From Mucilaginibacter geliditolerans (GTDB lineage Bacteria > Bacteroidota > Bacteroidia > Sphingobacteriales > Sphingobacteriaceae): a stretch of DNA of 64,000 nucleotides. The stretch covers positions 1,415,738-1,479,737 of the forward strand of contig NZ_JACHBY010000001.1 of assembly GCF_014200495.1 (NCBI RefSeq), given 5' to 3'. Made by a program: the position numbers and the translations under genes. The notes below the pieces were generated by a model. That model did not search any database, was not told where the DNA came from, and was given only the letters and a program-made list of their open reading frames with translations. Below are positions 1 through 64,000 of this stretch, in pieces (positions within the stretch are counted from its first letter, which is position 1; each line of letters starts with the position of its first letter).

Positions 1-134
1 TAGCAGGCATAACCGCATTAGGCCGCGTTGGTTTGCCTGATGACATTGGCGGTGTTGTAGCCTTTTTATGTACTGAGGACGCGAAATGGATTAATGCACA
101 GCGTATTGAGGTTTCAGGCGGCATGAACCTGTAA
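1..134 (+). CDS. short-chain dehydrogenase/reductase, C-terminal fragment
   Basis: The window opens inside a reading frame of 43 complete codons ending in TAA. The peptide has the typical end of a classical SDR: a G-R-V-G-L-P-D-D-I segment, then V-V-A-F-L-C-T-E-D, then W-I-N-A-Q-R-I-E-V-S-G-G. That is the NADPH-dependent reductase C terminus seen in FabG-like and glucose-dehydrogenase-like enzymes. The catalytic Tyr-Lys pair and the Rossmann glycine motif lie outside the window, so substrate and subfamily cannot be judged. A strong hairpin follows 56 bases downstream. Confidence 0.8.
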   Translation, partial: AGITALGRVGLPDDIGGVVAFLCTEDAKWINAQRIEVSGGMNL

Positions 135-190
135 TATTTTCATTACATAAAGCTCACCTTCTTTTCTGCATTTTTCAGGCAGAATAATAA

Positions 191-225
191 AAAACGGCCC
201 TGTTGGTATAACAGGGCCGTTTTTT
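191..225 (+). terminator. Rho-independent terminator, possibly bidirectional
   Basis: A perfect 14-bp inverted repeat (191-204 with 210-223, 5-base loop) with a GGCCCTGTT core is flanked by A and T runs on its two sides. It lies just after the SDR fragment and before the next gene, so it most likely ends the SDR transcript. Confidence 0.85.
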
Positions 226-377
226 ATTATTCCTGTTTTTTAAACAGTTTATAAAAATTAAATGCATTTAGCAAAAATTAAATGAGGTAAAACCCTGACT
301 TTTTGATCATAATGAATTATTCAGGTTGTTTTTTATTATAAATCAGCTAAATTACGATCACCAAAAACATTACCTGA

Positions 378-1133
378 ATGTTAAAAACCTATACTGCATC
401 ATTGCTGTGTGTAATTGCCGTGCTTTTCGTCGAAAACGCCGCATTAGCACAAACAATTACTGCCGATAGTTTAAATCATAAACAAGCCTTATACGCAAAT
501 ATCACCGATAATTTTTACCGTACTATTGGGTCACAATCCATGCTGTATAATGGCAAGGACTATGAATTTTACGATCCTGCGCTCAAGGGGAATGCCTATG
601 TATTTGATAATGCATCGTTTAGCCCGGGCACAGTGGTGTATGACGGTGTTCTGTACAAAAACGTTAACATGCTTTATGATCTTTTTAAGGATGAAGTAGT
701 TATTAAGCTATATAGCAGCGCATTAAAAATAACCTTACTAAAGGAAAGAGTAAGCAGCTTTGATATGCTTGATCATCACTTTGTTAATATTAAAGCAGAC
801 ACGACCAGTACAAATTCAATCAGATCTGGTTATTATGACCAGTTATATGGCGGTAAAATACAGGTTTTGGCCCGGAGGGAAAAAAGTATACAAACAGCCC
901 AGGGCTTTGCCGGGTCGCTCGACTCTTATTTTTTATCCAGCCTGAATTATTACCTGTATAAAAACGGGAGATATTATAGTGTGAGCAGTGAGGGCTCATT
1001 TCTTGATGTATTAAAGGATAAAAAGAAAGAACTGCAGCAGTTTATAAAAGCAAACAAGCTAAAGTTCAAGAAATACCAGCGCGAAGACGCGATGGCTAAG
1101 GTAGCAGCATATTATGACCAATTAACCGATTAA
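378..1133 (+). CDS. secreted protein of unknown function next to a TonB receptor
   Basis: This is a 251-residue protein with a clear N-terminal signal peptide: positively charged start, hydrophobic stretch, A-L-A-Q cleavage region near residue 25. The mature part is mixed alpha/beta with many Tyr, Asp and Lys residues and no transmembrane segment, so it is probably periplasmic or surface-attached. I do not recognise a family. The stop codon lies one base before the ATG of the TonB-dependent receptor at 1135, which implies cotranscription and a shared role in the cell envelope. Its repeated short Tyr-rich stretches are common in Bacteroidota proteins of this setting, but they give no function. 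Confidence 0.8.
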   Translation: MLKTYTASLLCVIAVLFVENAALAQTITADSLNHKQALYANITDNFYRTIGSQSMLYNGKDYEFYDPALKGNAYVFDNASFSPGTVVYDGVLYKNVNMLYDLFKDEVVIKLYSSALKITLLKERVSSFDMLDHHFVNIKADTTSTNSIRSGYYDQLYGGKIQVLARREKSIQTAQGFAGSLDSYFLSSLNYYLYKNGRYYSVSSEGSFLDVLKDKKKELQQFIKANKLKFKKYQREDAMAKVAAYYDQLTD

Positions 1134-1134
1134 T

Positions 1135-3930
1135 ATGAAGAGAGCCTACTTATTTATCATATTTCTGTTCATTGTAAAACTGGTTTCGGCACAAAATACG
1201 CCTGAAAAAAACATCAGTGTAAACTTTCAGCAAACTAAAATTGAAGCTTTTGTAGATGAGCTTGAGGCAAAAAGCGGCTATCATTTTTATGTAGATACAG
1301 CACAGTTTGACAGTCTGAAAATAACCCTGCAAGTAAACGATAAGCCATTAGCAGCCATATTGGGCATGGCTTTTAACAATACGATCTATCATTACACCAT
1401 TATCCCCGAAGCGGCACAGGTATTTTTAACAAAAGGCAAACAGATAAAAACCGGGCTGGCATCCGGCTATTTTAATAATACCAGGCCCGGGCATAACAAT
1501 CAGGTACTACCTGGGGTTGCAGCCGCAACCGCTGTAACAGCTACTGAATTTAGCGGCGATAAAGAAGCACCGGCCACAGAAGCAACTATTGAAAACAAAA
1601 CTTATGAAATTGGTTTAAAAACTAATAATATACAACCCGGTAACTCCATACTCTCCGGTTATGTAAAGGATATTAAATCGGGCGAATCCGTTGTGGGGGC
1701 CAGCATAGTTGTTGCCGATACCAAAACCGGTGTGGTAACCGATCAGTTTGGCTATTATACCATTACACTGCCGCGTGGCAGGCAAACGCTTATTATACAC
1801 GGCATAGGTATGCGTGATACAAAGCGGCAGATCATTTTATACAGCGAAGGCCGTTTAAATATTGAGATGCAGGAGCAGGTATTCGCACTCAAAGAAGTAA
1901 AAATATCTGCCGATAAGGTTGCCAACGTACGGAGCACCGAGATGGGCACTAACAAGCTGGATATAAAGAGTATTAAACAGGTGCCGGCAGTATTTGGCGA
2001 GGCCGATATATTACGCGTGGTATTAACCTTACCCGGCGTACAATCTGTTGGTGAAGCAACTACAGGCTTTAATGTGCGTGGCGGATCTGCCGATCAAAAC
2101 CTGATACTGCTGAATGATGCTACCATTTATAACCCCTCGCACTTCTTCGGGTTCTTCTCTGCATTTGATCCTGACATTGTGAAGGATGTTGAGCTATACA
2201 AAAGCAGTATCCCCGAAAAATACGGAGGCCGTTTAGCATCGGTACTTGATGTAACCGATCGTGAGGGAAATAAAAAGCTCTTCACCGGAACAGCCGGGAT
2301 AGGGCTTTTAACCAGCCGCATAAACATTGAAGGGCCAATAATAAAGGATAAAACATCATTTATTTTAGGCGCGCGTACCTCCTACTCTGATTGGCTGCTC
2401 AGCATGCTGCCCGAAGAGTATAAGCATAGCGAGGCATCATTTTATGATGTAAATTTGGGTATAAGTCACCAGATAAATGATAAGAACAATATTTATGTGA
2501 ACGGTTACTTGAGTCATGACCAGTTTAAGCTGAATAGCGATACTGCTTACAGTTATGGCAATAAGAACGCGAACATCAAATGGAAGCATAATTTTAACGA
2601 CAAGCTTTTCAGTGTGTTCCTGGTGGGTTATGACCGTTACCAGTATTCGGTATCAAGCGATGCAAATCCTGTGAATGGATATAATCTGAATTATAACATC
2701 AACCAATCAAACCTTAAGGCCGATTTCACCTATTATGTAACACGCAAAAACACCATCGATTTTGGATTGAGCTCGATATATTACAAGCTGCATTCGGGGG
2801 ATGAAGAACCGTACAATAACAAATCATTAGTTGTACCCGATGTTGTACCTGCTGAACAGGCCCTGGAAAGCGCTTTATATTTTGGCGACAAATACGATAT
2901 AACACCAAACTTTACGGTAGATCTGGGTGTGCGGTATTCAATATATAATTATTTGGGTGCGCAAACAGTTGATTATTACGCGCCCAACCTGCCCAAACAA
3001 AGCTCGAATGTGCTGGATAGCGTTACCTATGGCAAAAACAAAGTAATCAAAACCTATAGCAGGCCCGAAATAAGGGCATCGGCAAGGTATAATCTTAATG
3101 ATAACACCTCACTTAAAGCCAGTTACAATACATTAACGCAATATATCCATTTGCTGTCAAACACTACAGCTATATCCCCTACTGATGTTTATAAGCTGAG
3201 CGACCCTAATATCAAACCCCAAACCGGCGACCAGGTATCCTTAGGTATATATAAAAACCTGCAATCGAACACTATAGAAACCTCGGTTGAGGTATACTAT
3301 AAACGGATAAGAAATTACCTGGATTACAAGAGTGGCGCTACCCTATTATTGAACGATCATATTGAACAGGATGTTATAAACACACAAGGCAAAGCATATG
3401 GTGTGGAGTTTTTAGTTAAAAAAACCGAGGGTAAGCTAAATGGATGGGTAAGCTATACCTACTCACGCACTTTTTTAAGGCAGGATGACCCTTATGCAGG
3501 CGAACTGATCAACAATGGAAATTACTATCCGGCAAATTATGATAAGCCGAATGATTTTAATTTTACGGGCAATTACCGCTTCACCCACAGATACAGCGTA
3601 TCATTAAACGTGGTATACAGTACCGGCCGCCCTATCACATTGCCGGTAGCTAAATATTATTATGATAATGCCGAACGTGTGTATTATTCCGACAGGAACG
3701 CTTACCGCATACCAGATTATTTCCGGTCGGATTTTTCAGTAAATATTGAGGGCAACCATAAAGTTCATCAGCGCTTTCATAACTCATGGACGTTTGGCGT
3801 TTATAACTTAACCGGTCGTGCCAATGCTTATTCTACCTATTTTACAGAACAAGGCGGTTCAATAAATGGTTACCAGCTATCAATTTTTGCTAAACCAATA
3901 CCTTTTATTAACTATAATATACGCTTTTAG
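1135..3930 (+). CDS. TonB-dependent receptor with STN and carboxypeptidase-regulatory-like domains
   Basis: This 931-residue outer-membrane receptor takes up a ligand with energy from TonB. In order it shows a signal peptide (1-20), an STN-like domain (about 26-95), a carboxypeptidase-regulatory-like beta-sandwich (about 171-255), a plug (about 280-375) with the L-P-G-V-Q and N-V-R-G-G-S motifs, and a barrel ending in aromatic strands with a terminal R-F. An STN domain often marks receptors that signal to an anti-sigma factor, but no sigma/anti-sigma pair is seen nearby. It is followed after three bases by a DUF4249 lipoprotein, a recurrent Bacteroidota partner. It is not a canonical SusC, since no SusD-like gene is present. 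The ligand is unknown. Confidence 0.93.
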   Translation: MKRAYLFIIFLFIVKLVSAQNTPEKNISVNFQQTKIEAFVDELEAKSGYHFYVDTAQFDSLKITLQVNDKPLAAILGMAFNNTIYHYTIIPEAAQVFLTKGKQIKTGLASGYFNNTRPGHNNQVLPGVAAATAVTATEFSGDKEAPATEATIENKTYEIGLKTNNIQPGNSILSGYVKDIKSGESVVGASIVVADTKTGVVTDQFGYYTITLPRGRQTLIIHGIGMRDTKRQIILYSEGRLNIEMQEQVFALKEVKISADKVANVRSTEMGTNKLDIKSIKQVPAVFGEADILRVVLTLPGVQSVGEATTGFNVRGGSADQNLILLNDATIYNPSHFFGFFSAFDPDIVKDVELYKSSIPEKYGGRLASVLDVTDREGNKKLFTGTAGIGLLTSRINIEGPIIKDKTSFILGARTSYSDWLLSMLPEEYKHSEASFYDVNLGISHQINDKNNIYVNGYLSHDQFKLNSDTAYSYGNKNANIKWKHNFNDKLFSVFLVGYDRYQYSVSSDANPVNGYNLNYNINQSNLKADFTYYVTRKNTIDFGLSSIYYKLHSGDEEPYNNKSLVVPDVVPAEQALESALYFGDKYDITPNFTVDLGVRYSIYNYLGAQTVDYYAPNLPKQSSNVLDSVTYGKNKVIKTYSRPEIRASARYNLNDNTSLKASYNTLTQYIHLLSNTTAISPTDVYKLSDPNIKPQTGDQVSLGIYKNLQSNTIETSVEVYYKRIRNYLDYKSGATLLLNDHIEQDVINTQGKAYGVEFLVKKTEGKLNGWVSYTYSRTFLRQDDPYAGELINNGNYYPANYDKPNDFNFTGNYRFTHRYSVSLNVVYSTGRPITLPVAKYYYDNAERVYYSDRNAYRIPDYFRSDFSVNIEGNHKVHQRFHNSWTFGVYNLTGRANAYSTYFTEQGGSINGYQLSIFAKPIPFINYNIRF

Positions 3931-3933
3931 GCA

Positions 3934-5109
3934 ATGAAAAAGAACGGGAAATATATTATTTGGTGTGGTATAATAGCCATGTGGGCATTGGGGTGCAAAA
4001 AACCATATACCCCTAACGTTATCAGCAGCAATAATAATTATTTAGTTGTTGAAGGAGTTATAAATACCGGTGGCGATTCAACTGTCATCAGGCTGAGCCG
4101 TACGGTTAATCTTTCATCTGGTGTAACCATAAATCCGGAGTTAAATGCAACCGTGATTATACAAAGCGATCAAAATCAAACCTATAGCTTACACAGCATT
4201 GGCAACGGACAGTATGCAAGCACGCCGCTAACCTTAGATAATACCCGCAAATACCGGTTAAGTATTGGCACATCAGATGGCAAGGCATTTCTATCAGACT
4301 ATGTGCCGGCTATCGCGACCCCTCCTATTGACAGCGTTGGCTTTACCATACTGAATAATGGTGTACAGATCTACGTAAACACACACGACCCCAACAACAA
4401 TACGCATTATTACCGCTGGGATTATAATGAAACTTGGATATTCCATGCAAAATATGATTCGGAATATATATCAAACGACAGTACGGATGTGGTTCCTCGT
4501 TCACCAGACAAGCAAATTTACCAATGCTGGGGCAGCGGTATATCAACAGTTATAACTTTAGGATCATCGGCCAAGCTTTCGCAGGATGTGATCTACCAAA
4601 GCCCTATCATTTTTATACCATCAACATCAGAAAAAATAGAATCGAGATACAGCATACTGCTTAAACAGTATGCCATGACCAGCGATGGGTATAATTATTA
4701 CACTATATTGAAAAAAAACACAGAACAATTGGGTAGTATTTTTGATGCCCAGCCATCGCAGCTTACCGGCAATATCCATTGCACAACCGATGCTACATTA
4801 CCGGTGATAGGATATATTTCAGCAGGAACAGTTCAGCAAAAAAGGGTGTATATAAACAATTCGCAGCTCCCTACCTGGCAACCTACCTACCCTTACACTT
4901 GCGGACTGGATACTGCATTTTATGCGAGTAAGGGGCCAAATCCTGTAAATCAGGTTTTACAAAATTTAGTACCCCAGCCCAATTCTAATATTACGATATA
5001 TGCGGTATTCGGTAACGGGCCAAACCCTATTGGTTATACATATTCTGATCCAGACTGTGCTGATTGCAGTATACGCGGATCTTTAACTAAACCAAGTTTC
5101 TGGCAATAA
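3934..5109 (+). CDS. DUF4249 family lipoprotein
   Basis: This 391-residue lipoprotein has a lipobox (A-L-G-C, Cys at about 21) after a hydrophobic stretch. The early Y-L-V-V-E-G-V-I-N motif and the following beta-rich V-I-R-L-S-R segment are typical of DUF4249 proteins. These are usually encoded right after a TonB-dependent receptor with a carboxypeptidase-like domain. The start is three bases after the receptor stop, so the two are translationally close. By analogy with SusD it may be the surface lipoprotein partner of the receptor, but that is inference. The Cys-rich C terminus (C-A-D-C) is notable. Confidence 0.88.
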   Translation: MKKNGKYIIWCGIIAMWALGCKKPYTPNVISSNNNYLVVEGVINTGGDSTVIRLSRTVNLSSGVTINPELNATVIIQSDQNQTYSLHSIGNGQYASTPLTLDNTRKYRLSIGTSDGKAFLSDYVPAIATPPIDSVGFTILNNGVQIYVNTHDPNNNTHYYRWDYNETWIFHAKYDSEYISNDSTDVVPRSPDKQIYQCWGSGISTVITLGSSAKLSQDVIYQSPIIFIPSTSEKIESRYSILLKQYAMTSDGYNYYTILKKNTEQLGSIFDAQPSQLTGNIHCTTDATLPVIGYISAGTVQQKRVYINNSQLPTWQPTYPYTCGLDTAFYASKGPNPVNQVLQNLVPQPNSNITIYAVFGNGPNPIGYTYSDPDCADCSIRGSLTKPSFWQ

Positions 5110-5164
5110 TAAACAAGATAATATCATGCAAAAATATGATCGCAATTATTGAGTTGAACAAACG

Positions 5165-7549
5165 ATGAGAAAACATATAAGAAATATCATTTGCTTATTT
5201 TCATTACTGTTATTATCTATAACGGCAGGCTATTCCCAGGCCCCTGCTGCATTGCCCGATGTGCAAAATAATTTCAATCAATATAACTCAAATACCCTGC
5301 AGGAGAAACTGTATGTGCATACCGATAAAAACGCCTATACCGCAGGCGAACTGATATGGTTTAAAATATATTATGTAGATGGCATAAACCACAAGCCTGT
5401 GGATTTAAGCAAAGTAGCCTATGTTGAAATTTTGGACAATAACCAAAATGCGGTTATGCAGGCAAAAATAGCCCTGGATAACGGCGCTGGCAGCGGCTCA
5501 CTTTTTATACCGGTAACACTGGCGACAGGTAATTTTACACTGAGAGCGTATACCAACTGGATGAAAAACTTTAGTCCGGATTATTATTTTTATAAGAGGC
5601 TGGCTATTATAAATCCACTAAAATCCCCTGACGTTGAGGCTAAAGCTGCCCCCGACTATGATGCGCAGTTTTTCCCCGAAGGCGGCAACCTTGTTAATGG
5701 CATTGCTAGTGTAGTAGGGTTTAAAGTAAGCGACCAATGGGGCAAAGGCGTGAATTTTACAGGCGCCATACTTGATAAAAATAATGATACTGTGATTCGC
5801 TTTACACCGTACAAATTTGGCATGGGCCATTTTTCATTAAAGCCTGATAATCACAACACCTACCATGCTATTATAAAAATAGCAGGCAAAACCATTCAAA
5901 AAGATCTGCCTGCCATAAATGACAATGGCTATGTAATGAGCGTAAAGGATAACGGCAGCGGATCGTTAGCGGTTATTGTTAATACCACCCTAACCAGTCC
6001 AACTGTTTACCTTTTTGCGCATACCCGCGGCTCGGTTAAGGTGAGTGAGTCTGCAACGGTTAGTAATGGCGAAGCTGTATTTAATATCGATAAAAATAAA
6101 TTAGGCGATGGCATATCACAGCTAACTATTTTTAATAATGAGCGACAGCCGGTGTGTGAAAGGTTGTACTTTAAACGCCCCGCTAAAAAGCTAATGATTA
6201 GCGCCGCAGCCGATCAGCAACAATATAATACTCGCAAAAAGGTGAATATTGCCATTGACGCTAATAACGGTAACAGCAGCCCGGTAATTGCCGACCTGTC
6301 GTTAGCTGTTTACAGGCTTGATTCCTTACAGCATCCTGATCAGGAAAATATACAAAATTATTTATGGCTGAGCTCCGATCTGAAAGGAAATATAGAATCG
6401 CCGGATTATTATTTTAAGAGCGCTAAAACAGATGAGGCAATTGATAACCTGATGCTTACACAGGGCTGGAGAAGATTTGACTGGAAAGATATTTTAACTA
6501 GCAAACAAGCTGAATTTACATTTCTGCCTGAGTTTAACGGACCTATTATCCTGGCGAAAATAACCAGTACACTGACTAATATTCCCGCAAAAAACATCAT
6601 GACCTACCTGGCTATTCCGGGTAAAAAGGTACAAATGTATACCTCCTACAGCGATTCGCTTGGGCATTTGCTATTCAACATGAAAAATTTCTATGGCCCG
6701 GGCGAAATAGTGGTTCAAACCAACACGCGGGTTGATACCAATTACCGTATTGATATAGCCAATCCTTTTTCGGAACAGTATGCGAAAACAACGCTACCGC
6801 ATTTAAATATCAGTGCCGGTATGCAAACTGCTATTGAAGATCAGAGCCTGAGCATGCAGGTGCAAAACATTTATAGCAGCACCAAATTAAGGCAATTTTA
6901 TGACTCCCATATTGATAGCAGCGCGTTTTTCGGCACGCCTTACAAAACCTATCTTTTAGATAATTATACCCGCTTTACAACAATGGAAGAGGTAATGCGC
7001 GAGTATGTAAGCGAGGTGAATATAATCCACCCTAAAAACCATTTCCACATAAAAGTTCTAAATGCTAATAACCCCTCTTATTTAAGTGATGTTGACCCTA
7101 TGATATTGATAGATGGAGTACCGTTTTTTGATGTCGATAAGTTATTCGCGGCCGATCCGCTTAAAATACGTAAGCTGGACGATATGCCCTTTACTTATTA
7201 TTGGGGGCCATCAGTTGAGGAAGGGATATTTAGTTTTACAACCTATAAAGGCGACCTTGGCGGTGTGGAGATTGACCCGCACGCAGTGGTGCTTGATTAT
7301 GAAGGACTTGAACTACAGCGTGAGTTCTATGCCCCTGCATATGATACCGAAAAGGCTTATGCCAGCCGCATACCGGATTTTAGAAATGTGCTTTACTGGG
7401 CTCCCTACATAACCACGGGTTTAAAAGGCAAAAACAGCCTGAGCTTTTATACATCTGACAAAACAGGCCAGTATATTGGCGTAATACAGGGTTTAACCGC
7501 CAATGGCGAAGCCGGCAGCAGCAGCTTTACATTTAGCGTTGTAAAATAG
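5165..7549 (+). CDS. large secreted MG2-like (macroglobulin-type) beta-sandwich protein
   Basis: This 794-residue protein has a signal peptide (1-25, Y-S-Q end). Near residues 50-110 it carries a segment typical of macroglobulin MG2 domains (L-Y-V-H-T-D-K, then Y-T-A-G-E-L-I-W-F-K). Repeated beta-sandwich sequence follows, and near residues 650-740 a short plug-like segment resembling a TonB plug (D-P-M-I-L-I-D-G-V). No thioester motif is visible. Such proteins are common beside TonB receptors in Sphingobacteriaceae and are probably periplasmic or outer-membrane associated. The gene lies 55 bases after the DUF4249 gene on the same strand, so it may belong to the same operon. The biochemical role is unknown. 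Confidence 0.82.
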   Translation: MRKHIRNIICLFSLLLLSITAGYSQAPAALPDVQNNFNQYNSNTLQEKLYVHTDKNAYTAGELIWFKIYYVDGINHKPVDLSKVAYVEILDNNQNAVMQAKIALDNGAGSGSLFIPVTLATGNFTLRAYTNWMKNFSPDYYFYKRLAIINPLKSPDVEAKAAPDYDAQFFPEGGNLVNGIASVVGFKVSDQWGKGVNFTGAILDKNNDTVIRFTPYKFGMGHFSLKPDNHNTYHAIIKIAGKTIQKDLPAINDNGYVMSVKDNGSGSLAVIVNTTLTSPTVYLFAHTRGSVKVSESATVSNGEAVFNIDKNKLGDGISQLTIFNNERQPVCERLYFKRPAKKLMISAAADQQQYNTRKKVNIAIDANNGNSSPVIADLSLAVYRLDSLQHPDQENIQNYLWLSSDLKGNIESPDYYFKSAKTDEAIDNLMLTQGWRRFDWKDILTSKQAEFTFLPEFNGPIILAKITSTLTNIPAKNIMTYLAIPGKKVQMYTSYSDSLGHLLFNMKNFYGPGEIVVQTNTRVDTNYRIDIANPFSEQYAKTTLPHLNISAGMQTAIEDQSLSMQVQNIYSSTKLRQFYDSHIDSSAFFGTPYKTYLLDNYTRFTTMEEVMREYVSEVNIIHPKNHFHIKVLNANNPSYLSDVDPMILIDGVPFFDVDKLFAADPLKIRKLDDMPFTYYWGPSVEEGIFSFTTYKGDLGGVEIDPHAVVLDYEGLELQREFYAPAYDTEKAYASRIPDFRNVLYWAPYITTGLKGKNSLSFYTSDKTGQYIGVIQGLTANGEAGSSSFTFSVVK

Positions 7550-7570
7550 CGACCGTATACTTTATCTTTG
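7538..7570 (+). promoter_or_regulatory. possible Bacteroidota promoter for the DUF4397 gene
   Basis: TATCTTTG at 7563-7570 matches the TAnnTTTG -7 consensus. GTTG at 7538-7541 is one mismatch from the TTTG -33 element at a spacing of 21. It lies over the end of the MG2-like gene, about 125 bases before the DUF4397 start. It is a pattern match only. Confidence 0.3.
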
Positions 7571-7695
7571 CCTATCAACCTGATTTTTTGTTATTTGTCC
7601 GGTCTATAATACGAACCAGCATTTTTTTACGTTCTAAGTAATGCTTAACCTGGCTATAAGTATAGCTAAGGGGCGTCCAATTTAAATTTAATAGT

Positions 7696-8412
7696 ATGCA
7701 AAATAATTTACAAAATTCAAAAGGGTGGTATGTTACTTTAGGGCTGGTGATGGTATTAGCTGTAACATTTTCATCATGTACAAAAACCCCAAACAACAGC
7801 CAAACTAATACACCTGTAGCTGTATTAGCGGTTATTGACGCATCGCCGGATGCGCCCTTGCTTGATTTTTATGAAAACAGCACCGTGCTAAACACAACCG
7901 CAATTGGTTATGGCAGTGGGCTAGCCTATTTTAATTCATATGCCGGGAACGTAGCTTTTAGTTTCAATTCAAACGGTACAAGCACCAAACTTGCTACTGA
8001 TAACGTAACCTTAACAGCCGGGCATTATTATACTCTATTTCTTGCCAATTCTATAAAAACGCCTGATTTTATTTTACTGGCTGATACCTTAAATCCACCC
8101 GGATCAAATAACTCATCTATCCGTTTTGTAAATGCAAGCGCAAATGCGCCCGCGGTTGATGTGGTTGTTAAAAAAGGAACCGTACTGATAAGCAATATAA
8201 GTTACAAAGGCTATACCCAATTTGTTCCTGCCCCGGTAATGACAAATGATACTTTACAAGTGCTCCAGGCAGGTACAAGTACTGTGCTGGCCACGTTGCC
8301 AAACGTTACTTTTGCGGCTGATGGCGCCTACACAATCTGGCTTTATGGTGTTGCGGGCGCTAGTGACGCTACCAAGCTTAGCGTTGGCGCAATGCAAAAT
8401 GCTGCTTTTTAA
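7696..8412 (+). CDS. DUF4397 domain lipoprotein
   Basis: This 238-residue protein has a hydrophobic N terminus ending in a lipobox-like F-S-S-C near residue 28. It contains two beta-repeat units of the DUF4397 type. The first starts at V-I-D-A-S-P-D-A-P and the second at F-V-N-A-S-A-N-A-P, each followed by a V-D-V/L-D-F strand. DUF4397 proteins are extracellular or surface-linked beta-sandwich proteins without known activity. It is the last plus-strand gene before the convergent lysozyme gene. Its 146-base leader suggests its own promoter. Confidence 0.87.
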   Translation: MQNNLQNSKGWYVTLGLVMVLAVTFSSCTKTPNNSQTNTPVAVLAVIDASPDAPLLDFYENSTVLNTTAIGYGSGLAYFNSYAGNVAFSFNSNGTSTKLATDNVTLTAGHYYTLFLANSIKTPDFILLADTLNPPGSNNSSIRFVNASANAPAVDVVVKKGTVLISNISYKGYTQFVPAPVMTNDTLQVLQAGTSTVLATLPNVTFAADGAYTIWLYGVAGASDATKLSVGAMQNAAF

Positions 8413-8449
8413 AACAAGATAATCTTCAAGATAATTGATAGCCTGTTAT

Positions 8450-9355
8450 TTACGGAACCAGCAGTTTTGTAAATGCCAGGCTATCACCTTTAAAGGCGTC
8501 AAAATCAACTGCATGATAAATGCCGTTTATACTGGCTTTATCCGAGTGTTGCCAAAACAACCAGTTAGCCGGGCCTACGGTAAGATCCTGCTGGTTATAA
8601 TGCGCTATCCACAGGTGATAATTATCAAAATATCCCGCCAGGTAATCGGCATAAAAACTTAAGGTGGTATATATAAGTGGTTTTACCTTTGCATGTACCT
8701 CAACATAAGTTAAAAATGCCTGCAGCTCCTTTCGCATGGCTTCGGGCTTAACGCCGTCAAGGGTTTCAATATCAACCACCGGGGGCAGATCGCCAGCTTC
8801 AAGCGTAAAATTTTGCAAGAAGAACCGTGCCTGCCACATTCCGTTTTTGTTTGATCGGAAAAAATGATACGGGCCGCAGGTAATACCTGCCTTTGGTGCT
8901 TCACGCCAGTTACGTTTAAAATAAGGATCAACCTTGAGTAAGCCCTCGCTTGCCTTAATAAACGCGAAGCTTACATGTACACTATCCTCTTCCATGGCCT
9001 TAACTTTGGGCCAGTTTATCTTTCCCTGCGCGTAGGACACATCAATGCCATGCACCTGATATTTGTTAGGGATGCGGATATTAAAGCTCTTATAAACGCG
9101 GTAATGCGGGTTCTCGCCGGTATCCATGAACCATTGCCATGTTGATGAGAACATTTTGAGCACATACCCATAATAGAATGGGGATAACAGGATGATTAAC
9201 AGGCCCGCTATTACAATTTTCCACGTTGTATTAGAATTACTGGCTTTCTTTTTAGCAGCGGGTTTCCTTGTAACAGTTTTTTTCGGAACAGATCTTTCTG
9301 TAATCAGTTTTTCAGCAACAGGCTTTTTTGATACAGGTTTTTTAGGGGTCGTCAC
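8450..9355 (-). CDS. GH25 family lysozyme (N-acetylmuramidase) with a membrane anchor
   Basis: This 301-residue protein should cleave the beta-1,4 bond between N-acetylmuramic acid and N-acetylglucosamine. The first 45 residues are a Lys/Pro-rich tail of repeated K-K-P-V/K-P-A-A-K type, probably cytoplasmic. One transmembrane helix (about 47-68) and a GH25 domain follow. The hallmarks are visible: H-G-I-D-V-S at the first strand, F-A-F-I-K-A-S-E-G, and the catalytic V-D-I-E-T. The domain would therefore face the periplasm, as a type II anchored remodelling enzyme rather than a secreted one. The gene is monocistronic and convergent with DUF4397. A role in cell-wall turnover is inferred. Confidence 0.9.
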   Translation of the reverse strand: MTTPKKPVSKKPVAEKLITERSVPKKTVTRKPAAKKKASNSNTTWKIVIAGLLIILLSPFYYGYVLKMFSSTWQWFMDTGENPHYRVYKSFNIRIPNKYQVHGIDVSYAQGKINWPKVKAMEEDSVHVSFAFIKASEGLLKVDPYFKRNWREAPKAGITCGPYHFFRSNKNGMWQARFFLQNFTLEAGDLPPVVDIETLDGVKPEAMRKELQAFLTYVEVHAKVKPLIYTTLSFYADYLAGYFDNYHLWIAHYNQQDLTVGPANWLFWQHSDKASINGIYHAVDFDAFKGDSLAFTKLLVP

Positions 9356-9373
9356 GGAACAAAGGTAATGAAA

Positions 9374-9611
9374 GTTCTTTTTGGGTTAGGGTTTCAGATT
9401 AATTTTAACGCAGAAACCCCTCCCTGCCACTACCCTTTTAGCGCAAGTCTTGTGTTGGGGAACAAACGCTGGCTGACTTGTGCTTTCTGGCATATTGGGA
9501 AGCACAAGTCAGCCACTTCATAGCCGATTGCACAAGACTTGCGCTAAAAACGGGTTCTTTTTGGGTTGGGGATTCAGATTAATTTTAGCGCAGAAACCCC
9601 TCCCTGCCACT
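9374..9611. repeat. two 58-bp direct repeats around a palindromic element
   Basis: This is most of the 317-base gap between the lysozyme and cyclase genes. Bases 9374-9431 and 9554-9611 are near-identical (three mismatches in 58). The space between them is filled by the nested palindrome at 9437-9548. A further small GC-rich hairpin (CCCTCCC with GGGAGGG) lies at about 9634-9650. No gene is seen here. The block looks like an accumulation of non-coding dispersed repeats. Confidence 0.8.
9437..9548. repeat. nested palindromic repeat element, copy 1
   Basis: The outer arms 9437-9454 and 9531-9548 are an 18-bp perfect inverted repeat containing AGCGCAAGTCTTGTG. The inner arms 9471-9484 and 9501-9514 are a 14-bp perfect inverted repeat containing GACTTGTGCT. 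The same architecture with nearly the same core recurs at 18529-18638. That suggests a dispersed family able to fold as a hairpin within a hairpin. Confidence 0.85.
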
Positions 9612-9672
9612 GCACAGGCTACCGCACCCCTCCCGTGGGGAGGGAATCTAAGAAAACACAACGTGATGCTTA

Positions 9673-10716
9673 TTATTCCAATACCTGGTAAATAGTAACC
9701 GGTTTTGACTTATTTTTTAAGTTTACATCGCCAATTTTTTCGCAGCTGAATGATTCTTTGGTTTTGTGAAAGGTTTCCTCGGTTATGATGATCTGCCCTG
9801 CTTTGGCTACCGATTGCAGGCGCTGGGCCAGGTTAACGGCATCACCTATTACAGTATAATCCAGTCGTTTTAAGGAGGCTGAGCCGATATTCCCTGATAC
9901 CATCTCGCCCGAGTTTATACCTACGGATACTTCTGGTTTATAAGTTTTGTCGCCAGCTGTTATTTCATCAATATTTTTTAACTGTTCCCGTACAGCCAGA
10001 GCCGCGTCAATAGCCCTGTCGAGGTGAAAATCCCCCCTGAAAACTGCCATTACCGCATCGCCCATAAACTTATCTACGTGGCCTCCCTGGGTAATTATTT
10101 CCTTAACTATCTTATCAAACAAACCATTAAGTAAGGCTACTACGGCATTTGCGGCAACCTGCTCTGTAATGGCGGTAAAGCCGCAGATATCAATAAACAT
10201 TACGGTAGCTTCAACAACCTCATTATTCAGCAGGCTGGTTTCAAACTCCCGGTGGGTCATAAAGTTGAGCACATTTTCATCTACATACATTTTTAGTATG
10301 TTGTTCTCTTTAATGGCTTTTATGGTTTCCTGCAATTGCTTTACATGTAGTATGGTTTTCTCCATAGTGAGGTCAAGATCCTCGAAATCAACAGGTTTTA
10401 CTACAAAATCAAATGCACCCCTGTTCATGGCTGTGCGGATGTTTTGCATATCGCCATAGGCTGATACCACTACCGCTTTAAGCATAGGATTGGCTTCGGG
10501 CAGGCGGCTTAACAGGGTAAGGCCATCCATAACCGGCATGTTTATATCACTTAGTATAATGTCGAGGTCGGGGTGTTCCTTTACTTTTACCAGTGCTTCT
10601 TCACCATTTTGGGCGAAAACAAATTCATATATGTTTTCCCTGATCTTGCGGCGGAACTTTTGTTTTACTAATAATTCAAGATCAGCTTCATCATCAACTA
10701 CCAATATCTTGGCCAT
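9673..10716 (-). CDS. receiver-domain protein with class III adenylate/guanylate cyclase domain
   Basis: This 347-residue cytoplasmic response regulator should make a cyclic nucleotide when phosphorylated. The receiver (1-120) has acidic D8/D9, phospho-acceptor D57 in L-S-D-I-N-M and K107. A helical linker (about 120-160) leads to the cyclase domain (about 168-345). Its metal-binding aspartates D176 (F-I-D-I-C-G-F) and D220 (M-G-D-A-V) are present. So are K216, the transition-state residues N295 and R299, and a Thr in Y-T-V-I-G-D. Lys plus Thr is usual for ATP-using enzymes, so cAMP is more likely than cGMP. The start overlaps the upstream receiver gene by 23 bases. No cyclic-nucleotide receptor gene is nearby. 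Confidence 0.92.
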   Translation of the reverse strand: MAKILVVDDEADLELLVKQKFRRKIRENIYEFVFAQNGEEALVKVKEHPDLDIILSDINMPVMDGLTLLSRLPEANPMLKAVVVSAYGDMQNIRTAMNRGAFDFVVKPVDFEDLDLTMEKTILHVKQLQETIKAIKENNILKMYVDENVLNFMTHREFETSLLNNEVVEATVMFIDICGFTAITEQVAANAVVALLNGLFDKIVKEIITQGGHVDKFMGDAVMAVFRGDFHLDRAIDAALAVREQLKNIDEITAGDKTYKPEVSVGINSGEMVSGNIGSASLKRLDYTVIGDAVNLAQRLQSVAKAGQIIITEETFHKTKESFSCEKIGDVNLKNKSKPVTIYQVLE

Positions 10717-11095
10717 TATCGGTAAGGGTTTTAAGTTTTTCTTTTAAAAGATTAAAATCAAGCGGCTTGGTTAAAAAATCATTGGCGCCATTTTGCATGG
10801 CCTGCCTGTGATTCTCCTCATCGCCATAAGCGGTTATCATCATTACAACCGGCGGCGGCGGCGAATTATAGTCATGGCGTATCCTTGTCAACAGATCGAT
10901 ACCGCTCATGCCGGGCATATTGATATCCGACAGGATGAGCACTACTTCGGAATGCTTTTCCCGCAGGTAATCCAAAGCGGCCTCGCCCGAGAGCGCAAAA
11001 TCAAATTCGAGCTCATGGTTCCGTATCTCCTTGCGGAAACGTTGTAAAAAAAGTGGCTGAACATCGGCCTCATCATCTACTACTAATATCTTCAT
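10694..11095 (-). CDS. stand-alone receiver (CheY-like response regulator)
   Basis: This 133-residue single receiver domain has the acidic pair D7/D8, phospho-acceptor D57 in L-S-D-I-N-M-P, a Thr in M-I-T-A-Y-G, and Lys in T-K-P-L-D. It has no output domain. It likely acts as a phosphate shuttle or by protein contact. Its sequence resembles the receiver of the next gene, suggesting duplication. Its 3' end overlaps the start of the receiver-cyclase gene, indicating translational coupling. The upstream kinase gene ends 110 bases before it. Confidence 0.92.
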   Translation of the reverse strand: MKILVVDDEADVQPLFLQRFRKEIRNHELEFDFALSGEAALDYLREKHSEVVLILSDINMPGMSGIDLLTRIRHDYNSPPPPVVMMITAYGDEENHRQAMQNGANDFLTKPLDFNLLKEKLKTLTDNGQDIGS

Positions 11096-11205
11096 ATGAA
11101 TGGCTAATATAACTAATTAAACCTATACAGGAATTGAAATTGTGAACACCGTGTAATCCGTACACATCAATACAGATGAGCTGCTGCGAGCTAAAACAAA
11201 CACTT

Positions 11206-12519
11206 TTAGCTAATTGGTAAGATAACCGTGAACTTTGTATACTCCCCTTCTTTCGAGTCGATATCAATTTTACCGCCATGCCCTTTTGCCACAATATCAT
11301 AACTGAGCGAAAGGCCTAACCCTGTTCCCTCACCTGTGGGCTTGGTGGTAAAGAATGGCTGCAGAATTTTATCTTTAACCGCATCAGGAATACCTATACC
11401 GTTATCTTCAACCTTTATTTGCAGTGATTTATTCACGACTGCCGTACTCACCTTTACCATAGGCTTGTAATCATTACCGCTTGTTTTTTGCTTTTGCTGC
11501 ACCGCATAAAAGGCATTATTATACAGGTTGAGCAATACACGGCCCAGATCCTGCTGTAACACATTTACCTTAGGCAGAGTGGCATTAAAATCTGTTACCA
11601 GCTCGGCATTAAATGATTTATCCTTTGCCCTTAGGCCGTGGTACGACAGGCGGAAATACTCATCGGCGAGCGCATTAATGTCTGCAGGCTCCTTTTGCCC
11701 TGTACTGGCGCGGCTATGCTGCAGCATGCTCTTCACAATATTATCGGCACGCTGCCCGTGGTGGCGTATTTTCTCCAGGTTTTGTTTAATATCATTGGCA
11801 ATGGCAATAACCTCTTCCATATTGCCATCATTTAGTTCCTGCTCCATTTCATCAAGCAGTTCAACACTTACCTCTGAGAAATTATTTACAAAGTTCAGCG
11901 GGTTTTGTATTTCATGGGCTATGCCGGCAGTAAGCTCACCCAATGAGGCTAATTTTTCGGACTGGATCAGTTGCTCCTGTGTAGTTTGCAGCAGGCTAAC
12001 CGTTTTCTCCAATTCATTTTTTTGATTGGTGAGCTCCTGGGTACGCTGAGCTACCAGCATATCCAGTTCAGCGTTGCGGGCGCCTACTATTCTTATTTCT
12101 TCCTGTTGCTTTTTAGATGTTGCCCATCTGCCAAAGATCCATATAAAAGCAGCTACGGTGGCAACTACAAAGTATTCGTCATGTTTCTCATAAAAATCCT
12201 CTGCAATCAGTTCAGTTAGTCCGGTTATAAAACCTACCGCAATTAAGGGGTAATGTGCAAACGAATACGACTTAAAATGCTTAAAATCAGCCTCTCTATC
12301 AATGAATAAAACTATACCCAATAATACGCCGCTCCCTAATATGTCTTTAGCCCAATCCCAATCGCCCACATAAACAGAACACATTATACCAACAATGAGC
12401 ACTCCCCATTGCCCGTAGGAAATCATGGTCTTCCATTTAAGAGCCAGAGGTGTGTATTTAAGCGATTTGCCTAAACGGTTGATGAGTAAAAAAGCGGCGA
12501 GGTAGTAAAAGAATTGCAT
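11206..12519 (-). CDS. membrane sensor histidine kinase
   Basis: This 437-residue kinase has an N-terminal region with about four hydrophobic helices (residues 1-135) and no obvious periplasmic ligand domain. A coiled coil follows (about 140-190, Gln/Glu/Leu-rich), then the dimerisation/phosphoacceptor helix with H202 in the motif [12 protein letters not shown]. The GHKL ATPase domain shows N-N-A-F-Y-A-V, D-N-G-I-G-I-P and the G-T-G-L-G-L-S-L-S lid. The kinase module is very close to that of the propeller kinase upstream, so the two probably arose by duplication and may phosphorylate the same receivers. The gene sits 53 bases after the propeller kinase gene on the same strand. Confidence 0.93.
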
Positions 12520-12572
12520 GCCTTAATATTTTTAGCTAATATAATGTATTTGTAATGATCCTGCTATTCAGC

Positions 12573-15500
12573 TCAAACCGGGATAGTAATTGTGAATATG
12601 GTATACTCCCCTTCTTTTGATTCCACGTCTATTTTACCGCCATGCCCTTTAACTACAATATCATAGCTAAGCGATAAACCCAGCCCGGTGCCTTCACCGG
12701 TTGGCTTAGTGGTGAAAAATGGCTGCATAATCTTGTCTTTAATACTATCGGGAATGCCGTTGCCATTGTCCTTAACCGAAGCCCCCCAGCCCCCTGAAGG
12801 GGGAACAAATGTGCTTACAGTAACAGTTGGCTTATAACCCTCACCTGCTGTTTTCTTTTTCTGATTTACAGCGTAAAAAGCGTTATTGAACAAGTTGAGC
12901 AATACACGGCCAATATCCTGTTGCACGATATTTATTGGGGGCAGATTTCCATCGAAATTGGTGATCAGTTCGGCGTTGAATGATTTATCCTTGGCGCGCA
13001 GACCGTGGTAGGAGAGCTTCAGGAATTCATCCGCAAGAATATTAATATTAGTTTCCTGCTTTTCGCCGGTACTGGTACGGCTATGCTGCAGCATACCTTT
13101 TACAATAAAGTCGGCGCGCTTGCCGTGCTGGCTTATTTTCAACTGATTTCCCTTTATGTCTTCAGCAATAGCTTTTACCTCATCATAGTTGCCCTTGTCA
13201 ATTTCTTCCTGCATTTCATCAATCAGTTCGGTATTCACCTCTGAGAAATTATTGACAAAGTTGAGCGGGTTCTGGATCTCATGCGCTATGCCTGCGGTTA
13301 GTTCACCCAGTGATGCCAGCTTTTCCGACTGGATCAGTTGCTGCTGTGCGGTCTTCAGGTCATTAACTGTTTCGGCCAACCTGTCGCGCTGGGTGATGAT
13401 CTCTTCCTGCTGTTCGCTTAGCTCATGATTGGCTTCGCTTAATTGCTGGGTACGGCTACTTATTTTTTCCTCCAATAAAAGATTAGCCTTTATCAAATGG
13501 CGTGAGCGGTAAGTTATAAAAGCATAAATTGCTGCCGCGAACAACACGATATAAATAAGCCATGCCCACCAGCGCATCCATAACGAGGTGTGTATAATAA
13601 TGATAACGCTATCGCCAGCGGTGTTCCATATACCATCGCTGTTGCAGGCTATCACATGAAAGGTATAGGTGCCTGGCGACAAGTTAGTGTAGGTTACATT
13701 ACGTATTGTACCTGCCTGTATCCAATCCTTATCATATCCATCAAGCTTATAAGCGTACCTGTTTTGTTCAGGGTTATCATAGTGCAAGGCGATGTAGTAA
13801 AAATGGATGCGATTTTCATTATACGGCAACTCGAGCTTTTTAAGCCCGTATGCTGAAATATTCTTTGTTGTTTTAGCATCAGCCAACGGATTACTGTACA
13901 CTATATTCTGGAGATGTACAAGCGGAGGAAATTGATTTGAATCCAAATCTTTGGGATCAAAAGCAGCCAACCCTCCTCTTATAGCATATGGTATTATACC
14001 GTTTGTATAAAAAGCTGCCGGGAAGCCTGCTTCATCAAGGTCTTTTCCGGGTAATACATTTTGGGCCTTAAAGTTTTTTATAATACTGGTTTTAGGGTCG
14101 TATTGTGAAAAGCCACGTTCAGATAAAATCCATAATTTGCCTGATGCATCTTCAGTTATCTCGTTAACCGAATTGAGTAATAAACCTGATGCTTCATTTA
14201 AATTACGACTGTAAATTCCTGTTTTACGATTGAACTCAAATAACCCGGTTAAATAAGTACCCACCCAAAACCTCCCGGCACGATCTTCATACATATTTAA
14301 AATACAAGTGAGTTTAGGATTATTGGTGTTATAATAAGAAACAAACTTACCGGTTGCACGATTTAAACGGTTGATCCCGCCCGAATTAGTACCTACCCAA
14401 ATAGTATTTTCACGATCCTCATAAATAGATAAAACCTGCTGATCATCAAGCTTACCTTTATTTACTTCGATTTGGCTTTTCCCCCTCAGCATATAAGGAT
14501 AGTGCGTTATCGTTTTTGTTAACGGGTTAAACGAGCAGAGGCCTTTGTTTGTCCCCATCCAGATAATACCATCATGACTGCGCACAAGTGTAGAAATATT
14601 GGTTCCACTGATATTGCTTGTATCTTTTAAATTGAGATTAAATACCTGCTGTTGCCCTGTAAGTGTGTTATAGGCCAATACACCTTGCGGTACGGCTGTG
14701 TAAATTATATTGTTATCGCCCTGGCAAATACCACTATGGTATTCAACGGAAATATTGATGTTACCCAATTTATTAAACTGACCGGTACCCGACCGCCATT
14801 TATAAATACCCTCTGGTGTGTTTAACCAGTAATAACCATTGCCAGCTGGCGAAACAATAGGTGTACCGCCGGGATAACCTTGTTTTTCCCCGCTTTTTTC
14901 ATATACATTAAACGCGCTCTTAAACCGGTTAACCTTATAAAGCCCGTCATAGCCTAAACTAAGCCATAATGTACCTGTGTGGTCGAGCATTTTAAATGAT
15001 ATTGCTCCTTGTGGCAACGAACCCGGTTTAGTATCACCTATATATCGTTTAAAAAATCCCGTGGCAGGGTCAAAATAAATCAGGCCCAATTGTGATGCAA
15101 TCCAAAAAGCCCCGGTATTTGTTTCTGTTATTGATGAGAACTTGTTTTTAAGATAAGATTTGACCGTATCCTGAAAAAGATAATTGGTAAACGTTTTGGC
15201 TCCCCTGTTTAATTTTGACAATCCGAGTGCAGTAGCAAACCATAATTGTTGTTTTTTATCTTCGTAAATATAATTTACGCTATCGCATTTCAAATCACCC
15301 GGTTTTGGGCCATGCGCATACTTCTCTGTAATAGCATGGGTACGCATATCAAACTTCGCAATCTTCAAATTAACATTACTACCATGAAAAGTGTTCATCC
15401 ATAGTATCCCCGGCTGTGATGGTGCTTCGTAAATTGGATTGATACCCATCCTTTTCGCCGTATCATTTGAGGTAAAATAACCTGTAAACCCTTTTCCTTC

Positions 15501-16115
15501 ACCATTATAACGATATAAGCCGTTATCTGATGCAACCCATATCGAGCCGTCCACAGTTTTATATAAGGGGTAGCAATAGGTGATGTTTAGATAATTTGTT
15601 CCTTTTTGATTATAATTAAAGAATTCGAACTTGTTAGTTTTAATATTGAATTTTGCCGCGCTTGACCTCGTACCAACGGTTTGATATTGCCCCCATATAT
15701 TCCCTTCGTTATCTTCTACATCAATAATAAAAGTTCCAAAAACCTTATTGTATTGATATTGAAACTGTTGAAAAGTATCGGTACGCCTGTCATACCTGAA
15801 TAAACCATTGAACAAGGTACTTACCCAAAGCGTTTTATGTTTATCCTCGTATATAGATTGCACATTGGTGTATGCCTGAAAATTTAACTTATCTGACCCT
15901 AAATTATATACCTGGTACTGATACCCATCGTAACGCACCAGGCCATTTTGAGTGGAGAACCATATATAGCCTTCTGAATCTTCCCTAATAACCCTTACCT
16001 GCCCTTCGGGCAAACCATCCTTTATGCTGATATGATCAAAGTACAGGTGTGGTGCCTGCGCTTTGCTGTATTGCAACAAAATAGAAACTAATAGCAGCAG
16101 CAGTAATTTTTTCAT
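12573..16115 (-). CDS. two-component propeller sensor histidine kinase (Reg_prop, Y_Y_Y, HisKA, HATPase)
   Basis: This 1180-residue sensor has a signal peptide (1-19) and about 14 propeller repeats with recurring W-V-G-T and I-Y-E-D motifs, spanning most of 25-700. A Y_Y_Y domain follows (about 730-800, Y-K-L-D-G-Y-D-K-D-W), then one transmembrane helix (about 820-845), a coiled coil and the kinase core. The phosphoacceptor sits in [12 protein letters not shown]. Unlike classical hybrid sensors of Bacteroidota it has no receiver or AraC domain, so it must signal to the receivers downstream. Just before the D-N-G-N-G box the sequence P-P-S-G-G-W-G-A is encoded by a GC-rich repeat-like hairpin absent from its paralogue. 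Confidence 0.92.
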   Translation of the reverse strand: MKKLLLLLLVSILLQYSKAQAPHLYFDHISIKDGLPEGQVRVIREDSEGYIWFSTQNGLVRYDGYQYQVYNLGSDKLNFQAYTNVQSIYEDKHKTLWVSTLFNGLFRYDRRTDTFQQFQYQYNKVFGTFIIDVEDNEGNIWGQYQTVGTRSSAAKFNIKTNKFEFFNYNQKGTNYLNITYCYPLYKTVDGSIWVASDNGLYRYNGEGKGFTGYFTSNDTAKRMGINPIYEAPSQPGILWMNTFHGSNVNLKIAKFDMRTHAITEKYAHGPKPGDLKCDSVNYIYEDKKQQLWFATALGLSKLNRGAKTFTNYLFQDTVKSYLKNKFSSITETNTGAFWIASQLGLIYFDPATGFFKRYIGDTKPGSLPQGAISFKMLDHTGTLWLSLGYDGLYKVNRFKSAFNVYEKSGEKQGYPGGTPIVSPAGNGYYWLNTPEGIYKWRSGTGQFNKLGNINISVEYHSGICQGDNNIIYTAVPQGVLAYNTLTGQQQVFNLNLKDTSNISGTNISTLVRSHDGIIWMGTNKGLCSFNPLTKTITHYPYMLRGKSQIEVNKGKLDDQQVLSIYEDRENTIWVGTNSGGINRLNRATGKFVSYYNTNNPKLTCILNMYEDRAGRFWVGTYLTGLFEFNRKTGIYSRNLNEASGLLLNSVNEITEDASGKLWILSERGFSQYDPKTSIIKNFKAQNVLPGKDLDEAGFPAAFYTNGIIPYAIRGGLAAFDPKDLDSNQFPPLVHLQNIVYSNPLADAKTTKNISAYGLKKLELPYNENRIHFYYIALHYDNPEQNRYAYKLDGYDKDWIQAGTIRNVTYTNLSPGTYTFHVIACNSDGIWNTAGDSVIIIIHTSLWMRWWAWLIYIVLFAAAIYAFITYRSRHLIKANLLLEEKISSRTQQLSEANHELSEQQEEIITQRDRLAETVNDLKTAQQQLIQSEKLASLGELTAGIAHEIQNPLNFVNNFSEVNTELIDEMQEEIDKGNYDEVKAIAEDIKGNQLKISQHGKRADFIVKGMLQHSRTSTGEKQETNINILADEFLKLSYHGLRAKDKSFNAELITNFDGNLPPINIVQQDIGRVLLNLFNNAFYAVNQKKKTAGEGYKPTVTVSTFVPPSGGWGASVKDNGNGIPDSIKDKIMQPFFTTKPTGEGTGLGLSLSYDIVVKGHGGKIDVESKEGEYTIFTITIPV
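12779..12804. repeat. GC-rich hairpin repeat inside the kinase gene
   Basis: The 26-base tract is C-rich then G-rich with a CCCCCT/AGGGGG hairpin. It stands out from the AT-rich gene around it and looks like a dispersed intergenic repeat. It falls in frame and encodes P-P-S-G-G-W-G-A. The paralogous kinase at 11206-12519 has an ordinary strand there (V-N-K-S-L-Q-I). Confidence 0.55.
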
Positions 16116-16342
16116 GAAAGATGTTCAGTTTGCAATATTTGTTTAAGTAACCAATTTTAAGATTAATAAACAAATCTGTGATGCTGCAAAGCACTGTAAA
16201 ACAAAACATGCCTTAAAATTTCCAAAAAACAGCCACCCGCGCCACGCATCAGTATAAAACATTTAATATATTAGCGAAAAATAGTGCTACATGCATCTGG
16301 CAAGCACATATTTGAAACATCTAACGATCCTTTATCCTACAA

Positions 16343-17212
16343 ATGAAAAGGTTACAACTGCCGCATTGGCTAACCGATACCATTTATACCATTACAGGCA
16401 TCCTGTTCAGCGGGTTTGCCCTGAAGAGCTTTTTAGTCCCTAACAACTTTTTTGATGGAGGTGTTACCGGTATATCCCTGCTGGTACACGAATTGTACCA
16501 CATAAATATTGCTTATGTTATTATTATAGCCAATATCCCATTTATTGTGATGGGGGCTTTCCAGATCAATAAAACCTTTGCCTTTAAAACCGTTGCAGCG
16601 GTTATTGGGCTGGGCTTATGCCTGCTTTATATGCCGTATCCCGCAATGACATCAGACAAACTGCTGGTATCCATCTTCGGTGGGGTGTTTATGGGCATAG
16701 GCGTTGGCCTTGCCATAAGGGGCGGTTGCGCGCTTGATGGGATTGAGGTTTTGGCTCTGTATACAGGTAAACGCATCAGCTTTACCATCAGCGAAATTAT
16801 TTTAGGCATAAACATTATCATATTTTTAATAGCTGCCATAAAACTTGGCCTGCCTACGGCATTATACTCTATACTTACTTATTACACAGCATCGCGCACC
16901 ATAAATTTTGTGATTGAAGGTTTAGAGGAATATACAGGTGTAACCATTATATCGGGCGAGAACGCTACAATAAAAGAACAACTGGTGATGACCATGGGCA
17001 AAGGCATAACCGTTTACAAAGGCGAACGTGGCTTTTTGAAGGATAGCTTTGATGTGAGTCAGCCGGTAGATATTATTTTTACCGTAGTAACCCGTTTAGA
17101 AGTTAGGCGCCTGCGCAACCTGGTGCATGACATTGACCCTAAAGCTTTTGTTTTTACCAGCACCATTAAAGAAGCTGCCGGCGGAGTGCTGAAGAAAAGG
17201 GCAAGGCATTAA
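16343..17212 (+). CDS. YitT family membrane protein (DUF161 + DUF2179)
   Basis: This 289-residue protein has five to six transmembrane helices in residues 10-190, with the family's N-N-F-F-D-G-G-V-T-G-I and G-G-C-A-L-D-G motifs. A soluble C-terminal DUF2179 domain follows (about 200-285), with the G-K-G-I-T-V-Y-K-G-E-R-G-F segment. The family is widespread and its transport or signalling role is not established. It starts a short plus-strand run and ends eight bases before the DinB gene, so the two are likely cotranscribed. The gene upstream is divergent. Confidence 0.9.
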   Translation: MKRLQLPHWLTDTIYTITGILFSGFALKSFLVPNNFFDGGVTGISLLVHELYHINIAYVIIIANIPFIVMGAFQINKTFAFKTVAAVIGLGLCLLYMPYPAMTSDKLLVSIFGGVFMGIGVGLAIRGGCALDGIEVLALYTGKRISFTISEIILGINIIIFLIAAIKLGLPTALYSILTYYTASRTINFVIEGLEEYTGVTIISGENATIKEQLVMTMGKGITVYKGERGFLKDSFDVSQPVDIIFTVVTRLEVRRLRNLVHDIDPKAFVFTSTIKEAAGGVLKKRARH

Positions 17213-17220
17213 TACAAATT

Positions 17221-17745
17221 ATGATGAGGATAGGCCGGCCAAATTTAGACGATGCTCCTGCCTGGTATGGCTATTTCTTTGATCTGGCACCCGGCGATGA
17301 CCTGTTGGAAGCCCTGGAAAACAGCAAACAATATACGTTGGAACTGATGAGCACTATACCTGCTGAAAAGGAAGATTTTGCCTATGCTGAAGGTAAGTGG
17401 ACTATAAAACAGGCATTCATACATTTGGCTGATGAGGAGCGCTATTATGCCTACAAAGCTTTTTGCTATTCGCGGCAAACCAACGTTCACCTTGAAATAC
17501 CCATGGGAGAAAACTATGCCAAAGATTTTAATGTAAGCAAACGCTCTTTTAAGGATATAACCGATGATTATTTAGCCGTAAGGAATGCCACAATAATTCT
17601 TTTTAAAGGCATGAGCAATGAAATGCTGGATTTTAAGGATTTCCCGGTCACGCCCACCTATACCGCGCGAAGTTTGGGCTGGTTTGCAGTTGGGCATAAC
17701 CTGCACCATTGTAAGTTGATAAAGGAAAAATATCTTGGACAATAA
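17221..17745 (+). CDS. DinB family protein
   Basis: This 174-residue four-helix-bundle protein of the DinB/YfiT type is probably a metal-binding thiol-dependent transferase or hydrolase of unknown substrate. The three-point metal site is suggested by His in A-F-I-H-L-A-D-E-E and by the paired His in V-G-H-N-L-H-H-C near the C terminus. The W-T-I-K-Q segment before the first His is characteristic. ATG at 17221 is followed in frame by a second ATG at 17224, so the start may be either. It lies directly after the YitT gene. Confidence 0.88.
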   Translation: MMRIGRPNLDDAPAWYGYFFDLAPGDDLLEALENSKQYTLELMSTIPAEKEDFAYAEGKWTIKQAFIHLADEERYYAYKAFCYSRQTNVHLEIPMGENYAKDFNVSKRSFKDITDDYLAVRNATIILFKGMSNEMLDFKDFPVTPTYTARSLGWFAVGHNLHHCKLIKEKYLGQ

Positions 17746-17810
17746 GTAACCGCTCCCGTCCCTTATTTGCATTATGACCAAATTTACACCAACAATAAAG
17801 GCTAAAAATT

Positions 17811-17818
17811 TATTTTTG
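17811..17818 (+). promoter_or_regulatory. possible -7 promoter element for the HAD gene
   Basis: TATTTTTG fits the Bacteroidota TAnnTTTG element and lies 17 bases before the ATG at 17836. No TTTG -33 box is present at 19-21 bases, so support is weak. Confidence 0.3.
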
Positions 17819-17835
17819 CGGCAAAACACAGCTAT

Positions 17836-18498
17836 ATGACTATCCCCAAAGCACTCATTTTCGACCTGAATGGCACCATGATAAATGACATGGAATTTCA
17901 TACCCGCGCATGGCAGCAACTATTTAACAATGATTTAGGGGCCAACCTGAGCTGGGCCGATGTAAAGAAGGAAATGTATGGCAAAAACCAGGAAGTGCTG
18001 GTAAGGGTATTCGGACCAGACAGGTTTACGCAGGCTGAAATGGATGAGCTATCTATTGAAAAGGAAAGGGGTTATCAAAAGGAATTTTTACCTCATTTGG
18101 CGCTCCTGCCGGGATTGAAAGAGCTGTTAGATGCCGCATATGAGCGCAACATCCCAATGGCAATAGGTTCTGCAGCTATACCTTTCAATATAAATTTTGT
18201 GCTGGATAATTTAAACCTTCAACACTATTTTAAGGCGATTGTTAGCGCGGATGATGTTAAGCTGAGCAAACCGCACCCCGAAACATTTTTGAATGCGGCT
18301 AGCCTTTTACAGGTAAACCCAACAGACTGCCTTGTTTTTGAGGATACCCCCAAAGGCGCGGAAACAGCCATGAACGCTAATATGAAATGCGTGGTATTGA
18401 CCACCACCCACCAAGCCGGCGAGTTTAGTTATTTAGATAACATTGTGCACTACGCAGCTGATTATACCGGTGAATATTTTAAGACTTTGTTGGGGTAA
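17836..18498 (+). CDS. HAD superfamily hydrolase, beta-phosphoglucomutase-like
   Basis: This 220-residue protein is a subfamily IA HAD phosphatase/mutase. Motif I is F-D-L-N-G-T-M, the Asp nucleophile followed by Asn instead of the usual second Asp (DxNGT), a known variant. Motif II is the Ser in A-I-G-S-A-A, motif III the Lys in L-S-K-P-H-P-E-T-F, and motif IV V-F-E-D-T-P-K-G. The helical cap lies between residues about 15 and 85. The layout resembles beta-phosphoglucomutase and sugar-phosphate phosphatases. The Asn in place of the acid/base Asp argues for caution about mutase activity. Confidence 0.88.
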   Translation: MTIPKALIFDLNGTMINDMEFHTRAWQQLFNNDLGANLSWADVKKEMYGKNQEVLVRVFGPDRFTQAEMDELSIEKERGYQKEFLPHLALLPGLKELLDAAYERNIPMAIGSAAIPFNINFVLDNLNLQHYFKAIVSADDVKLSKPHPETFLNAASLLQVNPTDCLVFEDTPKGAETAMNANMKCVVLTTTHQAGEFSYLDNIVHYAADYTGEYFKTLLG

Positions 18499-18528
18499 TT
18501 AGATACGCGGATGACTTGTGCTTGAACC

Positions 18529-18638
18529 CCAATAGCGCAAGTCTTGTGCAGAGGAAATGAGCGCGGATGACTTGTGCTTGAACAAGTAAAGCACAAGTCA
18601 TCAACCCACAGCCGAACGCACAAGACTTGCGCTATTGG
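18529..18638. repeat. nested palindromic repeat element, copy 2
   Basis: The outer arms 18529-18549 and 18618-18638 form a 21-bp perfect inverted repeat with the core AGCGCAAGTCTTGTGC. The inner arms 18566-18579 and 18589-18602 form a 14-bp perfect inverted repeat with GACTTGTGCTT. An extra direct copy of the inner arm region lies just outside at 18506-18526. The layout matches copy 1 at 9437-9548. It sits after the HAD gene in a gap without genes. Confidence 0.85.
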
Positions 18639-18681
18639 GAGTTTATCGTAGAAGATTTCTCACTATCGTTCGAAATGACAA

Positions 18682-18737
18682 CATAATATAAAACCAAAAA
18701 AGCCACGAGAACGTGGCTTTTTTGGTTTTATATTATG
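18682..18737 (-). terminator. long terminator hairpin
   Basis: A 26-bp perfect inverted repeat (18682-18707 with 18712-18737) has a four-base loop, a GCCACG/CGTGGC core and long A/T tracts. The stop codon of the Pro/His-rich gene lies inside the right arm. It can serve that gene on the minus strand and could also stop read-through from the HAD gene. Confidence 0.85.
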
Positions 18738-18960
18738 GATGCGGCGGCGGTGGTGGAGGCGGCGGCAAATGAATATGTATCGTATGATGGCGATGATAGT
18801 GGTAATGCTGGTAATGGTGATGGTGCGGCGGCGGACCTGGCAGGTGCGGTGGACCCGGCGGATGTGGCGGCGGCGGCAACTGTATTGTTGTGCCCGCCTT
18901 TGCAAACTGCAAACCAGCAGTTGATAGCAATGCAATAAGGGCAATTTTTATATATTTCAT
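18733..18960 (-). CDS. small secreted Pro/His-rich protein
   Basis: This 75-residue product starts at ATG 18960. The frame extends further upstream, but only this start gives a clean signal peptide (M-K-Y-I-K followed by a hydrophobic run ending A-K-A-G, about 1-23). The mature part is almost only Pro, His, Tyr and Gly: a P-P-P-P-H-P-P-G-P-P block, a central His/Tyr-rich run, and a final poly-Pro tract. Metal binding through the histidines is plausible but unproven. Low complexity in other frames means the ORF could be fortuitous. The signal peptide and a terminator at its stop argue that it is real. Confidence 0.6.
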   Translation of the reverse strand: MKYIKIALIALLSTAGLQFAKAGTTIQLPPPPHPPGPPHLPGPPPHHHHYQHYHYHRHHTIHIHLPPPPPPPPHP

Positions 18961-19174
18961 AACGGGAAAGTAGATAAATACTGGTTCATCAACATAAAAA
19001 ACGGTTAAAATGTTTTTATTAAAACGGACTTTCATAAATCTAAACTCTCCAAGCGTCATTGCGCGGAGATAAAAGTACATGAAATCTTTCGAAGGGACGC
19101 AGGTGTGACCATAGCCTATGTGCCACAATGTGCCGCTTGTGCCACCTGTTTCACCTGTCCCGCGGCACAGCTAC

Positions 19175-20098
19175 TTATTTGAACAGCGTGTTATAAAGGA
19201 AGTCGGCAGCGAACTGCCCAGCCTGCAGCCAGCGTTTTTCAGTATCCTCACCTACCGGGAACACCGGGTTAAAATGCTTTTGCAGCTCGTGCGAATAGCC
19301 CTCGAATACCTTTAGCTCGTTAGTAATGCCAAGAGAATCTGCTTTGGCATGGATATCTTCGCCACCATATAAGGGCGCGCTTTTGTGGGTGGGTGGCACT
19401 ACACCATCATTACTGCCTAATACCGAAACAATGGGTACCTGTACGTTTTTAAGCCAATCAAGATTATAAATAGCTCCCCAAAAGTTAATGACTGCTGCTA
19501 CTTTAACACGTTCCTGTGGCTTGCTGATGGCCGCGGTATCATCTGATAGATGAGCCATTTTAGCCAGTTCGGCATTACTGCTATAGGCAGCTTGCAGAGC
19601 TATCATCCCTCCTGCCGAGTTACCAGCCAGGACGATCTTATCCGGATCGATACCGTAACGGGCGGCATTGTGCTTAAAATATTCAACGGCAATCTTTACA
19701 TCCTGTACAGCGTAATAGCTGCTCTTTACCAACTCATCAAAATGGAATAAAGGGTTCTTCTTGCTCAGGCGATAATTGATATTGGCGCAAACATAGCCGC
19801 GCTGCGCGAAGGTCTTGCTCCACAAGGTAACACCTTTGGCATCCTTTGAGCCAAACTTAAAGCCCCCGCCATGCATCCAGATAATGAGCGGACGGTGGTG
19901 AACATCGTCGCCTTTGGGTTGATAAAGGTCAAACAAATAGGCTTTCTTTTCGTCTTTAGTTGCGGCGGGGTTATAGCTTTGATCAATATCGACGGTTGTT
20001 TCGGTAAAGATCATGTCCTTATACCGGTGTTGGCTTTGTGCCTGTGTTGCTATCGCGAAGCAAAATATAGGGAGGAAAATGAATATTCTTTTGAGCAT
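19175..20098 (-). CDS. secreted alpha/beta hydrolase (esterase/lipase-like)
   Basis: This 307-residue protein has a signal peptide (1-20, A-T-Q-A-Q). It carries the oxyanion motif M-H-G-G-G-F, the nucleophile elbow G-N-S-A-G-G, and a C-terminal region with candidate acid Asp (S-N-D-G-V-V-P) and His (G-Y-S-H-E-L). This fits a periplasmic or exported carboxylesterase of the BD-FAE/arylesterase type. It is divergent from the AcpS gene that opens the pigment cluster, with 127 bases between. Whether it takes part in pigment metabolism, for example ester cleavage, cannot be told. Confidence 0.87.
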   Translation of the reverse strand: MLKRIFIFLPIFCFAIATQAQSQHRYKDMIFTETTVDIDQSYNPAATKDEKKAYLFDLYQPKGDDVHHRPLIIWMHGGGFKFGSKDAKGVTLWSKTFAQRGYVCANINYRLSKKNPLFHFDELVKSSYYAVQDVKIAVEYFKHNAARYGIDPDKIVLAGNSAGGMIALQAAYSSNAELAKMAHLSDDTAAISKPQERVKVAAVINFWGAIYNLDWLKNVQVPIVSVLGSNDGVVPPTHKSAPLYGGEDIHAKADSLGITNELKVFEGYSHELQKHFNPVFPVGEDTEKRWLQAGQFAADFLYNTLFK

Positions 20099-20225
20099 TA
20101 TTAATTTGTTGATAATGAATATACGTTACAAACAGGCATAACAGATGTTTGAGGCAGGTTCGATTTGATGGGGCCGATAGCTAAATTTTACTAAATTTGA
20201 AGCTGGCATATACCCTTCAAAAAAC

Positions 20226-20603
20226 ATGATAGCAGGTTTAGGTATTGATATGATTGAGGTGGACAGGATAGCTGAGAAGATCAACAAAGAAAGCGGTTTC
20301 AGGGAGTTGATATTCTCGGCAAATGAAATAGCTTACTGTGAATCAATGACCAACAAATTTGAATATTATGCCGCCCGTTTTGCCGCTAAGGAAGCTTTTT
20401 ACAAGGCATTAGGCACAGGCTGGCTGGAGGGAACGGCATTTAACGAAATAGAAATAGTGCATACCACTAGCGGCAAACCCGAATTTAAGTTTACCGGGGC
20501 AACAGCTACCATAATTGACCTGATGGAATTCAGCGCTGTTTCGGTATCACTAACACATCTAAAGGCAACGGCTTCGGCAGTAGTAATTATAGAGAAGAAA
20601 TGA
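20226..20603 (+). CDS. acpS: holo-[acyl-carrier-protein] synthase
   Basis: This 125-residue AcpS-type phosphopantetheinyl transferase moves 4'-phosphopantetheine from CoA to the active-site serine of an ACP. The G-I-D-M-I-E-V-D-R-I magnesium-binding motif is at the N terminus, and A-A-K-E-A-F-Y-K-A-L lies near residue 60. Length is normal for the family. It opens the first arm of the flexirubin-type cluster and overlaps the next gene by four bases (ATGA). It could serve the housekeeping ACP as well as the cluster's two ACPs. A second, different transferase closes the cluster at 38905. Confidence 0.93.
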   Translation: MIAGLGIDMIEVDRIAEKINKESGFRELIFSANEIAYCESMTNKFEYYAARFAAKEAFYKALGTGWLEGTAFNEIEIVHTTSGKPEFKFTGATATIIDLMEFSAVSVSLTHLKATASAVVIIEKK

Positions 20604-21898
20604 GAGCATTTTTACAGGAAAAAGTTCAGCAAAAAATTGAGCAGACAGCGGCCATGCAGGAACAGAAATTACAGGAACTTTTGCTATATGTCGCTCAAAA
20701 TTCGCCGTTTTATAAGGAGCTGTTCGCGAAGCATAACATCAATATCAGCGATATAAAAACCATTGCTGATCTGTCCAAAATACCCACTACTACAAAAGAC
20801 GATTTGCAACAGCGCAACAATGATTTCCTGTGCGTTCCTGCAGAAAAGGTGATAGAATATACTTCAACATCAGGCACACTGGGCAGTCCGGTTACCATAG
20901 CCCTTACTGAAAACGACCTGCAACGATTAGCTTATAACGAGTACAGCTCATTCCAATGTGCAGATGGTTCAAAGGATGATACTTATCAACTGATGCTTAC
21001 GCTCGACAGGCAGTTTATGGCGGGAATCGCTTATTATTTGGGCATCCGTAAGCTTGGGGCAGGCATCATCAGATTGGGCCCGGGTGTACCGTCACTACAA
21101 TGGGAAACCATTAAGCGGTTAAAGCCAACTGCTATTGTAGCTGTGCCCTCGTTTATTCTGAAACTGATACAATACGCTAAGGATACCGGCATCAACATAC
21201 ACGAAACATCAGTTAAAAAGGCCATTTGTATTGGCGAAAATATCCGCAATACCGATTTCTCCCTTAATATTTTAGGTCGAAAGATAACTGAAACCTGGGA
21301 TATCAAACTCTATTCGACCTATGCCTCTACCGAAATGCAAACCGCGTTTACGGAGTGCAAAGAAGGCAAAGGCGGGCATTATCAGCCCGAACTGGTAATT
21401 GTTGAACTATTGGATGAGAATAATGAGCAAGTTGCTCCCGGTACCCCCGGCGAAGTAACCATCACCACCCTCGGCGTTGAGGGTATGCCTTTATTACGCT
21501 ATAAAACAGGCGATATCTGCATGTATTATGATGAGCCTTGCGCCTGCGGCAGAACGAGCCTACGCCTGTCGTCCATCATGGGCCGTAAAAAGCAGATGAT
21601 CAAATTTAAGGGTACAACACTATACCCTCCTGCCCTGTTCGACCTGCTGAATGAGCGCGAAGAGATCCTGGATTTTGTGATCGAGGTGTACTCCAACGAG
21701 ATCGGACTCGACCAGGTGCTGATCTATATCGTACCATCAGAGATCAGCGAAGAATGTGACCACCGCATCCGCGCCTACTTACAGGCAAGGTTGAGGGTGA
21801 GCCCGCATATCAAATACCTGACTGCCGAAGCTATACAGAAAATGCAATTCAGTGAAGCCAGCCGGAAAGCAATTAAGTTTATTGATAAAAGAGCGTAA
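20600..21898 (+). CDS. phenylacetate-CoA ligase-like adenylating enzyme
   Basis: This 432-residue ANL-superfamily enzyme of the PaaK type has a P-loop-like S-T-S-G-T-L-G-S near residue 90, the adenylate-binding Y-A-S-T-E-M and the R-Y-K-T-G-D hinge. A C-terminal lid follows with R-K-K-Q-M-I-K-F-K-G. In flexirubin and aryl-polyene clusters this position is taken by an enzyme that activates the aromatic starter acid (coumarate or cinnamate type) and loads it onto ACP or CoA. A Cys cluster near residues 310-314 (C-A-C-G) resembles the zinc-binding loop of PaaK. The gene overlaps acpS upstream, and the tyrosine ammonia-lyase follows after 87 bases. Confidence 0.88.
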   Translation: MRAFLQEKVQQKIEQTAAMQEQKLQELLLYVAQNSPFYKELFAKHNINISDIKTIADLSKIPTTTKDDLQQRNNDFLCVPAEKVIEYTSTSGTLGSPVTIALTENDLQRLAYNEYSSFQCADGSKDDTYQLMLTLDRQFMAGIAYYLGIRKLGAGIIRLGPGVPSLQWETIKRLKPTAIVAVPSFILKLIQYAKDTGINIHETSVKKAICIGENIRNTDFSLNILGRKITETWDIKLYSTYASTEMQTAFTECKEGKGGHYQPELVIVELLDENNEQVAPGTPGEVTITTLGVEGMPLLRYKTGDICMYYDEPCACGRTSLRLSSIMGRKKQMIKFKGTTLYPPALFDLLNEREEILDFVIEVYSNEIGLDQVLIYIVPSEISEECDHRIRAYLQARLRVSPHIKYLTAEAIQKMQFSEASRKAIKFIDKRA

Positions 21899-21985
21899 AC
21901 ACTTAGCGTCTTTTTGTGTTAAACCGTTTTGTATTTAATTTATACATTTACCCCTTAATATTTATTCATCTTTTTATACAATAAT

Positions 21986-23542
21986 TTGCCCGTGATACTT
22001 GTTGGACAAAGCCCGCTTACGCTCGAAGATTTTTCTGAAATATTATTCAATAACCAGCCGGTTGCTTTAAATGAAGCCGCTGTAGCCAAGGTTAAAACCA
22101 ATTTTGAATTTCTTAAAAAGTTCTCATCCAATAAGCTCATCTACGGCATCAATACTGGCTTTGGGCCGATGGCGCAGTATAAGGTGAACGAGGAAAATAT
22201 TCTTCAGCTACAATATAATTTAATCCGCAGTCATTCGTCCGGCAGCGGTAAATTAATGAGTGCTGATCTTTCAAAAGCCCTGATGGTAGCCCGCTTGAAC
22301 AGCTTTATGCAAGCTTACTCAGGTGTACATACCGAAGTAATTGAGTTGCTAAAGGAACTCATTAACAATAGTATCAGTCCTTGCATTTATGAGCATGGTG
22401 GTGTAGGTGCCAGCGGCGATTTAGTTCAGCTTGCACATTTAGGCCTGGTTTTAATTGGCGAGGGTGAGGTCATTTTCGAAAATGCTGTTCACCCAACCAT
22501 CGACATTTTCAATCGCTTTAATATAAAACCACTTTCCATCCATATCCGCGAGGGTTTGGCTATTTTGAATGGCACTTCGGCCATGACGGGTATCGGGATG
22601 CTGAATATTATCCAAGCACAGAAATTATTGAACTGGTCGCTGATGTTTTCAGCCATGATCAATGAAATCGTTGAGGCGTTTGACGATCATTATTCGCAGG
22701 AGCTGAACGCGGTAAAACTGCACAGGGGCCAGAACAAAATAGCATCCCTGATGCGCGATATTTTGAAGGACAGCCACATGATTCGCGACCGCTCCGAGCA
22801 TTTATATAATCCGGACAACCTGGATCAGGAAGTATTTGAGGACAAAGTACAGGAATACTACTCCCTGCGTTGCGTTACACAGGTTTTAGGGCCAATATAT
22901 GATACCATCATTCAGGCCGAAGAAGTGGTGGTGAACGAGATCAACTCAGTTAATGATAACCCGGTTATCGATCATGAGAACCATAACATTTTCCACGGGG
23001 GTAACTTCCATGGCGATTATGTGTCGCTGGAAATGGATAAACTAAAGATAGCTATCACCAAGCTTTCCATGCTTTCAGAAAGGCAATTAAATTACCTGCT
23101 GAACAACAAGTTGAACCAAAAACTGCCGCCTTTTGTAAACCTGGGCGTATTAGGCTTCAACTTCGGGATGCAGGGCATGCAGTTTACAGCAACTTCAACC
23201 GTGGCTGAAAATCAAACGCTATCCTTCCCGATGTATGTGCACAGCATACCGAATAATAACGATAACCAGGACATTGTAAGCATGGGCTGTAATGCCGCGC
23301 TGATGACCAAGCGTGTGGTTGATAATTCATTCGAGGTTTTGGCTATTCAATTAATGACCATTTTACAGGCTATTGATTATTTGGAATGCCAGGACAGGCT
23401 ATCTTCTATCTCGCGCTCGTTATATGACAAGGCAAGGGCAATTTTCCCTAAATTTGTGCAGGATCAGCCTAAATATAAAGATTTGAAAAACGTGAAGGAG
23501 TTTTTAGAAAGTTCGGAACATATCAAAGCTTTCGCAAAATGA
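21986..23542 (+). CDS. aromatic amino acid ammonia-lyase, probably tyrosine ammonia-lyase
   Basis: This 518-residue lyase of the HAL/PAL/TAL family should turn tyrosine into 4-coumarate, the flexirubin starter. The MIO prosthetic group would form from A142-S143-G144 in H-G-G-V-G-A-S-G-D. Catalytic Tyr53 lies in I-Y-G-I-N-T-G-F-G. The selectivity pair is Ser82-His83 (L-I-R-S-H-S-S-G), which looks histidine-like. From memory, the Flavobacterium johnsoniae tyrosine-specific enzyme has the same pair and long identical stretches, including the H-S-I-P-N-N-N-D-N-Q-D-I-V-S-M-G segment. The start is TTG 21986 with no ATG available; GTG 21992 is an alternative. The end overlaps the reductase gene by four bases. 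Confidence 0.9.
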   Translation: MPVILVGQSPLTLEDFSEILFNNQPVALNEAAVAKVKTNFEFLKKFSSNKLIYGINTGFGPMAQYKVNEENILQLQYNLIRSHSSGSGKLMSADLSKALMVARLNSFMQAYSGVHTEVIELLKELINNSISPCIYEHGGVGASGDLVQLAHLGLVLIGEGEVIFENAVHPTIDIFNRFNIKPLSIHIREGLAILNGTSAMTGIGMLNIIQAQKLLNWSLMFSAMINEIVEAFDDHYSQELNAVKLHRGQNKIASLMRDILKDSHMIRDRSEHLYNPDNLDQEVFEDKVQEYYSLRCVTQVLGPIYDTIIQAEEVVVNEINSVNDNPVIDHENHNIFHGGNFHGDYVSLEMDKLKIAITKLSMLSERQLNYLLNNKLNQKLPPFVNLGVLGFNFGMQGMQFTATSTVAENQTLSFPMYVHSIPNNNDNQDIVSMGCNAALMTKRVVDNSFEVLAIQLMTILQAIDYLECQDRLSSISRSLYDKARAIFPKFVQDQPKYKDLKNVKEFLESSEHIKAFAK

Positions 23543-24267
23543 AATGCGCACTGATCACCGGCGGCTCACGTGGGATTGGCAGGGCTATCTGCATCAAAAT
23601 GGCAGCTCTGGGCTACTATATTTTGGTGAACTACAAAAGCAATACTACAGAAGCTGATAAAACCATCGCGCTTATAAAAGAAGCAGGCGGCAATGGCGAA
23701 CTGCTGCAATTTGATGTAGCCGATAAGGACCAGATAAAACAAACACTCGGCGGCTGGATTGACGCCAACGAAGAAAAACACATTGAGGTACTGGTAAACA
23801 ATGCCGGTATCCGTGATGATAGCCTGATGGCGTGGATGGCCGAAGAGCAATGGGATAACGTAATAAAAACCAACCTCGACAGCTTCTTCTACGTTACCCG
23901 GCTGGTTTTAAACGGCATGCTGCAACGCAAATACGGGCGCATTGTTAACGTGGTATCGCTCTCGGGCATAAAAGGACTGGCGGGGCAAACCAATTATTCT
24001 GCTGCTAAAGCGGGTGTAATTGGTGCTACAAAGGCGTTAGCTCAGGAAGTTGGCCGACAAGGAATCACTGTAAATGCCCTTGCTCCCGGTTTTATAAAGA
24101 CTGATATGACCGACGGGCTTGACGAAAAAGAACTAAAATCGATCATCCCCGTAAAACGCTTTGGGTTACCCGAAGAAGTGGCACATGCGGCGGCGTTTCT
24201 GGCATCGCCAGAAGCGGCATATATTACGGCACAAGTATTGTCCATTAACGGCGGACTATATTCATAG
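23539..24267 (+). CDS. 3-oxoacyl-ACP reductase, FabG-like SDR
   Basis: This 242-residue classical SDR has the NADPH site G-G-S-R-G-I-G (9-15), N-N-A-G, a catalytic Ser in V-V-S-L-S-G, and Tyr-x3-Lys in Y-S-A-A-K. The C terminus is the usual F-L-A-S-P-E-A-A-Y-I-T-A-Q-V-L segment. It should reduce the beta-keto group after each extension on the aryl polyene. It overlaps the lyase by four bases and is followed after three bases by a dehydratase gene. No enoyl reductase is encoded in this arm, which fits retention of double bonds. Confidence 0.92.
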   Translation: MKCALITGGSRGIGRAICIKMAALGYYILVNYKSNTTEADKTIALIKEAGGNGELLQFDVADKDQIKQTLGGWIDANEEKHIEVLVNNAGIRDDSLMAWMAEEQWDNVIKTNLDSFFYVTRLVLNGMLQRKYGRIVNVVSLSGIKGLAGQTNYSAAKAGVIGATKALAQEVGRQGITVNALAPGFIKTDMTDGLDEKELKSIIPVKRFGLPEEVAHAAAFLASPEAAYITAQVLSINGGLYS

Positions 24268-24270
24268 CTT

Positions 24271-24693
24271 ATGATTTTCCCGGTTGAAGATATTATCCCT
24301 TTAATACCACAAAAGCCCCCTTTTGTGATGGTTGACAAGCTGCTTTTTGTGGATGATGACACCACACGCAGCAGCCTTGTTGTTAAGGCTGACAATGTAC
24401 TGGTTAAAAACAACCATTTTCAGGAAGCAGGATTATTGGAGAACATTGCCCAAACAGCCGCGCTAAGAGCAGGATATTTGGCACATACCGAAAACAAACC
24501 CGTAAAATTGGGCTATATAGGTGCGGTAAAGGATCTTGAGATATTCGGTTTGCCAAAGGTGGGCCATGAACTGATAACCGAGATCACCATAATTGATACT
24601 ATTTTTGATGTGACCGTTATTGCGGGCAAAGTTTGGCATAAGAATCAATTACTGGCCCAATGCGAAATGAAGGTATTTACTGTTAACGAATAA
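24271..24693 (+). CDS. 3-hydroxyacyl-ACP dehydratase, FabZ-like hotdog protein
   Basis: This 140-residue single hotdog domain has the catalytic His in K-N-N-H-F and Glu in L-L-E-N-I-A-Q-T-A-A, the FabZ arrangement in a diverged form. It should dehydrate 3-hydroxyacyl intermediates to trans-2-enoyl chains. It has tight spacing after the reductase (three bases) and before the ketosynthase (eight bases). It is one of three hotdog proteins in the cluster and one of two with both catalytic residues. Confidence 0.88.
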   Translation: MIFPVEDIIPLIPQKPPFVMVDKLLFVDDDTTRSSLVVKADNVLVKNNHFQEAGLLENIAQTAALRAGYLAHTENKPVKLGYIGAVKDLEIFGLPKVGHELITEITIIDTIFDVTVIAGKVWHKNQLLAQCEMKVFTVNE

Positions 24694-24701
24694 TTTATAT
24701 A

Positions 24702-25847
24702 ATGAGCGGGATAACTCAACAGGATGTTTTTATAGTTACTGATAATGTATTAACTCCGCTCGGGAAAACCACAGCTGAAAACTTCGCGAAGCTAAAGGAA
24801 GGTATTTCAGGCGTAAAGGAGCATTACCGCACTGCCATTTCACCCCTGTCGTTTTTTGCTTCGCTGTTCGATCAGGATGAGCAGATCTTGAAAGCTGATG
24901 AACACGATTACACCAAATTTGAGCAATTATTGGTAGCCTCCATTGCTGATGCGCTGAATGGCAGTGGAATTGATATACGCGATAAAAAAACAATACTCAT
25001 CATCTCCTCTACCAAAGGCAATATCAGCCTGCTGGAAGATGGCATCAATAACATCGAACTAAAAAACAGGATCTCGTTATCAACATCAGCAAAACTGGTA
25101 GCCGAGCACTTCGGCTTTCAGAATAAGCCGATAGTAGTTTCCAATGCCTGCATTTCGGGGGTATTGGGTATCATAACTGCTATGCGCCTGTTACGCTCCG
25201 GCGAATATGAGCATGCAGTTGTTGCCGGGGCAGATGTGATCTCCAGGTTTATCATGTCAGGCTTTCAGTCGTTCCAGGCTTTGAGCCCTCAACAATGTAA
25301 ACCGTTTGATCAGGCACATGATGGCTTAAACCTGGGCGAAGGTGCGGCAACGATCATCCTATCCACCAATGAAAAATACGCGCAAAATATAAAGGTAAAG
25401 GGCGGTTCAGTAAGTAATGATGCCAACCATATATCAGGACCGTCACGCACCGGGGAGGAGCTTGCCGGGGCTATAAAACAGGCATTAAAAGATGCTGATC
25501 TGTCGCCATCAGATATCGACTTCATCTCAGCCCACGGCACAGCTACAGTTTATAATGATGAGATGGAAGCAAATGCCATATCCATAGCAGGCTTACAGAA
25601 AGTGCCTACAAATAGCCTGAAAGGTTATTACGGGCATACTTTAGGCGCAGCAGGATTGATCGAATCGATCATCTCCATTCAATCCTTAAAGCAAAACCTG
25701 ATTTTACCAACCATAGGGTTCAAGGAAGCTGCAAACGCCGATAAAGTGAATGTTTTAGCTGACGCAAAGCGGATTAAAGCTAATAACTTTCTGAAAACAG
25801 CATCGGGTTTTGGCGGTTGTAATGCAGCCGTGATTTTTGGCAAATAA
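24702..25847 (+). CDS. beta-ketoacyl-ACP synthase (KAS I/II-type), catalytic residues intact
   Basis: This 381-residue thiolase-fold condensing enzyme has the nucleophile Cys150 in S-N-A-C-I-S-G. Catalytic histidines are in I-S-A-H-G-T-A-T and Y-Y-G-H-T-L-G-A-A-G. It should carry out malonyl-ACP condensations of the aryl-polyene chain. It is somewhat shorter than FabF (about 410), with a diverged N terminus. It is followed by a 205-residue ketosynthase-like protein lacking catalytic residues, a plausible partner subunit. Confidence 0.9.
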   Translation: MSGITQQDVFIVTDNVLTPLGKTTAENFAKLKEGISGVKEHYRTAISPLSFFASLFDQDEQILKADEHDYTKFEQLLVASIADALNGSGIDIRDKKTILIISSTKGNISLLEDGINNIELKNRISLSTSAKLVAEHFGFQNKPIVVSNACISGVLGIITAMRLLRSGEYEHAVVAGADVISRFIMSGFQSFQALSPQQCKPFDQAHDGLNLGEGAATIILSTNEKYAQNIKVKGGSVSNDANHISGPSRTGEELAGAIKQALKDADLSPSDIDFISAHGTATVYNDEMEANAISIAGLQKVPTNSLKGYYGHTLGAAGLIESIISIQSLKQNLILPTIGFKEAANADKVNVLADAKRIKANNFLKTASGFGGCNAAVIFGK

Positions 25848-25883
25848 TGAATATTTTTGAGGGATAGCTAAACAAATACAATC

Positions 25884-26501
25884 TTGCTTACAGACAAATA
25901 TATAACCGCCAGTTGCACCATAAATAAAGGTGTGGTAAGTAAGAATGGTATAAAGCTATTTGAAAACGATACTAATATAGCCGCACTGCTGCTATCCACC
26001 TACCAGCACTTACAGCTGAATTATCCCAAATTTTATAAAATGGATAATCTGAGCAAACTAGGTTGGTTAACTGCCGAGGTATTGCTAAAGGATGGTTTTA
26101 AAAAAGACGATTATCAGCCTGAAGATATCAGCGCAATACTGACCAATGCCAACAGCAGTTTGGATGATGACATAAAATATTTGGATAGTATAAAGGATGT
26201 GGCTAGTCCATCGTTATTTGTTTACACTTTGCCCAATATTGTGATCGGCGAGATTTGTATCCGCAATCATTTTAAGGGCGAGCAGGCTTTTTATATTCAG
26301 GATGAATTTGATGCCGATTTTATGGCGCAGCAGGTAAATTATCAACTGGATAACAACATTTCGCAAGCCTGCATATGCGGTTGGGTTGATGTTTTGGAGC
26401 AGGATTATAAGGCGGTATTGTTTTTGGTTGAAAAGAAGCGGAATGAAAATTCAGTGGAATTTTCGGCGAAGAATATGAGGAAGATATTTAATAAGGATTA
26501 A
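25884..26501 (+). CDS. short ketosynthase-like protein without catalytic residues
   Basis: This 205-residue protein lies between two ketosynthase genes. It appears to keep only an N-terminal thiolase-fold half. The segment S-L-F-V-Y-T-L-P-N-I-V-I-G-E-I-C-I-R-N-H aligns by eye with the region before the active site of ketosynthases. The nucleophile Cys and the C-terminal histidine motifs are missing. It may be a partner or chain-length subunit, or a structural protein. The start is TTG 25884 at normal spacing; no ATG lies near. Family recognition is tentative and rests on context. Confidence 0.72.
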   Translation: MLTDKYITASCTINKGVVSKNGIKLFENDTNIAALLLSTYQHLQLNYPKFYKMDNLSKLGWLTAEVLLKDGFKKDDYQPEDISAILTNANSSLDDDIKYLDSIKDVASPSLFVYTLPNIVIGEICIRNHFKGEQAFYIQDEFDADFMAQQVNYQLDNNISQACICGWVDVLEQDYKAVLFLVEKKRNENSVEFSAKNMRKIFNKD

Positions 26502-26507
26502 AAAACA

Positions 26508-26667
26508 TTCCCTACCCTCTTTGCCGCTTGCAGCAGAGAGGGTGGTCAAGCGGAGCAAAGACCGGGTGAGTCAACTCGTAAAGCGGCACTAGCGGGCTAT
26601 TTGACTCACCCCGACATCACTTCGTTTGTCGACCCTCTCTACGCTTTGCGTAAAGAGGGTGGGGAAA
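26508..26667. repeat. nested inverted repeat between ketosynthase genes
   Basis: The outer arms 26508-26522 and 26653-26667 pair over 15 bases with one mismatch (CCCTCTTT/AAAGAGGG core). Inside are AGAGAGGGTGGTC at 26535-26547 facing GACCCTCTCT at about 26630-26640, and an 11-bp perfect pair GGGTGAGTCAA 26564-26574 with 26601-26611. The block resembles a dispersed repeat, and it splits an otherwise tightly packed operon. Confidence 0.7.
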
Positions 26668-26694
26668 TATATAAATACGACAATAAAAGAGTAT

Positions 26695-27894
26695 ATGAGT
26701 TCATCAGTTTACATAGCGGGCGTGGGTGCAATTTCGGCCATTGGTAACAATGTTGCTGAACACCTGGCATCCTTTAAAAACGAGGAGGCCGGCATGGGCG
26801 ATATCACCTTGCTGGATACCATCCACCGCCAAAAACTACCCGTTGCTGAAGTGAAACTAAGCAATGATGAACTGGTTGCCATAACAGGGCTGCCGAAAAA
26901 TATTAGTCGTACTACCCTACTGAGCATGGTTGCCGCCAATGAAGCACTTACTGATGCCGCTATACCTGATTTTGGTTCCTTGCGTACGGGCTTTGTCTCC
27001 GCAAACTCGGTTGGCGGGATGGACAAAAGCGAAGATTTCTTTATTGATTTTTTAGCTGATAATAACAAGGGCAAACTCAGAAATATTTTCGATCATGAAT
27101 GCGGCAGCATGACGGAGCTTGTTGCCGATAAACTAGGCGTGAGTGATTTCATGACCACCATCAGCACCGCCTGCTCATCATCGGCCAACGCTATATTTTA
27201 TGCCGCGCGACTAATTAAAAACGATATACTGGATGTAGTTATAGCAGGTGGAACCGATGCGCTCACCAAATTCACGCTCAATGGCTTTAATACGCTGATG
27301 ATACTGGATAAAGAATTTTGTAAACCCTTTGATGAGCACCGTGAGGGCCTGAATTTAGGCGAGGGCGCAGGTTATGTGGTACTGGTATCAGAAAAAGTAA
27401 TGCAGACATTAGCCAAAGCGCCTTATTGTAAGCTAAGCGGTTACAATAACAGTAATGACGCTTATCATCAAACCGCATCATCGCCGGATGGTACAGGCTC
27501 ATACCTGGCCATGCAGGGCGCTTTAAAGAAAAGCGGACTAACACCTGCGGATATAGATTACATCAACTTACACGGCACCGGAACGCCTAATAACGACAGT
27601 GCTGAAGGTACAGCTATTAAAAGATTGTTTGATCCATCCTACCCGCCTATGAGCTCTACCAAATCTTATACCGGGCATACATTAGGTGCAAGCGGTGGCA
27701 TTGAGGCGGTATTTTCGGTACTGGCAATAAAACATGGCATCATTTACCCCAACCTGCGCTTTGAAACCCCAATGGATGAACTGCCTTTTGAACCTGAAAC
27801 AAAATATTTAAGCGGACAGGATATCAAGCACGTTATGTCGAACTCATTTGGCTTCGGCGGCAATTGTACATCATTAATATTTTCGAGGATCTGA
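26695..27894 (+). CDS. beta-ketoacyl-ACP synthase, catalytic residues intact
   Basis: This 399-residue KAS I/II-type condensing enzyme has nucleophile Cys160 in I-S-T-A-C-S-S-S and histidines in I-N-L-H-G-T-G-T-P and Y-T-G-H-T-L-G-A-S-G. The start is taken as ATG 26695 because the frame open upstream from TTG 26626 runs through the repeat and gives residues unlike the family. It is followed after one base by a ketosynthase-like gene without catalytic residues. The pair looks like the KS and chain-length-factor heterodimers of type II polyketide and aryl-polyene synthases. Confidence 0.9.
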   Translation: MSSSVYIAGVGAISAIGNNVAEHLASFKNEEAGMGDITLLDTIHRQKLPVAEVKLSNDELVAITGLPKNISRTTLLSMVAANEALTDAAIPDFGSLRTGFVSANSVGGMDKSEDFFIDFLADNNKGKLRNIFDHECGSMTELVADKLGVSDFMTTISTACSSSANAIFYAARLIKNDILDVVIAGGTDALTKFTLNGFNTLMILDKEFCKPFDEHREGLNLGEGAGYVVLVSEKVMQTLAKAPYCKLSGYNNSNDAYHQTASSPDGTGSYLAMQGALKKSGLTPADIDYINLHGTGTPNNDSAEGTAIKRLFDPSYPPMSSTKSYTGHTLGASGGIEAVFSVLAIKHGIIYPNLRFETPMDELPFEPETKYLSGQDIKHVMSNSFGFGGNCTSLIFSRI

Positions 27895-27895
27895 T

Positions 27896-28978
27896 ATGAA
27901 ACTATATATCCGCTCGTCTGCCTGTGTATCGCCGCAAAATACTTTTAATCATGAAGGTTTTCTAAATGATATTGTTGAATATACCGGCACACGTTTAAAA
28001 GCAATTGAACCCGACTACAAGCAGTTCATCGACCCAAAACAGATCAGGCGCATGAGCCATGTGATAAAGATGGGCGTAGCGGCAGCCAAACAATGTTTAA
28101 TTGATGCTGATGTAGACATGCCCGGCGCCATTATCACTGGTACAGCTTTGGGCTGCATAGAGGATACTGTAACTTTTTTAACCCGCATAATTGAGCAGCA
28201 GGAAGAATTGCTGCCCCCTACAGCGTTCATACAATCCACCCATAACACTGTTGCCGCGCAAATAGCTTTAATGCTGAAATGCCACAGCTATAACAGCACT
28301 TTTGTACACAAGGGCATCTCGTTTGAAAGCGCTTTGTTTGATGCGATCATGATGCTTAAAGAACAGGACGCAGAAAATGTATTGGTTGGCGGTACAGAGG
28401 AAATGGTAGATACCAGCTTTAAGATTTTAACCCGACTTGGTTTATATAAAAGGCAACCTGTCTCCAACTTATCCCTGTTTGTACCCTCATCAAAAGGCAC
28501 CATAGGTGGCGAAGGTGCCGTTTTCTTTTTATTGACAAGCGAAGATTCATCTGCTAATTTAGCGGAGCTCACAGGCCTTAAAATACTTTATAAGCCAAAA
28601 TCTATTGAGGAAAGCATTACCGTTTTTCTTAAATCGCATTCATTAACTATTGATGATATCGACATGATGATAACCGGCAGGAATGGAGATATTAAAAATG
28701 ATGCAGTTTATGAGCAATTAAACGGATCGCTTTTCAAAAACACATCGCTGGCCAATTACAAGCACCTGTGCGGTGAATATCCTGTTTCATCATCATTTGC
28801 TCTATGGATGGCGGCTAATATTTTAAAGAGCGGTGTGGTTCCTGAAATTATTCGTGAGCGGATTGTTGGTGAGGACACCAACAATGGGGAAGCTGATAAT
28901 GCATCACCCAAAACAATATTGATCTACAATCATTATCAAAATAAATATCACTCCTTAATGCTGGTTTCAGCAATTTGA
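27896..28978 (+). CDS. chain-length-factor-like ketosynthase homologue (inactive)
   Basis: This 360-residue thiolase-fold protein keeps the overall ketosynthase layout, but its three catalytic points are lost. The Cys loop reads T-F-V-H-K-G-I-S-F-E, the first His loop reads T-G-R-N-G-D, and the second reads K-H-L-C-G-E-Y. Such proteins act as chain-length factors paired with an active KS, here the gene one base upstream. The C-terminal segment G-E-D-T-N-N-G-E-A-D is encoded by a hairpin repeat (28862-28885). The next gene starts one base after the stop (TGATATG). Confidence 0.82.
   Translation: MKLYIRSSACVSPQNTFNHEGFLNDIVEYTGTRLKAIEPDYKQFIDPKQIRRMSHVIKMGVAAAKQCLIDADVDMPGAIITGTALGCIEDTVTFLTRIIEQQEELLPPTAFIQSTHNTVAAQIALMLKCHSYNSTFVHKGISFESALFDAIMMLKEQDAENVLVGGTEEMVDTSFKILTRLGLYKRQPVSNLSLFVPSSKGTIGGEGAVFFLLTSEDSSANLAELTGLKILYKPKSIEESITVFLKSHSLTIDDIDMMITGRNGDIKNDAVYEQLNGSLFKNTSLANYKHLCGEYPVSSSFALWMAANILKSGVVPEIIRERIVGEDTNNGEADNASPKTILIYNHYQNKYHSLMLVSAI
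28862..28885. repeat. hairpin repeat inside a coding sequence
   Basis: A perfect 10-bp inverted repeat with four-base loop contains TTGTTGGTG and CACCAACAA. The same hairpin, with a different loop, occurs in the intergenic region at 29462-29485. Here it adds a hydrophilic loop near the end of the chain-length-factor-like protein. Confidence 0.75.
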
Positions 28979-28979
28979 T

Positions 28980-29360
28980 ATGACTGCAATAGCTAACGAC
29001 ATATTTAACATTGACAGCATAACCCACGCAAATGAGTCTATCGAAGCTATCCTCAGCATAAATAGCGGCAGCACCATATTTGATGGCCATTTCCCCGGTC
29101 AGCCGGTGGTACCGGGCGCCTGTATGCTACAGGTGGTTAAGGATGTTTTGGAAAATGTGCTGAGCGGGTCATTCCAACTAAAAAAAGCAGGCAATATTAA
29201 GTTTATCTGTATGATCATACCATCGTTAAATGATATGATACAGCTGGAGATTACCTATAAGCTTATTGATGACAGCGTTAATGTGAACGCCAAACTGGTT
29301 AGTAATGATGTGATCTGCTTTAAATTTCAGGGGAACTTTGTGGAATCTGGTAAAAGATAA
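28980..29360 (+). CDS. hotdog-fold 3-hydroxyacyl-ACP dehydratase-like protein
   Basis: This 126-residue protein has the FabA/FabZ signature F-D-G-H-F-P-G-Q-P-V-V-P-G-A with its catalytic His. The position of the usual catalytic Glu appears to be Gln (A-C-M-L-Q-V-V), so dehydration may be impaired or the protein may bind rather than process the acyl chain. It is the last gene of the plus-strand arm. After it comes a non-coding repeat block, then a convergent ACP gene. Confidence 0.84.
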   Translation: MTAIANDIFNIDSITHANESIEAILSINSGSTIFDGHFPGQPVVPGACMLQVVKDVLENVLSGSFQLKKAGNIKFICMIIPSLNDMIQLEITYKLIDDSVNVNAKLVSNDVICFKFQGNFVESGKR

Positions 29361-29368
29361 TCAAGAGG

Positions 29369-29443
29369 TGTCATACTGAGCGATAGTCGAAGTATGCGGG
29401 CAAAGGCCTCTGCGCTCACCCTTCGACTAACGCTCAGGGTGAC
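29369..29443. repeat. imperfect inverted repeat with TGTCA ends
   Basis: Arms at about 29369-29393 and 29418-29443 share CTGAGCG, AGTCGAAG and terminal TGTCA/TGACA, with a few mismatches. The palindrome lies between convergent units and resembles intergenic repeats common in Bacteroidota. It may act in transcription termination. Confidence 0.7.
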
Positions 29444-29461
29444 AGCCAACCCAAATCTCCC

Positions 29462-29485
29462 CTTGTTGGTGTCCCCACCAACAAG
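29462..29485. repeat. perfect short hairpin, intergenic copy
   Basis: CTTGTTGGTG at 29462-29471 pairs exactly with CACCAACAAG at 29476-29485 over a four-base loop. It lies 18 bases past the end of the ACP gene on the other strand, where it could terminate or stabilise transcripts. It is a close copy of the hairpin at 28862-28885. Confidence 0.7.
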
Positions 29486-29503
29486 TACCACGAAGCAACT
29501 CAG

Positions 29504-29767
29504 TTACTTCTTCCCGTTCGCCTGGATATAATCAGCCATGGTGGCTACATCAACCAGCACTTTTCTGCCTTCGCGCGGGTCGCGGATATCGATGCCGTAT
29601 TCCTTCTTTAAAAGCACGATCAATTCCAGTGAATCTATGGAATCCAGTCCTAAGCCGTCGCCAAACAGCGGCTCATTATCGCTGATATCAGCCGGGGTCA
29701 AATCGGTAAGATTTAAAAATTGTATGATCTGTTTTTTAAGTTGTTCTTTCAGTTCAGTAGTTTCCAT
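29504..29767 (-). CDS. acyl carrier protein
   Basis: This 87-residue ACP has its phosphopantetheine attachment site at S43 in G-L-D-S-I-D-S-L-E. The four-helix pattern and acidic character fit the family. It is the last gene of the minus-strand arm that holds DarA, DarB and the ABC transporter. It probably tethers one of the two acyl chains, perhaps the aryl polyene delivered to the BtrH-like protein. Nine bases separate it from the transporter permease upstream. Confidence 0.93.
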   Translation of the reverse strand: METTELKEQLKKQIIQFLNLTDLTPADISDNEPLFGDGLGLDSIDSLELIVLLKKEYGIDIRDPREGRKVLVDVATMADYIQANGKK

Positions 29768-29775
29768 TGGGGCAA

Positions 29776-31053
29776 TTATATTAATTTTTTTCTTTTAAGA
29801 CCCCAAAAAATTACTAATTGAAGTACTACAGTGATAATAAGTAAAAGGATGATATTCTTTACCACATCCCTCAAATTCCCACCTTCGAGGAACAGGGAAT
29901 AGTAAGACTGTAAACACCAGTGCATTGGCGAAAAGTTAGCCGCCGACTTAGCAAAGCCCTGCATCGCAAAACTCGGCACCATTAAACCGCCGATAGAAGA
30001 CAGTATCACTATGGATACCGCTCCAAAGCCATTGGCCTGTTCCTGCGTATCGGCAAAAACGCCTACGCAGATGGAATAACTCACCGCGCACCAGCCGCAA
30101 ACCAACGTCACAATAAACAGCGCCAATATATCCGATGGTAAATTAAGTGCTGGCAAACCTATATACGGGAACAGCCAGATCCCCATGGAGAAAATGACCG
30201 CTGCCTGTAGCAGGGTAACGCACAAGTAGGTGATCTGCTTCGATATGATTCCCACCCAATAATTAGTAGGCAATGTTTTTAGCCTGATAAAACTGCCGCT
30301 CACCTTTTCCCGCACTATGCTCCCCCCTAACGACATGATGACGAAGAACATGGCGAATATCGTCCACGCGGGTACGTTATGTTGGGTGGCATTTGGCGTG
30401 GCTCGTGTGCCGTCTTTTGAAACCGGGATCTCGTTTATTGCTGTATTGTTGTTCAGCATTTCGTTTTCCAGTTGCTCGGGTAGTTGTTTTTCGTTGATAG
30501 AAAAGTATAGGCTCCTCAGCGTTTCCCGGCTCTCCACCAATTGCAATGCGCTGCGGATACCGCCTTGTACCGATAACCTTAACGACTCCTGCAAAATGGG
30601 ATTATAGTACAGCGTCAGCGGATCAACATCGCCTGCCTTTTTAACTGTATCGCCATCCAAACCAAAACTTTTTAATGCTTTACCGGCTATACTTTTTGAT
30701 TTGGCATCAACCTTAACCGTAAAATTTGATGGGATGATTACCCCCAGCATGGCATCCTGGTTATGCATGGCATCGCCCATTTGCTTCTCGGTTTTGTCAT
30801 TTGGCACTAACGACACTTTAAACATGCCTATTTTGTTGATCGATTTGATCAGTTGCATGCTGGCCTGCCCCGTATCGGTATTACAAATCAATACCGAGAG
30901 CTTATTTTTATTAACCAGGTTAAAGGTGCTGTTCTGTATGCTGGTAACTACCACCACCAAAATAATGGGCATGACAAACATCAGCGAGATGCCCACTCTA
31001 TCGCGCAGCAGGATACGCACATCCTTTACAATTGTTGTCCAAAGCTTAAACAT
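29776..31053 (-). CDS. ABC-2 type transporter permease
   Basis: This 425-residue membrane protein has one helix at residues 20-40, a large extracytoplasmic domain (about 45-225), and five or six helices from 225 to 420. This is the architecture of ABC-2 exporters of the YhgE/DrrB class (G-I-S-L-M-F-V-M-P-I start, then a loop, then the membrane bundle). It overlaps its ATPase by one base (TGATG), so the two are coupled. In this cluster it likely moves pigment or an intermediate across the inner membrane. Confidence 0.9.
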   Translation of the reverse strand: MFKLWTTIVKDVRILLRDRVGISLMFVMPIILVVVVTSIQNSTFNLVNKNKLSVLICNTDTGQASMQLIKSINKIGMFKVSLVPNDKTEKQMGDAMHNQDAMLGVIIPSNFTVKVDAKSKSIAGKALKSFGLDGDTVKKAGDVDPLTLYYNPILQESLRLSVQGGIRSALQLVESRETLRSLYFSINEKQLPEQLENEMLNNNTAINEIPVSKDGTRATPNATQHNVPAWTIFAMFFVIMSLGGSIVREKVSGSFIRLKTLPTNYWVGIISKQITYLCVTLLQAAVIFSMGIWLFPYIGLPALNLPSDILALFIVTLVCGWCAVSYSICVGVFADTQEQANGFGAVSIVILSSIGGLMVPSFAMQGFAKSAANFSPMHWCLQSYYSLFLEGGNLRDVVKNIILLLIITVVLQLVIFWGLKRKKLI

Positions 31054-31811
31054 CAGTTTCGATAATCCTTTCCAGTTAAATTTAGAAACAAGTGTTCAAG
31101 GCTCTCTTTTTTATAATCGTGCAATAGCTTATGCAAGCTATCCTGCGCTATTATTTTACCACCATCAATCAATGCTACCTGCTGACAAAGTTCTTCAGCT
31201 TCGCTTAACTGGTGTGATGTATAAATAAGTGTAGTTCCACCTTTATTCAACTCATGCAGGTAATTGATAATGGCGTGCCCGGTTTGCACATCAACCCCTA
31301 CTGTGGGCTCATCTAAAAATATGATCTCCGGATTATGGATAACACCAATGGCCAGGTTAACCCTACGTTTCATCCCGCCAGAAAATTTCTGCACCTGCTT
31401 ATTTCTCACTTCTTGCAATCCCAGTATGGTAAGCAGTTCGTCGGTCCGCCTTTTTATAGCTGGCTTGCTCAGCCCCGCCCATGCACCAAAAAACTCTAAA
31501 TTCTCAACCGGACTCAGTTCCTGGTAAAAAGAAAAATCCTGCGGTACAAAACCGAAAAGTTTGTTGGTTGAGCTATTATTCTGCTTGCCCATCTCATGCC
31601 CCAGCAATTTAATATGGCCCGAATCTGCAGTCAACAAACCGGTCATCAAACTAATGAGCGTAGTTTTACCAGCGCCATTGGGCCCGAACAAACCGAAGCG
31701 TTCCCCCTTCTTAACCTGTAAATTAAGGCCCGAAAAAGAAACATCCGCGTTCCCCGGATAATGGAAACCCATGTTTTCAATATCAATTGCCAAGGGGGCT
31801 GTTACTGCCAT
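31053..31811 (-). CDS. ABC transporter ATP-binding protein
   Basis: This 252-residue nucleotide-binding subunit has Walker A G-P-N-G-A-G-K-T-T (about 40-48), the Q-loop in V-P-Q-D-F, signature F-S-G-G-M-K-R-R, Walker B I-I-F-L-D-E-P and the switch His in Y-T-S-H. It pairs with the ABC-2 permease that follows with a one-base overlap. It overlaps the BtrH-like gene upstream by ten bases. This tight coupling says that transporter and BtrH-like protein are made together. Confidence 0.94.
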   Translation of the reverse strand: MAVTAPLAIDIENMGFHYPGNADVSFSGLNLQVKKGERFGLFGPNGAGKTTLISLMTGLLTADSGHIKLLGHEMGKQNNSSTNKLFGFVPQDFSFYQELSPVENLEFFGAWAGLSKPAIKRRTDELLTILGLQEVRNKQVQKFSGGMKRRVNLAIGVIHNPEIIFLDEPTVGVDVQTGHAIINYLHELNKGGTTLIYTSHQLSEAEELCQQVALIDGGKIIAQDSLHKLLHDYKKESLEHLFLNLTGKDYRN

Positions 31812-32815
31812 TTTATATTCTTTAAAGTTTCAAAAGCCTGTTTCTCTACTTCTGCAATTTCAAGCAGGTAATCGCCCATTATATTAAAATCTTCCTGACT
31901 GCCTATGCGGCCCTTATATATCCCGGCAGCATGTACGGCGGCATTGCGCCACATGTCACCGGTCTTTGTAAACATTACCGAATATTCGGCCAATTGGTTG
32001 CCTGGCAAATACGCATCGGCCTCCTGCAAAAATGCGCCGTAAATATACCTAAATCCACCACCACCTGTGCCTATCTCCTCCTGCATGCGCACCATTTGGG
32101 CCAAATACAGTTTCGATATTTCAATGCCCAGCTTATCGCGCCACTTTTTTATTTTGTTGCCTGTATTTCTAATGCCCGAGATCCCCGCAAAACTGCCCGG
32201 TATACTCAGCATGTTATAAACGTTTTTCTTTATCCCGTTCTTAATGGCCTGTTTCATCACCTCATCGGTGATAATAGCACCTTTTTTAGGGTAATAAATC
32301 AACCCGTTAGGTGCAAGCGCGCCTTTGGCAAAACGTACACGCTCCAGTTCATAACTACTCATTACGTTAGTACTTTCCATTATGGGGTCGCTCACCAGGT
32401 AATTGTCGCCATCCATGCCATAAACAATCAGGTTATGGGCATTAAAGTGAAATCGGTATTCCCTCGGGAAATAAGGCAGATAATAAACCCCTACCTGGCA
32501 ACCCACCGGGTTACCGTTATCTAAACATTCCTTTAAATAAGTCTCGGCCTTTTCTTTTGAGCTGAACTTTTTACTCACAATAGGTATCCCTAGTGATTTT
32601 GCCGTACGCTTAAATATATACCCCGGAAATGTGCGAAAAGCTATCGCAGGCCCATTGTTAACTTTTATAAAAGGGATATAAGCGAAAAATAAGCCCGCGC
32701 CAATGCCAAAAGCTAATGGCTCGGTTATCTTCCCCCCTGAACTGATACTTAATAAATTGCTGGTAACGCCCGATTCACAGTGTGCGGCCTGACGGTGCTC
32801 AAACTCAATTTTCAT
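31802..32815 (-). CDS. BtrH N-terminal domain protein, probable acyltransferase
   Basis: This 337-residue protein has a papain/C39-like N-terminal half as in BtrH, which in butirosin synthesis moves an acyl group from a carrier protein to an aminoglycoside. A likely nucleophile is Cys13 (A-A-H-C-E-S-G). A His lies in N-A-H-N-L-I-V-Y-G-M-D-G and an Asp in Y-L-V-S-D-P. A helical C-terminal part follows (about 190-337, DUF4872-like). Placed between DarB and a transporter, it is a candidate for moving the aryl-polyene acid from ACP onto the dialkylresorcinol. It overlaps both neighbours by about 10 bases. Confidence 0.82.
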   Translation of the reverse strand: MKIEFEHRQAAHCESGVTSNLLSISSGGKITEPLAFGIGAGLFFAYIPFIKVNNGPAIAFRTFPGYIFKRTAKSLGIPIVSKKFSSKEKAETYLKECLDNGNPVGCQVGVYYLPYFPREYRFHFNAHNLIVYGMDGDNYLVSDPIMESTNVMSSYELERVRFAKGALAPNGLIYYPKKGAIITDEVMKQAIKNGIKKNVYNMLSIPGSFAGISGIRNTGNKIKKWRDKLGIEISKLYLAQMVRMQEEIGTGGGGFRYIYGAFLQEADAYLPGNQLAEYSVMFTKTGDMWRNAAVHAAGIYKGRIGSQEDFNIMGDYLLEIAEVEKQAFETLKNIKWQ

Positions 32816-33212
32816 GAACGGTCATAGTTTTCAGGTCCTCGACCTCTATATTAAACGCCTCAGCGTATTTTTCTAATTGTTTGTCGGATAATTTATTGAA
32901 TACCCCAGGCTTTAAATGCCGTTTGATCTGCCATTGCCAAAAGCCGGTATAGCCCGCTAAAATTGCTGTATCCATCAGCCTGTATTCCATAAAAAACAAC
33001 AGCGGACTGGCCTTATGACTTAACACCTGCTCTTTAGCAGCAGTAATACGCTTCTGAATTTCTTCCCAGGCTACATCAAGCGCGGTTATCTTCACTTCCC
33101 AACCGCTGCTCAGTTCGGCATTATACTTGCCCTCGCTGTCAGTAGCATAGCAAATCTCCTTGGTAATTTTACCAAGTGCGCTTACATCCTGCGGTATTTC
33201 TTCCTTCTTCAT
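32805..33212 (-). CDS. conserved-looking protein of unknown function in the pigment cluster
   Basis: This 135-residue soluble protein is Lys/Glu-rich, mostly alpha-helical in the second half, with a W-E-V-K-I-T-A-L-D-V-A-W-E-E segment in the middle. No signal peptide or metal motif is visible, and I do not recognise a family. Its end overlaps the BtrH-like gene by 11 bases, and it starts 24 bases after darB stops. The close coupling suggests it acts with the BtrH-like protein, for example as a partner or chaperone. Confidence 0.7.
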   Translation of the reverse strand: MKKEEIPQDVSALGKITKEICYATDSEGKYNAELSSGWEVKITALDVAWEEIQKRITAAKEQVLSHKASPLLFFMEYRLMDTAILAGYTGFWQWQIKRHLKPGVFNKLSDKQLEKYAEAFNIEVEDLKTMTVHEN

Positions 33213-33236
33213 CGTATTATTAGCACTTTGCCTTTA

Positions 33237-34385
33237 TTAGCAAACGGTAAGCATGGCATACATGTATGAAAAACGTGCACTTTCAGGAACCAATAGCAAT
33301 ATCTTTTCGCCTTTCTTCAGCTTGCCACTTTTAAACAATTCATCTATCATCAAATAAACTGATGCCGCGCCTACATTACCAACGGTATACAAGTTAATAA
33401 ACCATTTTTCATACGGGATCCCGCCGCCGTATTCCTCAATCATATCATAGATCTTGCTTTTGAAAAAGTTGCTCGATATATGCGGCAAAAACCAGTCAAT
33501 ATCAGTTACATCCAAACCTTTCTTTTCAAATATCTCTCTTATTTTTCGGCCACCTAAAGGCACAATATTATCGCTCAGTAAAGTAATATCCTGTTTTACG
33601 CTGAATATAGATTTGGTCATGATCTCTTCCGGCGTATAATCCATAAAGCCGGTCAACGAGCCATCAGCTTGTTTATCGCCGCCCATATACATACAGGTAT
33701 CCATTTCGTTGGCGTATGATACACCTTCTATCCACTCGATTCGTAGGCTCAGGCCTTCCGGGTTGGGCTTATCGGTCATTAAAAACGCCGATGCCCCATC
33801 AGACAGCATCCACCTTAAAAAATCCTTTTGAAAAGCGATATATGGGTTTTCCTCCATCGCTTTCAGGCTCTGTGCTTCTTCCTCAAAAACTTCTGACACT
33901 AATAGACCCGAAAACCTTTCTGATCCGGTAGCAACCGCAGTTTTAACCTCGCCTGCCTTTATAGCCAGGTAAGCAAATTTTAAGGCATGCATACCTGCAC
34001 AGCAAACACCTGATGGCGATACCACCTCAATGCCACCAGCCTCGGGCAACCAGCCATGCGTCATTACGCCGTGACTCGGCATCATCTGGTCGGGCGATGA
34101 AGTACCGCAGGAGAGCAATTCAATTTGCTTTAATTTTTCAGGATCATTATCAAATAATTCCCTAACGGCAAGGGCCGTCATCTGGGCATTGGTATGGGTT
34201 GATTTATGTTCTTTATTCAAGGCATAATAACGGTTAATGATGCCGTTATTACGGAGTACAATTTTCTTTGATTTTGATGGTTTGTTATCAATATAACCTA
34301 AATATGATTCCATCTCGTCGTTTGAAACGGGCTCATTCGGAAAATAGGCCGAGGTATGATTGATATAAACTTTGGTATCAGACAT
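33237..34385 (-). CDS. darB: DarB-like 3-oxoacyl-ACP synthase III
   Basis: This 382-residue KAS III-type condensing enzyme is of the class that joins beta-ketoacyl units with DarA to form 1,3-cyclohexanedione precursors of dialkylresorcinols. The Cys nucleophile lies in S-G-V-C-C-A-G-M (Cys128 or Cys129), His in F-L-P-H-I-S-S-N, and Asn in T-V-G-N-V-G-A-A-S. The family fit is strengthened by direct adjacency to DarA (eight bases). The symbol follows the DarA/DarB pair of flexirubin and dialkylresorcinol clusters. Confidence 0.88.
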   Translation of the reverse strand: MSDTKVYINHTSAYFPNEPVSNDEMESYLGYIDNKPSKSKKIVLRNNGIINRYYALNKEHKSTHTNAQMTALAVRELFDNDPEKLKQIELLSCGTSSPDQMMPSHGVMTHGWLPEAGGIEVVSPSGVCCAGMHALKFAYLAIKAGEVKTAVATGSERFSGLLVSEVFEEEAQSLKAMEENPYIAFQKDFLRWMLSDGASAFLMTDKPNPEGLSLRIEWIEGVSYANEMDTCMYMGGDKQADGSLTGFMDYTPEEIMTKSIFSVKQDITLLSDNIVPLGGRKIREIFEKKGLDVTDIDWFLPHISSNFFKSKIYDMIEEYGGGIPYEKWFINLYTVGNVGAASVYLMIDELFKSGKLKKGEKILLLVPESARFSYMYAMLTVC

Positions 34386-34393
34386 ATTATATA

Positions 34394-35296
34394 TCAGTTA
34401 TTTACTTGTAAGTATTTTAATTTTTGTGCTTTTATCCTGCGGGATGAAAACGGCCTTAAAAAAACAGCATCTAATGTAAGCAAAACCGGGGCACCTAAAA
34501 ATAATGCAATAAAAAGATAATATTTAAAGGCCGAAAGCCATGGTACGCGGTTCTTTCGCTTTGATATAAACTTAGCCCAAACCGCAAATATGGGCTTGGC
34601 CCTGGCCTCAATAAACATCAGCTTATATTTTATTACAACTGCCTTTTGTTCCAGCAGCGCATCCTGTAATCCATCCCACGATGTTTTGTTCAGGTGTTCT
34701 TCAATAATCTCACCAAATACTTTGGTATTGGCTATATCTTCTTCGGCAACACCGGGCTTAGGGAAAATGTTAAGGTATTTGTCTTTTTTGCCCGATAACA
34801 TCCAATAAAAGATGGTGACAAAGCTTACCACATTCGCATGCCTGTCGGCCAAAGCAATATTGCCCACCAGGTTTGCCCCTGCATCCTTTAGCATATTGCG
34901 TACACGTACATAAGCGTTTATCCACATGTTACGTGCAGCGCTGATGGTTACTACCGGGGTATCTTTAAGCAAAGCTTTAAAAGTATCATCATTAAGCAAC
35001 GAATTGCTGGGTATGCTTGGCGATAAAAACCATGGCTGATAGCCCATAATAATCAGATCGTACTTCGCCTCCTCAAAAACCAATGGGTCCAAAGGCGCGG
35101 GAATCCCCAGTACGCATGATGGCATCACCGAAAAAAAGCGGCTGCCTGTCCACGGGAAATTATAATCATCAACAGGCTTAATGATCACTTTTTCAACAGA
35201 TTCGCCTGCCGCCGTAAGCGGCGCAGTCAATGAATCAATGATCTCCGTCATCTGACCCGATTGGGTGTAATATATAGCTAAGACCTTTTTATTCAT
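34394..35296 (-). CDS. darA: DarA-like dialkylresorcinol condensing enzyme
   Basis: This 300-residue protein has a flavodoxin-like N terminus (A-I-Y-Y-T-Q-S-G-Q) and the characteristic V-F-E-E-A-K-Y-D-L-I-I-M-G-Y-Q-P-W segment. A hydrophobic helix lies near residues 262-285 (F-I-A-L-F-L-G-A-P-V-L-L). DarA catalyses aromatisation or condensation to the dialkylresorcinol together with DarB. The C-terminal helix suggests membrane association. It lies just upstream of darB. Confidence 0.88.
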   Translation of the reverse strand: MNKKVLAIYYTQSGQMTEIIDSLTAPLTAAGESVEKVIIKPVDDYNFPWTGSRFFSVMPSCVLGIPAPLDPLVFEEAKYDLIIMGYQPWFLSPSIPSNSLLNDDTFKALLKDTPVVTISAARNMWINAYVRVRNMLKDAGANLVGNIALADRHANVVSFVTIFYWMLSGKKDKYLNIFPKPGVAEEDIANTKVFGEIIEEHLNKTSWDGLQDALLEQKAVVIKYKLMFIEARAKPIFAVWAKFISKRKNRVPWLSAFKYYLFIALFLGAPVLLTLDAVFLRPFSSRRIKAQKLKYLQVNN

Positions 35297-35331
35297 TTGG
35301 GGCGAAGTTAAAAACTATCTTTTTAGTACAA

Positions 35332-35844
35332 TTAAAAATCTTCTGCATGCAGCACCTTTGAGTTCTTGCAATAATCAAGTATAGCATGCTGCACCGATGG
35401 CGATAAGTTTTTATAATTCTTTTGCACTATGGCCTTATCCTTATCAATATCACTATGGTATTTAACAATTTTAGGGGCATGTTCTTCAATAGCTAGCCTT
35501 AAAAAATGAAACTCCGTATTCTCATCGTCGGCAGCTATGGCTGTTTCCAGCTTTATACGGCCTGCCTTAAAAAGGTCGAGCCTTGTTTTGGCGCCTTTAA
35601 CCAGGCCCGCCTTTCGCATCAGCATGGCACCTTCATAACCTTCTTTACTAGCTATTGAGCTGCCCTGTATAACAGTAAGTTGATTTTCAACAGCGGCCAG
35701 ATCGCCTGATGCCATTGTATCATAAAATGCGGACTTCTTAAATTCTTGCTGGGCAATGCCTTTTTGCATAAACCCGGCAATAAGCAGGAAAACAGCTATA
35801 AACCCTATTTTCCACTTTATATTAATTCTCATGCTATCAAACAT
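35332..35844 (-). CDS. small exported protein heading the darA operon, unknown function
   Basis: This 170-residue product has a hydrophobic signal segment (about 12-31, ending G-I-A-Q-Q). ATG 35832 is an alternative start giving a shorter leader. The mature domain is helical and rich in Lys, Ala and Asp, probably periplasmic. Helix pairs suggest a TPR-like or bundle fold, but no family is recognised. It precedes darA by 35 bases, so it may belong to the pigment operon and help move or store product in the envelope. Confidence 0.75.
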   Translation of the reverse strand: MFDSMRINIKWKIGFIAVFLLIAGFMQKGIAQQEFKKSAFYDTMASGDLAAVENQLTVIQGSSIASKEGYEGAMLMRKAGLVKGAKTRLDLFKAGRIKLETAIAADDENTEFHFLRLAIEEHAPKIVKYHSDIDKDKAIVQKNYKNLSPSVQHAILDYCKNSKVLHAEDF

Positions 35845-36083
35845 AAATAAATACTATAACAACGGCTTTAAATGTGTAATAAAAATATGGCCAAAATAAA
35901 TAGCTGATATTATACGCCTCATTAACATATTATTATCATAATTGTTATAATATATAATCGCCAAATATTAAATTTAGCTCAGTTTTTAGTTACTTTGAAG
36001 CTGCAATTTTTTATTGATTACTTTTGAGCCCAAACATTAATATACTGACAGGCCACAGCACTAATGGTTTAAAAGCGGATTGA
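35845..36083. other. divergent intergenic region between two pigment operons
   Basis: This AT-rich 239-base region must hold promoters for the minus-strand dar operon and the plus-strand reductase operon. I see no perfect TTTG-N19-21-TAnnTTTG pair. A TACTTTG at 35991-35997 is close to a -7 element. There are no operator-like palindromes of more than 8 bp. Confidence 0.5.
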
Positions 36084-36902
36084 ATGGATAAACAATTACA
36101 ATTCTCAGGTTTATGGGCAGTTATCTTAGGTGGATCGAGCGGATTTGGCTTTGCAGCCATTGAAAAACTTGCTAAGCATGGTATGAACATCGCCGTACTA
36201 TACCGCGAAACCTCTGCTGCCGAAAAAATATTGAAAGAAAAATTCGCGGCGCTTACTGAGCAGTATTCCATTAAGATATTATCGCACAATATAAATGCCC
36301 TCGATCAGGTGAGCCGGGCTCAATTTATTGAGGAATTTAGCACCCAGGCTGATAAGCACAGCGTAAAACTGCTGCTCCACAGCATAGCAAGAGGCAATCT
36401 AAAGCCACTAACCATACCCGGCGCAACAGTTGAGGACGAAGCCTATAATGAGCTTTCCATCGAAGATATCCAACTGACCACCTATGCCATGTCGAACAGT
36501 TTGCTCGACTGGACAAAAGCTATCCTGAAAGCAGAATTATTTAATGAGGATGGCCGCATTATTGGCCTTACCAGCGAGGGCGCACACAAGTACTGGGAAG
36601 GCTACGCCGCGGTATCCATTGCCAAGGCATCGCTGGAGAGCCTGGCAAAATATATGGCAGTGGAGTTTAGCGTTTACGGCTTAAAAACCAATGTGATACA
36701 GGCTGGTGTAACCGAAACTGCATCGCTAAAAAAGATCCCTGGCAGTGAAAAATTAATTAAGGCTGGTATCAAGAGAAATCCCCTTGGCAGAATAACAAAA
36801 CCAGAAGACGTTGCCGGTGTTATATACCTGCTATGTACAGATGAGTCGTTCTGGATCAACGGTTCTATTATTCATGTAGATGGCGGAGAACATTGCCGGT
36901 AA
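36084..36902 (+). CDS. enoyl-ACP reductase-like SDR
   Basis: This 272-residue SDR has the cofactor site G-G-S-S-G-F-G-F and a Tyr-x6-Lys pair (Y-A-A-V-S-I-A-K). That spacing is the hallmark of FabI/FabL-type enoyl reductases rather than FabG (Tyr-x3-Lys). The segments L-L-H-S-I-A-R and G-L-T-S-E-G-A also resemble FabI. It should reduce 2-enoyl-ACP to saturated acyl-ACP. It heads a four-enzyme unit with dehydratase, ketosynthase and ACP, suggesting these make the saturated alkyl chain of the resorcinol moiety. Confidence 0.8.
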   Translation: MDKQLQFSGLWAVILGGSSGFGFAAIEKLAKHGMNIAVLYRETSAAEKILKEKFAALTEQYSIKILSHNINALDQVSRAQFIEEFSTQADKHSVKLLLHSIARGNLKPLTIPGATVEDEAYNELSIEDIQLTTYAMSNSLLDWTKAILKAELFNEDGRIIGLTSEGAHKYWEGYAAVSIAKASLESLAKYMAVEFSVYGLKTNVIQAGVTETASLKKIPGSEKLIKAGIKRNPLGRITKPEDVAGVIYLLCTDESFWINGSIIHVDGGEHCR

Positions 36903-36920
36903 AACACAATATTACAATAC

Positions 36921-37382
36921 ATGAACAATCATATATTAAACCATCTTCCATATAAATCGTCTTTTCGTTTTGTTGATAATATATCATTACTAAGCGAAGA
37001 CGAAGTGATAGGAGAATATAAATTAAGAAAGGATGCCTTTTTTTACGAGGACCATTTCGCGGGCAACCCGGTTACACCCGGCGTTATCATAACCGAAATT
37101 ATGGCACAAATAGGCCTTGTGGTTTTAGGCATTTTTTTGGTAATGAAGGAAACTGAATTTAATTTCAGTGATGATGATTCGCTTTACCCCTTGCTTACAT
37201 CAACTGATGTTTCCTTTTACAAAATGGTGTTGCCTGATGAAAAGGTTACAGTCGTTTCCAAAAAACAATACTTCCGCTACGGAAAGCTGAAATGTTATGT
37301 GGAGATGCTCGACAGTAAAAAGGAACTGGTGGCAAAAGGTATGTTTTCGGGCATTATAAAGCATATTGATATTAAAAAATGA
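36921..37382 (+). CDS. 3-hydroxyacyl-ACP dehydratase (FabZ-like)
   Basis: This 153-residue hotdog protein has both catalytic residues in the expected places: His in Y-E-D-H-F-A-G-N-P-V-T-P-G and Glu in I-I-T-E-I-M-A-Q-I. It should dehydrate 3-hydroxyacyl-ACP in the second chain-building unit. Its last four bases overlap the start of the ketosynthase gene (ATGA). Confidence 0.91.
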   Translation: MNNHILNHLPYKSSFRFVDNISLLSEDEVIGEYKLRKDAFFYEDHFAGNPVTPGVIITEIMAQIGLVVLGIFLVMKETEFNFSDDDSLYPLLTSTDVSFYKMVLPDEKVTVVSKKQYFRYGKLKCYVEMLDSKKELVAKGMFSGIIKHIDIKK

Positions 37383-38647
37383 GCAGGCGCGTAGTGGTAA
37401 CGGGTATGGGTGTGGTTGCTCCTAACGGTATAGGAGTACCAGCTTTTCTGCAGGCTATACAAAATGGCGTATCGGGCATAAAGTTCATGCCCCGTTACCA
37501 GGAACTTAATTTTAGCTGCCAGGTAGCAGGTATGCCCAATTTCGACTGGGCCAGCCTGAGCAACTATATATCAGATGTTACGCTACACGGGTTAAAAGGC
37601 ACCAACATAGGTTATGGCTTAGTTGCCGCTTTGGACGCCTGGGCCGATTCGGGCATTGCTTATGACACTGATGAGCCTCGCTGGGAAACCGGCTGCGTAT
37701 TCGGTAACAGTATCGCCGATACCGAGGCCATGAAGAATGTAATTATCCGCGTTGATAACAAGGAAGCCAAAAAATTAGGCTCGCGCGTAGTTGAACAGGC
37801 TATGAATAGTGGTGTAACCTCTTATATCTCGGGCCGCTTAGGTTTGGGCAATAAGGTGATCACTAATTCGGCGGCATGCGCCACGGGTACACAGGCCATT
37901 TTAATGGGCTATGAGTATATAAAACACGGCTATGCCAAACGCATGGTTGTTGGCAGCGCCGAGCATGTGGACACTTATGTTTACGGCGCGTTCGACTCTA
38001 TGCGGGTATTATCCCGTAAGTATAATGATCAGCCCGAGAAAGCATCGAGGCCAATGAGTGCAACAGCGGGTGGTTTTATCCCCGGTTCGGGCTCGGGCGC
38101 ATTGGTGTTGGAGGACCTTGATTTTGCACTGGAACGCGGAGCGAGAATATATGCCGAGGTTTTAGGCGGATCGAGCAACTCGGGCGGGCAGCGTTTGGGC
38201 GGCACCATGACTGCAGCTAACTCCACCGGTGTTATCAGGTGTATTAATGAGGCAATTACCACATCAGGTATTGACCCTCAGCAAATTGACCTAATTAGCG
38301 GACACTTAACCGCCACAAATGCCGACAGGCAGGAGATACAGAATTGGGCAAAAGCGCTTAACAGAACTGGGGAGGATTTTCCGCTAACCAATTCGTTAAA
38401 ATCAATGATAGGCCATAGCCTTAGCGCAGCAGGTTCAATTGAAACCGTGGCATCGATATTGCAAATAGCACATGGTTTTGTTCATCCAAACATAAATCTG
38501 GATGATCCGAACCCCGAAATAATAAATATGGTAAGCATTGATAAGCTGCCCATTAAAATGATAAAAAAAGAAGTTAATATTGTAGCTAAAGCAAATTTTG
38601 GCTTTGGGGATGTTAATTCCTGTTTAATACTTTCAAAATTTAATTAA
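37379..38647 (+). CDS. beta-ketoacyl-ACP synthase (FabF-like)
   Basis: This 422-residue KAS II-type enzyme starts with the R-R-V-V-V-T-G-M-G-V-V-A-P-N-G signature. It has Cys167 in S-A-A-C-A-T-G and histidines in I-S-G-H-L-T-A-T and M-I-G-H-S-L-S-A-A-G. All three are present, so it is an active condensing enzyme. It elongates chains on the ACP encoded three bases downstream. Length and motifs are closest to housekeeping FabF among the ketosynthases here. Confidence 0.92.
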   Translation: MSRRVVVTGMGVVAPNGIGVPAFLQAIQNGVSGIKFMPRYQELNFSCQVAGMPNFDWASLSNYISDVTLHGLKGTNIGYGLVAALDAWADSGIAYDTDEPRWETGCVFGNSIADTEAMKNVIIRVDNKEAKKLGSRVVEQAMNSGVTSYISGRLGLGNKVITNSAACATGTQAILMGYEYIKHGYAKRMVVGSAEHVDTYVYGAFDSMRVLSRKYNDQPEKASRPMSATAGGFIPGSGSGALVLEDLDFALERGARIYAEVLGGSSNSGGQRLGGTMTAANSTGVIRCINEAITTSGIDPQQIDLISGHLTATNADRQEIQNWAKALNRTGEDFPLTNSLKSMIGHSLSAAGSIETVASILQIAHGFVHPNINLDDPNPEIINMVSIDKLPIKMIKKEVNIVAKANFGFGDVNSCLILSKFN

Positions 38648-38650
38648 ATA

Positions 38651-38908
38651 ATGACCAGACAAGAGATTCTAGAAGAACTAAAAAAGGTGATCTCACCTTA
38701 CACAACCAATAAAGAAATGCTGGCTGAGATTAACGATCAGACAGACTTAATAAAGGACTTAAAAATAAATTCTGCCAATTTAGTTGATATCATTATTGAT
38801 GCCGAGGCTAAATATGATATCGAAATTGATTATGATGTTGCCGATAAAATGATGGTAGTTGGTACTTGTATCGACGTTATAAGCGAAAGAATCAGCCAGA
38901 AACTATGA
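38651..38908 (+). CDS. acyl carrier protein
   Basis: This 85-residue ACP has its attachment serine at S41 in a diverged site (K-I-N-S-A-N-L-V-D) instead of the usual D-S-L. The helix pattern and acidic residues fit. It sits between ketosynthase and phosphopantetheinyl transferase, overlapping the latter by four bases. The altered site and the adjacent dedicated transferase suggest matched specificity. Confidence 0.88.
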   Translation: MTRQEILEELKKVISPYTTNKEMLAEINDQTDLIKDLKINSANLVDIIIDAEAKYDIEIDYDVADKMMVVGTCIDVISERISQKL

Positions 38909-39570
38909 TAAGTACGGGTAATGATATTGTATCATTAAGTGCCATTGACGTTACCCGCACTAAACTGCCAAATTTTTATTCAAAAATACTTTCAACCCCG
39001 GAAAGTGTACTTTATAACGAAGCAGTAGCTGCCACACTCCCTTTTGAAAATTTCGTTTGGTTATTATGGTCGATAAAAGAATCGGCTTATAAATACCTGC
39101 AAAGGATCAACCCTGAGCTGATTTTTACACCCGTAATGGTTGTTGGAGATCAGTTACAGGTACCCCATGACTATAAACCAACAGCATTTGGTAAAAATGT
39201 ACTGTCGGGCGCGGGTTTCAGGGACCAGCAGACTTTTGATACCACCGTAACATTTGGGCAGGATACTATCTATTCAAAATCATTGGTATATACCGATGTG
39301 ATCGTAACGGTTGTGCATTCGAGCAAAAACTTTGAAGATACTTTTTGGGGTATAAAGTGGATTGATAATACCGATAATGAAAACCAATCAGCTGCTGTAA
39401 GGGAGTTTTTATTAGATAACCTGCATAAGCTATGCGGATTGGATAATATCATCATAGGTAAAAATCAAAACGCTATCCCCGTTTTGTTAAAAGGGTCGGA
39501 GGAAACTGATATCCCGGTATCCCTGTCACATCACGAGCATTTTGTAGCATATTCCTTTCAGCACTTTTAA
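38905..39570 (+). CDS. 4'-phosphopantetheinyl transferase superfamily protein
   Basis: This 221-residue protein starts at ATG 38905, which overlaps the ACP stop (ATGA). An upstream in-frame start would lie inside the ACP gene. It has the magnesium site G-N-D-I-V and the W-S-I-K-E-S-A-Y-K motif. The size suits an AcpS-related or Sfp-like enzyme and it differs strongly from AcpS at 20226. It should activate the ACP next to it. The last 11 bases (AGCACTTTTAA) recur at 40856 with the duplicated DUF779 segment. Confidence 0.86.
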   Translation: MISTGNDIVSLSAIDVTRTKLPNFYSKILSTPESVLYNEAVAATLPFENFVWLLWSIKESAYKYLQRINPELIFTPVMVVGDQLQVPHDYKPTAFGKNVLSGAGFRDQQTFDTTVTFGQDTIYSKSLVYTDVIVTVVHSSKNFEDTFWGIKWIDNTDNENQSAAVREFLLDNLHKLCGLDNIIIGKNQNAIPVLLKGSEETDIPVSLSHHEHFVAYSFQHF

Positions 39571-39806
39571 TCTTCTAAAAAGGATACCGGTTCCAGCTCG
39601 CCCAGTTCATCATCACTAAACATGCGCGAGTGGATCATGAAACGAAAGCCGGTTGGTATCTCGATAGAAAAACTTGAACCACGGCCCTGGGTAATGCCGA
39701 TGGTTAGTTGGGTATGCTGCCAGTATTCAAATTGATCCTTGCTCATCCAAAACTCGCAGCCATCAATCTCACCCAATTTTACATCGCTGCCACCCAGCTT
39801 AAACTC
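39560..39806. repeat. 247-bp direct repeat, left copy
   Basis: This segment matches 40856-41102 over its whole length without gaps and with scattered substitutions. It starts in the last codons of the transferase gene and ends inside the DUF779-like frame. Between the copies lies an ankyrin gene. See the right copy. Confidence 0.85.
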
Positions 39807-39821
39807 TAAAAGCAGCGGCAT
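39567..39821 (-). pseudogene. truncated DUF779 gene copy (C-terminal part only)
   Basis: This is a frame of 84 codons whose last 79 residues match residues 46-124 of the intact DUF779 protein at 40863-41237 with few changes (for example Gln for Lys, Phe for Tyr, Ser for Asn). The N-terminal 45 residues of the family, with the G-G-C-C-D-G motif, are missing and replaced by five unrelated residues after ATG. It overlaps the transferase stop by four bases, on the opposite strand. It is a partial gene duplication. The open frame and conservative changes leave open that a shortened protein is still made. Confidence 0.75.
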
Positions 39822-39925
39822 TTCAATCGGTAAATTTTATTCTATCGCATTACAATTGATATATTTATAGCTAGGTATCGAACTCGATAATTTAATAACA
39901 TGCATTAACTTAATTAATACGCACT

Positions 39926-40792
39926 ATGAAAGATATGGCGGATATAACAGTTCAACAAGCAATAACAGCAATAGATAATGGTAAGACGGCCGAACTGATG
40001 GAATTGATTGAATTCAATCCGGATTTGGTAGTTGATAGATTACAGAACAACGGTGACGGTTATTTCAAAAATCCTTACTTGCTGTGGTTTGTGGCGGATA
40101 ACCCTATACGGATTGCCAAACTACCACACAATGTTCTGGATGTAACCAGATTATTGATACAAACCGTAAAAAGGAAAGCGCCGGACACATGGCAATACCA
40201 GCTTGATTACGCACTTGTTTTAGTAGCATCTGGTAGTGTTCCGCGCGAATGTGGCGTACAGATTGCAATAATCGATTTACTGATAGATGCCGGAGCTTCC
40301 CCTAATGCTGCGATGACTGCTTTAACAAATGGCAATATAGACGTTGCAAAGTATTTAGTTGACTGCGGCGATAAGCTCACCTTAGCAATAGCTGTTTGCC
40401 TGGAAAGTATAGATGATATTAATCATTTAGCTGCATTGGCAAGTGAAGATGAAAAACTCACCGCACTTGCAGCCGCTGCGTTTTATGGAAAAGCAAATAT
40501 GGTTAAGCGCTTGTTGGAACTTGGTATCAGTCCTAATGGATTTCCGAAAAACAACAGTGGGTTCCATAGCCATGCTACGCCATTGCACCAGGCCGTAAGT
40601 TCGGGTTCATTAGATTCTGTAAAACTGCTAGTTGAGGCGGGCGCAAGTCTTTATGCTACAGATAAAATTTATAATGGAACACCGCAGGGATGGGCTGCTC
40701 ATATGCAGTCCGATGATTCTAATGACGAATCGAGAAAAAGAAATTTCGGGTTGATTAAAACATTTTTGCATACAGCAGAAGATGCACATTAA
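39926..40792 (+). CDS. ankyrin-repeat protein
   Basis: This 288-residue cytoplasmic protein has ankyrin repeats that are clearest in the C-terminal half: A-L-A-A-A-A-F-Y-G-K-A-N-M-V-K-R-L-L-E, then T-P-L-H-Q-A-V-S-S-G-S-L-D, then V-K-L-L-V-E-A-G-A-S. Earlier repeats are degenerate. It has no signal peptide or enzyme domain, so it is probably a protein-binding scaffold. It lies between the two DUF779 copies, so it came in with, or between, the duplicated segments. ATG 39935 is an alternative start nine bases further in. Confidence 0.88.
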   Translation: MKDMADITVQQAITAIDNGKTAELMELIEFNPDLVVDRLQNNGDGYFKNPYLLWFVADNPIRIAKLPHNVLDVTRLLIQTVKRKAPDTWQYQLDYALVLVASGSVPRECGVQIAIIDLLIDAGASPNAAMTALTNGNIDVAKYLVDCGDKLTLAIAVCLESIDDINHLAALASEDEKLTALAAAAFYGKANMVKRLLELGISPNGFPKNNSGFHSHATPLHQAVSSGSLDSVKLLVEAGASLYATDKIYNGTPQGWAAHMQSDDSNDESRKRNFGLIKTFLHTAEDAH

Positions 40793-40855
40793 CTTTACTT
40801 CAATAGAAAATTATCATTTTTGATACCTTCAATAAGGTCGGTATATTTTTAGAGG

Positions 40856-41102
40856 AGCACTTTTAATCTTCTAAAAAAGATACCGGTTCCAGCTCGCCCA
40901 GCTCATCGTCATTAAACATGCGCGAATGGATCATAAAACGATAGCCGGTTGGTATCTCAATAGAAAAACTTGAACCACGGCCCTTAGTAATGCCGATGGT
41001 TAATTGGGTATGCTGCCAGTATTCAAATTGATCCTTGCTCATCCAAAACTCGCAGCCATCAATCTCACCCAATTTTACATCGCTGCCACCCAGCTTAAAC
41101 TC
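40856..41102. repeat. 247-bp direct repeat, right copy
   Basis: Right copy of the duplication with 39560-39806. It carries the end of the intact DUF779 gene plus 11 bases of the transferase gene end. Recombination between the copies would delete the ankyrin gene. Confidence 0.85.
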
Positions 41103-41237
41103 ACCCTTCTCAAAACACATGGGCGATGAGCCGTCACAGCAACCGCCACTTTGATGAAACATCAGGTCACCAAAGCGCTCTTTTAATTGGGCGACGAGTG
41201 CAGATGCTTCGGGTGTTACCAATACTCTTTTTATCAT
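40863..41237 (-). CDS. DUF779 family protein, partner of aldehyde dehydrogenase
   Basis: This 124-residue protein has the family's S-G-G-C-C-D-G-S motif (about 30-37) and W-Q-H-T-Q-L-T-I-G-I. DUF779 genes are often found beside aldehyde dehydrogenase genes, as here: it follows the dehydrogenase by 72 bases on the same strand. Paired Cys residues suggest metal or redox chemistry, but function is unknown. A small hairpin (about 41257-41294) between the two genes may tune expression. Its 3' part is duplicated at 39567. Confidence 0.9.
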   Translation of the reverse strand: MIKRVLVTPEASALVAQLKERFGDLMFHQSGGCCDGSSPMCFEKGEFKLGGSDVKLGEIDGCEFWMSKDQFEYWQHTQLTIGITKGRGSSFSIEIPTGYRFMIHSRMFNDDELGELEPVSFLED

Positions 41238-41309
41238 TTTGTATTTTGGCTAATATATTAAAGGCGCATACACTTTTGATGTATACGCCTTAATACAACC
41301 TAAATCATT

Positions 41310-42812
41310 TTAAAAGAAACCCAGTTTATTCTTATCGTATGAGATGAGCATGTTTTTTGTTTGGCGATAATGCCCCAACATCATCTTATGATTTTCCCTA
41401 CCAAAACCCGATTTTTTATATCCGCCGAATGGCGCATGTGCCGGGTAAGCATGATAATTATTAACCCAAACCCTGCCGGCTAAAATTGCGCGCGGCACCT
41501 GGTAAACCTCATGCGCATCGCGTGTCCATACGCCGGCACCTAAGCCATATAAGGTATCATTTGCTATCGCGATAGCTTCCTCGGTAGTTTTAAAGGTGGT
41601 TACACAGGCAACCGGGCCAAAGATCTCTTCCTGGAAAATGCGCATTTTGTTATGCCCCTTAAACATCGTTGGTTGTATATAATAGCCGCCTGCCAGCTCG
41701 CCTGTCAGCTTTTTCACCTCGCCACCGCAAAGCACCTCTGCTCCTTCTTCCTTGCCTATTTTCAGGTACGATTGTATCTTTTCATACTGATCATTTGAAG
41801 CCTGCGCGCCCATCATAGTGGTACCATCCAGCGGGTCGCCCATCTTAATGGCATTGGTACGCTCAATTACCCTCTTGATAAATTTATCATAGATATTTTC
41901 GTGCACCAGAATACGCGACGGGCAGGTACACACTTCACCCTGGTTCAGGGCAAACATTACGGCTCCTTCTATCGCCTTATCAAAAAATGCGTCATCGGCA
42001 TCACCCACCGATTCAAAGAAAATATTAGGCGATTTACCGCCCAGCTCCATGGTAACGGGAATTAAATTTTCAGAAGCATATTGCATAATTAAACGCCCGG
42101 TGGTGGTTTCGCCTGTAAATGAAACCTTGGCTATGCGTGGCGATGATGCCAGCGGCTTACCCGCCTCCGGACCAAAACCTGTTACAATATTTAATACCCC
42201 CGGAGGCAAAATATCACCAATCAGCTCCATCAATACCATAATAGATGTTGGCGTTTGCTCGGCTGGTTTTACCACACAGCAATTACCTGCAGCCAGCGCG
42301 GGTGCAATTTTCCATGTAGCCATCAGCAACGGGAAATTCCATGGAATGATCTGCCCTACTACACCCAATGGCTCATTTAAAACAATACTTACCGTATTTT
42401 CATCATGCTCTGATATGCCACCCTCTTCGGCCCTGATCACGCCTGCAAAATACCGGAAATGGTCGACAACCAACGGCAGATCCGCGGCACGGGTTTCACG
42501 GATAGCCTTGCCGTTATCAATGGCCTCAACAACCGCTAAATATTCCAGGTTGGCTTCAATGGTATCGGCGATTTTGTTAAGCAACCCTGCGCGGTGCGCA
42601 GCAGAGGTTTTGCCCCATGTTTTAAAAGCGGCATGCGCGGCATCCAGGGCCAGCTCCACATCCTGCTTGTCGGACCGGGCCGCTTTGGTAAACACTTTAC
42701 CATCAATTGGCGAAATATTGTCAAAATATTCACCCTTGACCGGCGGCACAAACTTACCGCCAATAAAATTTTCGTATTGCGCCTTAAAAGAAGGCCTTGA
42801 AACTGTGCTCAT
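41310..42812 (-). CDS. NAD-dependent aldehyde dehydrogenase (acetaldehyde dehydrogenase-like)
   Basis: This 500-residue ALDH oxidises aldehydes to acids. It has the conserved W-N-F-P-L at about 160, Glu in M-E-L-G-G-K-S-P and the catalytic Cys in G-E-V-C-T-C-P-S-R. The C-T-C motif, the length and the [10 protein letters not shown] end match the ExaC/AldB type often paired with DUF779. The divergently encoded AraC regulator at 42968 probably controls it, as in similar loci. Confidence 0.94.
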
Positions 42813-42967
42813 AAACTTTATTTATTTTTAATTGGTTATGCTAAGGTAGATGTACTGCTAATTAAGCAGTTGCATTATTAGGGCAAATGGTAGCACAATA
42901 ATGTCAATGTTCAGGAAGTTTTGTTTATGTAGATCTATATGTCTAATTTGCTTTGAATTATGAGGCC
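42813..42967. promoter_or_regulatory. divergent promoter region of the dehydrogenase and AraC genes
   Basis: This 155-base AT-rich region lies between divergent starts and should hold both promoters and AraC binding sites. I could not find a clear palindrome or a perfect -33/-7 pair, so only the location supports this. Confidence 0.45.
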
Positions 42968-43900
42968 ATGAATAACAAGAACCTGTTATCGCCAATAAAC
43001 CTGTCCCGCGGAAAAGAGTTAAACACATTGGTAGAGAACCGCAAGGCCTATACCATGAACCACTGCGAGCTGAATATTTTTGAAACCTATCAGCGCAGCG
43101 AACTGGTGCCCCTAACTTTTAGCGACCTGGTAATTACCAGCATGCTGCGCGGCAAAAAGGTGATGCACTTGTTTGATAAGCCCGGCTTTGATTACCTGCC
43201 CGGCGAAACGGTTATTGTACCGCCCAATATCACCATGACCATTGATTTCCCTGAAGCCTCAGCGCAGCAGCCCTCACAATGCACCGCGCTGGCAATCAAT
43301 CAACAGGAAATAAAAAACACACTCGATTTTTTAAACGAGAATTATCCACGCGAGGACCACCATATCTGGAAGATCAACTATAATCAGTTCCACTTTTTTA
43401 ACAACTATGAGCTGGCACAGCTTATCAACAAACTCATCCGCATCAGCACCGGTGATGCGCTAACCAAGGATGTGCTGGCAAACCTGACGCTGAAAGAATT
43501 ACTCATCCGCATTATGCAAATGCAGAATCTGCACGAGATAAATGACAACCAGCATGAGCTATCCGCAGGTAACCGTTTTGCTTACGTGTTGGAATACATC
43601 CGCCTGCATTTGAGCGACAAGCTGAGCATTGAGGCACTGAGCCAGATGGCTTTTATGAGCAAATCCAGCTTTTTCCGTGCCTTTAAGCATGAACTGGGTA
43701 TCTCCCCTGTTGATTATGTGATCAGGGAGCGTATCCAGCTATCCAAGCAGTTTATGAATAACCCACATATTAGCATTTCTGATGCTTGTTTTAAAGCCGG
43801 CTTCAATAACCTCAACTATTTTTGCCGGGTATTTAAAAAGGTTGAAGGAATCACCCCGAGTATGTTCAAGGCACAATTCCGGGCCACCAGTCTTAATTAA
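42968..43900 (+). CDS. AraC family transcriptional regulator
   Basis: This 310-residue regulator starts at ATG 42968; an in-frame TTG lies at 42953. The N-terminal part is cupin-like (P-G-E-T-V-I-V-P-P-N-I). The C-terminal pair of helix-turn-helix motifs (about 210-305) reads L-S-I-E-A-L-S-Q-M-A-F-M-S-K-S-S-F-F-R-A-F and I-S-D-A-C-F-K-A-G-F-N-N-L-N-Y-F. It probably activates the divergent dehydrogenase operon in response to an aldehyde or alcohol. Confidence 0.92.
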   Translation: MNNKNLLSPINLSRGKELNTLVENRKAYTMNHCELNIFETYQRSELVPLTFSDLVITSMLRGKKVMHLFDKPGFDYLPGETVIVPPNITMTIDFPEASAQQPSQCTALAINQQEIKNTLDFLNENYPREDHHIWKINYNQFHFFNNYELAQLINKLIRISTGDALTKDVLANLTLKELLIRIMQMQNLHEINDNQHELSAGNRFAYVLEYIRLHLSDKLSIEALSQMAFMSKSSFFRAFKHELGISPVDYVIRERIQLSKQFMNNPHISISDACFKAGFNNLNYFCRVFKKVEGITPSMFKAQFRATSLN

Positions 43901-43904
43901 AAAA

Positions 43905-43928
43905 AGCGAATAACAAAAGTTATCCGCT
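43905..43928. terminator. shared terminator between convergent genes
   Basis: AGCGAATAAC pairs with GTTATCCGCT over a four-base A loop, with one G-T pair, flanked by A-rich sequence. It lies between the AraC gene end and the convergent lipoprotein gene. Confidence 0.65.
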
Positions 43929-43955
43929 CTCAGTTAAACACAATATATAGGTAGA

Positions 43956-44357
43956 TTATTGTCTTTTCAAACTATAAATAACGGGATAACCATTGGTGAA
44001 CTGTGTGAGCGTTAAACTATCAGCCTTCACCTTAAAACTATAAGTTCCATTTAAAATAGGCCCACTTTTCGTGTTAACATTATATAAAATAGTGTTGGTG
44101 AAAGTCACCTGGCTGCCGCTTATTTTATATGATCCCTGGGCATATGGCGCATTACTTTGTATTGATAAGTAGGTATCATATGAAGGAGAGGTTATTTTAA
44201 GCACAACATTAGTAGAAACAGCACCGCCTGCTAATGCCGTGTATTGCGTGGCCTGGCCGCTATAAGTACCATCTGTCAAAACATCACTGTGATCTTTATG
44301 GCAACTGTACATTACAGCCATAAGGACAATTGATGTAATAAGTTTTAAGGTTTTCAT
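43956..44357 (-). CDS. small lipoprotein, paralogue of the neighbour upstream
   Basis: This 133-residue protein has a lipobox-like M-Y-S-C at about 19 after a hydrophobic helix. The mature part is beta-rich with D-G-T-Y-S-G near the start, and it ends in Y-S-L-K-R-Q. The gene just upstream encodes a protein with the same start (D-G-T-Y-S-G-L) and end (Y-K-L-K-R-Q), so the two are tandem paralogues. No named family is recognised. A beta-barrel or lipocalin-like fold is a guess. Confidence 0.78.
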   Translation of the reverse strand: MKTLKLITSIVLMAVMYSCHKDHSDVLTDGTYSGQATQYTALAGGAVSTNVVLKITSPSYDTYLSIQSNAPYAQGSYKISGSQVTFTNTILYNVNTKSGPILNGTYSFKVKADSLTLTQFTNGYPVIYSLKRQ

Positions 44358-44365
44358 AATGCAGG

Positions 44366-44833
44366 TTATTGTCGTTTAAGCTTATAAGTGTACGTATTTG
44401 TACCCGAAGTTTTGGTGATGATCAAGCTATCGGCATTTACGTTATAACTGTATGAGCCTGATAATATTAAGTTCCAATCGAAATTAGCGGTATGAACCAG
44501 GCTATCTGTTAAAGCTATTTTATTGCCCGATAAGGTATATATCCCCTTTGATGCGGCTGTAAAACCTGTGGGCGCGGTAACAGTATTATAGTTTGCATTA
44601 TTGAATGAATAGCTAACACTGCGGGTAATGGGCCCTGTATTAAAGCCGCCGTCCTTTTCATCTGCCAGCAGCAGGCCGCTGTAAGTACCATCGGCAATTG
44701 TACCGCCGTTCAGCGGGCCGTTATAAGTTGCAATTGTTGCAGGTGTTTTTGCTTTGTGGGTGGCATCCTTACTGCAGCCGGATACCATTATCCCAAGCAA
44801 AGCGATCAGTATACTATATTTTAAAAGGTTCAT
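44366..44833 (-). CDS. small lipoprotein, paralogue of the neighbour downstream
   Basis: This 155-residue protein has a lipobox V-S-G-C near residue 20. The D-G-T-Y-S-G-L-L motif, a G-S-Y-S-Y-N-V-N-A-D-S-L segment and the last residues are shared with the downstream protein. It is 22 residues longer. The stop lies eight bases before the next start, so they form an operon. The function is unknown, probably surface or periplasmic. Confidence 0.78.
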   Translation of the reverse strand: MNLLKYSILIALLGIMVSGCSKDATHKAKTPATIATYNGPLNGGTIADGTYSGLLLADEKDGGFNTGPITRSVSYSFNNANYNTVTAPTGFTAASKGIYTLSGNKIALTDSLVHTANFDWNLILSGSYSYNVNADSLIITKTSGTNTYTYKLKRQ

Positions 44834-45069
44834 TTAGTGGTTTTAATATATTACGATTGATCTCAGCACTTCGCTACAATATTTATCAAAAAAATAATGC
44901 ATACCGTTATAACCCGGCAATAAGCCACATAAACAGCGCTTTTTAGTATACCAATAACATATAAACGTTGCAGGCTGCTATATGCAATCGGCAGGTAGCC
45001 CATGGCAGTTATTAGTTGAATACCAGTATTATACTGTATAATTTGTGCTTACTGGTTATTTTCTGGAGC

Positions 45070-46314
45070 ATGAAACGTGTGTGTAATTTTGGCGTCCGTA
45101 TTTTATTATGCATTTGCTTAACTGCCTTGATCGTGTATGATCAATCGGTAAAGGCACAGAGCTTCGATCTGGATAAAGGGCACAATCACGTAACCATACC
45201 ATTCCACATGGTACGCAACATGATCATTATTCAACTAACAATAAACAATAAAGGACCATTCAATTTTATACTGGATACCGGCGTCGGCCTGATGATCATA
45301 ACCGACCCGGATATTATCGACTCGCTTAATATAAACCATAAGCACCCCATAAAACTGCATGGCCTTGGCCAGGGTGATGACTTGGAAGCCCAGCTTACTT
45401 CGGCATTGGATATAAGGGTGCATGGGTTAACAAGCCATAACGTTGGTGCAGCTATTTTAATGAAAGATTTTCTTGGCTTATCCAACTGCGCCGGTATGCC
45501 TATCCATGGTTTATTGGGCTATGAATTCTTCAGCAATGTGGTAGTAAAAATAAATTTTCAGGATAGCACGCTCTTTGTTTTCCACCCAGCGCAGATCAAG
45601 AAATACGCGAAGGGAGAAAAGCTCCCGCTTAGTATAGAAAATAACAAACCTTACTTACAGGCCAATGTAACCCTTCCCAATGGCACTGAAAAAAAATGCA
45701 AGCTCATTATGGATATAGGTGCCGGTCACCCCTTGTCGCTAGAGAATTTTTTAAATACAAATGAGCTTCCGCACAATTTCATCAGGGCCAACCTTGGACA
45801 GGGCTTTAACGGACCTATTGATGGCTATATAAGCCGGATACCGAAAGTTGTTTTGGGCAGATATTCAATTGAAAACCTGCTTACCTCATTCCCCACAAAA
45901 CACCCTGAGAGCATCTCATATGATGCTGTTTTGCGCGATGGTAACCTGGGCCTGGGCCTGCTAAAAAGGTTTGCCATGATCATTGATTACCCCGACAGCG
46001 CCATATATCTTAAACCCTTTAAACAGCTAAAAGCCCCGTTTGAACATGACATGAGCGGACTTGAATATTACGCCACCGGCGATGGCTATAAGCATGTAAT
46101 CATCGACCGCGTTGAGCCCGGTTCGGCGGGCGATCTTATCGGACTGGAAAAGGATGATGAAATTGTATCCATTAATTTCAAGTCGGTAGCCAGCATGACC
46201 ATTGAGGATATTGATGCACTTTTTAAATCGGGCGATAACAGGAGCCTGCTGCTTGAAGTTTTTCACGATAATAAATACGATCGCGTTATCCTCACACTAA
46301 AACGACGCATATGA
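45070..46314 (+). CDS. aspartyl protease-like protein with PDZ domain
   Basis: This 414-residue protein begins at ATG 45070, which gives a signal peptide (M-K-R-V-C then a hydrophobic run, V-K-A-Q end). The frame also opens at TTG 45016. Two retropepsin-like halves are seen: F-I-L-D-T-G-V-G and, about 140 residues later, L-I-M-D-I-G-A-G with Ile for Thr. A C-terminal PDZ domain (about 325-410) contains G-S-A-G-D-L-I-G-L. The altered second D-I-G may lower proteolytic activity. The next gene overlaps by four bases. Confidence 0.88.
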   Translation: MKRVCNFGVRILLCICLTALIVYDQSVKAQSFDLDKGHNHVTIPFHMVRNMIIIQLTINNKGPFNFILDTGVGLMIITDPDIIDSLNINHKHPIKLHGLGQGDDLEAQLTSALDIRVHGLTSHNVGAAILMKDFLGLSNCAGMPIHGLLGYEFFSNVVVKINFQDSTLFVFHPAQIKKYAKGEKLPLSIENNKPYLQANVTLPNGTEKKCKLIMDIGAGHPLSLENFLNTNELPHNFIRANLGQGFNGPIDGYISRIPKVVLGRYSIENLLTSFPTKHPESISYDAVLRDGNLGLGLLKRFAMIIDYPDSAIYLKPFKQLKAPFEHDMSGLEYYATGDGYKHVIIDRVEPGSAGDLIGLEKDDEIVSINFKSVASMTIEDIDALFKSGDNRSLLLEVFHDNKYDRVILTLKRRI

Positions 46315-47141
46315 CAAATATCCCCCATCACAACAAAAACAATATCACAATGAAAATCAACACACTAATCTTAAAAATCACACCCATTATTTTTGGCCTT
46401 TCCATCTTCATTTTAGGCTTTCAGCATGTTTATTACAGGGCGCTTAACCCGGCGCTTTTCCCTGTCACTGGCAAATTTCCAGGGTTGATATTCCTGGTAT
46501 ATATTTCAGGCATTATACTGATGCTGTGCGGCATTGCTGCCGTAATAAAAAAATGGCGGGCACCAGCCTTTTTACTCATAGGATTGATATTCCTGCTATC
46601 CTTTTTGCTTGTACACCTGCCCATTTTACTGGGTAACATAAAAAACGCGATGGAATGGACAGGTGCTTTTGAAACGTTTGCCATATTGAGTGGCGCATTT
46701 CTTTTTGCCGTTAATTCAGAAAACAGCACTTCGGGCACAACTTACAAAATGTACGATATTATGGAGCGCATAAGCAAGCTGATGTTTGCTATTTCACTGG
46801 TGGTTTTTGGTATCCAGCATTTTCAATACGGGGATTTTGTGGCGACTTTAATCCCGGGCTGGATACCATTCCACTTGTTTTGGGCCTATTTTGTGGGCGG
46901 GGGATTTTTGGCTTCAGCAATAAGCCTCATCATTAACGTAAAACAAAAACTGGCCATGGCCTTGCTGGGCATTATGTTTATTTTATGGGTGATACTTTTA
47001 CATATCCCACGCGTATATAACCATGCTACAGACAGAGATGAACTATCAAGCCTGCTTATTTGCCTGCTGATGGCCTGCATATCGTTTTTAATAATGGCAA
47101 CGCATAAAGATCATTTTCACGTAAGCAGTTATACCCATTAA
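46311..47141 (+). CDS. membrane protein with two repeated four-helix units
   Basis: This 276-residue protein has about eight hydrophobic helices in two similar halves, each with a G-F/I-Q-H-V/F-x-Y motif in its first helix. The layout is DoxX-like but the family is not certain. The start overlaps the protease gene by four bases (ATGA). ATG 46350, without the polar leader, is an alternative. The function is unknown. It may be cotranscribed with the protease and lie upstream of the LytS/LytTR pair. Confidence 0.75.
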   Translation: MTNIPHHNKNNITMKINTLILKITPIIFGLSIFILGFQHVYYRALNPALFPVTGKFPGLIFLVYISGIILMLCGIAAVIKKWRAPAFLLIGLIFLLSFLLVHLPILLGNIKNAMEWTGAFETFAILSGAFLFAVNSENSTSGTTYKMYDIMERISKLMFAISLVVFGIQHFQYGDFVATLIPGWIPFHLFWAYFVGGGFLASAISLIINVKQKLAMALLGIMFILWVILLHIPRVYNHATDRDELSSLLICLLMACISFLIMATHKDHFHVSSYTH

Positions 47142-47218
47142 CCGGTTGTTCATATACCAATATTGATATTTAGCAGCTATTATAGTTTAAACATCAGAAA
47201 ATTACGACCTTTAAAACA

Positions 47219-48292
47219 GTGAACAAGCGCATATTAAGGCATATTGTATTTTGGGTAACGTATTTTATTATAAATACGTTGTTTGAGTTTTCATGGATCC
47301 AGTCCTTTATTCCAAAATCCAATCACCAGGATATTCTTATACAGGCGGTATTAACCAATCTTATCATTTTACCTTCAAAACTGTTGTTTACTTATTTTGT
47401 GTTTTACTTTTCCATACCTAAAGCCTTTAACAAAAGTCTTAACAGCAATGCCAATATTATTATCACCATATTGGTTTTTGTAGCATCTATATTCTTGCAC
47501 CGTGTACTGGCTACCTTTTTGTTGGTCGAAAATCCATCCTATACCAACCAGGTGAAGCTTACGTACGACAATATGTTCACGATTTCGCAGCTGTTCGCCT
47601 CTATGCTCGACCTTGGGTTTATATGTGGTGTAGCTATAGTGATTAAGCTTTTCCGTATGCAGATGAACAACCTGAGCCGGGAAAAGGACCTATCCAAAGA
47701 AAAACTGGAAACCGAACTAAAATTCCTTAAAAATCAAATCAACCCGCATTTCTTGTTCAATACGCTCAATAATATCTACGCGCTGGCCCGTAAAAAATCC
47801 GACCTGGCGCCGGTCATCATCATGAAGCTGTCAAAGCTGCTGCGCTTTATGCTGTATGAGGCCGAGAAAAGCCATGTGCCTATCTCCGAAGAAATACGGG
47901 TATTGGAAGATTATGTAGAAGTTGAAAAGGTACGGTTCTCCAAGCGCCTGCACATTACCTTTACGCAGGAAATTGACAATCAAAACCAAGCCATCACACC
48001 GCTTATCCTGCTTCCATTTATTGAGAACGCCTTTAAGCACGGCCCCGGTGAGATGCTGGCCGATACCTTCATCGACATAAATATAATGCTCGATAATGGC
48101 TATTTATTATTTGTGGTGATCAACTCAAAAGAGGCCAAGGAATGTGAAAGTTCCGACCGGAAAATAGGTTTAAGCAATGTACGCCGGCAGCTGGAGCTCA
48201 TGTACACCGAATTTAAGCTTGATATTGAAAATTTAAGTGATACATTTAAGATCAATTTATCCATCAACCTGAATAAAAATGCAGCAGTATAA
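47219..48292 (+). CDS. LytS-type sensor histidine kinase
   Basis: This 357-residue kinase has four transmembrane helices (about 8-140) and a coiled coil. The His_kinase domain has its phosphoacceptor in N-P-H-F-L-F-N-T-L-N (about 180). The ATPase has P-F-I-E-N-A-F-K-H-G and a shortened G-L-S-N-V-R-R lid. The start is GTG 47219. It pairs with the LytTR regulator whose start overlaps its last 14 bases. The signal is unknown. Confidence 0.92.
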   Translation: MNKRILRHIVFWVTYFIINTLFEFSWIQSFIPKSNHQDILIQAVLTNLIILPSKLLFTYFVFYFSIPKAFNKSLNSNANIIITILVFVASIFLHRVLATFLLVENPSYTNQVKLTYDNMFTISQLFASMLDLGFICGVAIVIKLFRMQMNNLSREKDLSKEKLETELKFLKNQINPHFLFNTLNNIYALARKKSDLAPVIIMKLSKLLRFMLYEAEKSHVPISEEIRVLEDYVEVEKVRFSKRLHITFTQEIDNQNQAITPLILLPFIENAFKHGPGEMLADTFIDINIMLDNGYLLFVVINSKEAKECESSDRKIGLSNVRRQLELMYTEFKLDIENLSDTFKINLSINLNKNAAV

Positions 48293-48989
48293 TTGTATTA
48301 TAATTGAGGATGAACCCCTGGCCACAGAGGTATTGGAGGATTATATTGCCGATGTACCTTTCCTGAAATTGATAAACCATTACAGTAACGCCATGAGCGC
48401 GCTCAGTGACCTGAACAAACAGCAGATAGACCTCATATTTCTCGACATCAACCTGCCCAAGCTTAAAGGGATTGATTTTATAAAAACGTTAAAAAATCCG
48501 CCCCATATCATCATTACAACCGCCTATCACGAATATGCCTTGCAGGGTTACGATCTTAATATTGTTGATTATTTGCTCAAGCCCATCGAGTTCAGCAGGT
48601 TTTTAAAGGCGGTGAATAAATTGAAGTTCATTACCTCTGAACATACCTACAATGCATCACTATTTATACCTGAAGGGCGTGATTTTATGTTTGTTTTTGT
48701 AGATAAAAAACGGGTGAAAGTACATTTTAAGGAGATCATCTATATAGAAAGCCTTAAAGAGTACGTACGGATAGTGACCAAAGAAAAAAGCATTACCACC
48801 AAATCACAACTGGGGCAGATTGAGGAACTGCTCAACAAAAATGATTTCCTGCGCATCCACCGCTCGTTTATTATCGCCAAAGATAAAATAGATGCCTATA
48901 CCAGCACCATAATTGAGCTTTGCGGCAAAACCCTGCCCATTGGCCGCAGCTACAAGGAACTGGTAATGGGTATACTCGACGAAAAATAA
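48279..48989 (+). CDS. LytTR family response regulator
   Basis: This 236-residue regulator has a receiver (1-120) with phospho-acceptor Asp in I-F-L-D-I-N-L-P, T-T-A-Y-H and K-P-I-E. A LytTR DNA-binding domain (about 140-235) has I-I-Y-I-E-S-L-K-E-Y-V-R-I and F-L-R-I-H-R-S-F-I. It should bind direct-repeat sites and act on the partner kinase's signal. Targets are unknown; the upstream protease/membrane protein pair is a candidate. Confidence 0.94.
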   Translation: MQQYNCIIIEDEPLATEVLEDYIADVPFLKLINHYSNAMSALSDLNKQQIDLIFLDINLPKLKGIDFIKTLKNPPHIIITTAYHEYALQGYDLNIVDYLLKPIEFSRFLKAVNKLKFITSEHTYNASLFIPEGRDFMFVFVDKKRVKVHFKEIIYIESLKEYVRIVTKEKSITTKSQLGQIEELLNKNDFLRIHRSFIIAKDKIDAYTSTIIELCGKTLPIGRSYKELVMGILDEK

Positions 48990-48992
48990 GGC

Positions 48993-49229
48993 CTAAAGAT
49001 TATAAGCTTCCAGTTGATCTGCTATCTGGTTCAATAACTCTTCTTTCTCTATCCCGGCATCTTTGCATATATGCAAGTGCTTATGCGGGCCGGGCTCAAA
49101 GCTGGCAATAAACACACCGTTTTTATAAACTTCGTACTTGCATTGCTCGCCATCGTGGTGCATATAATCCCGTATCTCGAAATGATGATGCTCGTTATTG
49201 TTGCTCACAGATATTTCAAATAATTCCAT
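48993..49229 (-). CDS. small protein of unknown function
   Basis: This 78-residue protein is rich in His, Glu and Tyr, with a possible small alpha/beta fold: F-E-I-R-D-Y-M-H-H-D at the start and a C-terminal helix E-E-L-L-N-Q-I-A-D-Q-L. It has no signal peptide. It is convergent with the LytTR gene, with three bases between the stops. I know no family for it with confidence. The regular codon use makes it a likely real gene. Confidence 0.68.
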   Translation of the reverse strand: MELFEISVSNNNEHHHFEIRDYMHHDGEQCKYEVYKNGVFIASFEPGPHKHLHICKDAGIEKEELLNQIADQLEAYNL

Positions 49230-49301
49230 AACCCGTTCAATATTATACTATGCAAACCATAAGCCATCCCTATTGTTGTAATAAAACCAATATAATTAAT
49301 T

Positions 49302-49472
49302 ATGGACGATGATGAATATGCCCATAGCCCTGAAAAGGAGCTGATCAACATGAAAGAAAATTACGAAGTAGAATACTGGACCAAAAAGCTTGGCGTAAGT
49401 CGTGAACAATTACAGGAAGCAGTTGACGCCGTTGGTTCATCGGCCGAAGAGGTTAAGAAATATTTAATGTAA
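49302..49472 (+). CDS. DUF3606 family small protein
   Basis: This 56-residue ORF begins at ATG 49302. The sequence has the DUF3606 core: V-E-Y-W-T-K-K-L-G-V-S-R-E-Q-L, then A-V-D-A-V-G, then a terminal helix. DUF3606 proteins are small acidic helical proteins of unknown role. It ends six bases before the LigD start, on the same strand, so cotranscription is likely. This neighbourhood suggests a link to stress or DNA repair. Confidence 0.85.
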   Translation: MDDDEYAHSPEKELINMKENYEVEYWTKKLGVSREQLQEAVDAVGSSAEEVKKYLM

Positions 49473-49478
49473 TACATT

Positions 49479-52226
49479 ATGAGCCTGGAAAAATATGCAG
49501 AGAAGCGGGATTTTACCAAAACCGCCGAACCCAAAGCCGGACTAAGCAAGGATAAAGACCATTTAATGTTCGTGATACAGAAGCATGATGCATCGCGCCT
49601 GCATTATGATTTCAGGCTCGAAATGGATGGCGTATTAAAAAGCTGGGCAGTACCAAAAGGCCCCTCAACCGATCCCAAAACCAAGCGCCTTGCTATGATG
49701 GTGGAGGATCATCCTTTTGATTACCGCAACTTTGAGGGTATCATCCCGCAAGGCGAATACGGCGGCGGCACAGTGATAGTTTGGGACGAAGGCACCTATG
49801 AACCTATTGAGGAAATAAAAGGCAAGAAAGCACAGGAAAAGGCTCTATTACAACAACTAAAAGCAGGCTCGTTAAAAATAAAACTACACGGCGAAAAATT
49901 GGAAGGTGAATATGCATTAGTTAAAACCCACGGCATGGGCGAAAACGGCTGGCTATTGATAAAACATAACGATAAGTTTGCCAGTACAAAAGATGTAACC
50001 AAAGAGGATAGGTCCGTACTCTCGGGCAAAACCATTGAGAGCATGGAGAAAACCAGCGAAAAAGTATGGCAACATGGCCATGAAGAAGATGTAGAAGAGC
50101 CGGAGAAAGGCAGTAAAAAAAAAGTCCAAACGGAGCGGATTAGCGAAGTGGTGGAGTCGGCAGGACAGGTTGAGGCATTGGTATCTTCGGATGAGATCGA
50201 TGTTGAAGAGCTGATAAAGTCGGCACCTAAAGCTACTATTCCTGAAAACATTCAGCCCATGAAGGCTACGCTTGTTGATGAACCTTTTGATGATCCTGAT
50301 TGGCTGTATGAAGTGAAATGGGATGGCTACCGGGCTATCGCCACCATAAATAAAGGCGAGGTAAACCTCATATCGCGCAATAACAAAACCTTTAATGAGA
50401 AATTCTACTCCATTTATAATCTACTGAAAAAGTGGAAGATAAACGCCGTAATAGACGGCGAGATTTTGGTATTGAATGATAAAGGGATCTCCGACTTTGG
50501 CGCTTTACAAAACTGGCGCAGCGAAGCCGATGGCGAACTGTTTTTTTATGTGTTTGATATCCTGTGGTACGAAGGCAAAAACCTGATGAGTATGCCATTA
50601 AACCAGCGCCAGGCTATATTAAAAGAAATAATGCCGACTGATAATGACCATATCCGCCAAAGCAAAGTATTTAACGCCAGCGGTATCGATTTTTTTAATG
50701 CCGCCAGTCGTATGGGACTGGAAGGCATCATCGCTAAAAAAGCAAGCAGTACTTATACTTCTGATCTCCGCTCACGCGAATGGATGAAGATAAAAGTTCA
50801 CCAACGGCAGGAAGTGATCATTGCAGGCTTTACCAAAAACGCAGGCACGAGTAAATCATTCAGCGCGCTGGTTTTGGGTGTGTATGATGGTGGTGTTTTA
50901 AGATATGTAGGTAAAGTAGGCACCGGGTTTTCTGATAAACTGCAAAAGGAAATGATGGCCCAGTTTAAGCCACTGATCACTGATAAAAGCCCGTTTGATG
51001 TGGAGCCCGATGTAGATAAACCCTCGCGCTTCCGCCCTAAGCGTATGGGTGCCAAGCCCACCTGGCTAAAGCCGGAACTGGTTTGCGAAGTTGCTTTTGC
51101 TGAAGTCACCAGTGATGGGGTATTTCGACAGGCATCATTTAAAGGGATGCGGATAGATAAAAAAGCCAAGGACATAGTACTTGAAATGCCAAAAGACACC
51201 AACGAAACTGTTGAAGAAGTTGATAGTAAATCATCATCAAAAGAAACCCATAAAGATGTTGTTATGCCGCCAAAAGATAAGGACCGTAAAACATTACTGA
51301 ACCCTACCGATGAAACCCAGGTACGCAAAATTTGCGGGCACGAGCTAAAATTCACCCACCTGAGCAAGGTTTACTGGCCCGAGGATAACGTTACCAAGCG
51401 CGATATGTTTAATTACTATTACCAGGTAGCTGAGTATATTCTGCCGTATTTAAAGGACAGGCCCATGTCGCTTAACCGTTTCCCTAACGGGATACATGGC
51501 TCAAGCTTTTATCAGAAGGACATAACCGGCAAAGCACCTGATTGGGTGACCAAAACATTCCCTTATACTACCAGTGAGGGCGAGCATAAAGAATACCTGG
51601 TAGGCTCTGATGAATCCTATCTATTGTGGATGGCATCATTAGGCTGTATTGAAATGAACCCATGGTTCAGTCGTGTGAAATCACCCGATAACCCGGATTA
51701 TTGTGTGATAGACCTCGATCCTGACAAAAATACGTTCGACCAGGTGATTGCAGCAGCACTGGAAGTTAAAAAGGTTTTGGATACCATTGATGTGCCCTCC
51801 TACCCAAAAACATCAGGTTCAACAGGTATGCATATTTACATTCCGCTGAATGCTAAATATACTTATGACCAAAGTCAGCTATTCGCGAGGATAATTGTGC
51901 AACTGGTGCACAAACAGATCCCCGATTATACCACTCTGGAGCGTATGGTAGGCAAACGCGATGGCAAAATGTACCTTGATTTTTTACAGAACCGTCCGGG
52001 TGCGACTATCGCCGGCCCCTACTCACTCCGCCCTAAAATTGGCGCTACGGTTTCCATGCCCTTAAACTGGGACGAGGTAAAACCGGGTCTAACGATGAAG
52101 GATTTTACTATCTTCAACTCCATCGATCGCCTAAAAGAAACCGGCGACCTGTTCAAAGGCGTACTAGGCAAAGGCATCGACCTCGAAAAAACAATAAAAA
52201 AAGCACAAACCATATTTGGTAAATAA
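49479..52226 (+). CDS. ligD: multifunctional DNA ligase D
   Basis: This 915-residue end-joining enzyme has all three modules. The N-terminal 3'-phosphoesterase (about 25-165) has H36 and H42 in K-H-D-A-S-R-L-H and H78. The ATP-dependent ligase (about 255-560) has nucleophile K280 in E-V-K-W-D-G-Y-R. The C-terminal primase-like polymerase (about 620-910) has D-L-D-P-D-K and S-G-S-T-G-M-H-I. An acidic linker (about 195-250) separates the first two. LigD works with Ku in non-homologous end joining. No Ku gene is in this window. A DUF3606 gene lies upstream and two DNA-related genes follow. Confidence 0.95.
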   Translation: MSLEKYAEKRDFTKTAEPKAGLSKDKDHLMFVIQKHDASRLHYDFRLEMDGVLKSWAVPKGPSTDPKTKRLAMMVEDHPFDYRNFEGIIPQGEYGGGTVIVWDEGTYEPIEEIKGKKAQEKALLQQLKAGSLKIKLHGEKLEGEYALVKTHGMGENGWLLIKHNDKFASTKDVTKEDRSVLSGKTIESMEKTSEKVWQHGHEEDVEEPEKGSKKKVQTERISEVVESAGQVEALVSSDEIDVEELIKSAPKATIPENIQPMKATLVDEPFDDPDWLYEVKWDGYRAIATINKGEVNLISRNNKTFNEKFYSIYNLLKKWKINAVIDGEILVLNDKGISDFGALQNWRSEADGELFFYVFDILWYEGKNLMSMPLNQRQAILKEIMPTDNDHIRQSKVFNASGIDFFNAASRMGLEGIIAKKASSTYTSDLRSREWMKIKVHQRQEVIIAGFTKNAGTSKSFSALVLGVYDGGVLRYVGKVGTGFSDKLQKEMMAQFKPLITDKSPFDVEPDVDKPSRFRPKRMGAKPTWLKPELVCEVAFAEVTSDGVFRQASFKGMRIDKKAKDIVLEMPKDTNETVEEVDSKSSSKETHKDVVMPPKDKDRKTLLNPTDETQVRKICGHELKFTHLSKVYWPEDNVTKRDMFNYYYQVAEYILPYLKDRPMSLNRFPNGIHGSSFYQKDITGKAPDWVTKTFPYTTSEGEHKEYLVGSDESYLLWMASLGCIEMNPWFSRVKSPDNPDYCVIDLDPDKNTFDQVIAAALEVKKVLDTIDVPSYPKTSGSTGMHIYIPLNAKYTYDQSQLFARIIVQLVHKQIPDYTTLERMVGKRDGKMYLDFLQNRPGATIAGPYSLRPKIGATVSMPLNWDEVKPGLTMKDFTIFNSIDRLKETGDLFKGVLGKGIDLEKTIKKAQTIFGK

Positions 52227-52315
52227 TGAAATAAATACAACAAACCCACATCCTGTAAATCAATAAAATCCTGTAAATCCTGGTTCTAAATCTTGATCTT
52301 AATCCCGGTTCATTC

Positions 52316-53020
52316 ATGCATTCATTCGCCGATAAAATAATAAACTTCAACAAAAACCTACATTTTACAGGCACTTTACCCGAGGGCGTACATATCATGA
52401 ACCCTTTCCGCGAAAGCGAAACGGCCATGGCTTGCTCGCAGCTATTTTATAAAAAATATTATAACGATAACGACCCGCGGCATTTGATCTTAGGCATAAA
52501 CCCCGGCAGATTTGGTTCAGCCATGACGGGCGTATCATTTACCGATCCTAAAAGAATGAGTATACAATGCGAAATCCCTTTCAGCGGGCAAATGACGCAT
52601 GAGCCATCATCAGAATATGTTTATGATATGATAAAGGCCTATGGTGGCATTAAAGAGTTTTACCATCATTTTTATATCCATTCTATTTGTCCGCTGGGTT
52701 TTACGGTTACCGGGCCAAAGGGCAAGGAGGTAAATTATAATTATTACGACCGCCCCGATCTACAAAAAGCCGTATATCCGTTCATCATTGATAATCTGAA
52801 AAAGCAAATCGCCATGGGTTTTGAAACCGATGTATGCTTTTGTTTTGGAACAGGGAAAAACGAAGCATTTTTCAGGAAACTGAACAATGAAATGGGCTTT
52901 TTCAAGCAGATCATCGCGTTGGAGCACCCGCGGTATATTATGCAATACAAATCGAAAACAAAACAAGTTTATATTGATAAATACTTGCAGGCATTTCAAC
53001 AGGTTAATGCCATATTATGA
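52316..53020 (+). CDS. SMUG2-like uracil-DNA glycosylase family protein
   Basis: This 234-residue protein has the uracil-glycosylase-like motif L-I-L-G-I-N-P-G-R-F-G (about 57-67) and a following M-T-G-V-S-F-T-D segment. It has the expected size and H-P-R-Y-I near the C terminus. These features match the SMUG2/DUF4918 family of Bacteroidota glycosylases, which should remove damaged or deaminated bases. It follows ligD on the same strand after 89 bases and overlaps the DUF72 gene by four bases. Confidence 0.83.
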   Translation: MHSFADKIINFNKNLHFTGTLPEGVHIMNPFRESETAMACSQLFYKKYYNDNDPRHLILGINPGRFGSAMTGVSFTDPKRMSIQCEIPFSGQMTHEPSSEYVYDMIKAYGGIKEFYHHFYIHSICPLGFTVTGPKGKEVNYNYYDRPDLQKAVYPFIIDNLKKQIAMGFETDVCFCFGTGKNEAFFRKLNNEMGFFKQIIALEHPRYIMQYKSKTKQVYIDKYLQAFQQVNAIL

Positions 53021-53775
53021 GCAGCGCAGGCATATTTTATGGCGGTATAAGCGGCCTGCAGGTACCTATCCCCAAACGGGATTTCCCACCGGAATTTACC
53101 GACAAAAGCAGGCTGAACTTTTATGCCAGCCTGTTCAACAGTATTGAGATAAACAGTTCATTTTACAAATTACCACTGGCTAAAACCTTAGCCAAATGGG
53201 CATTGGATGTACCGGAAAATTTCAAATTCACCTATAAGCTTTGGCGCGATATCACCCATAATAAAGACTTACTTTTCAAGCCAGAAGATGTAGACCGCTT
53301 TATGCAGGTAATTAATCACGCCGACAACAAAAAAGGCTGTTTACTGGTGCAATTCCCACCGAGTATTACGGTTGCCTGCCGTGGTCAACTGGAATATTTA
53401 TTATCAGTTATCCGGAATATCGACCCAAATGAGGAATGGAAACTGGCAGTTGAGTTTCGGCACCGTTCATGGTATGATGATGGCGTTTACGAACTACTGC
53501 AAAAGTATAAGGCAAGCTTTGTAATACAGGATATGCCCGCCTCTGTTTCACCTTTAATAACTTTAGCTGATGATGTTGTGTACCTGCGTTTTCATGGGCC
53601 GAATGGTGGCTACCGGGGCAGCTATGCCGATGATTTTTTGTACGAGTACGCACAGTATACAAAAGAATGGCTGGCAGAAGGTAAAGATGTTTATGCCTAT
53701 TTTAATAATACCATGGGCGATGCTATAAATAACCTTATTACGCTGAAAAGCTTTCTTGAGCCTGAAGAGCTATAA
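53017..53775 (+). CDS. DUF72 (YecE-like) protein
   Basis: This 252-residue TIM-barrel protein has the DUF72 hallmarks: F-Y-G-G-I-S-G-L start, I-E-I-N-S-S-F-Y, F-K-F-T-Y-K-L-W, V-E-F-R-H-R-S-W and Y-L-R-F-H-G-P-N-G. The biochemical role is unknown. The family is often found near DNA repair genes. The start overlaps the glycosylase gene by four bases, and a strong terminator follows the stop. Confidence 0.92.
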   Translation: MSSAGIFYGGISGLQVPIPKRDFPPEFTDKSRLNFYASLFNSIEINSSFYKLPLAKTLAKWALDVPENFKFTYKLWRDITHNKDLLFKPEDVDRFMQVINHADNKKGCLLVQFPPSITVACRGQLEYLLSVIRNIDPNEEWKLAVEFRHRSWYDDGVYELLQKYKASFVIQDMPASVSPLITLADDVVYLRFHGPNGGYRGSYADDFLYEYAQYTKEWLAEGKDVYAYFNNTMGDAINNLITLKSFLEPEEL

Positions 53776-53820
53776 ATAACAAAGCAGGATACGCGTGTAC
53801 GTCTATCCTGCTTTGTTATT
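53775..53820. terminator. bidirectional terminator
   Basis: A 17-bp perfect inverted repeat (53775-53791 with 53804-53820) has an AAAGCAGGATA core and A/T-rich ends. It lies between the DUF72 gene and the convergent KGG gene and starts at the DUF72 stop codon. Confidence 0.85.
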
Positions 53821-53829
53821 GGCAATTAA

Positions 53830-54015
53830 TTAGTGTCTGCTGTTGTTTGAATTTCCGCCTGAATGTGAGGCCTTCCCGCCTTTGCTCGCCATTTCGCGTT
53901 GTTTGTTTTCGTCCATGTTTGCAGAATTCCCTGAATTGTTGCTGCCTGGCCTGTTCTGGCTGTTCTGGTTTGACTTATTGTCGCTACCTGAATGGTTTTT
54001 TTGATTAGTTGCCAT
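53830..54015 (-). CDS. small KGG-motif stress protein
   Basis: This 61-residue, very hydrophilic protein is rich in Asn, Ser, Gly and Gln. The C-terminal M-A-S-K-G-G-K-A-S-H-S-G-G is the KGG motif of stress-induced GsiB-like proteins. It is probably disordered and protective under desiccation or osmotic stress. It is followed by a shared terminator. Confidence 0.8.
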   Translation of the reverse strand: MATNQKNHSGSDNKSNQNSQNRPGSNNSGNSANMDENKQREMASKGGKASHSGGNSNNSRH

Positions 54016-54522
54016 TTTGATAATTTTATAATTTACAATTTGTTAACTGCTCAATAAATATTAATAAACGTGCCCTAAAATTACCAACACAATAAAACGA
54101 CTGATTTATAATCACTTACAAACAATAATAATTTAATTAACCTAAAGGCAAAGTTTTAGCTAAAAAGGAAAGTGTCCCCACAGCGAAACAAAAGTGTACA
54201 CTATAGCCAATAAACGTTTAAACGGGTATTAAGTCGGCTAAGTCTTTAATTGGCAGCTCGCATCATCCTCGAAATAATACCCCACCACCAGAAATATTTT
54301 CCGGACTGATAATAAATACACATCCATATATAAACACAAAAAAATACGTGCTTTTATATATTATTACGACCTAAATACGCTACAGAAATTATGTTTTACA
54401 TAGCCGTATTTTTACCTGTAAACTATATAATACCTATAAATATTGATTTATCGGCGCGGTACAACAACGTGGAATAATTTTGGATTAGATTAAGCACACA
54501 TACTATTAAAACATTAAAAGCC
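54016..54522. other. AT-rich gene-free region
   Basis: About 507 bases lie between divergent small genes. I see no credible open frame, RNA gene or palindrome longer than 9 bp. TAATTTTG at 54475-54482 fits a -7 element for the gene at 54523 but lacks a proper -33 partner. The region probably holds promoters of the KGG gene and the membrane peptide gene. Confidence 0.5.
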
Positions 54523-54669
54523 ATGACAAACATTTTATACCTCATTGCCGTAATCCTTGTAATATGCTGGGCTATCGGATACTTCGCTTATTCCGCAGGT
54601 GGTATTATCCACGTATTGTTAGTCATAGCTATTATAGCTTTAATCCTTGGAGTTATCCGTAGAGCCTGA
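54523..54669 (+). CDS. lmo0937 family small membrane protein
   Basis: This 48-residue protein is almost entirely hydrophobic with two short helices (about 3-22 and 26-44) and a basic R-R-A end. The I-L-V-I-C-W-A-I-G-Y-F pattern is typical of the lmo0937/DUF5670 family of stress-linked small membrane proteins. It is followed by a strong terminator and has a long AT-rich leader. Confidence 0.85.
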   Translation: MTNILYLIAVILVICWAIGYFAYSAGGIIHVLLVIAIIALILGVIRRA

Positions 54670-54692
54670 TAAAAACACAATTAAATATTTAT

Positions 54693-54726
54693 GCCGGTCA
54701 GAAATAATACCTGACCGGCTTTTTTT
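54693..54726 (+). terminator. Rho-independent terminator
   Basis: A GCCGGTCAG/CTGACCGGC nine-bp stem with a nine-base loop is followed by a run of seven T, 24 bases after the lmo0937-family gene. Confidence 0.93.
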
Positions 54727-54844
54727 GCTGTTTTTTTCTCCATTTCTTTTGCATTAAACTATATTTATCCTTAATCCAAATGGCCGGTTTAAAAGGCCTA
54801 TGGAGCAGAATTATTTGATATTCTGAAAGCCTGAGCAATAGTCT

Positions 54845-56101
54845 ATGGAAAATTATACCGTCGTCCTTATTATTCTGGGTATCATGATCGGCCTGTCTGC
54901 AATGGCTGATAAAATAAAGCTACCCTATCCTATTTTACTAATTGTAGCAGGTATCGCTATAGGATTTATCCCTCAGCTGCCAAACATAGTACTAAACCCT
55001 GAAATTGTTTTCCTGCTATTTTTACCACCCTTATTGTATGATGCTGCGTTTAACATTTCCTTTAACGAGTTTAAAACCAACATGAACACCATTAGTACAC
55101 TGGCAATTACACTGGTGTTTATAACAGCTACCGGCATAGCTGTTTTTGCCCATTATTTTATACCGGGTATGAGCTGGCCGCTTTCATTTGTACTGGGTGC
55201 CATATTATCAGCAACTGATAGCGTAGCTGCCATGAGCATTACCAAAGGCTTAGGGCTGCAACATAAAACCATTACCATATTGGAGGGTGAAAGCCTGGTA
55301 AATGATGCCTCGGCATTAATAGCCTACCGTTTTGCTGTTGCCGCGGTAACGGGTGCTGCCTTTATATGGTGGAAAGCCTCGCTGCAATTTTTTATACTGA
55401 TGGGAGGTGGTGCATTAGTTGGTTGGGTGATGGGTAATTTACTAACCTATATCATTAATAAAGTTAAAGACAATCACATGGTAACCATCAGTTTTTTATT
55501 GCTGATGCCCTTTGTAACTTATTTAATAGCTGAAGATCTTGATGTATCAGGTGTTATCTCGGTAGTAATATTAGGACTCATTATTGCCCGTTTTAAAAAC
55601 AAGGATACTTCCAGCGATCTCAAGAAAGAGGCGCGGTCTATCTGGGATATTATCGTATTCTTATTAAACGGTTTGATCTTTATCCTGATCGGGCTTCAAT
55701 TGCCTTATGTAATAAAAAACCTCAGCAACAACCAGCTAATACCCGATATAGGTTATGGATTTATTATAACACTTATTGCTCTCGTATTACGCATGATACG
55801 TGTTTTTTTACAGAGAATAAACCTGCAAAGGGCTTTTCAAAAAGGCAAGGGAAAAATAACCGAAGATGCTTTGCTCGATTTTAAGAATAGCCTCATCATT
55901 AGCTGGTCAGGCATGCGGGGAATAGTATCACTGGCAATAGCCATTGGTTTACCTTTAACCCTGACAGATGGCAGCCCCTTCCCAAAACGAAATGCCATTA
56001 TCCTTATTTCTATTATTGTAGTACTCTTCACGCTCATAGGGCAGGGACTTAGTTTACCATGGTTGGTAAAACGCCTCAAAATTGATAAAAACAACAGGTA
56101 A
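54845..56101 (+). CDS. Na+/H+ antiporter, CPA1 family
   Basis: This 418-residue transporter has about 12 transmembrane helices. Family motifs are visible: L-F-L-P-P-L-L-Y-D-A-A-F, then A-T-D-S-V-A-A (ion-binding Asp, where A-T-D-P is usual), then E-G-E-S-L-V-N-D-A-S and W-S-G-M-R-G-I-V-S-L-A. It should exchange sodium or potassium for protons. It ends without the long cytoplasmic tail of many relatives. Confidence 0.93.
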   Translation: MENYTVVLIILGIMIGLSAMADKIKLPYPILLIVAGIAIGFIPQLPNIVLNPEIVFLLFLPPLLYDAAFNISFNEFKTNMNTISTLAITLVFITATGIAVFAHYFIPGMSWPLSFVLGAILSATDSVAAMSITKGLGLQHKTITILEGESLVNDASALIAYRFAVAAVTGAAFIWWKASLQFFILMGGGALVGWVMGNLLTYIINKVKDNHMVTISFLLLMPFVTYLIAEDLDVSGVISVVILGLIIARFKNKDTSSDLKKEARSIWDIIVFLLNGLIFILIGLQLPYVIKNLSNNQLIPDIGYGFIITLIALVLRMIRVFLQRINLQRAFQKGKGKITEDALLDFKNSLIISWSGMRGIVSLAIAIGLPLTLTDGSPFPKRNAIILISIIVVLFTLIGQGLSLPWLVKRLKIDKNNR

Positions 56102-56161
56102 CAAAATATTTATTCCCGTGTCTAAATAAACATATCAATAGTTGATATTAAATTAAAAACA

Positions 56162-56911
56162 ATGGATAGATTAAAAAATAAAATAGCACTTATTACAGGT
56201 GGCAGCAGTGGTATAGGCTTAGCTACCGCAAAATTAATGATAGCCGAAGGCGCCAAAGTTGCAATAGTTGGCCGCGGGGCACAAAAGCTAGAGGCAGCAG
56301 CAAAACAACTGAACGGCAATGTGCTTACCATTAGCGCCGATGCTGCATCAGTTGCGGGGATTGAAACTATAGTTGAAATAATAGCAGCAGCATACGGGCA
56401 TATTGATATTCTTTTTGCCAATGCTGGCATGTCAGAGTGGCCGCCGGTATTAGAAACCGATGAACATTTTTTTGATGAAATAATAGACATTAACGTGAAG
56501 GGCGTATTCTTCCTTTTTACAAAGGCATTTCCTTTATTGGCAGATCATGCATCGGTTATTTTAACAAGTTCCGTTGCTCACAGCAAAGGCCGACCCGGCG
56601 ATCCGCTCTATTCAATGACCAAAGCCGCTGTCAGAAGCTTTGGCCGCACATTGGCTTTGGATGAAGAAGTATTAGCCAGGAAGATACGCGTTAATACCTT
56701 AAGTCCCGGTACCATACAAACCCCACTAACCAAACAGGATTCACCTGAAATGGAGTAAGCTATTGAGGAATATATACAGGCAACCGTGCCCATGCAACGC
56801 TGGGGACAGGCAGATGAAGTAGCCAAAGCAGTTTTATTTTTAGCATCTGATGACTCTTCATACTTAACCGGGGGTGAAATATTGGTTGATGGCGGATTAG
56901 CGCAGATATAG
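56162..56911 (+). pseudogene. short-chain dehydrogenase interrupted by a nonsense codon
   Basis: This is a complete SDR frame of 249 residues interrupted only by an in-frame TAA at 56756-56758. The first part has G-G-S-S-G-I-G, N-A-G, S-S-V-A and Tyr-x3-Lys as Y-S-M-T-K. The part after the stop has [12 protein letters not shown] and [13 protein letters not shown], both normal for the family. Translation would lose the C-terminal 50 residues. It is a recent pseudogene, an assembly or sequencing error, or, less likely, a read-through case. Confidence 0.85.
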
Positions 56912-57062
56912 TTAGCGCACAACAATACTTCAAAAAGCCTTGAGAACGCAAATCTGTTCCATTTTTGAATTTGCAACACACTAAAGGTTAAAACACAGCT
57001 TTGCCGATTGCTTTACGCTTAATTTCACATAGTTTTTAACAGATTCACCTAGTCTCACATCT

Positions 57063-57866
57063 ATGTACCACAAAAAAGCACTCAAAAATTTACTGGCTGT
57101 ATTCATATTATTGGTTTGCTCTGCAAAATTATATGCGCAGGATGATGCGGCCGAATTGGCTAAAAAATTGGCCAACCCTGTAGGCAGCCTTATCAGCGTA
57201 CCTTTTCAAATTAACACCGATTATGGTATTGGCCCCTTAGATGGCAGCCGGAATATTGTTAATTTTCAACCGGTAGTTCCAATCGTTCTTAGTAAAAATC
57301 TGAACCTGATCACCCGTATGGTATTGCCTATTATTACTCAATATAATATTACCGGTGTTGGGCAACAGCAAAGCGGCTTAGGTGATGCTTTAGTAAGCGC
57401 CTTTTTTAGTCCCACTACAAGCGGCATTACCTGGGGAGCAGGTCCGGCATTGTCTATTCCCACTGGCACAAACGATGCTTTTGCCAGTAAAAAATTGGGC
57501 GTGGGCCCCACAATAGTAGCGCTAAAGCAAACTAACGGATTAACCATTGGCGTACTGGCAAATCAAATATGGAGCATTGCAGGCAGCGGCAGTACACCAA
57601 GCGTTAGCCAGGCATTTATACAGCCCTTTATAACCTATAACTGGAAAACCGGCGCAGGCTTAGGCGGCACATTGGAGTGGACTCAAAACTGGAAAGCAAA
57701 TACCACCACCATGTACCTGGTACCAACCGTTAGTGGTATCACCAGCTTGGGCGGCCAAAAGGTACAACTGGGTGTTGGCCCGCGTTTCAACATAGCAACA
57801 GTTGACGGCGGCCGTGCCGATTTGGGCTGGCGCGCCATTGTATCATTCATATTCCCGAAAAAATAG
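57063..57866 (+). CDS. outer-membrane beta-barrel protein (Phenol_MetA_deg-like)
   Basis: This 267-residue protein has a signal peptide (1-25, L-Y-A-Q end). The mature part is beta-strand-rich, with P-F-Q-I-N-T-D-Y-G-I-G at the start and G-L-G-D-A-L-V-S-A-F-F-S-P in the middle. It has repeated L-T-I-G-V-L-A-N-Q-I-W type strands and a final S-F-I-F-P. This matches proteins often labelled transporter or MetA-pathway degradation protein. It is likely a barrel in the outer membrane; the substrate is unknown. Confidence 0.83.
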   Translation: MYHKKALKNLLAVFILLVCSAKLYAQDDAAELAKKLANPVGSLISVPFQINTDYGIGPLDGSRNIVNFQPVVPIVLSKNLNLITRMVLPIITQYNITGVGQQQSGLGDALVSAFFSPTTSGITWGAGPALSIPTGTNDAFASKKLGVGPTIVALKQTNGLTIGVLANQIWSIAGSGSTPSVSQAFIQPFITYNWKTGAGLGGTLEWTQNWKANTTTMYLVPTVSGITSLGGQKVQLGVGPRFNIATVDGGRADLGWRAIVSFIFPKK

Positions 57867-57910
57867 AACTATAACGTTTCAATAAGGTAACTAAAGCATA
57901 CTGTCTGTTT

Positions 57911-57982
57911 TTCTTTGTGAAAATTTTCGTGTCCTTTGTGGTTAATATTGCCACATAGAACACAAAGATTTTCACAAAGAGC
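57911..57982. repeat. imperfect long inverted repeat
   Basis: Bases 57911-57941 and 57951-57982 are near complements (CTTTGTGAAAATTTTCGTGT with matching ACACAAAGATTTTCACAAAG, few mismatches), with a nine-base loop. It looks like the dispersed repeat seen in many Bacteroidota intergenic regions. It lies between two plus-strand genes. Confidence 0.75.
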
Positions 57983-58028
57983 ACTAAGAGCAGATAAAAG
58001 ATTACTTTTATTGTAAACTTAGATCGTA

Positions 58029-58817
58029 ATGCAGGCGCAAACCATTGATGAGGTTATCAGTCAGATGGAGGCTATCATCAGCCATTCTATCAAATCAAAC
58101 AGCAGAGCGGGTTACTTTGCCGCCTTGTATTATAAAGTAACCTGCCGGGTTAAACAAGGCATACAGGCCGGCGAGTTTGAGAATGGCCAGCGAATGGAGC
58201 ACTTTGATGTAACATTTGCTAACCGTTATCTTGCTGCTTATGATCAATGGATCAACAAAACCCCGGTAACATCACTATCATGGAAAATTGCTTTTGACGA
58301 GCTGGAGAAACCCACAGTTTTGGTTTTGCAGCATTTGTTATTAGGTATGAATGCACATATCAACCTTGATTTGGGTGTAGCCGTGGTTGAACTGGCAATA
58401 GCCCAAAATCAGCCTTTGGAAACCATGCATAATGATTTCAATACCATTAATACCATACTGGCGGCTTTAACTTACCAGGTGATCAATGAGCTTGATCAGG
58501 TTTCGCCGCTATTATCGCTTGCTGGTTTACATTCCAAAAACGATTCGCTGTTCATACAATTTGCCATGAATAATGCCCGTGATGGCGCCTGGTGCTTTGC
58601 AGAAGAATTGGCATTAAAAACAGGTACGGATTATTCAGCATTGATTGTTCAGCGTGATAAGGATATCTATGACCTGGGCGGCGGAATTGTAAATGTTGGC
58701 GGCTTTTTAAAATTCACCATCTTTATTATTTATCTGTTTGGCGACAAAAATCCGGCAAGGATAATTGAAGTGATGAACACCTATAAAAAGGCCTATTTGA
58801 AAGTCCAAAAATCTTAG
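58029..58817 (+). CDS. DUF5995 family protein
   Basis: This 262-residue soluble, largely helical protein contains the DUF5995 features: R-A-G-Y-F-A-A-L-Y-Y-K-V-T, then R-M-E-H-F-D-V-x-F-A-N-R-Y-L, then L-L-L-G-M-N-A-H-I-N-L-D-L. The conserved His/Asn/Asp pattern hints at a metal site. The function is unknown. The next gene starts 11 bases after its stop, so both are probably one operon. Confidence 0.88.
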   Translation: MQAQTIDEVISQMEAIISHSIKSNSRAGYFAALYYKVTCRVKQGIQAGEFENGQRMEHFDVTFANRYLAAYDQWINKTPVTSLSWKIAFDELEKPTVLVLQHLLLGMNAHINLDLGVAVVELAIAQNQPLETMHNDFNTINTILAALTYQVINELDQVSPLLSLAGLHSKNDSLFIQFAMNNARDGAWCFAEELALKTGTDYSALIVQRDKDIYDLGGGIVNVGGFLKFTIFIIYLFGDKNPARIIEVMNTYKKAYLKVQKS

Positions 58818-58828
58818 TGCCATAACAA

Positions 58829-59884
58829 ATGACCGAAGGTGATATACTCCAATGCCGTTTAAGCAGCCATCTTATTACCGATAGTAAGCTGGATAGCGCC
58901 GAAAAAGTGGCAAATTGGATGGGAGCTATACAGGCGCAGGATTATGGACAGGCAAAATATGCGATTGGCTGCCGCACAAGCAATCTCCGAAACGCTGATA
59001 TTGAAAAAGCAATCATCTACAAAAAAATAGTACGCATCTGGGCATTGCGCGGCACATTGCATATTCTGGCTGCAGCGGATGTATATTGGATATTATCAGC
59101 AGTTACGCCGGTATTGCTCTCACGCTATCAACCACAATTTAAAAGGTTGGGTTTGGCCGATGAGGATTTCACAAGGATACATAAATGCATTGTCCAGCTT
59201 TTGCAGGGTGGTAAGCAACTTACCCGTAAAGAACTTTTTGCTGGCCTTGAGCAAAACGATATCAGTACAGCGGGATTACGGGGCGCTTTGCTATTATATA
59301 AAGCAGGCTGGCTGGGCATGATTTGTCTGGGGCCGCAACGCGGTAAACAGGACACCTACACCTTGCTTGAAGAATGGCTGCCGAAACCACCACCCATAAC
59401 AAGGGATGAAGCGTTAATAAAGCTCATACAAGTATATTTACAGAGCCACGGCCCCGCAACATTGCAGGATTTTATTGCATGGAGCGGGTTAAGTATTACG
59501 GAAAGTCGCGCGGGATTTGAGCAGATCCGCGAAACGTTTACAAAAATTGAATTGAATGGCCAACCCTATTGGATGACAAGCAACTGTCCTGCCAATGATA
59601 AATCATCAAGCGGCATTCACTTATTGGCTGGCTTTGATGAATATCTGCTGGGTTATAAAGACAGGACACTTATACTTGATGCTGTAAATGCCGGTAAGGT
59701 AATTTTACAGAACGGGATATTTAAACCCACTATAATTAAAAACGGCAAAGTAATAGGAACCTGGAACCGTGTGATCAATAAAAACAAGCTGAATATTACA
59801 ACAGAATTGTTTGATAAAACAGATCAACAAACAGACCTCTCAGCCGAAATTGAGCGGTACACTTCATTTATGAATCTCTCATAA
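58829..59884 (+). CDS. winged-helix DNA-binding domain protein (YcaQ/AlkX-related)
   Basis: This 351-residue protein belongs to the winged-helix (HTH_42) family. It has A-Q-D-Y-G-Q-A-K-Y-A near the N terminus, R-I-W-A-L-R-G-T-L-H-I-L, and a later L-L-A-G-F-D-E-Y-L-L-G-Y-K-D-R segment. Relatives include glycosylases that open interstrand crosslinks. The Q-D-Y segment corresponds to the Q-x-D/Q-x-Q active-site region, so activity cannot be told. It is cotranscribed with DUF5995. Confidence 0.86.
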   Translation: MTEGDILQCRLSSHLITDSKLDSAEKVANWMGAIQAQDYGQAKYAIGCRTSNLRNADIEKAIIYKKIVRIWALRGTLHILAAADVYWILSAVTPVLLSRYQPQFKRLGLADEDFTRIHKCIVQLLQGGKQLTRKELFAGLEQNDISTAGLRGALLLYKAGWLGMICLGPQRGKQDTYTLLEEWLPKPPPITRDEALIKLIQVYLQSHGPATLQDFIAWSGLSITESRAGFEQIRETFTKIELNGQPYWMTSNCPANDKSSSGIHLLAGFDEYLLGYKDRTLILDAVNAGKVILQNGIFKPTIIKNGKVIGTWNRVINKNKLNITTELFDKTDQQTDLSAEIERYTSFMNLS

Positions 59885-59888
59885 TAAT

Positions 59889-59922
59889 AAAGGGCAGGTA
59901 ACGAAATACGTACCCACCCTTT
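59889..59922. terminator. shared terminator candidate
   Basis: AAAGGGCAGGT pairs with ACCCACCCTTT, with two mismatches, over a 12-base loop, between convergent genes. It is moderate support for a terminator. Confidence 0.55.
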
Positions 59923-59942
59923 GTAATGTTAAAGCTATCGTC

Positions 59943-60500
59943 TTATTTAACCCATTCTTCCACCGTAAGCACATCCGTCTGGCGCGGGAAAACTTTGGTG
60001 GTCAATACTCTGTGTACTTCTTCATCGCCATCGGCACAGCAATCGGATAATACGGTGATACGATAATCTTTATCAGCAGCTTCGCGCACGGTTGATAATA
60101 TAGCTCCGCTGGTAGCAACACCGCTAAGCACCATGTGCTGAATACCCTGCGCCCTTAAAACCACTTCCAGATCGTTACCTGTAAAAGCGCTTACACGGCG
60201 TTTTATCATAGTAACCTCGCCTTCCAATGGCTCCAGTTCGGGAAGAACTTTTGCAAATTCGGCCATATCCATGCTTGCAAACCTTTCCTTGCCTGCGCCA
60301 AAGCTTTTGTTGTTCAAACTAACTTCGGGCGCTCCCGGCCTGAAACCTACCGTTACATAAATAACGGGAATCTTCTTTTCGCGTGCGTTAGCTATCGCCT
60401 TTGCAGTATTGGCAATAAGAGCCCCGGTATCCGGCAGCATGCCCATTATACCAACCTGCAGATCGATTACTAAAAGAGCAGTATTTTGTGTCTGTTCCAT
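59943..60500 (-). CDS. isochorismatase-family protein lacking the usual Cys
   Basis: This 185-residue protein has the family's L-V-I-D-L-Q-V-G Asp and a candidate Lys in M-I-K-R-R-V-S-A-F. The loop reads G-V-A-T-S-G-A-I-L-S-T, where the catalytic Cys of hydrolytic members is replaced by Ala. Similar variants exist in bacteria, and their reaction is not defined. A C-terminal D-C-C-A-D-G-D-E follows. It is first of three minus-strand genes in the same direction, 26 bases from a small membrane protein gene. Confidence 0.9.
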   Translation of the reverse strand: MEQTQNTALLVIDLQVGIMGMLPDTGALIANTAKAIANAREKKIPVIYVTVGFRPGAPEVSLNNKSFGAGKERFASMDMAEFAKVLPELEPLEGEVTMIKRRVSAFTGNDLEVVLRAQGIQHMVLSGVATSGAILSTVREAADKDYRITVLSDCCADGDEEVHRVLTTKVFPRQTDVLTVEEWVK

Positions 60501-60526
60501 TTTTTTTATGATGATTATTTTTGATT

Positions 60527-60835
60527 TTATATTTTATCCTTGTTCACAAAGTTTTTTGCACACACAATGCTCAGGAATACTACGCCTGCAAAAAACACGA
60601 TTAATGACAGGTTATTATCTTCAGAAATCTTGCTTGTTCTGAAAAGTAAAAAGCCTACCACCAAATTAAACAGGCCCCATACCACATTTACCATTGGGGT
60701 TGACAAGCCTTTACCTGGTGGCTTTGCAAAAGGCGTTGGAAACGCATCGCCCGAAACACCCTTTACAAAATGCGGCACAAAGTTGGCCAGGAATGCACCT
60801 GCCCAAAAACCAGCGAAATAATTATACCATTCCAT
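60527..60835 (-). CDS. small membrane protein of unknown function
   Basis: This 102-residue protein has an N-terminal hydrophobic stretch (Y-F-A-G-F-W-A-G-A-F-L-A-N-F) and two further helices (about 48-66 and 76-94). Between them lies a Pro/Gly-rich loop with G-D-A-F-P-T-P-F-A-K-P. No family is known to me. It sits between the isochorismatase-like gene and the MFS gene on the same strand. Confidence 0.75.
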   Translation of the reverse strand: MEWYNYFAGFWAGAFLANFVPHFVKGVSGDAFPTPFAKPPGKGLSTPMVNVVWGLFNLVVGFLLFRTSKISEDNNLSLIVFFAGVVFLSIVCAKNFVNKDKI

Positions 60836-60872
60836 AATAAATAATTTTAAAGGTTATATGATTTTGTGTTAA

Positions 60873-62150
60873 TTAAACTTGTTCTACTTCCGTCTCTTCT
60901 GCTTCTTTTAGCTGTTCCGCGTTAGCTTTATCACGACGCCCGCTGGTCAGGAATTTATAAAATGCGGCAACTATTATCAGTGCTATTATACCCTGGCAAA
61001 GTATAGCATTTGGCGCTCCTATCTGCTGCGATATAGCGCCAATAAGCAAGCTACCGATGGGCAACATCCCAAAATAGGCCATCGCCACATAGCTCATCAC
61101 CCTGCCCCTCATTGCTTTGTCTGATTCCACCTGTATAATGGTTATAAAGATTGTGGTTTGCGACATCATGCCAAAACCGGATAAAGCGGCAAATAACATA
61201 GCCAATGGGAAATAACTGATATGCGAGAAAAATATTAGGCAGATACCAAAGATGATAGAATTGATGAGCAGCACTATTTTAAGATCGGCATTAGGTTTTA
61301 ACGATGCCAGGAATACCGAGCCAGCCACTGCGCCCAAACCTATAAAACTATTGATGTACCCAAAAGTAGCGGCATCACCCTTAAAAATAACCTTGGCAAA
61401 TACAGGTAACAGCGTATTATAAGGCAATATCAGCAGACTTATTAAGCCCAACATTAGCATCATTACACTTATTGAAGGAGTATTTTTGAGATAAACAAAA
61501 CCTTCAACCAGTTCAGATCCTACTTTCTTTGTTATTGAAGGCGGGATATATGCCGGCAGTTTCATTAACAGCAGCGAGATAATCACCGCTATAAAACTTA
61601 TTGCATTGATAAGAAAACAAGCTCCCGCGCCATATTTTACCAGTATAATGCCTGATAATGCGGGGCCCACCAACCTGGCTATATTTACCATGGATGAATT
61701 GAGCGCTAAGGCATTGGGCAGGTCGGCTTTATCGGTCACCATTTCGTGTATGAGCGGCTGCCTTGCAGGTACATCAAATGCATTAACAATACCAAGTACC
61801 ACGCTAAGCGCAAGTATTTCCCAAACAGTATAGTGATTTATCAGGACTAATACGGCCAGTAATACAGCCTGTATCATTGAAGCTGTTTGGGTGATGAGCA
61901 ATACCTTATAACGGTTATACCTGTCTGACGCGATACCACCTAACAATGAGAAAAGAAACGATGGGAACTGCGAGGCAAATACGGTAAGGCCCAGCATAAA
62001 TGCCGAATGCGTCATAGTATAAACCATCCAGCTTACTCCCGTGCGCTGCATCCAGGTACCAATCTGCGAAATAGACTGCCCGGTAAAAAATAAACTATAG
62101 TTACGGTTCCGAAATGCACGAAATGTGCTTGTTATTTTATCTGTACTCAT
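60873..62150 (-). CDS. MFS transporter (MFS_3/enterobactin-exporter-like)
   Basis: This 425-residue permease has about 12 transmembrane helices. Motif A-like G-G-I-A-S-D-R-Y-N-R-Y lies between helices 2 and 3. The start R-N-Y-S-L-F-F-T-G-Q-S-I-S-Q-I-G-T-W-M-Q is typical of the MFS_3 drug/siderophore exporter group. A TetR-type regulator gene lies upstream, and a palindrome at 62180-62210 precedes its start. It is likely an efflux pump under TetR repression. Confidence 0.92.
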   Translation of the reverse strand: MSTDKITSTFRAFRNRNYSLFFTGQSISQIGTWMQRTGVSWMVYTMTHSAFMLGLTVFASQFPSFLFSLLGGIASDRYNRYKVLLITQTASMIQAVLLAVLVLINHYTVWEILALSVVLGIVNAFDVPARQPLIHEMVTDKADLPNALALNSSMVNIARLVGPALSGIILVKYGAGACFLINAISFIAVIISLLLMKLPAYIPPSITKKVGSELVEGFVYLKNTPSISVMMLMLGLISLLILPYNTLLPVFAKVIFKGDAATFGYINSFIGLGAVAGSVFLASLKPNADLKIVLLINSIIFGICLIFFSHISYFPLAMLFAALSGFGMMSQTTIFITIIQVESDKAMRGRVMSYVAMAYFGMLPIGSLLIGAISQQIGAPNAILCQGIIALIIVAAFYKFLTSGRRDKANAEQLKEAEETEVEQV

Positions 62151-62179
62151 TTATCTGCATCTATAATTTCCAATTAAAC

Positions 62180-62210
62180 ATTTCGACATTATTCGTCATT
62201 TTGTCGAAAT
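62180..62210. promoter_or_regulatory. candidate TetR operator upstream of the MFS gene
   Basis: ATTTCGACA (62180-62188) faces TGTCGAAAT (62202-62210) across 13 bases, a perfect nine-bp inverted repeat. It lies 30-60 bases before the MFS start and just after the TetR gene. Repressor binding here would block the MFS promoter. Confidence 0.6.
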
Positions 62211-62224
62211 TAAGGTAAAATTTT

Positions 62225-62842
62225 TTATTTCTTTAGCCCGTGCATAACCATTTGTGTAAATGCGTTTACCGCGGTTTCTATCCCGCTGAAATCACTTTCA
62301 ATAGCCATTTCACGTTTTAGGCCATGCACGGTGCTAAGCAGTACATAAATAAATGATTCCTGCTCTTTTTCATCCATTGCACGCACCTCTCCTTTCTCAA
62401 CACCATTGTTTAAGATCTGACGGAGCAAAACACCTTCCTGTTTCATAATCCGTCTGTGAATGCCTTGTGCAGCTTTGTTATAATTCGACATTTCATCAGC
62501 ATCCATACCGGTATTGATGGTGCTATAAAAACTTCTTCTATCGCGTATTACCTTTAGCTTGGTTGCACAAAAAGCATGGATCTTCTCTTCGGTTGTGGTT
62601 ACGCTGTCAATCCCTTTGGCAATAGCGTTTAGTAGATCCCTTATCTCCACATCCATCACTGCTTCAAGCACTTCTTCCTTACTTTTATAGTAATAATAAA
62701 GAGAGCTGCGCCCCTTGCCGATGGCTTTAGCCACATCATCCATAGTCACCTTACGAAAGCCATGAGCCTGGAACAGCTGTTTAGCTGCCTGCAGGATCTG
62801 CTCCTCCATAAGTTCTTCTTTTGTTTGTTCTATGGTTGACAT
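62225..62842 (-). CDS. TetR family transcriptional regulator
   Basis: This 205-residue protein has an N-terminal helix-turn-helix (about 14-60, with F-R-K-V-T-M-D-D-V-A-K-A-I-G-K-G-R-S-S-L-Y-Y-Y in part) and a helical ligand-binding domain. It lies just upstream of the MFS pump on the same strand, so it probably senses a pump substrate and controls the pair through the palindrome at 62180. Confidence 0.93.
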   Translation of the reverse strand: MSTIEQTKEELMEEQILQAAKQLFQAHGFRKVTMDDVAKAIGKGRSSLYYYYKSKEEVLEAVMDVEIRDLLNAIAKGIDSVTTTEEKIHAFCATKLKVIRDRRSFYSTINTGMDADEMSNYNKAAQGIHRRIMKQEGVLLRQILNNGVEKGEVRAMDEKEQESFIYVLLSTVHGLKREMAIESDFSGIETAVNAFTQMVMHGLKK

Positions 62843-62958
62843 TTGGGTACTTGACTACTAATTACAATGCAAAGATAACACATTTTAAACATTTAAACAA
62901 ATTTTGTCTAAAAGTCCATTTTGTTGAATTCTGCAAAATAGAAAAAAAGTAAAATAAA

Positions 62959-62990
62959 TTTGCGCAACCGAATGATTGCATTTATATTTG
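62959..62990 (+). promoter_or_regulatory. Bacteroidota promoter of the ArsR operon
   Basis: TTTG at 62959-62962 and TATATTTG at 62983-62990 form a perfect -33/-7 pair with a 20-base spacer, 22 bases before the ATG of the ArsR gene. This is the best promoter match in the window. Confidence 0.8.
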
Positions 62991-63006
62991 CAACCAAATA
63001 GTTGCA
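62964..63006 (+). promoter_or_regulatory. two operator-like repeats overlapping the ArsR promoter
   Basis: GCAACCGAATGATTGCA (62964-62980) and GCAACCAAATAGTTGCA (62990-63006) are two copies of a 17-bp dyad-like site 26 bases apart. The second extends to an 18-bp perfect palindrome from 62989. One lies in the promoter spacer and one at the start region, so autorepression by the ArsR protein is likely. Confidence 0.7.
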
Positions 63007-63012
63007 CTTAAT

Positions 63013-63318
63013 ATGAGAAGAGATATTTTTCAGGCCATTGCCGACCCCACGAGGCGCGCCATACTTAGTCTGCTGGCATTACAAGCCATGACGCCAAATG
63101 CACTGGCACAGCACTTTGACAGTACACGCCAGGCGGTATCAAAACATATTAAAATACTTACTGAATGCGAGGTTGTAAAACAAAAACAAACCGGACGCGA
63201 AATTTATTATCATGCAAACCTTCAAAAAATGAAAGAAATAGACATATGGCTCGATCAGTTCCGCAAGCAATGGAAAGATCGTTTCGACCAGTTAGATGAT
63301 ATATTAAAGGATCTATAA
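63013..63318 (+). CDS. ArsR family transcriptional regulator
   Basis: This 101-residue winged-helix repressor has [10 protein letters not shown] at the start, recognition region [13 protein letters not shown] and the G-R-E-I-Y-Y wing. There is no Cys-x-Cys metal motif, so it belongs to the SdpR/SRPBCC-linked subgroup and not the metal-sensing one. It is cotranscribed with the SRPBCC gene 12 bases downstream. Confidence 0.94.
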
Positions 63319-63330
63319 AAAACAAAAATC

Positions 63331-63819
63331 ATGAACAACACAGTAATTTCAAAAGACCTGGCTAACAAAAAGCTAAACGTTACCCGCACCTTCAAGGCGC
63401 CGCTTGAAAAAGTTTGGAAATCATGGACTGAAAGTGATCTGTTAGACAAGTGGTGGGCACCCAAACCATGGAAAGCAGTAACCAAAACAATGGATTTTAG
63501 AGAAGGGGGCCTATGGCTTTATTATATGCTTGGGCCAAACGGTGAACAATTTTGGTCGCGGGTAGATATTAAAACAGTTGATGCCCAAACCAGCTTTGGC
63601 GCAACCTGCGTTTTCTGCGATGAGCATGGAAACCCCACCGATGGTACGCCACCGATGCATTGGTTTAACCAGTTTAAAGCAGATGGTGAAAATACAATAG
63701 TTAATGTAACACTCTCCTTTGATACAGAAGAAGGCATGCAAAAAATTATTGAAATGGGCTTTGAAGGCGGCTTTAGCATGGGCCTTGACAACCTGGAAGA
63801 ATTATTAGCAGCTAAATAA
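63331..63819 (+). CDS. SRPBCC/AHSA1-domain protein
   Basis: This 162-residue protein has the START-like fold (F-K-A-P-L-E-K-V-W-K-S-W-T at about 17-29, W-W-A-P-K-P-W at about 40). This group binds hydrophobic ligands in a cavity. It is typically encoded next to ArsR repressors like the one upstream, and may bind or clear the inducing compound. Confidence 0.92.
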   Translation: MNNTVISKDLANKKLNVTRTFKAPLEKVWKSWTESDLLDKWWAPKPWKAVTKTMDFREGGLWLYYMLGPNGEQFWSRVDIKTVDAQTSFGATCVFCDEHGNPTDGTPPMHWFNQFKADGENTIVNVTLSFDTEEGMQKIIEMGFEGGFSMGLDNLEELLAAK

Positions 63820-63842
63820 TTCCCCGGGATTATTTTTCTTTT

Positions 63843-63880
63843 AAGGCTTGCTTGTGTATACACAGGCAAGCCTTTTATTT
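63843..63880 (+). terminator. Rho-independent terminator
   Basis: AAGGCTTGCTTGTG pairs with CACAGGCAAGCCTT (one G-T pair, four-base loop), followed by a T-rich tract. It ends the ArsR/SRPBCC unit. The remaining 120 bases to the window end hold no gene. A lone TATCTTTG at 63946-63953 may be the promoter of a gene beyond the window. Confidence 0.85.
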
Positions 63881-64000
63881 TTTGACATTGCATAAGAAGT
63901 TTGCGTTAGATTCTGTGTTGAAATACAAGTATTAAATAGATTTTTTATCTTTGAGTCTTAAGGCGGCTTTATGCCAGCCTGTTTAGGGCGGTCCTTTTTT

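Follow-up and report, generated by a model that had tools for sequence, protein, structure and literature searches.

Gene content

The window is a 64,000-nucleotide stretch of the Mucilaginibacter geliditolerans genome. At positions 20226-39570 it carries a cluster of the flexirubin type, as the original prediction proposed, in which FlxA, FlxB, FlxY, DarB, DarG and DarH score above the cut-offs of their NCBIfam models (Table 1). The components listed in that prediction (tyrosine ammonia-lyase, acyl ligase, reductases, three hotdog proteins, five ketosynthase-like proteins, two acyl carrier proteins (ACPs), two phosphopantetheinyl transferases, and DarA with DarB) were all found where it had placed them, and its division into two chain-building arms is supported. 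We add ACP1 on the minus strand, a sixth ketosynthase/chain-length-factor (KS/CLF)-like protein, and the assignments of DarH and DarG.

Table 1. Features of the cluster, with positions in the window and the basis of each assignment
Feature	Position	Strand	Basis
AcpS-type phosphopantetheinyl transferase (FlxX by position)	20226..20603	+	Pfam ACPS 4.5e-18; TIGR00556 95/45 bits
FlxY, 4-coumarate-activating acyl ligase	20600..21898	+	NF053551 683.5 bits, cut-off 520
FlxA, tyrosine ammonia-lyase	21986..23542	+	NF053541 854 bits, cut-off 700
FlxB, SDR, polyene-arm ketoreductase, YX3K motif	23539..24267	+	NF053542 386 bits, cut-off 340
Hotdog, dehydratase-like (FlxF by position)	24271..24693	+	FabZ models only, weak, best E 9.3e-6
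Ketosynthase KS1 (FlxI by position)	24702..25847	+	Pfam ketoacyl-synt
KS/CLF-like short protein (FlxL by position)	25884..26501	+	Profile match 6kxd_B 'Ketosynthase', E 3.4e-4
Ketosynthase KS2 (FlxN by position)	26692..27894	+	Pfam; ORF listed from TTG 26626
CLF-like KS (FlxO by position)	27896..28978	+	Pfam ketoacyl-synt, N half only
FabA/Z-like hotdog (FlxS by position)	28980..29360	+	Pfam FabA 2.8e-7
ACP1, last dar operon gene	29504..29767	-	Translation
ABC-2 permease	29776..31053	-	Pfam PF12698 3.4e-31
ABC ATPase	31053..31811	-	Pfam PF00005 1.6e-33; NCBIfam best drrA, below its cut-off
DarH, BtrH-like acyltransferase, proposed ester-forming	31802..32815	-	NF053550 449 bits, cut-off 300
DarG	32805..33212	-	NF053545 194.5 bits, cut-off 170
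DarB, DAR-forming ketosynthase	33237..34385	-	NF053539 634 bits, cut-off 550
DarA, DAR aromatase	34394..35296	-	Place; 43% to the gene adjoining DarB in F. chilense
All-helical TPR-like protein, first dar operon gene	35332..35844	-	Model pLDDT 84.5
SDR of FabI/FabL type (YX6K), right-arm enoyl reductase	36084..36902	+	Top match among solved structures 3oic, enoyl-ACP reductase, 1.1e-21
FabZ-like hotdog	36921..37382	+	Pfam FabA 1.7e-11
Ketosynthase KS3	37379..38647	+	Pfam
ACP2	38651..38908	+	Sequence reading; place beside KS3
Right-arm phosphopantetheinyl transferase	38905..39570	+	Pfam ACPS 3.7e-6; ORF listed from TTG 38866

The left (polyene) arm has its polyene KS, KS-CLF, ketoreductase and dehydratases in the window; some related loci are without the ketoreductase and dehydratases. 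FlxA is listed from a TTG, and its model match starts at residue 11. The FlxB motif YSAAK is present in all 61 of the FlxB reading frames compared. The hotdog at 24271-24693 has no Pfam match, and its orthologue adjoins an LpxL-like gene in the loci L124 and L129. In a comparison of active-site motifs over 75 sequences KS1 keeps its Cys-His-His set; KS2 clusters in the tree with polyene ketosynthases, apart from those of dar operons. In the CLF-like protein, compared by eye, the catalytic Cys and His were not seen at the expected places. No ACP is dedicated to the polyene arm, which counts against the explanation preferred below.

In the right arm, the Tyr and Lys of the reductase are kept in 21 of 21 sequences (the motif is identical in 20) and KS3 retains Cys-His-His. 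ACP2 gave no Pfam match.

The dar operon and DarH

DarA, matched by no Pfam or NCBIfam model, is assigned through its place and homology only; it is 37-45% identical to the gene adjoining DarB in Flavobacteriia and Sphingobacterium loci. ACP1 has the motif GLDSID, as do all 79 sequences compared; a plus-strand reading frame at 29538-29798 overlaps it and was taken as spurious. The hydrophobic N-terminal helix of the TPR-like protein is probably a signal peptide. The KS-CLF tail carried by other dar operons is missing here. Among 27 class-wide DarB regions (4 with DarB below the cut-off, 2 from one genome and some ending at contig edges), best-hit labels place DarH in 20, a TPR-like homologue ahead of DarA in 7, and the right-arm genes in none. 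Dialkylresorcinol (DAR) clusters without DarH therefore exist, which also counts against the preferred explanation.

The original prediction regarded the ABC-2 transporter and the BtrH-like protein as standing in for the MMPL exporter, LolA and the acyltransferase. This has to be withdrawn, since both are standard members of the dar operon: they occur in that of Azoarcus, and in F. chilense and S. hungaricum one cluster holds them together with the export genes. The dar set of Azoarcus sp. BH72, described in connection with arcuflavin, a xanthomonadin-DAR hybrid, comprises DarA, DarB, a small conserved protein, a BtrH-like protein, ABC ATPase and permease, and an ACP, all of which the window shares; in that strain the set also includes the KS gene darJ, and the polyene and export genes are reported at other loci (PMC3949708). 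The letters darE and darH of that paper do not denote the same genes as those of NCBIfam.

DarH contains the domains BtrH_N (PF14399, 9e-48) and DUF4872 (PF16169, 7e-52), and Cys13, His127 and Asp143 are present in 81 of 81 sequences. Its predicted model resembles the structures of CtaG, AziU and CcbD, at an identity of 12-15% to CtaG (closthioamide) and AziU2/U3 (Streptomyces sahachiroi) and 10-11% to CcbD, an enzyme of the celesticetin pathway. The spacing of Cys, His and Asp appears near that of the CtaG variants C11A, H128A and D144N named in PDB titles. The acceptor of CtaG is described as an amine, and amines also serve BtrH and CcbD; the acceptor proposed for DarH is a phenol, so that the predicted ester is weakened by this comparison.

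Export and lipid genes

Such genes are usual in flexirubin clusters, without necessarily being essential. Inspection of the cluster's reading frames revealed no MMPL exporter, LolA or LpxL-like gene, in agreement with the original prediction, and no glycosyltransferase or FlxW; the absence of LolB, polysaccharide deacetylase, FlxC, D, H and V, methyltransferase and halogenase likewise refers to the cluster. It had been suggested that the missing genes could lie elsewhere in the genome. For the MMPL-PlsC exporter, the LpxL-like acyltransferase and LolA2, no orthologue was found in this genome or in 6 Mucilaginibacter genomes, with one weak exporter-type match; one step of the searches scored 2 candidates per genome, so that weaker homologues could escape. 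For the glycosyltransferase and the C45-type enzyme the matches in this genome were distant family members only.

The exporter was sought in a sample of 300 Sphingobacteriales genomes (exporter and FlxW at E <= 1e-40, FlxA at E <= 1e-180, DarH at its NCBIfam cut-off, with at most 4 candidates scored per genome, so that weaker homologues could escape here too). It is missing in 29 of the 31 DarH carriers of the Mucilaginibacter genus and in 0 of 23 carriers outside it, a further 25 genomes with DarH-like matches below the cut-off being counted as DarH-negative. The window's genus in this sample is taken to be Mucilaginibacter on the ground that three of its genomes (G143, G207 and G134) agree in their FlxA coordinates with G003, G005 and G008, from which named loci come. 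Four genomes (G143, G207, G134 and G000) are common to this sample and the 7-genome test. FlxW occurs only alongside the exporter (28/28); in G025 and G304 both lie at another locus, which is a further point against the preferred explanation. A FlxW match was also missing from the control G002.

Related loci and known clusters

The named loci are the best 80 of 200, selected with DarH, and are uninformative as to how often DarH is absent. The expected site of FlxB is visible in 18 related loci, and 7 of them (L009-L012, L015, L022 and L033) have no FlxB there; in four of these seven (L010, L011, L012 and L015) the two left-arm hotdog genes are missing from the locus as well. Some close relatives may therefore not make a reduced polyene from that locus alone. 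G170, of the window's genus, is similar in FlxA (75%), FlxB (77%) and FlxY (76%). Unlike the window, it has the exporter, LolA, LolB, the LpxL-like gene and FlxW; DarH gave no match, and the labels over 56 kb include none for a dar gene.

PMC3992019 gives the Flavobacterium johnsoniae cluster as one locus of 37 kb and, for Chitinophaga pinensis, flxA-flxY with separate dar genes. Taking the F. chilense and G674 loci as stand-ins for these published clusters, the window shares with them FlxA, FlxB, FlxY, polyene KS/CLF, hotdogs, DarA and DarB; judged by position, it has no FlxC-E, G, H, J, K, P-R or T-W, and the right arm is additional. Letters other than A, B and Y come from the gene order of L129 and L124 matched to the published A-Y text, not to the C. 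pinensis sequence.

Discussion

We believe, with some reserve, that the probable explanation is a flexirubin-type cluster, reduced yet still coherent, with DarH as the ester-forming enzyme and the ABC-2 pair as the transporter. FlxA would convert tyrosine to 4-coumarate, which FlxY would activate; KS1, KS2-CLF, FlxB and the two left hotdogs would extend it, with no enoyl reduction, to an ACP-bound aryl polyene. KS3, ACP2, the FabZ-like dehydratase and the FabI/FabL-like reductase may supply saturated acyl chains, two of which DarB and DarA would condense and aromatise to a 2,5-dialkylresorcinol. Cys13 of DarH could accept the polyenoyl group from the ACP and pass it to a resorcinol hydroxyl, and the ABC-2 pair might carry the product over the inner membrane. 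The product predicted from the gene content is an aryl-polyene/DAR ester; since the cluster has no methyltransferase or halogenase genes, it would be unmethylated and unchlorinated. Compared with full clusters it also has none of the genes for lipids and export (FlxC-E, H, P-R and T-W by position), presumably through loss. According to one paper, LolA2 and LolB2 are conserved in flexirubin-making Bacteroidota, a statement that would speak against the product here. We found no pigment report for exporter-free species in the literature.

It is rather unlikely, in our opinion, that the product is not a flexirubin and that a coumaroyl-primed chain is joined to DAR in some other ester or conjugate. 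This is suggested by the absence of the right arm from the other dar clusters labelled, by the missing KS-CLF tail, and by the four related loci from which FlxB and both left hotdogs are cleanly absent; the window itself possesses these three genes, and the NCBIfam models that call its FlxA, FlxB, FlxY, DarB, DarG and DarH were made for this pathway.

We consider it unlikely that DAR and polyene are both made but joined by some other enzyme (a C45/FlxW-like protein elsewhere, or e.g. DarG), DarH having a different role. FlxW was put forward in 2014 as the joining enzyme; how the halves are joined and what the export genes do were both left as proposals at that time, and the papers listed by our searches showed no later answer. 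The distant C45-type match in this genome has 26% identity across query residues 54-365. With the A4 profile in the same 300 genomes, however, FlxW appears in only 18 of 54 DarH carriers and in 0 of the 29 that are exporter-free, while 10 of the 17 genomes with the exporter and no DarH have it, and the predicted fold of DarH, with its Cys, His and Asp, resembles that of carrier-linked transferases.

A partly decayed cluster, silent or with an intracellular product after loss of the export/lipid module, is quite improbable: many canonical genes are gone, 8/31 carriers of the genus have FlxA and DarH more than 15 kb apart or on different contigs, and several related loci lack FlxB and hotdog genes, but the window's cluster reading frames are open, catalytic motifs are retained in the genes compared, the nearest relative has an FlxA of 98-99% identity, and all 54 DarH genomes retain FlxA.

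Returning to DarH as the ester-former, it is tempting to propose that aryl-polyene pigments must be finished in either of two ways that can be separated. One would go through lipid and exporter genes (LpxL-like, MMPL-PlsC, LolA, FlxW), the other through a resorcinol ester (dar operon, DarH ester synthase, ABC exporter). Many flexirubin makers would have both; in the Mucilaginibacter genus most DarH carriers would be reduced to the second, and G170 to the first, the flexirubin ester bond being made by DarH and not FlxW. We offer this tentatively, and it may well not hold.

The export/lipid module is not bound to the resorcinol half. In a cluster without FlxW, the exporter, LolA2 and LpxL-like genes, the question of the joining enzyme narrows to a few genes, DarH foremost. 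Compact and free of the usual lipid and export genes, the 19-kb gene set could be transferred to a laboratory host and is suited to finding the enzyme that joins the halves of the predicted yellow-orange, flexirubin-like pigment.

Results

The genome measures 6.5 Mb, and the window takes in the final 64 kb of its contig 1. Every component listed in the original prediction is found in the window's cluster, which falls into three blocks (table). The first protein of the dar operon also stands first in the dar operons of other families, and in F. chilense and S. hungaricum distant homologues of it immediately precede the gene for the glycosyltransferase. At the cluster edge, a truncated DUF779 gene matches an intact one in 76 of 79 residues, with an ankyrin-repeat gene between the two; the pair looks like a recent partial duplication.

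Features of the cluster and its edge (positions in the window)
Feature	Position	Strand	Content
Cluster	20226-39570		three blocks, each same-strand
Block 1 (left arm)		+	AcpS-type transferase, FlxY, FlxA, FlxB, hotdog, KS1, KS/CLF-like 205-aa protein, KS2, CLF, hotdog
Block 2 (dar operon)		-	170-aa helical protein (likely signal peptide), DarA, DarB, DarG, DarH, ABC ATPase, ABC-2 permease, ACP1
Block 3 (right arm)		+	FabI/FabL-type SDR, FabZ-like hotdog, KS3, ACP2, phosphopantetheinyl transferase
First dar-operon protein	35332-35844	-	TPR-like, helical, likely signal peptide
DUF779 gene	39567-39821	-	
DUF779 gene	40863-41237	-	
Aldehyde dehydrogenase	41310-42812		adjoins the intact DUF779 gene

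The ABC and BtrH-like genes are ordinary members of dar operons. PMC3949708 lists, for the dar set of Azoarcus, an ACP gene together with genes for a BtrH-like protein, an ABC ATPase and an ABC permease. Among the best 80 of 200 DarH matches, the closest named relatives are mostly Mucilaginibacter, and ORF extraction from these 80 loci, which were fetched through DarH and some of which end early, gives the permease and DarG in 78 each, DarB in 77 and DarA in 75. In a class-wide sample, DarB exceeds its cut-off in 54 of 395 genomes; DarH is labelled in 20 of 27 DarB regions fetched from 26 genomes of that sample (four regions being below the cut-off), and 16 of these 20 have an ABC ATPase next to DarH. 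The SDR, hotdog, ACP2 and transferase genes of the right arm are labelled in none of the 27.

A second, DarH-like family scores under the DarH cut-off (about 165-195 bits; profile positions 8-324) and occurs in other genera of Sphingobacteriaceae (genomes G079, G146, G130 and others), G079 carrying both kinds. Two DarB genes over the cut-off, in different settings, are seen in genomes G478 and G449 (loci L099, L100, L122).

Five queries from the F. chilense cluster (the 1226-aa MMPL-PlsC exporter, LpxL-like acyltransferase, GT2-DUF2062 glycosyltransferase, C45 acyltransferase and LolA) were searched in nine genomes: the window's, six other Mucilaginibacter, and Flavobacterium and Sphingobacterium controls; for the remaining module genes the search covered the cluster. 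Both controls have the exporter (E 0), the LpxL-like protein and LolA, and no orthologue of these three was found in the seven Mucilaginibacter genomes, the window's included; the exporter query matches at 24% (E 1e-12) in genome G007. The glycosyltransferase is matched at 100% and 59% in the controls and elsewhere at no more than 41%, over part of the protein. C45 is present in one control (G002 is without it), with distant matches (24-26%) in five of the seven Mucilaginibacter genomes.

The suggestion that the export genes lie elsewhere in the genome thus finds no orthologue-grade match to these queries. Nor do the ABC-2 and BtrH-like genes stand "instead" of them, since the same genes occur in the Azoarcus dar set and beside export genes in F. 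chilense and S. hungaricum, whose clusters hold the dar operon and export genes together; the window's has the dar operon without them.

The YX3K motif of ketoreductases is kept in all 61 FlxB ORFs compared. In the right-arm SDR, whose best PDB match is a solved enoyl-ACP reductase, both the Y and the K of the YX6K motif are conserved in all 21 sequences. Cys-His-His is kept in KS1, KS2 and KS3; in the CLF, a comparison of motifs by eye does not show these residues at the expected places. The left arm would be able to reduce and dehydrate and, having no enoyl reductase, would suit a polyene; the right arm, having one, would suit saturated chains. In genome G674, genes for an O-methyltransferase and a halogenase-type FAD protein separate KS1 from the KS/CLF-like gene. 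The window's cluster has neither, so the expected product is a 4-hydroxyphenyl polyene ester that is neither methylated nor chlorinated, provided that the genome has no such genes at another site.

Gene order was compared in 25 loci of Mucilaginibacter and Chitinophagaceae type (L009-L033). The entire left arm, to FlxA, follows the window's order in 11, and in two the order agrees up to the locus end. FlxB is absent from L009 and L033, and FlxB with both left hotdog genes from L010, L011, L012 and L015, where neighbouring genes are intact. In L022 the left arm is inverted, without FlxB and the first hotdog at the locus; in L018 it is interrupted; L027 has none beside the dar operon, and L029 and L030 stop short of the left arm. 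An additional KS-CLF follows ACP1 in L032 and L033. The site of FlxB can be seen in 18 loci, of which 11 have the gene; the window has it and both left hotdog genes. The missing genes in relatives are a result against our main reading. In all loci without FlxB the flanks of the gap are intact, so the genes may have moved, their work may fall to general fatty-acid enzymes, or the chain may stay unreduced.

The compact cluster is rearranged in L022, L018 and L027 and in genomes G043, G066, G074, G083, G099 and G187: the left arm is inverted, interrupted or missing beside the dar operon, or FlxA is at a distance from DarH or on a different contig.

DarH, the exporter, FlxW-like C45 and FlxA were searched in one set of 300 Sphingobacteriales genomes and the results joined. 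FlxA is found in 71, related species that we do not count as independent events, and accompanies DarH in 54 of 54 DarH genomes and the exporter in 42 of 42. Both DarH and the exporter occur in 25 of the 71 (23 of other genera, two of the window's genus), DarH without the exporter in 29, every one in the window's genus, the exporter without DarH in 17, and neither in none. The two window-genus genomes with both carry GT-exporter-FAD-C45 at a separate site, with no further cluster gene labelled within about 20 kb on either side. Of the 31 DarH carriers of this genus, 23 have FlxA no more than 15 kb from DarH.

The sole genome of the genus with the exporter and no DarH match is G170. Its cluster (contig G170:C1; loci L114, L124) reads FlxY, AcpS, C45, FAD, exporter, GT, then FlxA, FlxB, KS, ACP, LpxL-like, hotdog, TE, KS1, ... 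CLF, deacetylase, LolA, LolB; it is an aryl-polyene cluster lacking the resorcinol half.

Discussion

The FlxA tree places the window in a group of 11 rows (99/99) that also holds other Mucilaginibacter, G170 and G674; in G674 a dar operon adjoins export and flx genes (L097, L129; visible up to the deacetylase). The DarH tree has the window within the group formed by other dar operons, and the Mucilaginibacter row L028 pairs with the Chitinophagaceae row L031 (97/85). KS2 falls among polyene ketosynthases (100/100); another part of the KS tree carries a long-branch warning. The window lacks the dar-type KS that L032 and L033 retain. An open-access literature search gave no report of a flexirubin cluster without the export module, or of DarH as an ester synthase.

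The simplest reading of these sequences is that the compact cluster would be the product of loss from a full one. LolA2 and LolB2 are reported in one paper as conserved in flexirubin-making Bacteroidota; either the compact clusters are an exception to this rule, or they make no flexirubin.
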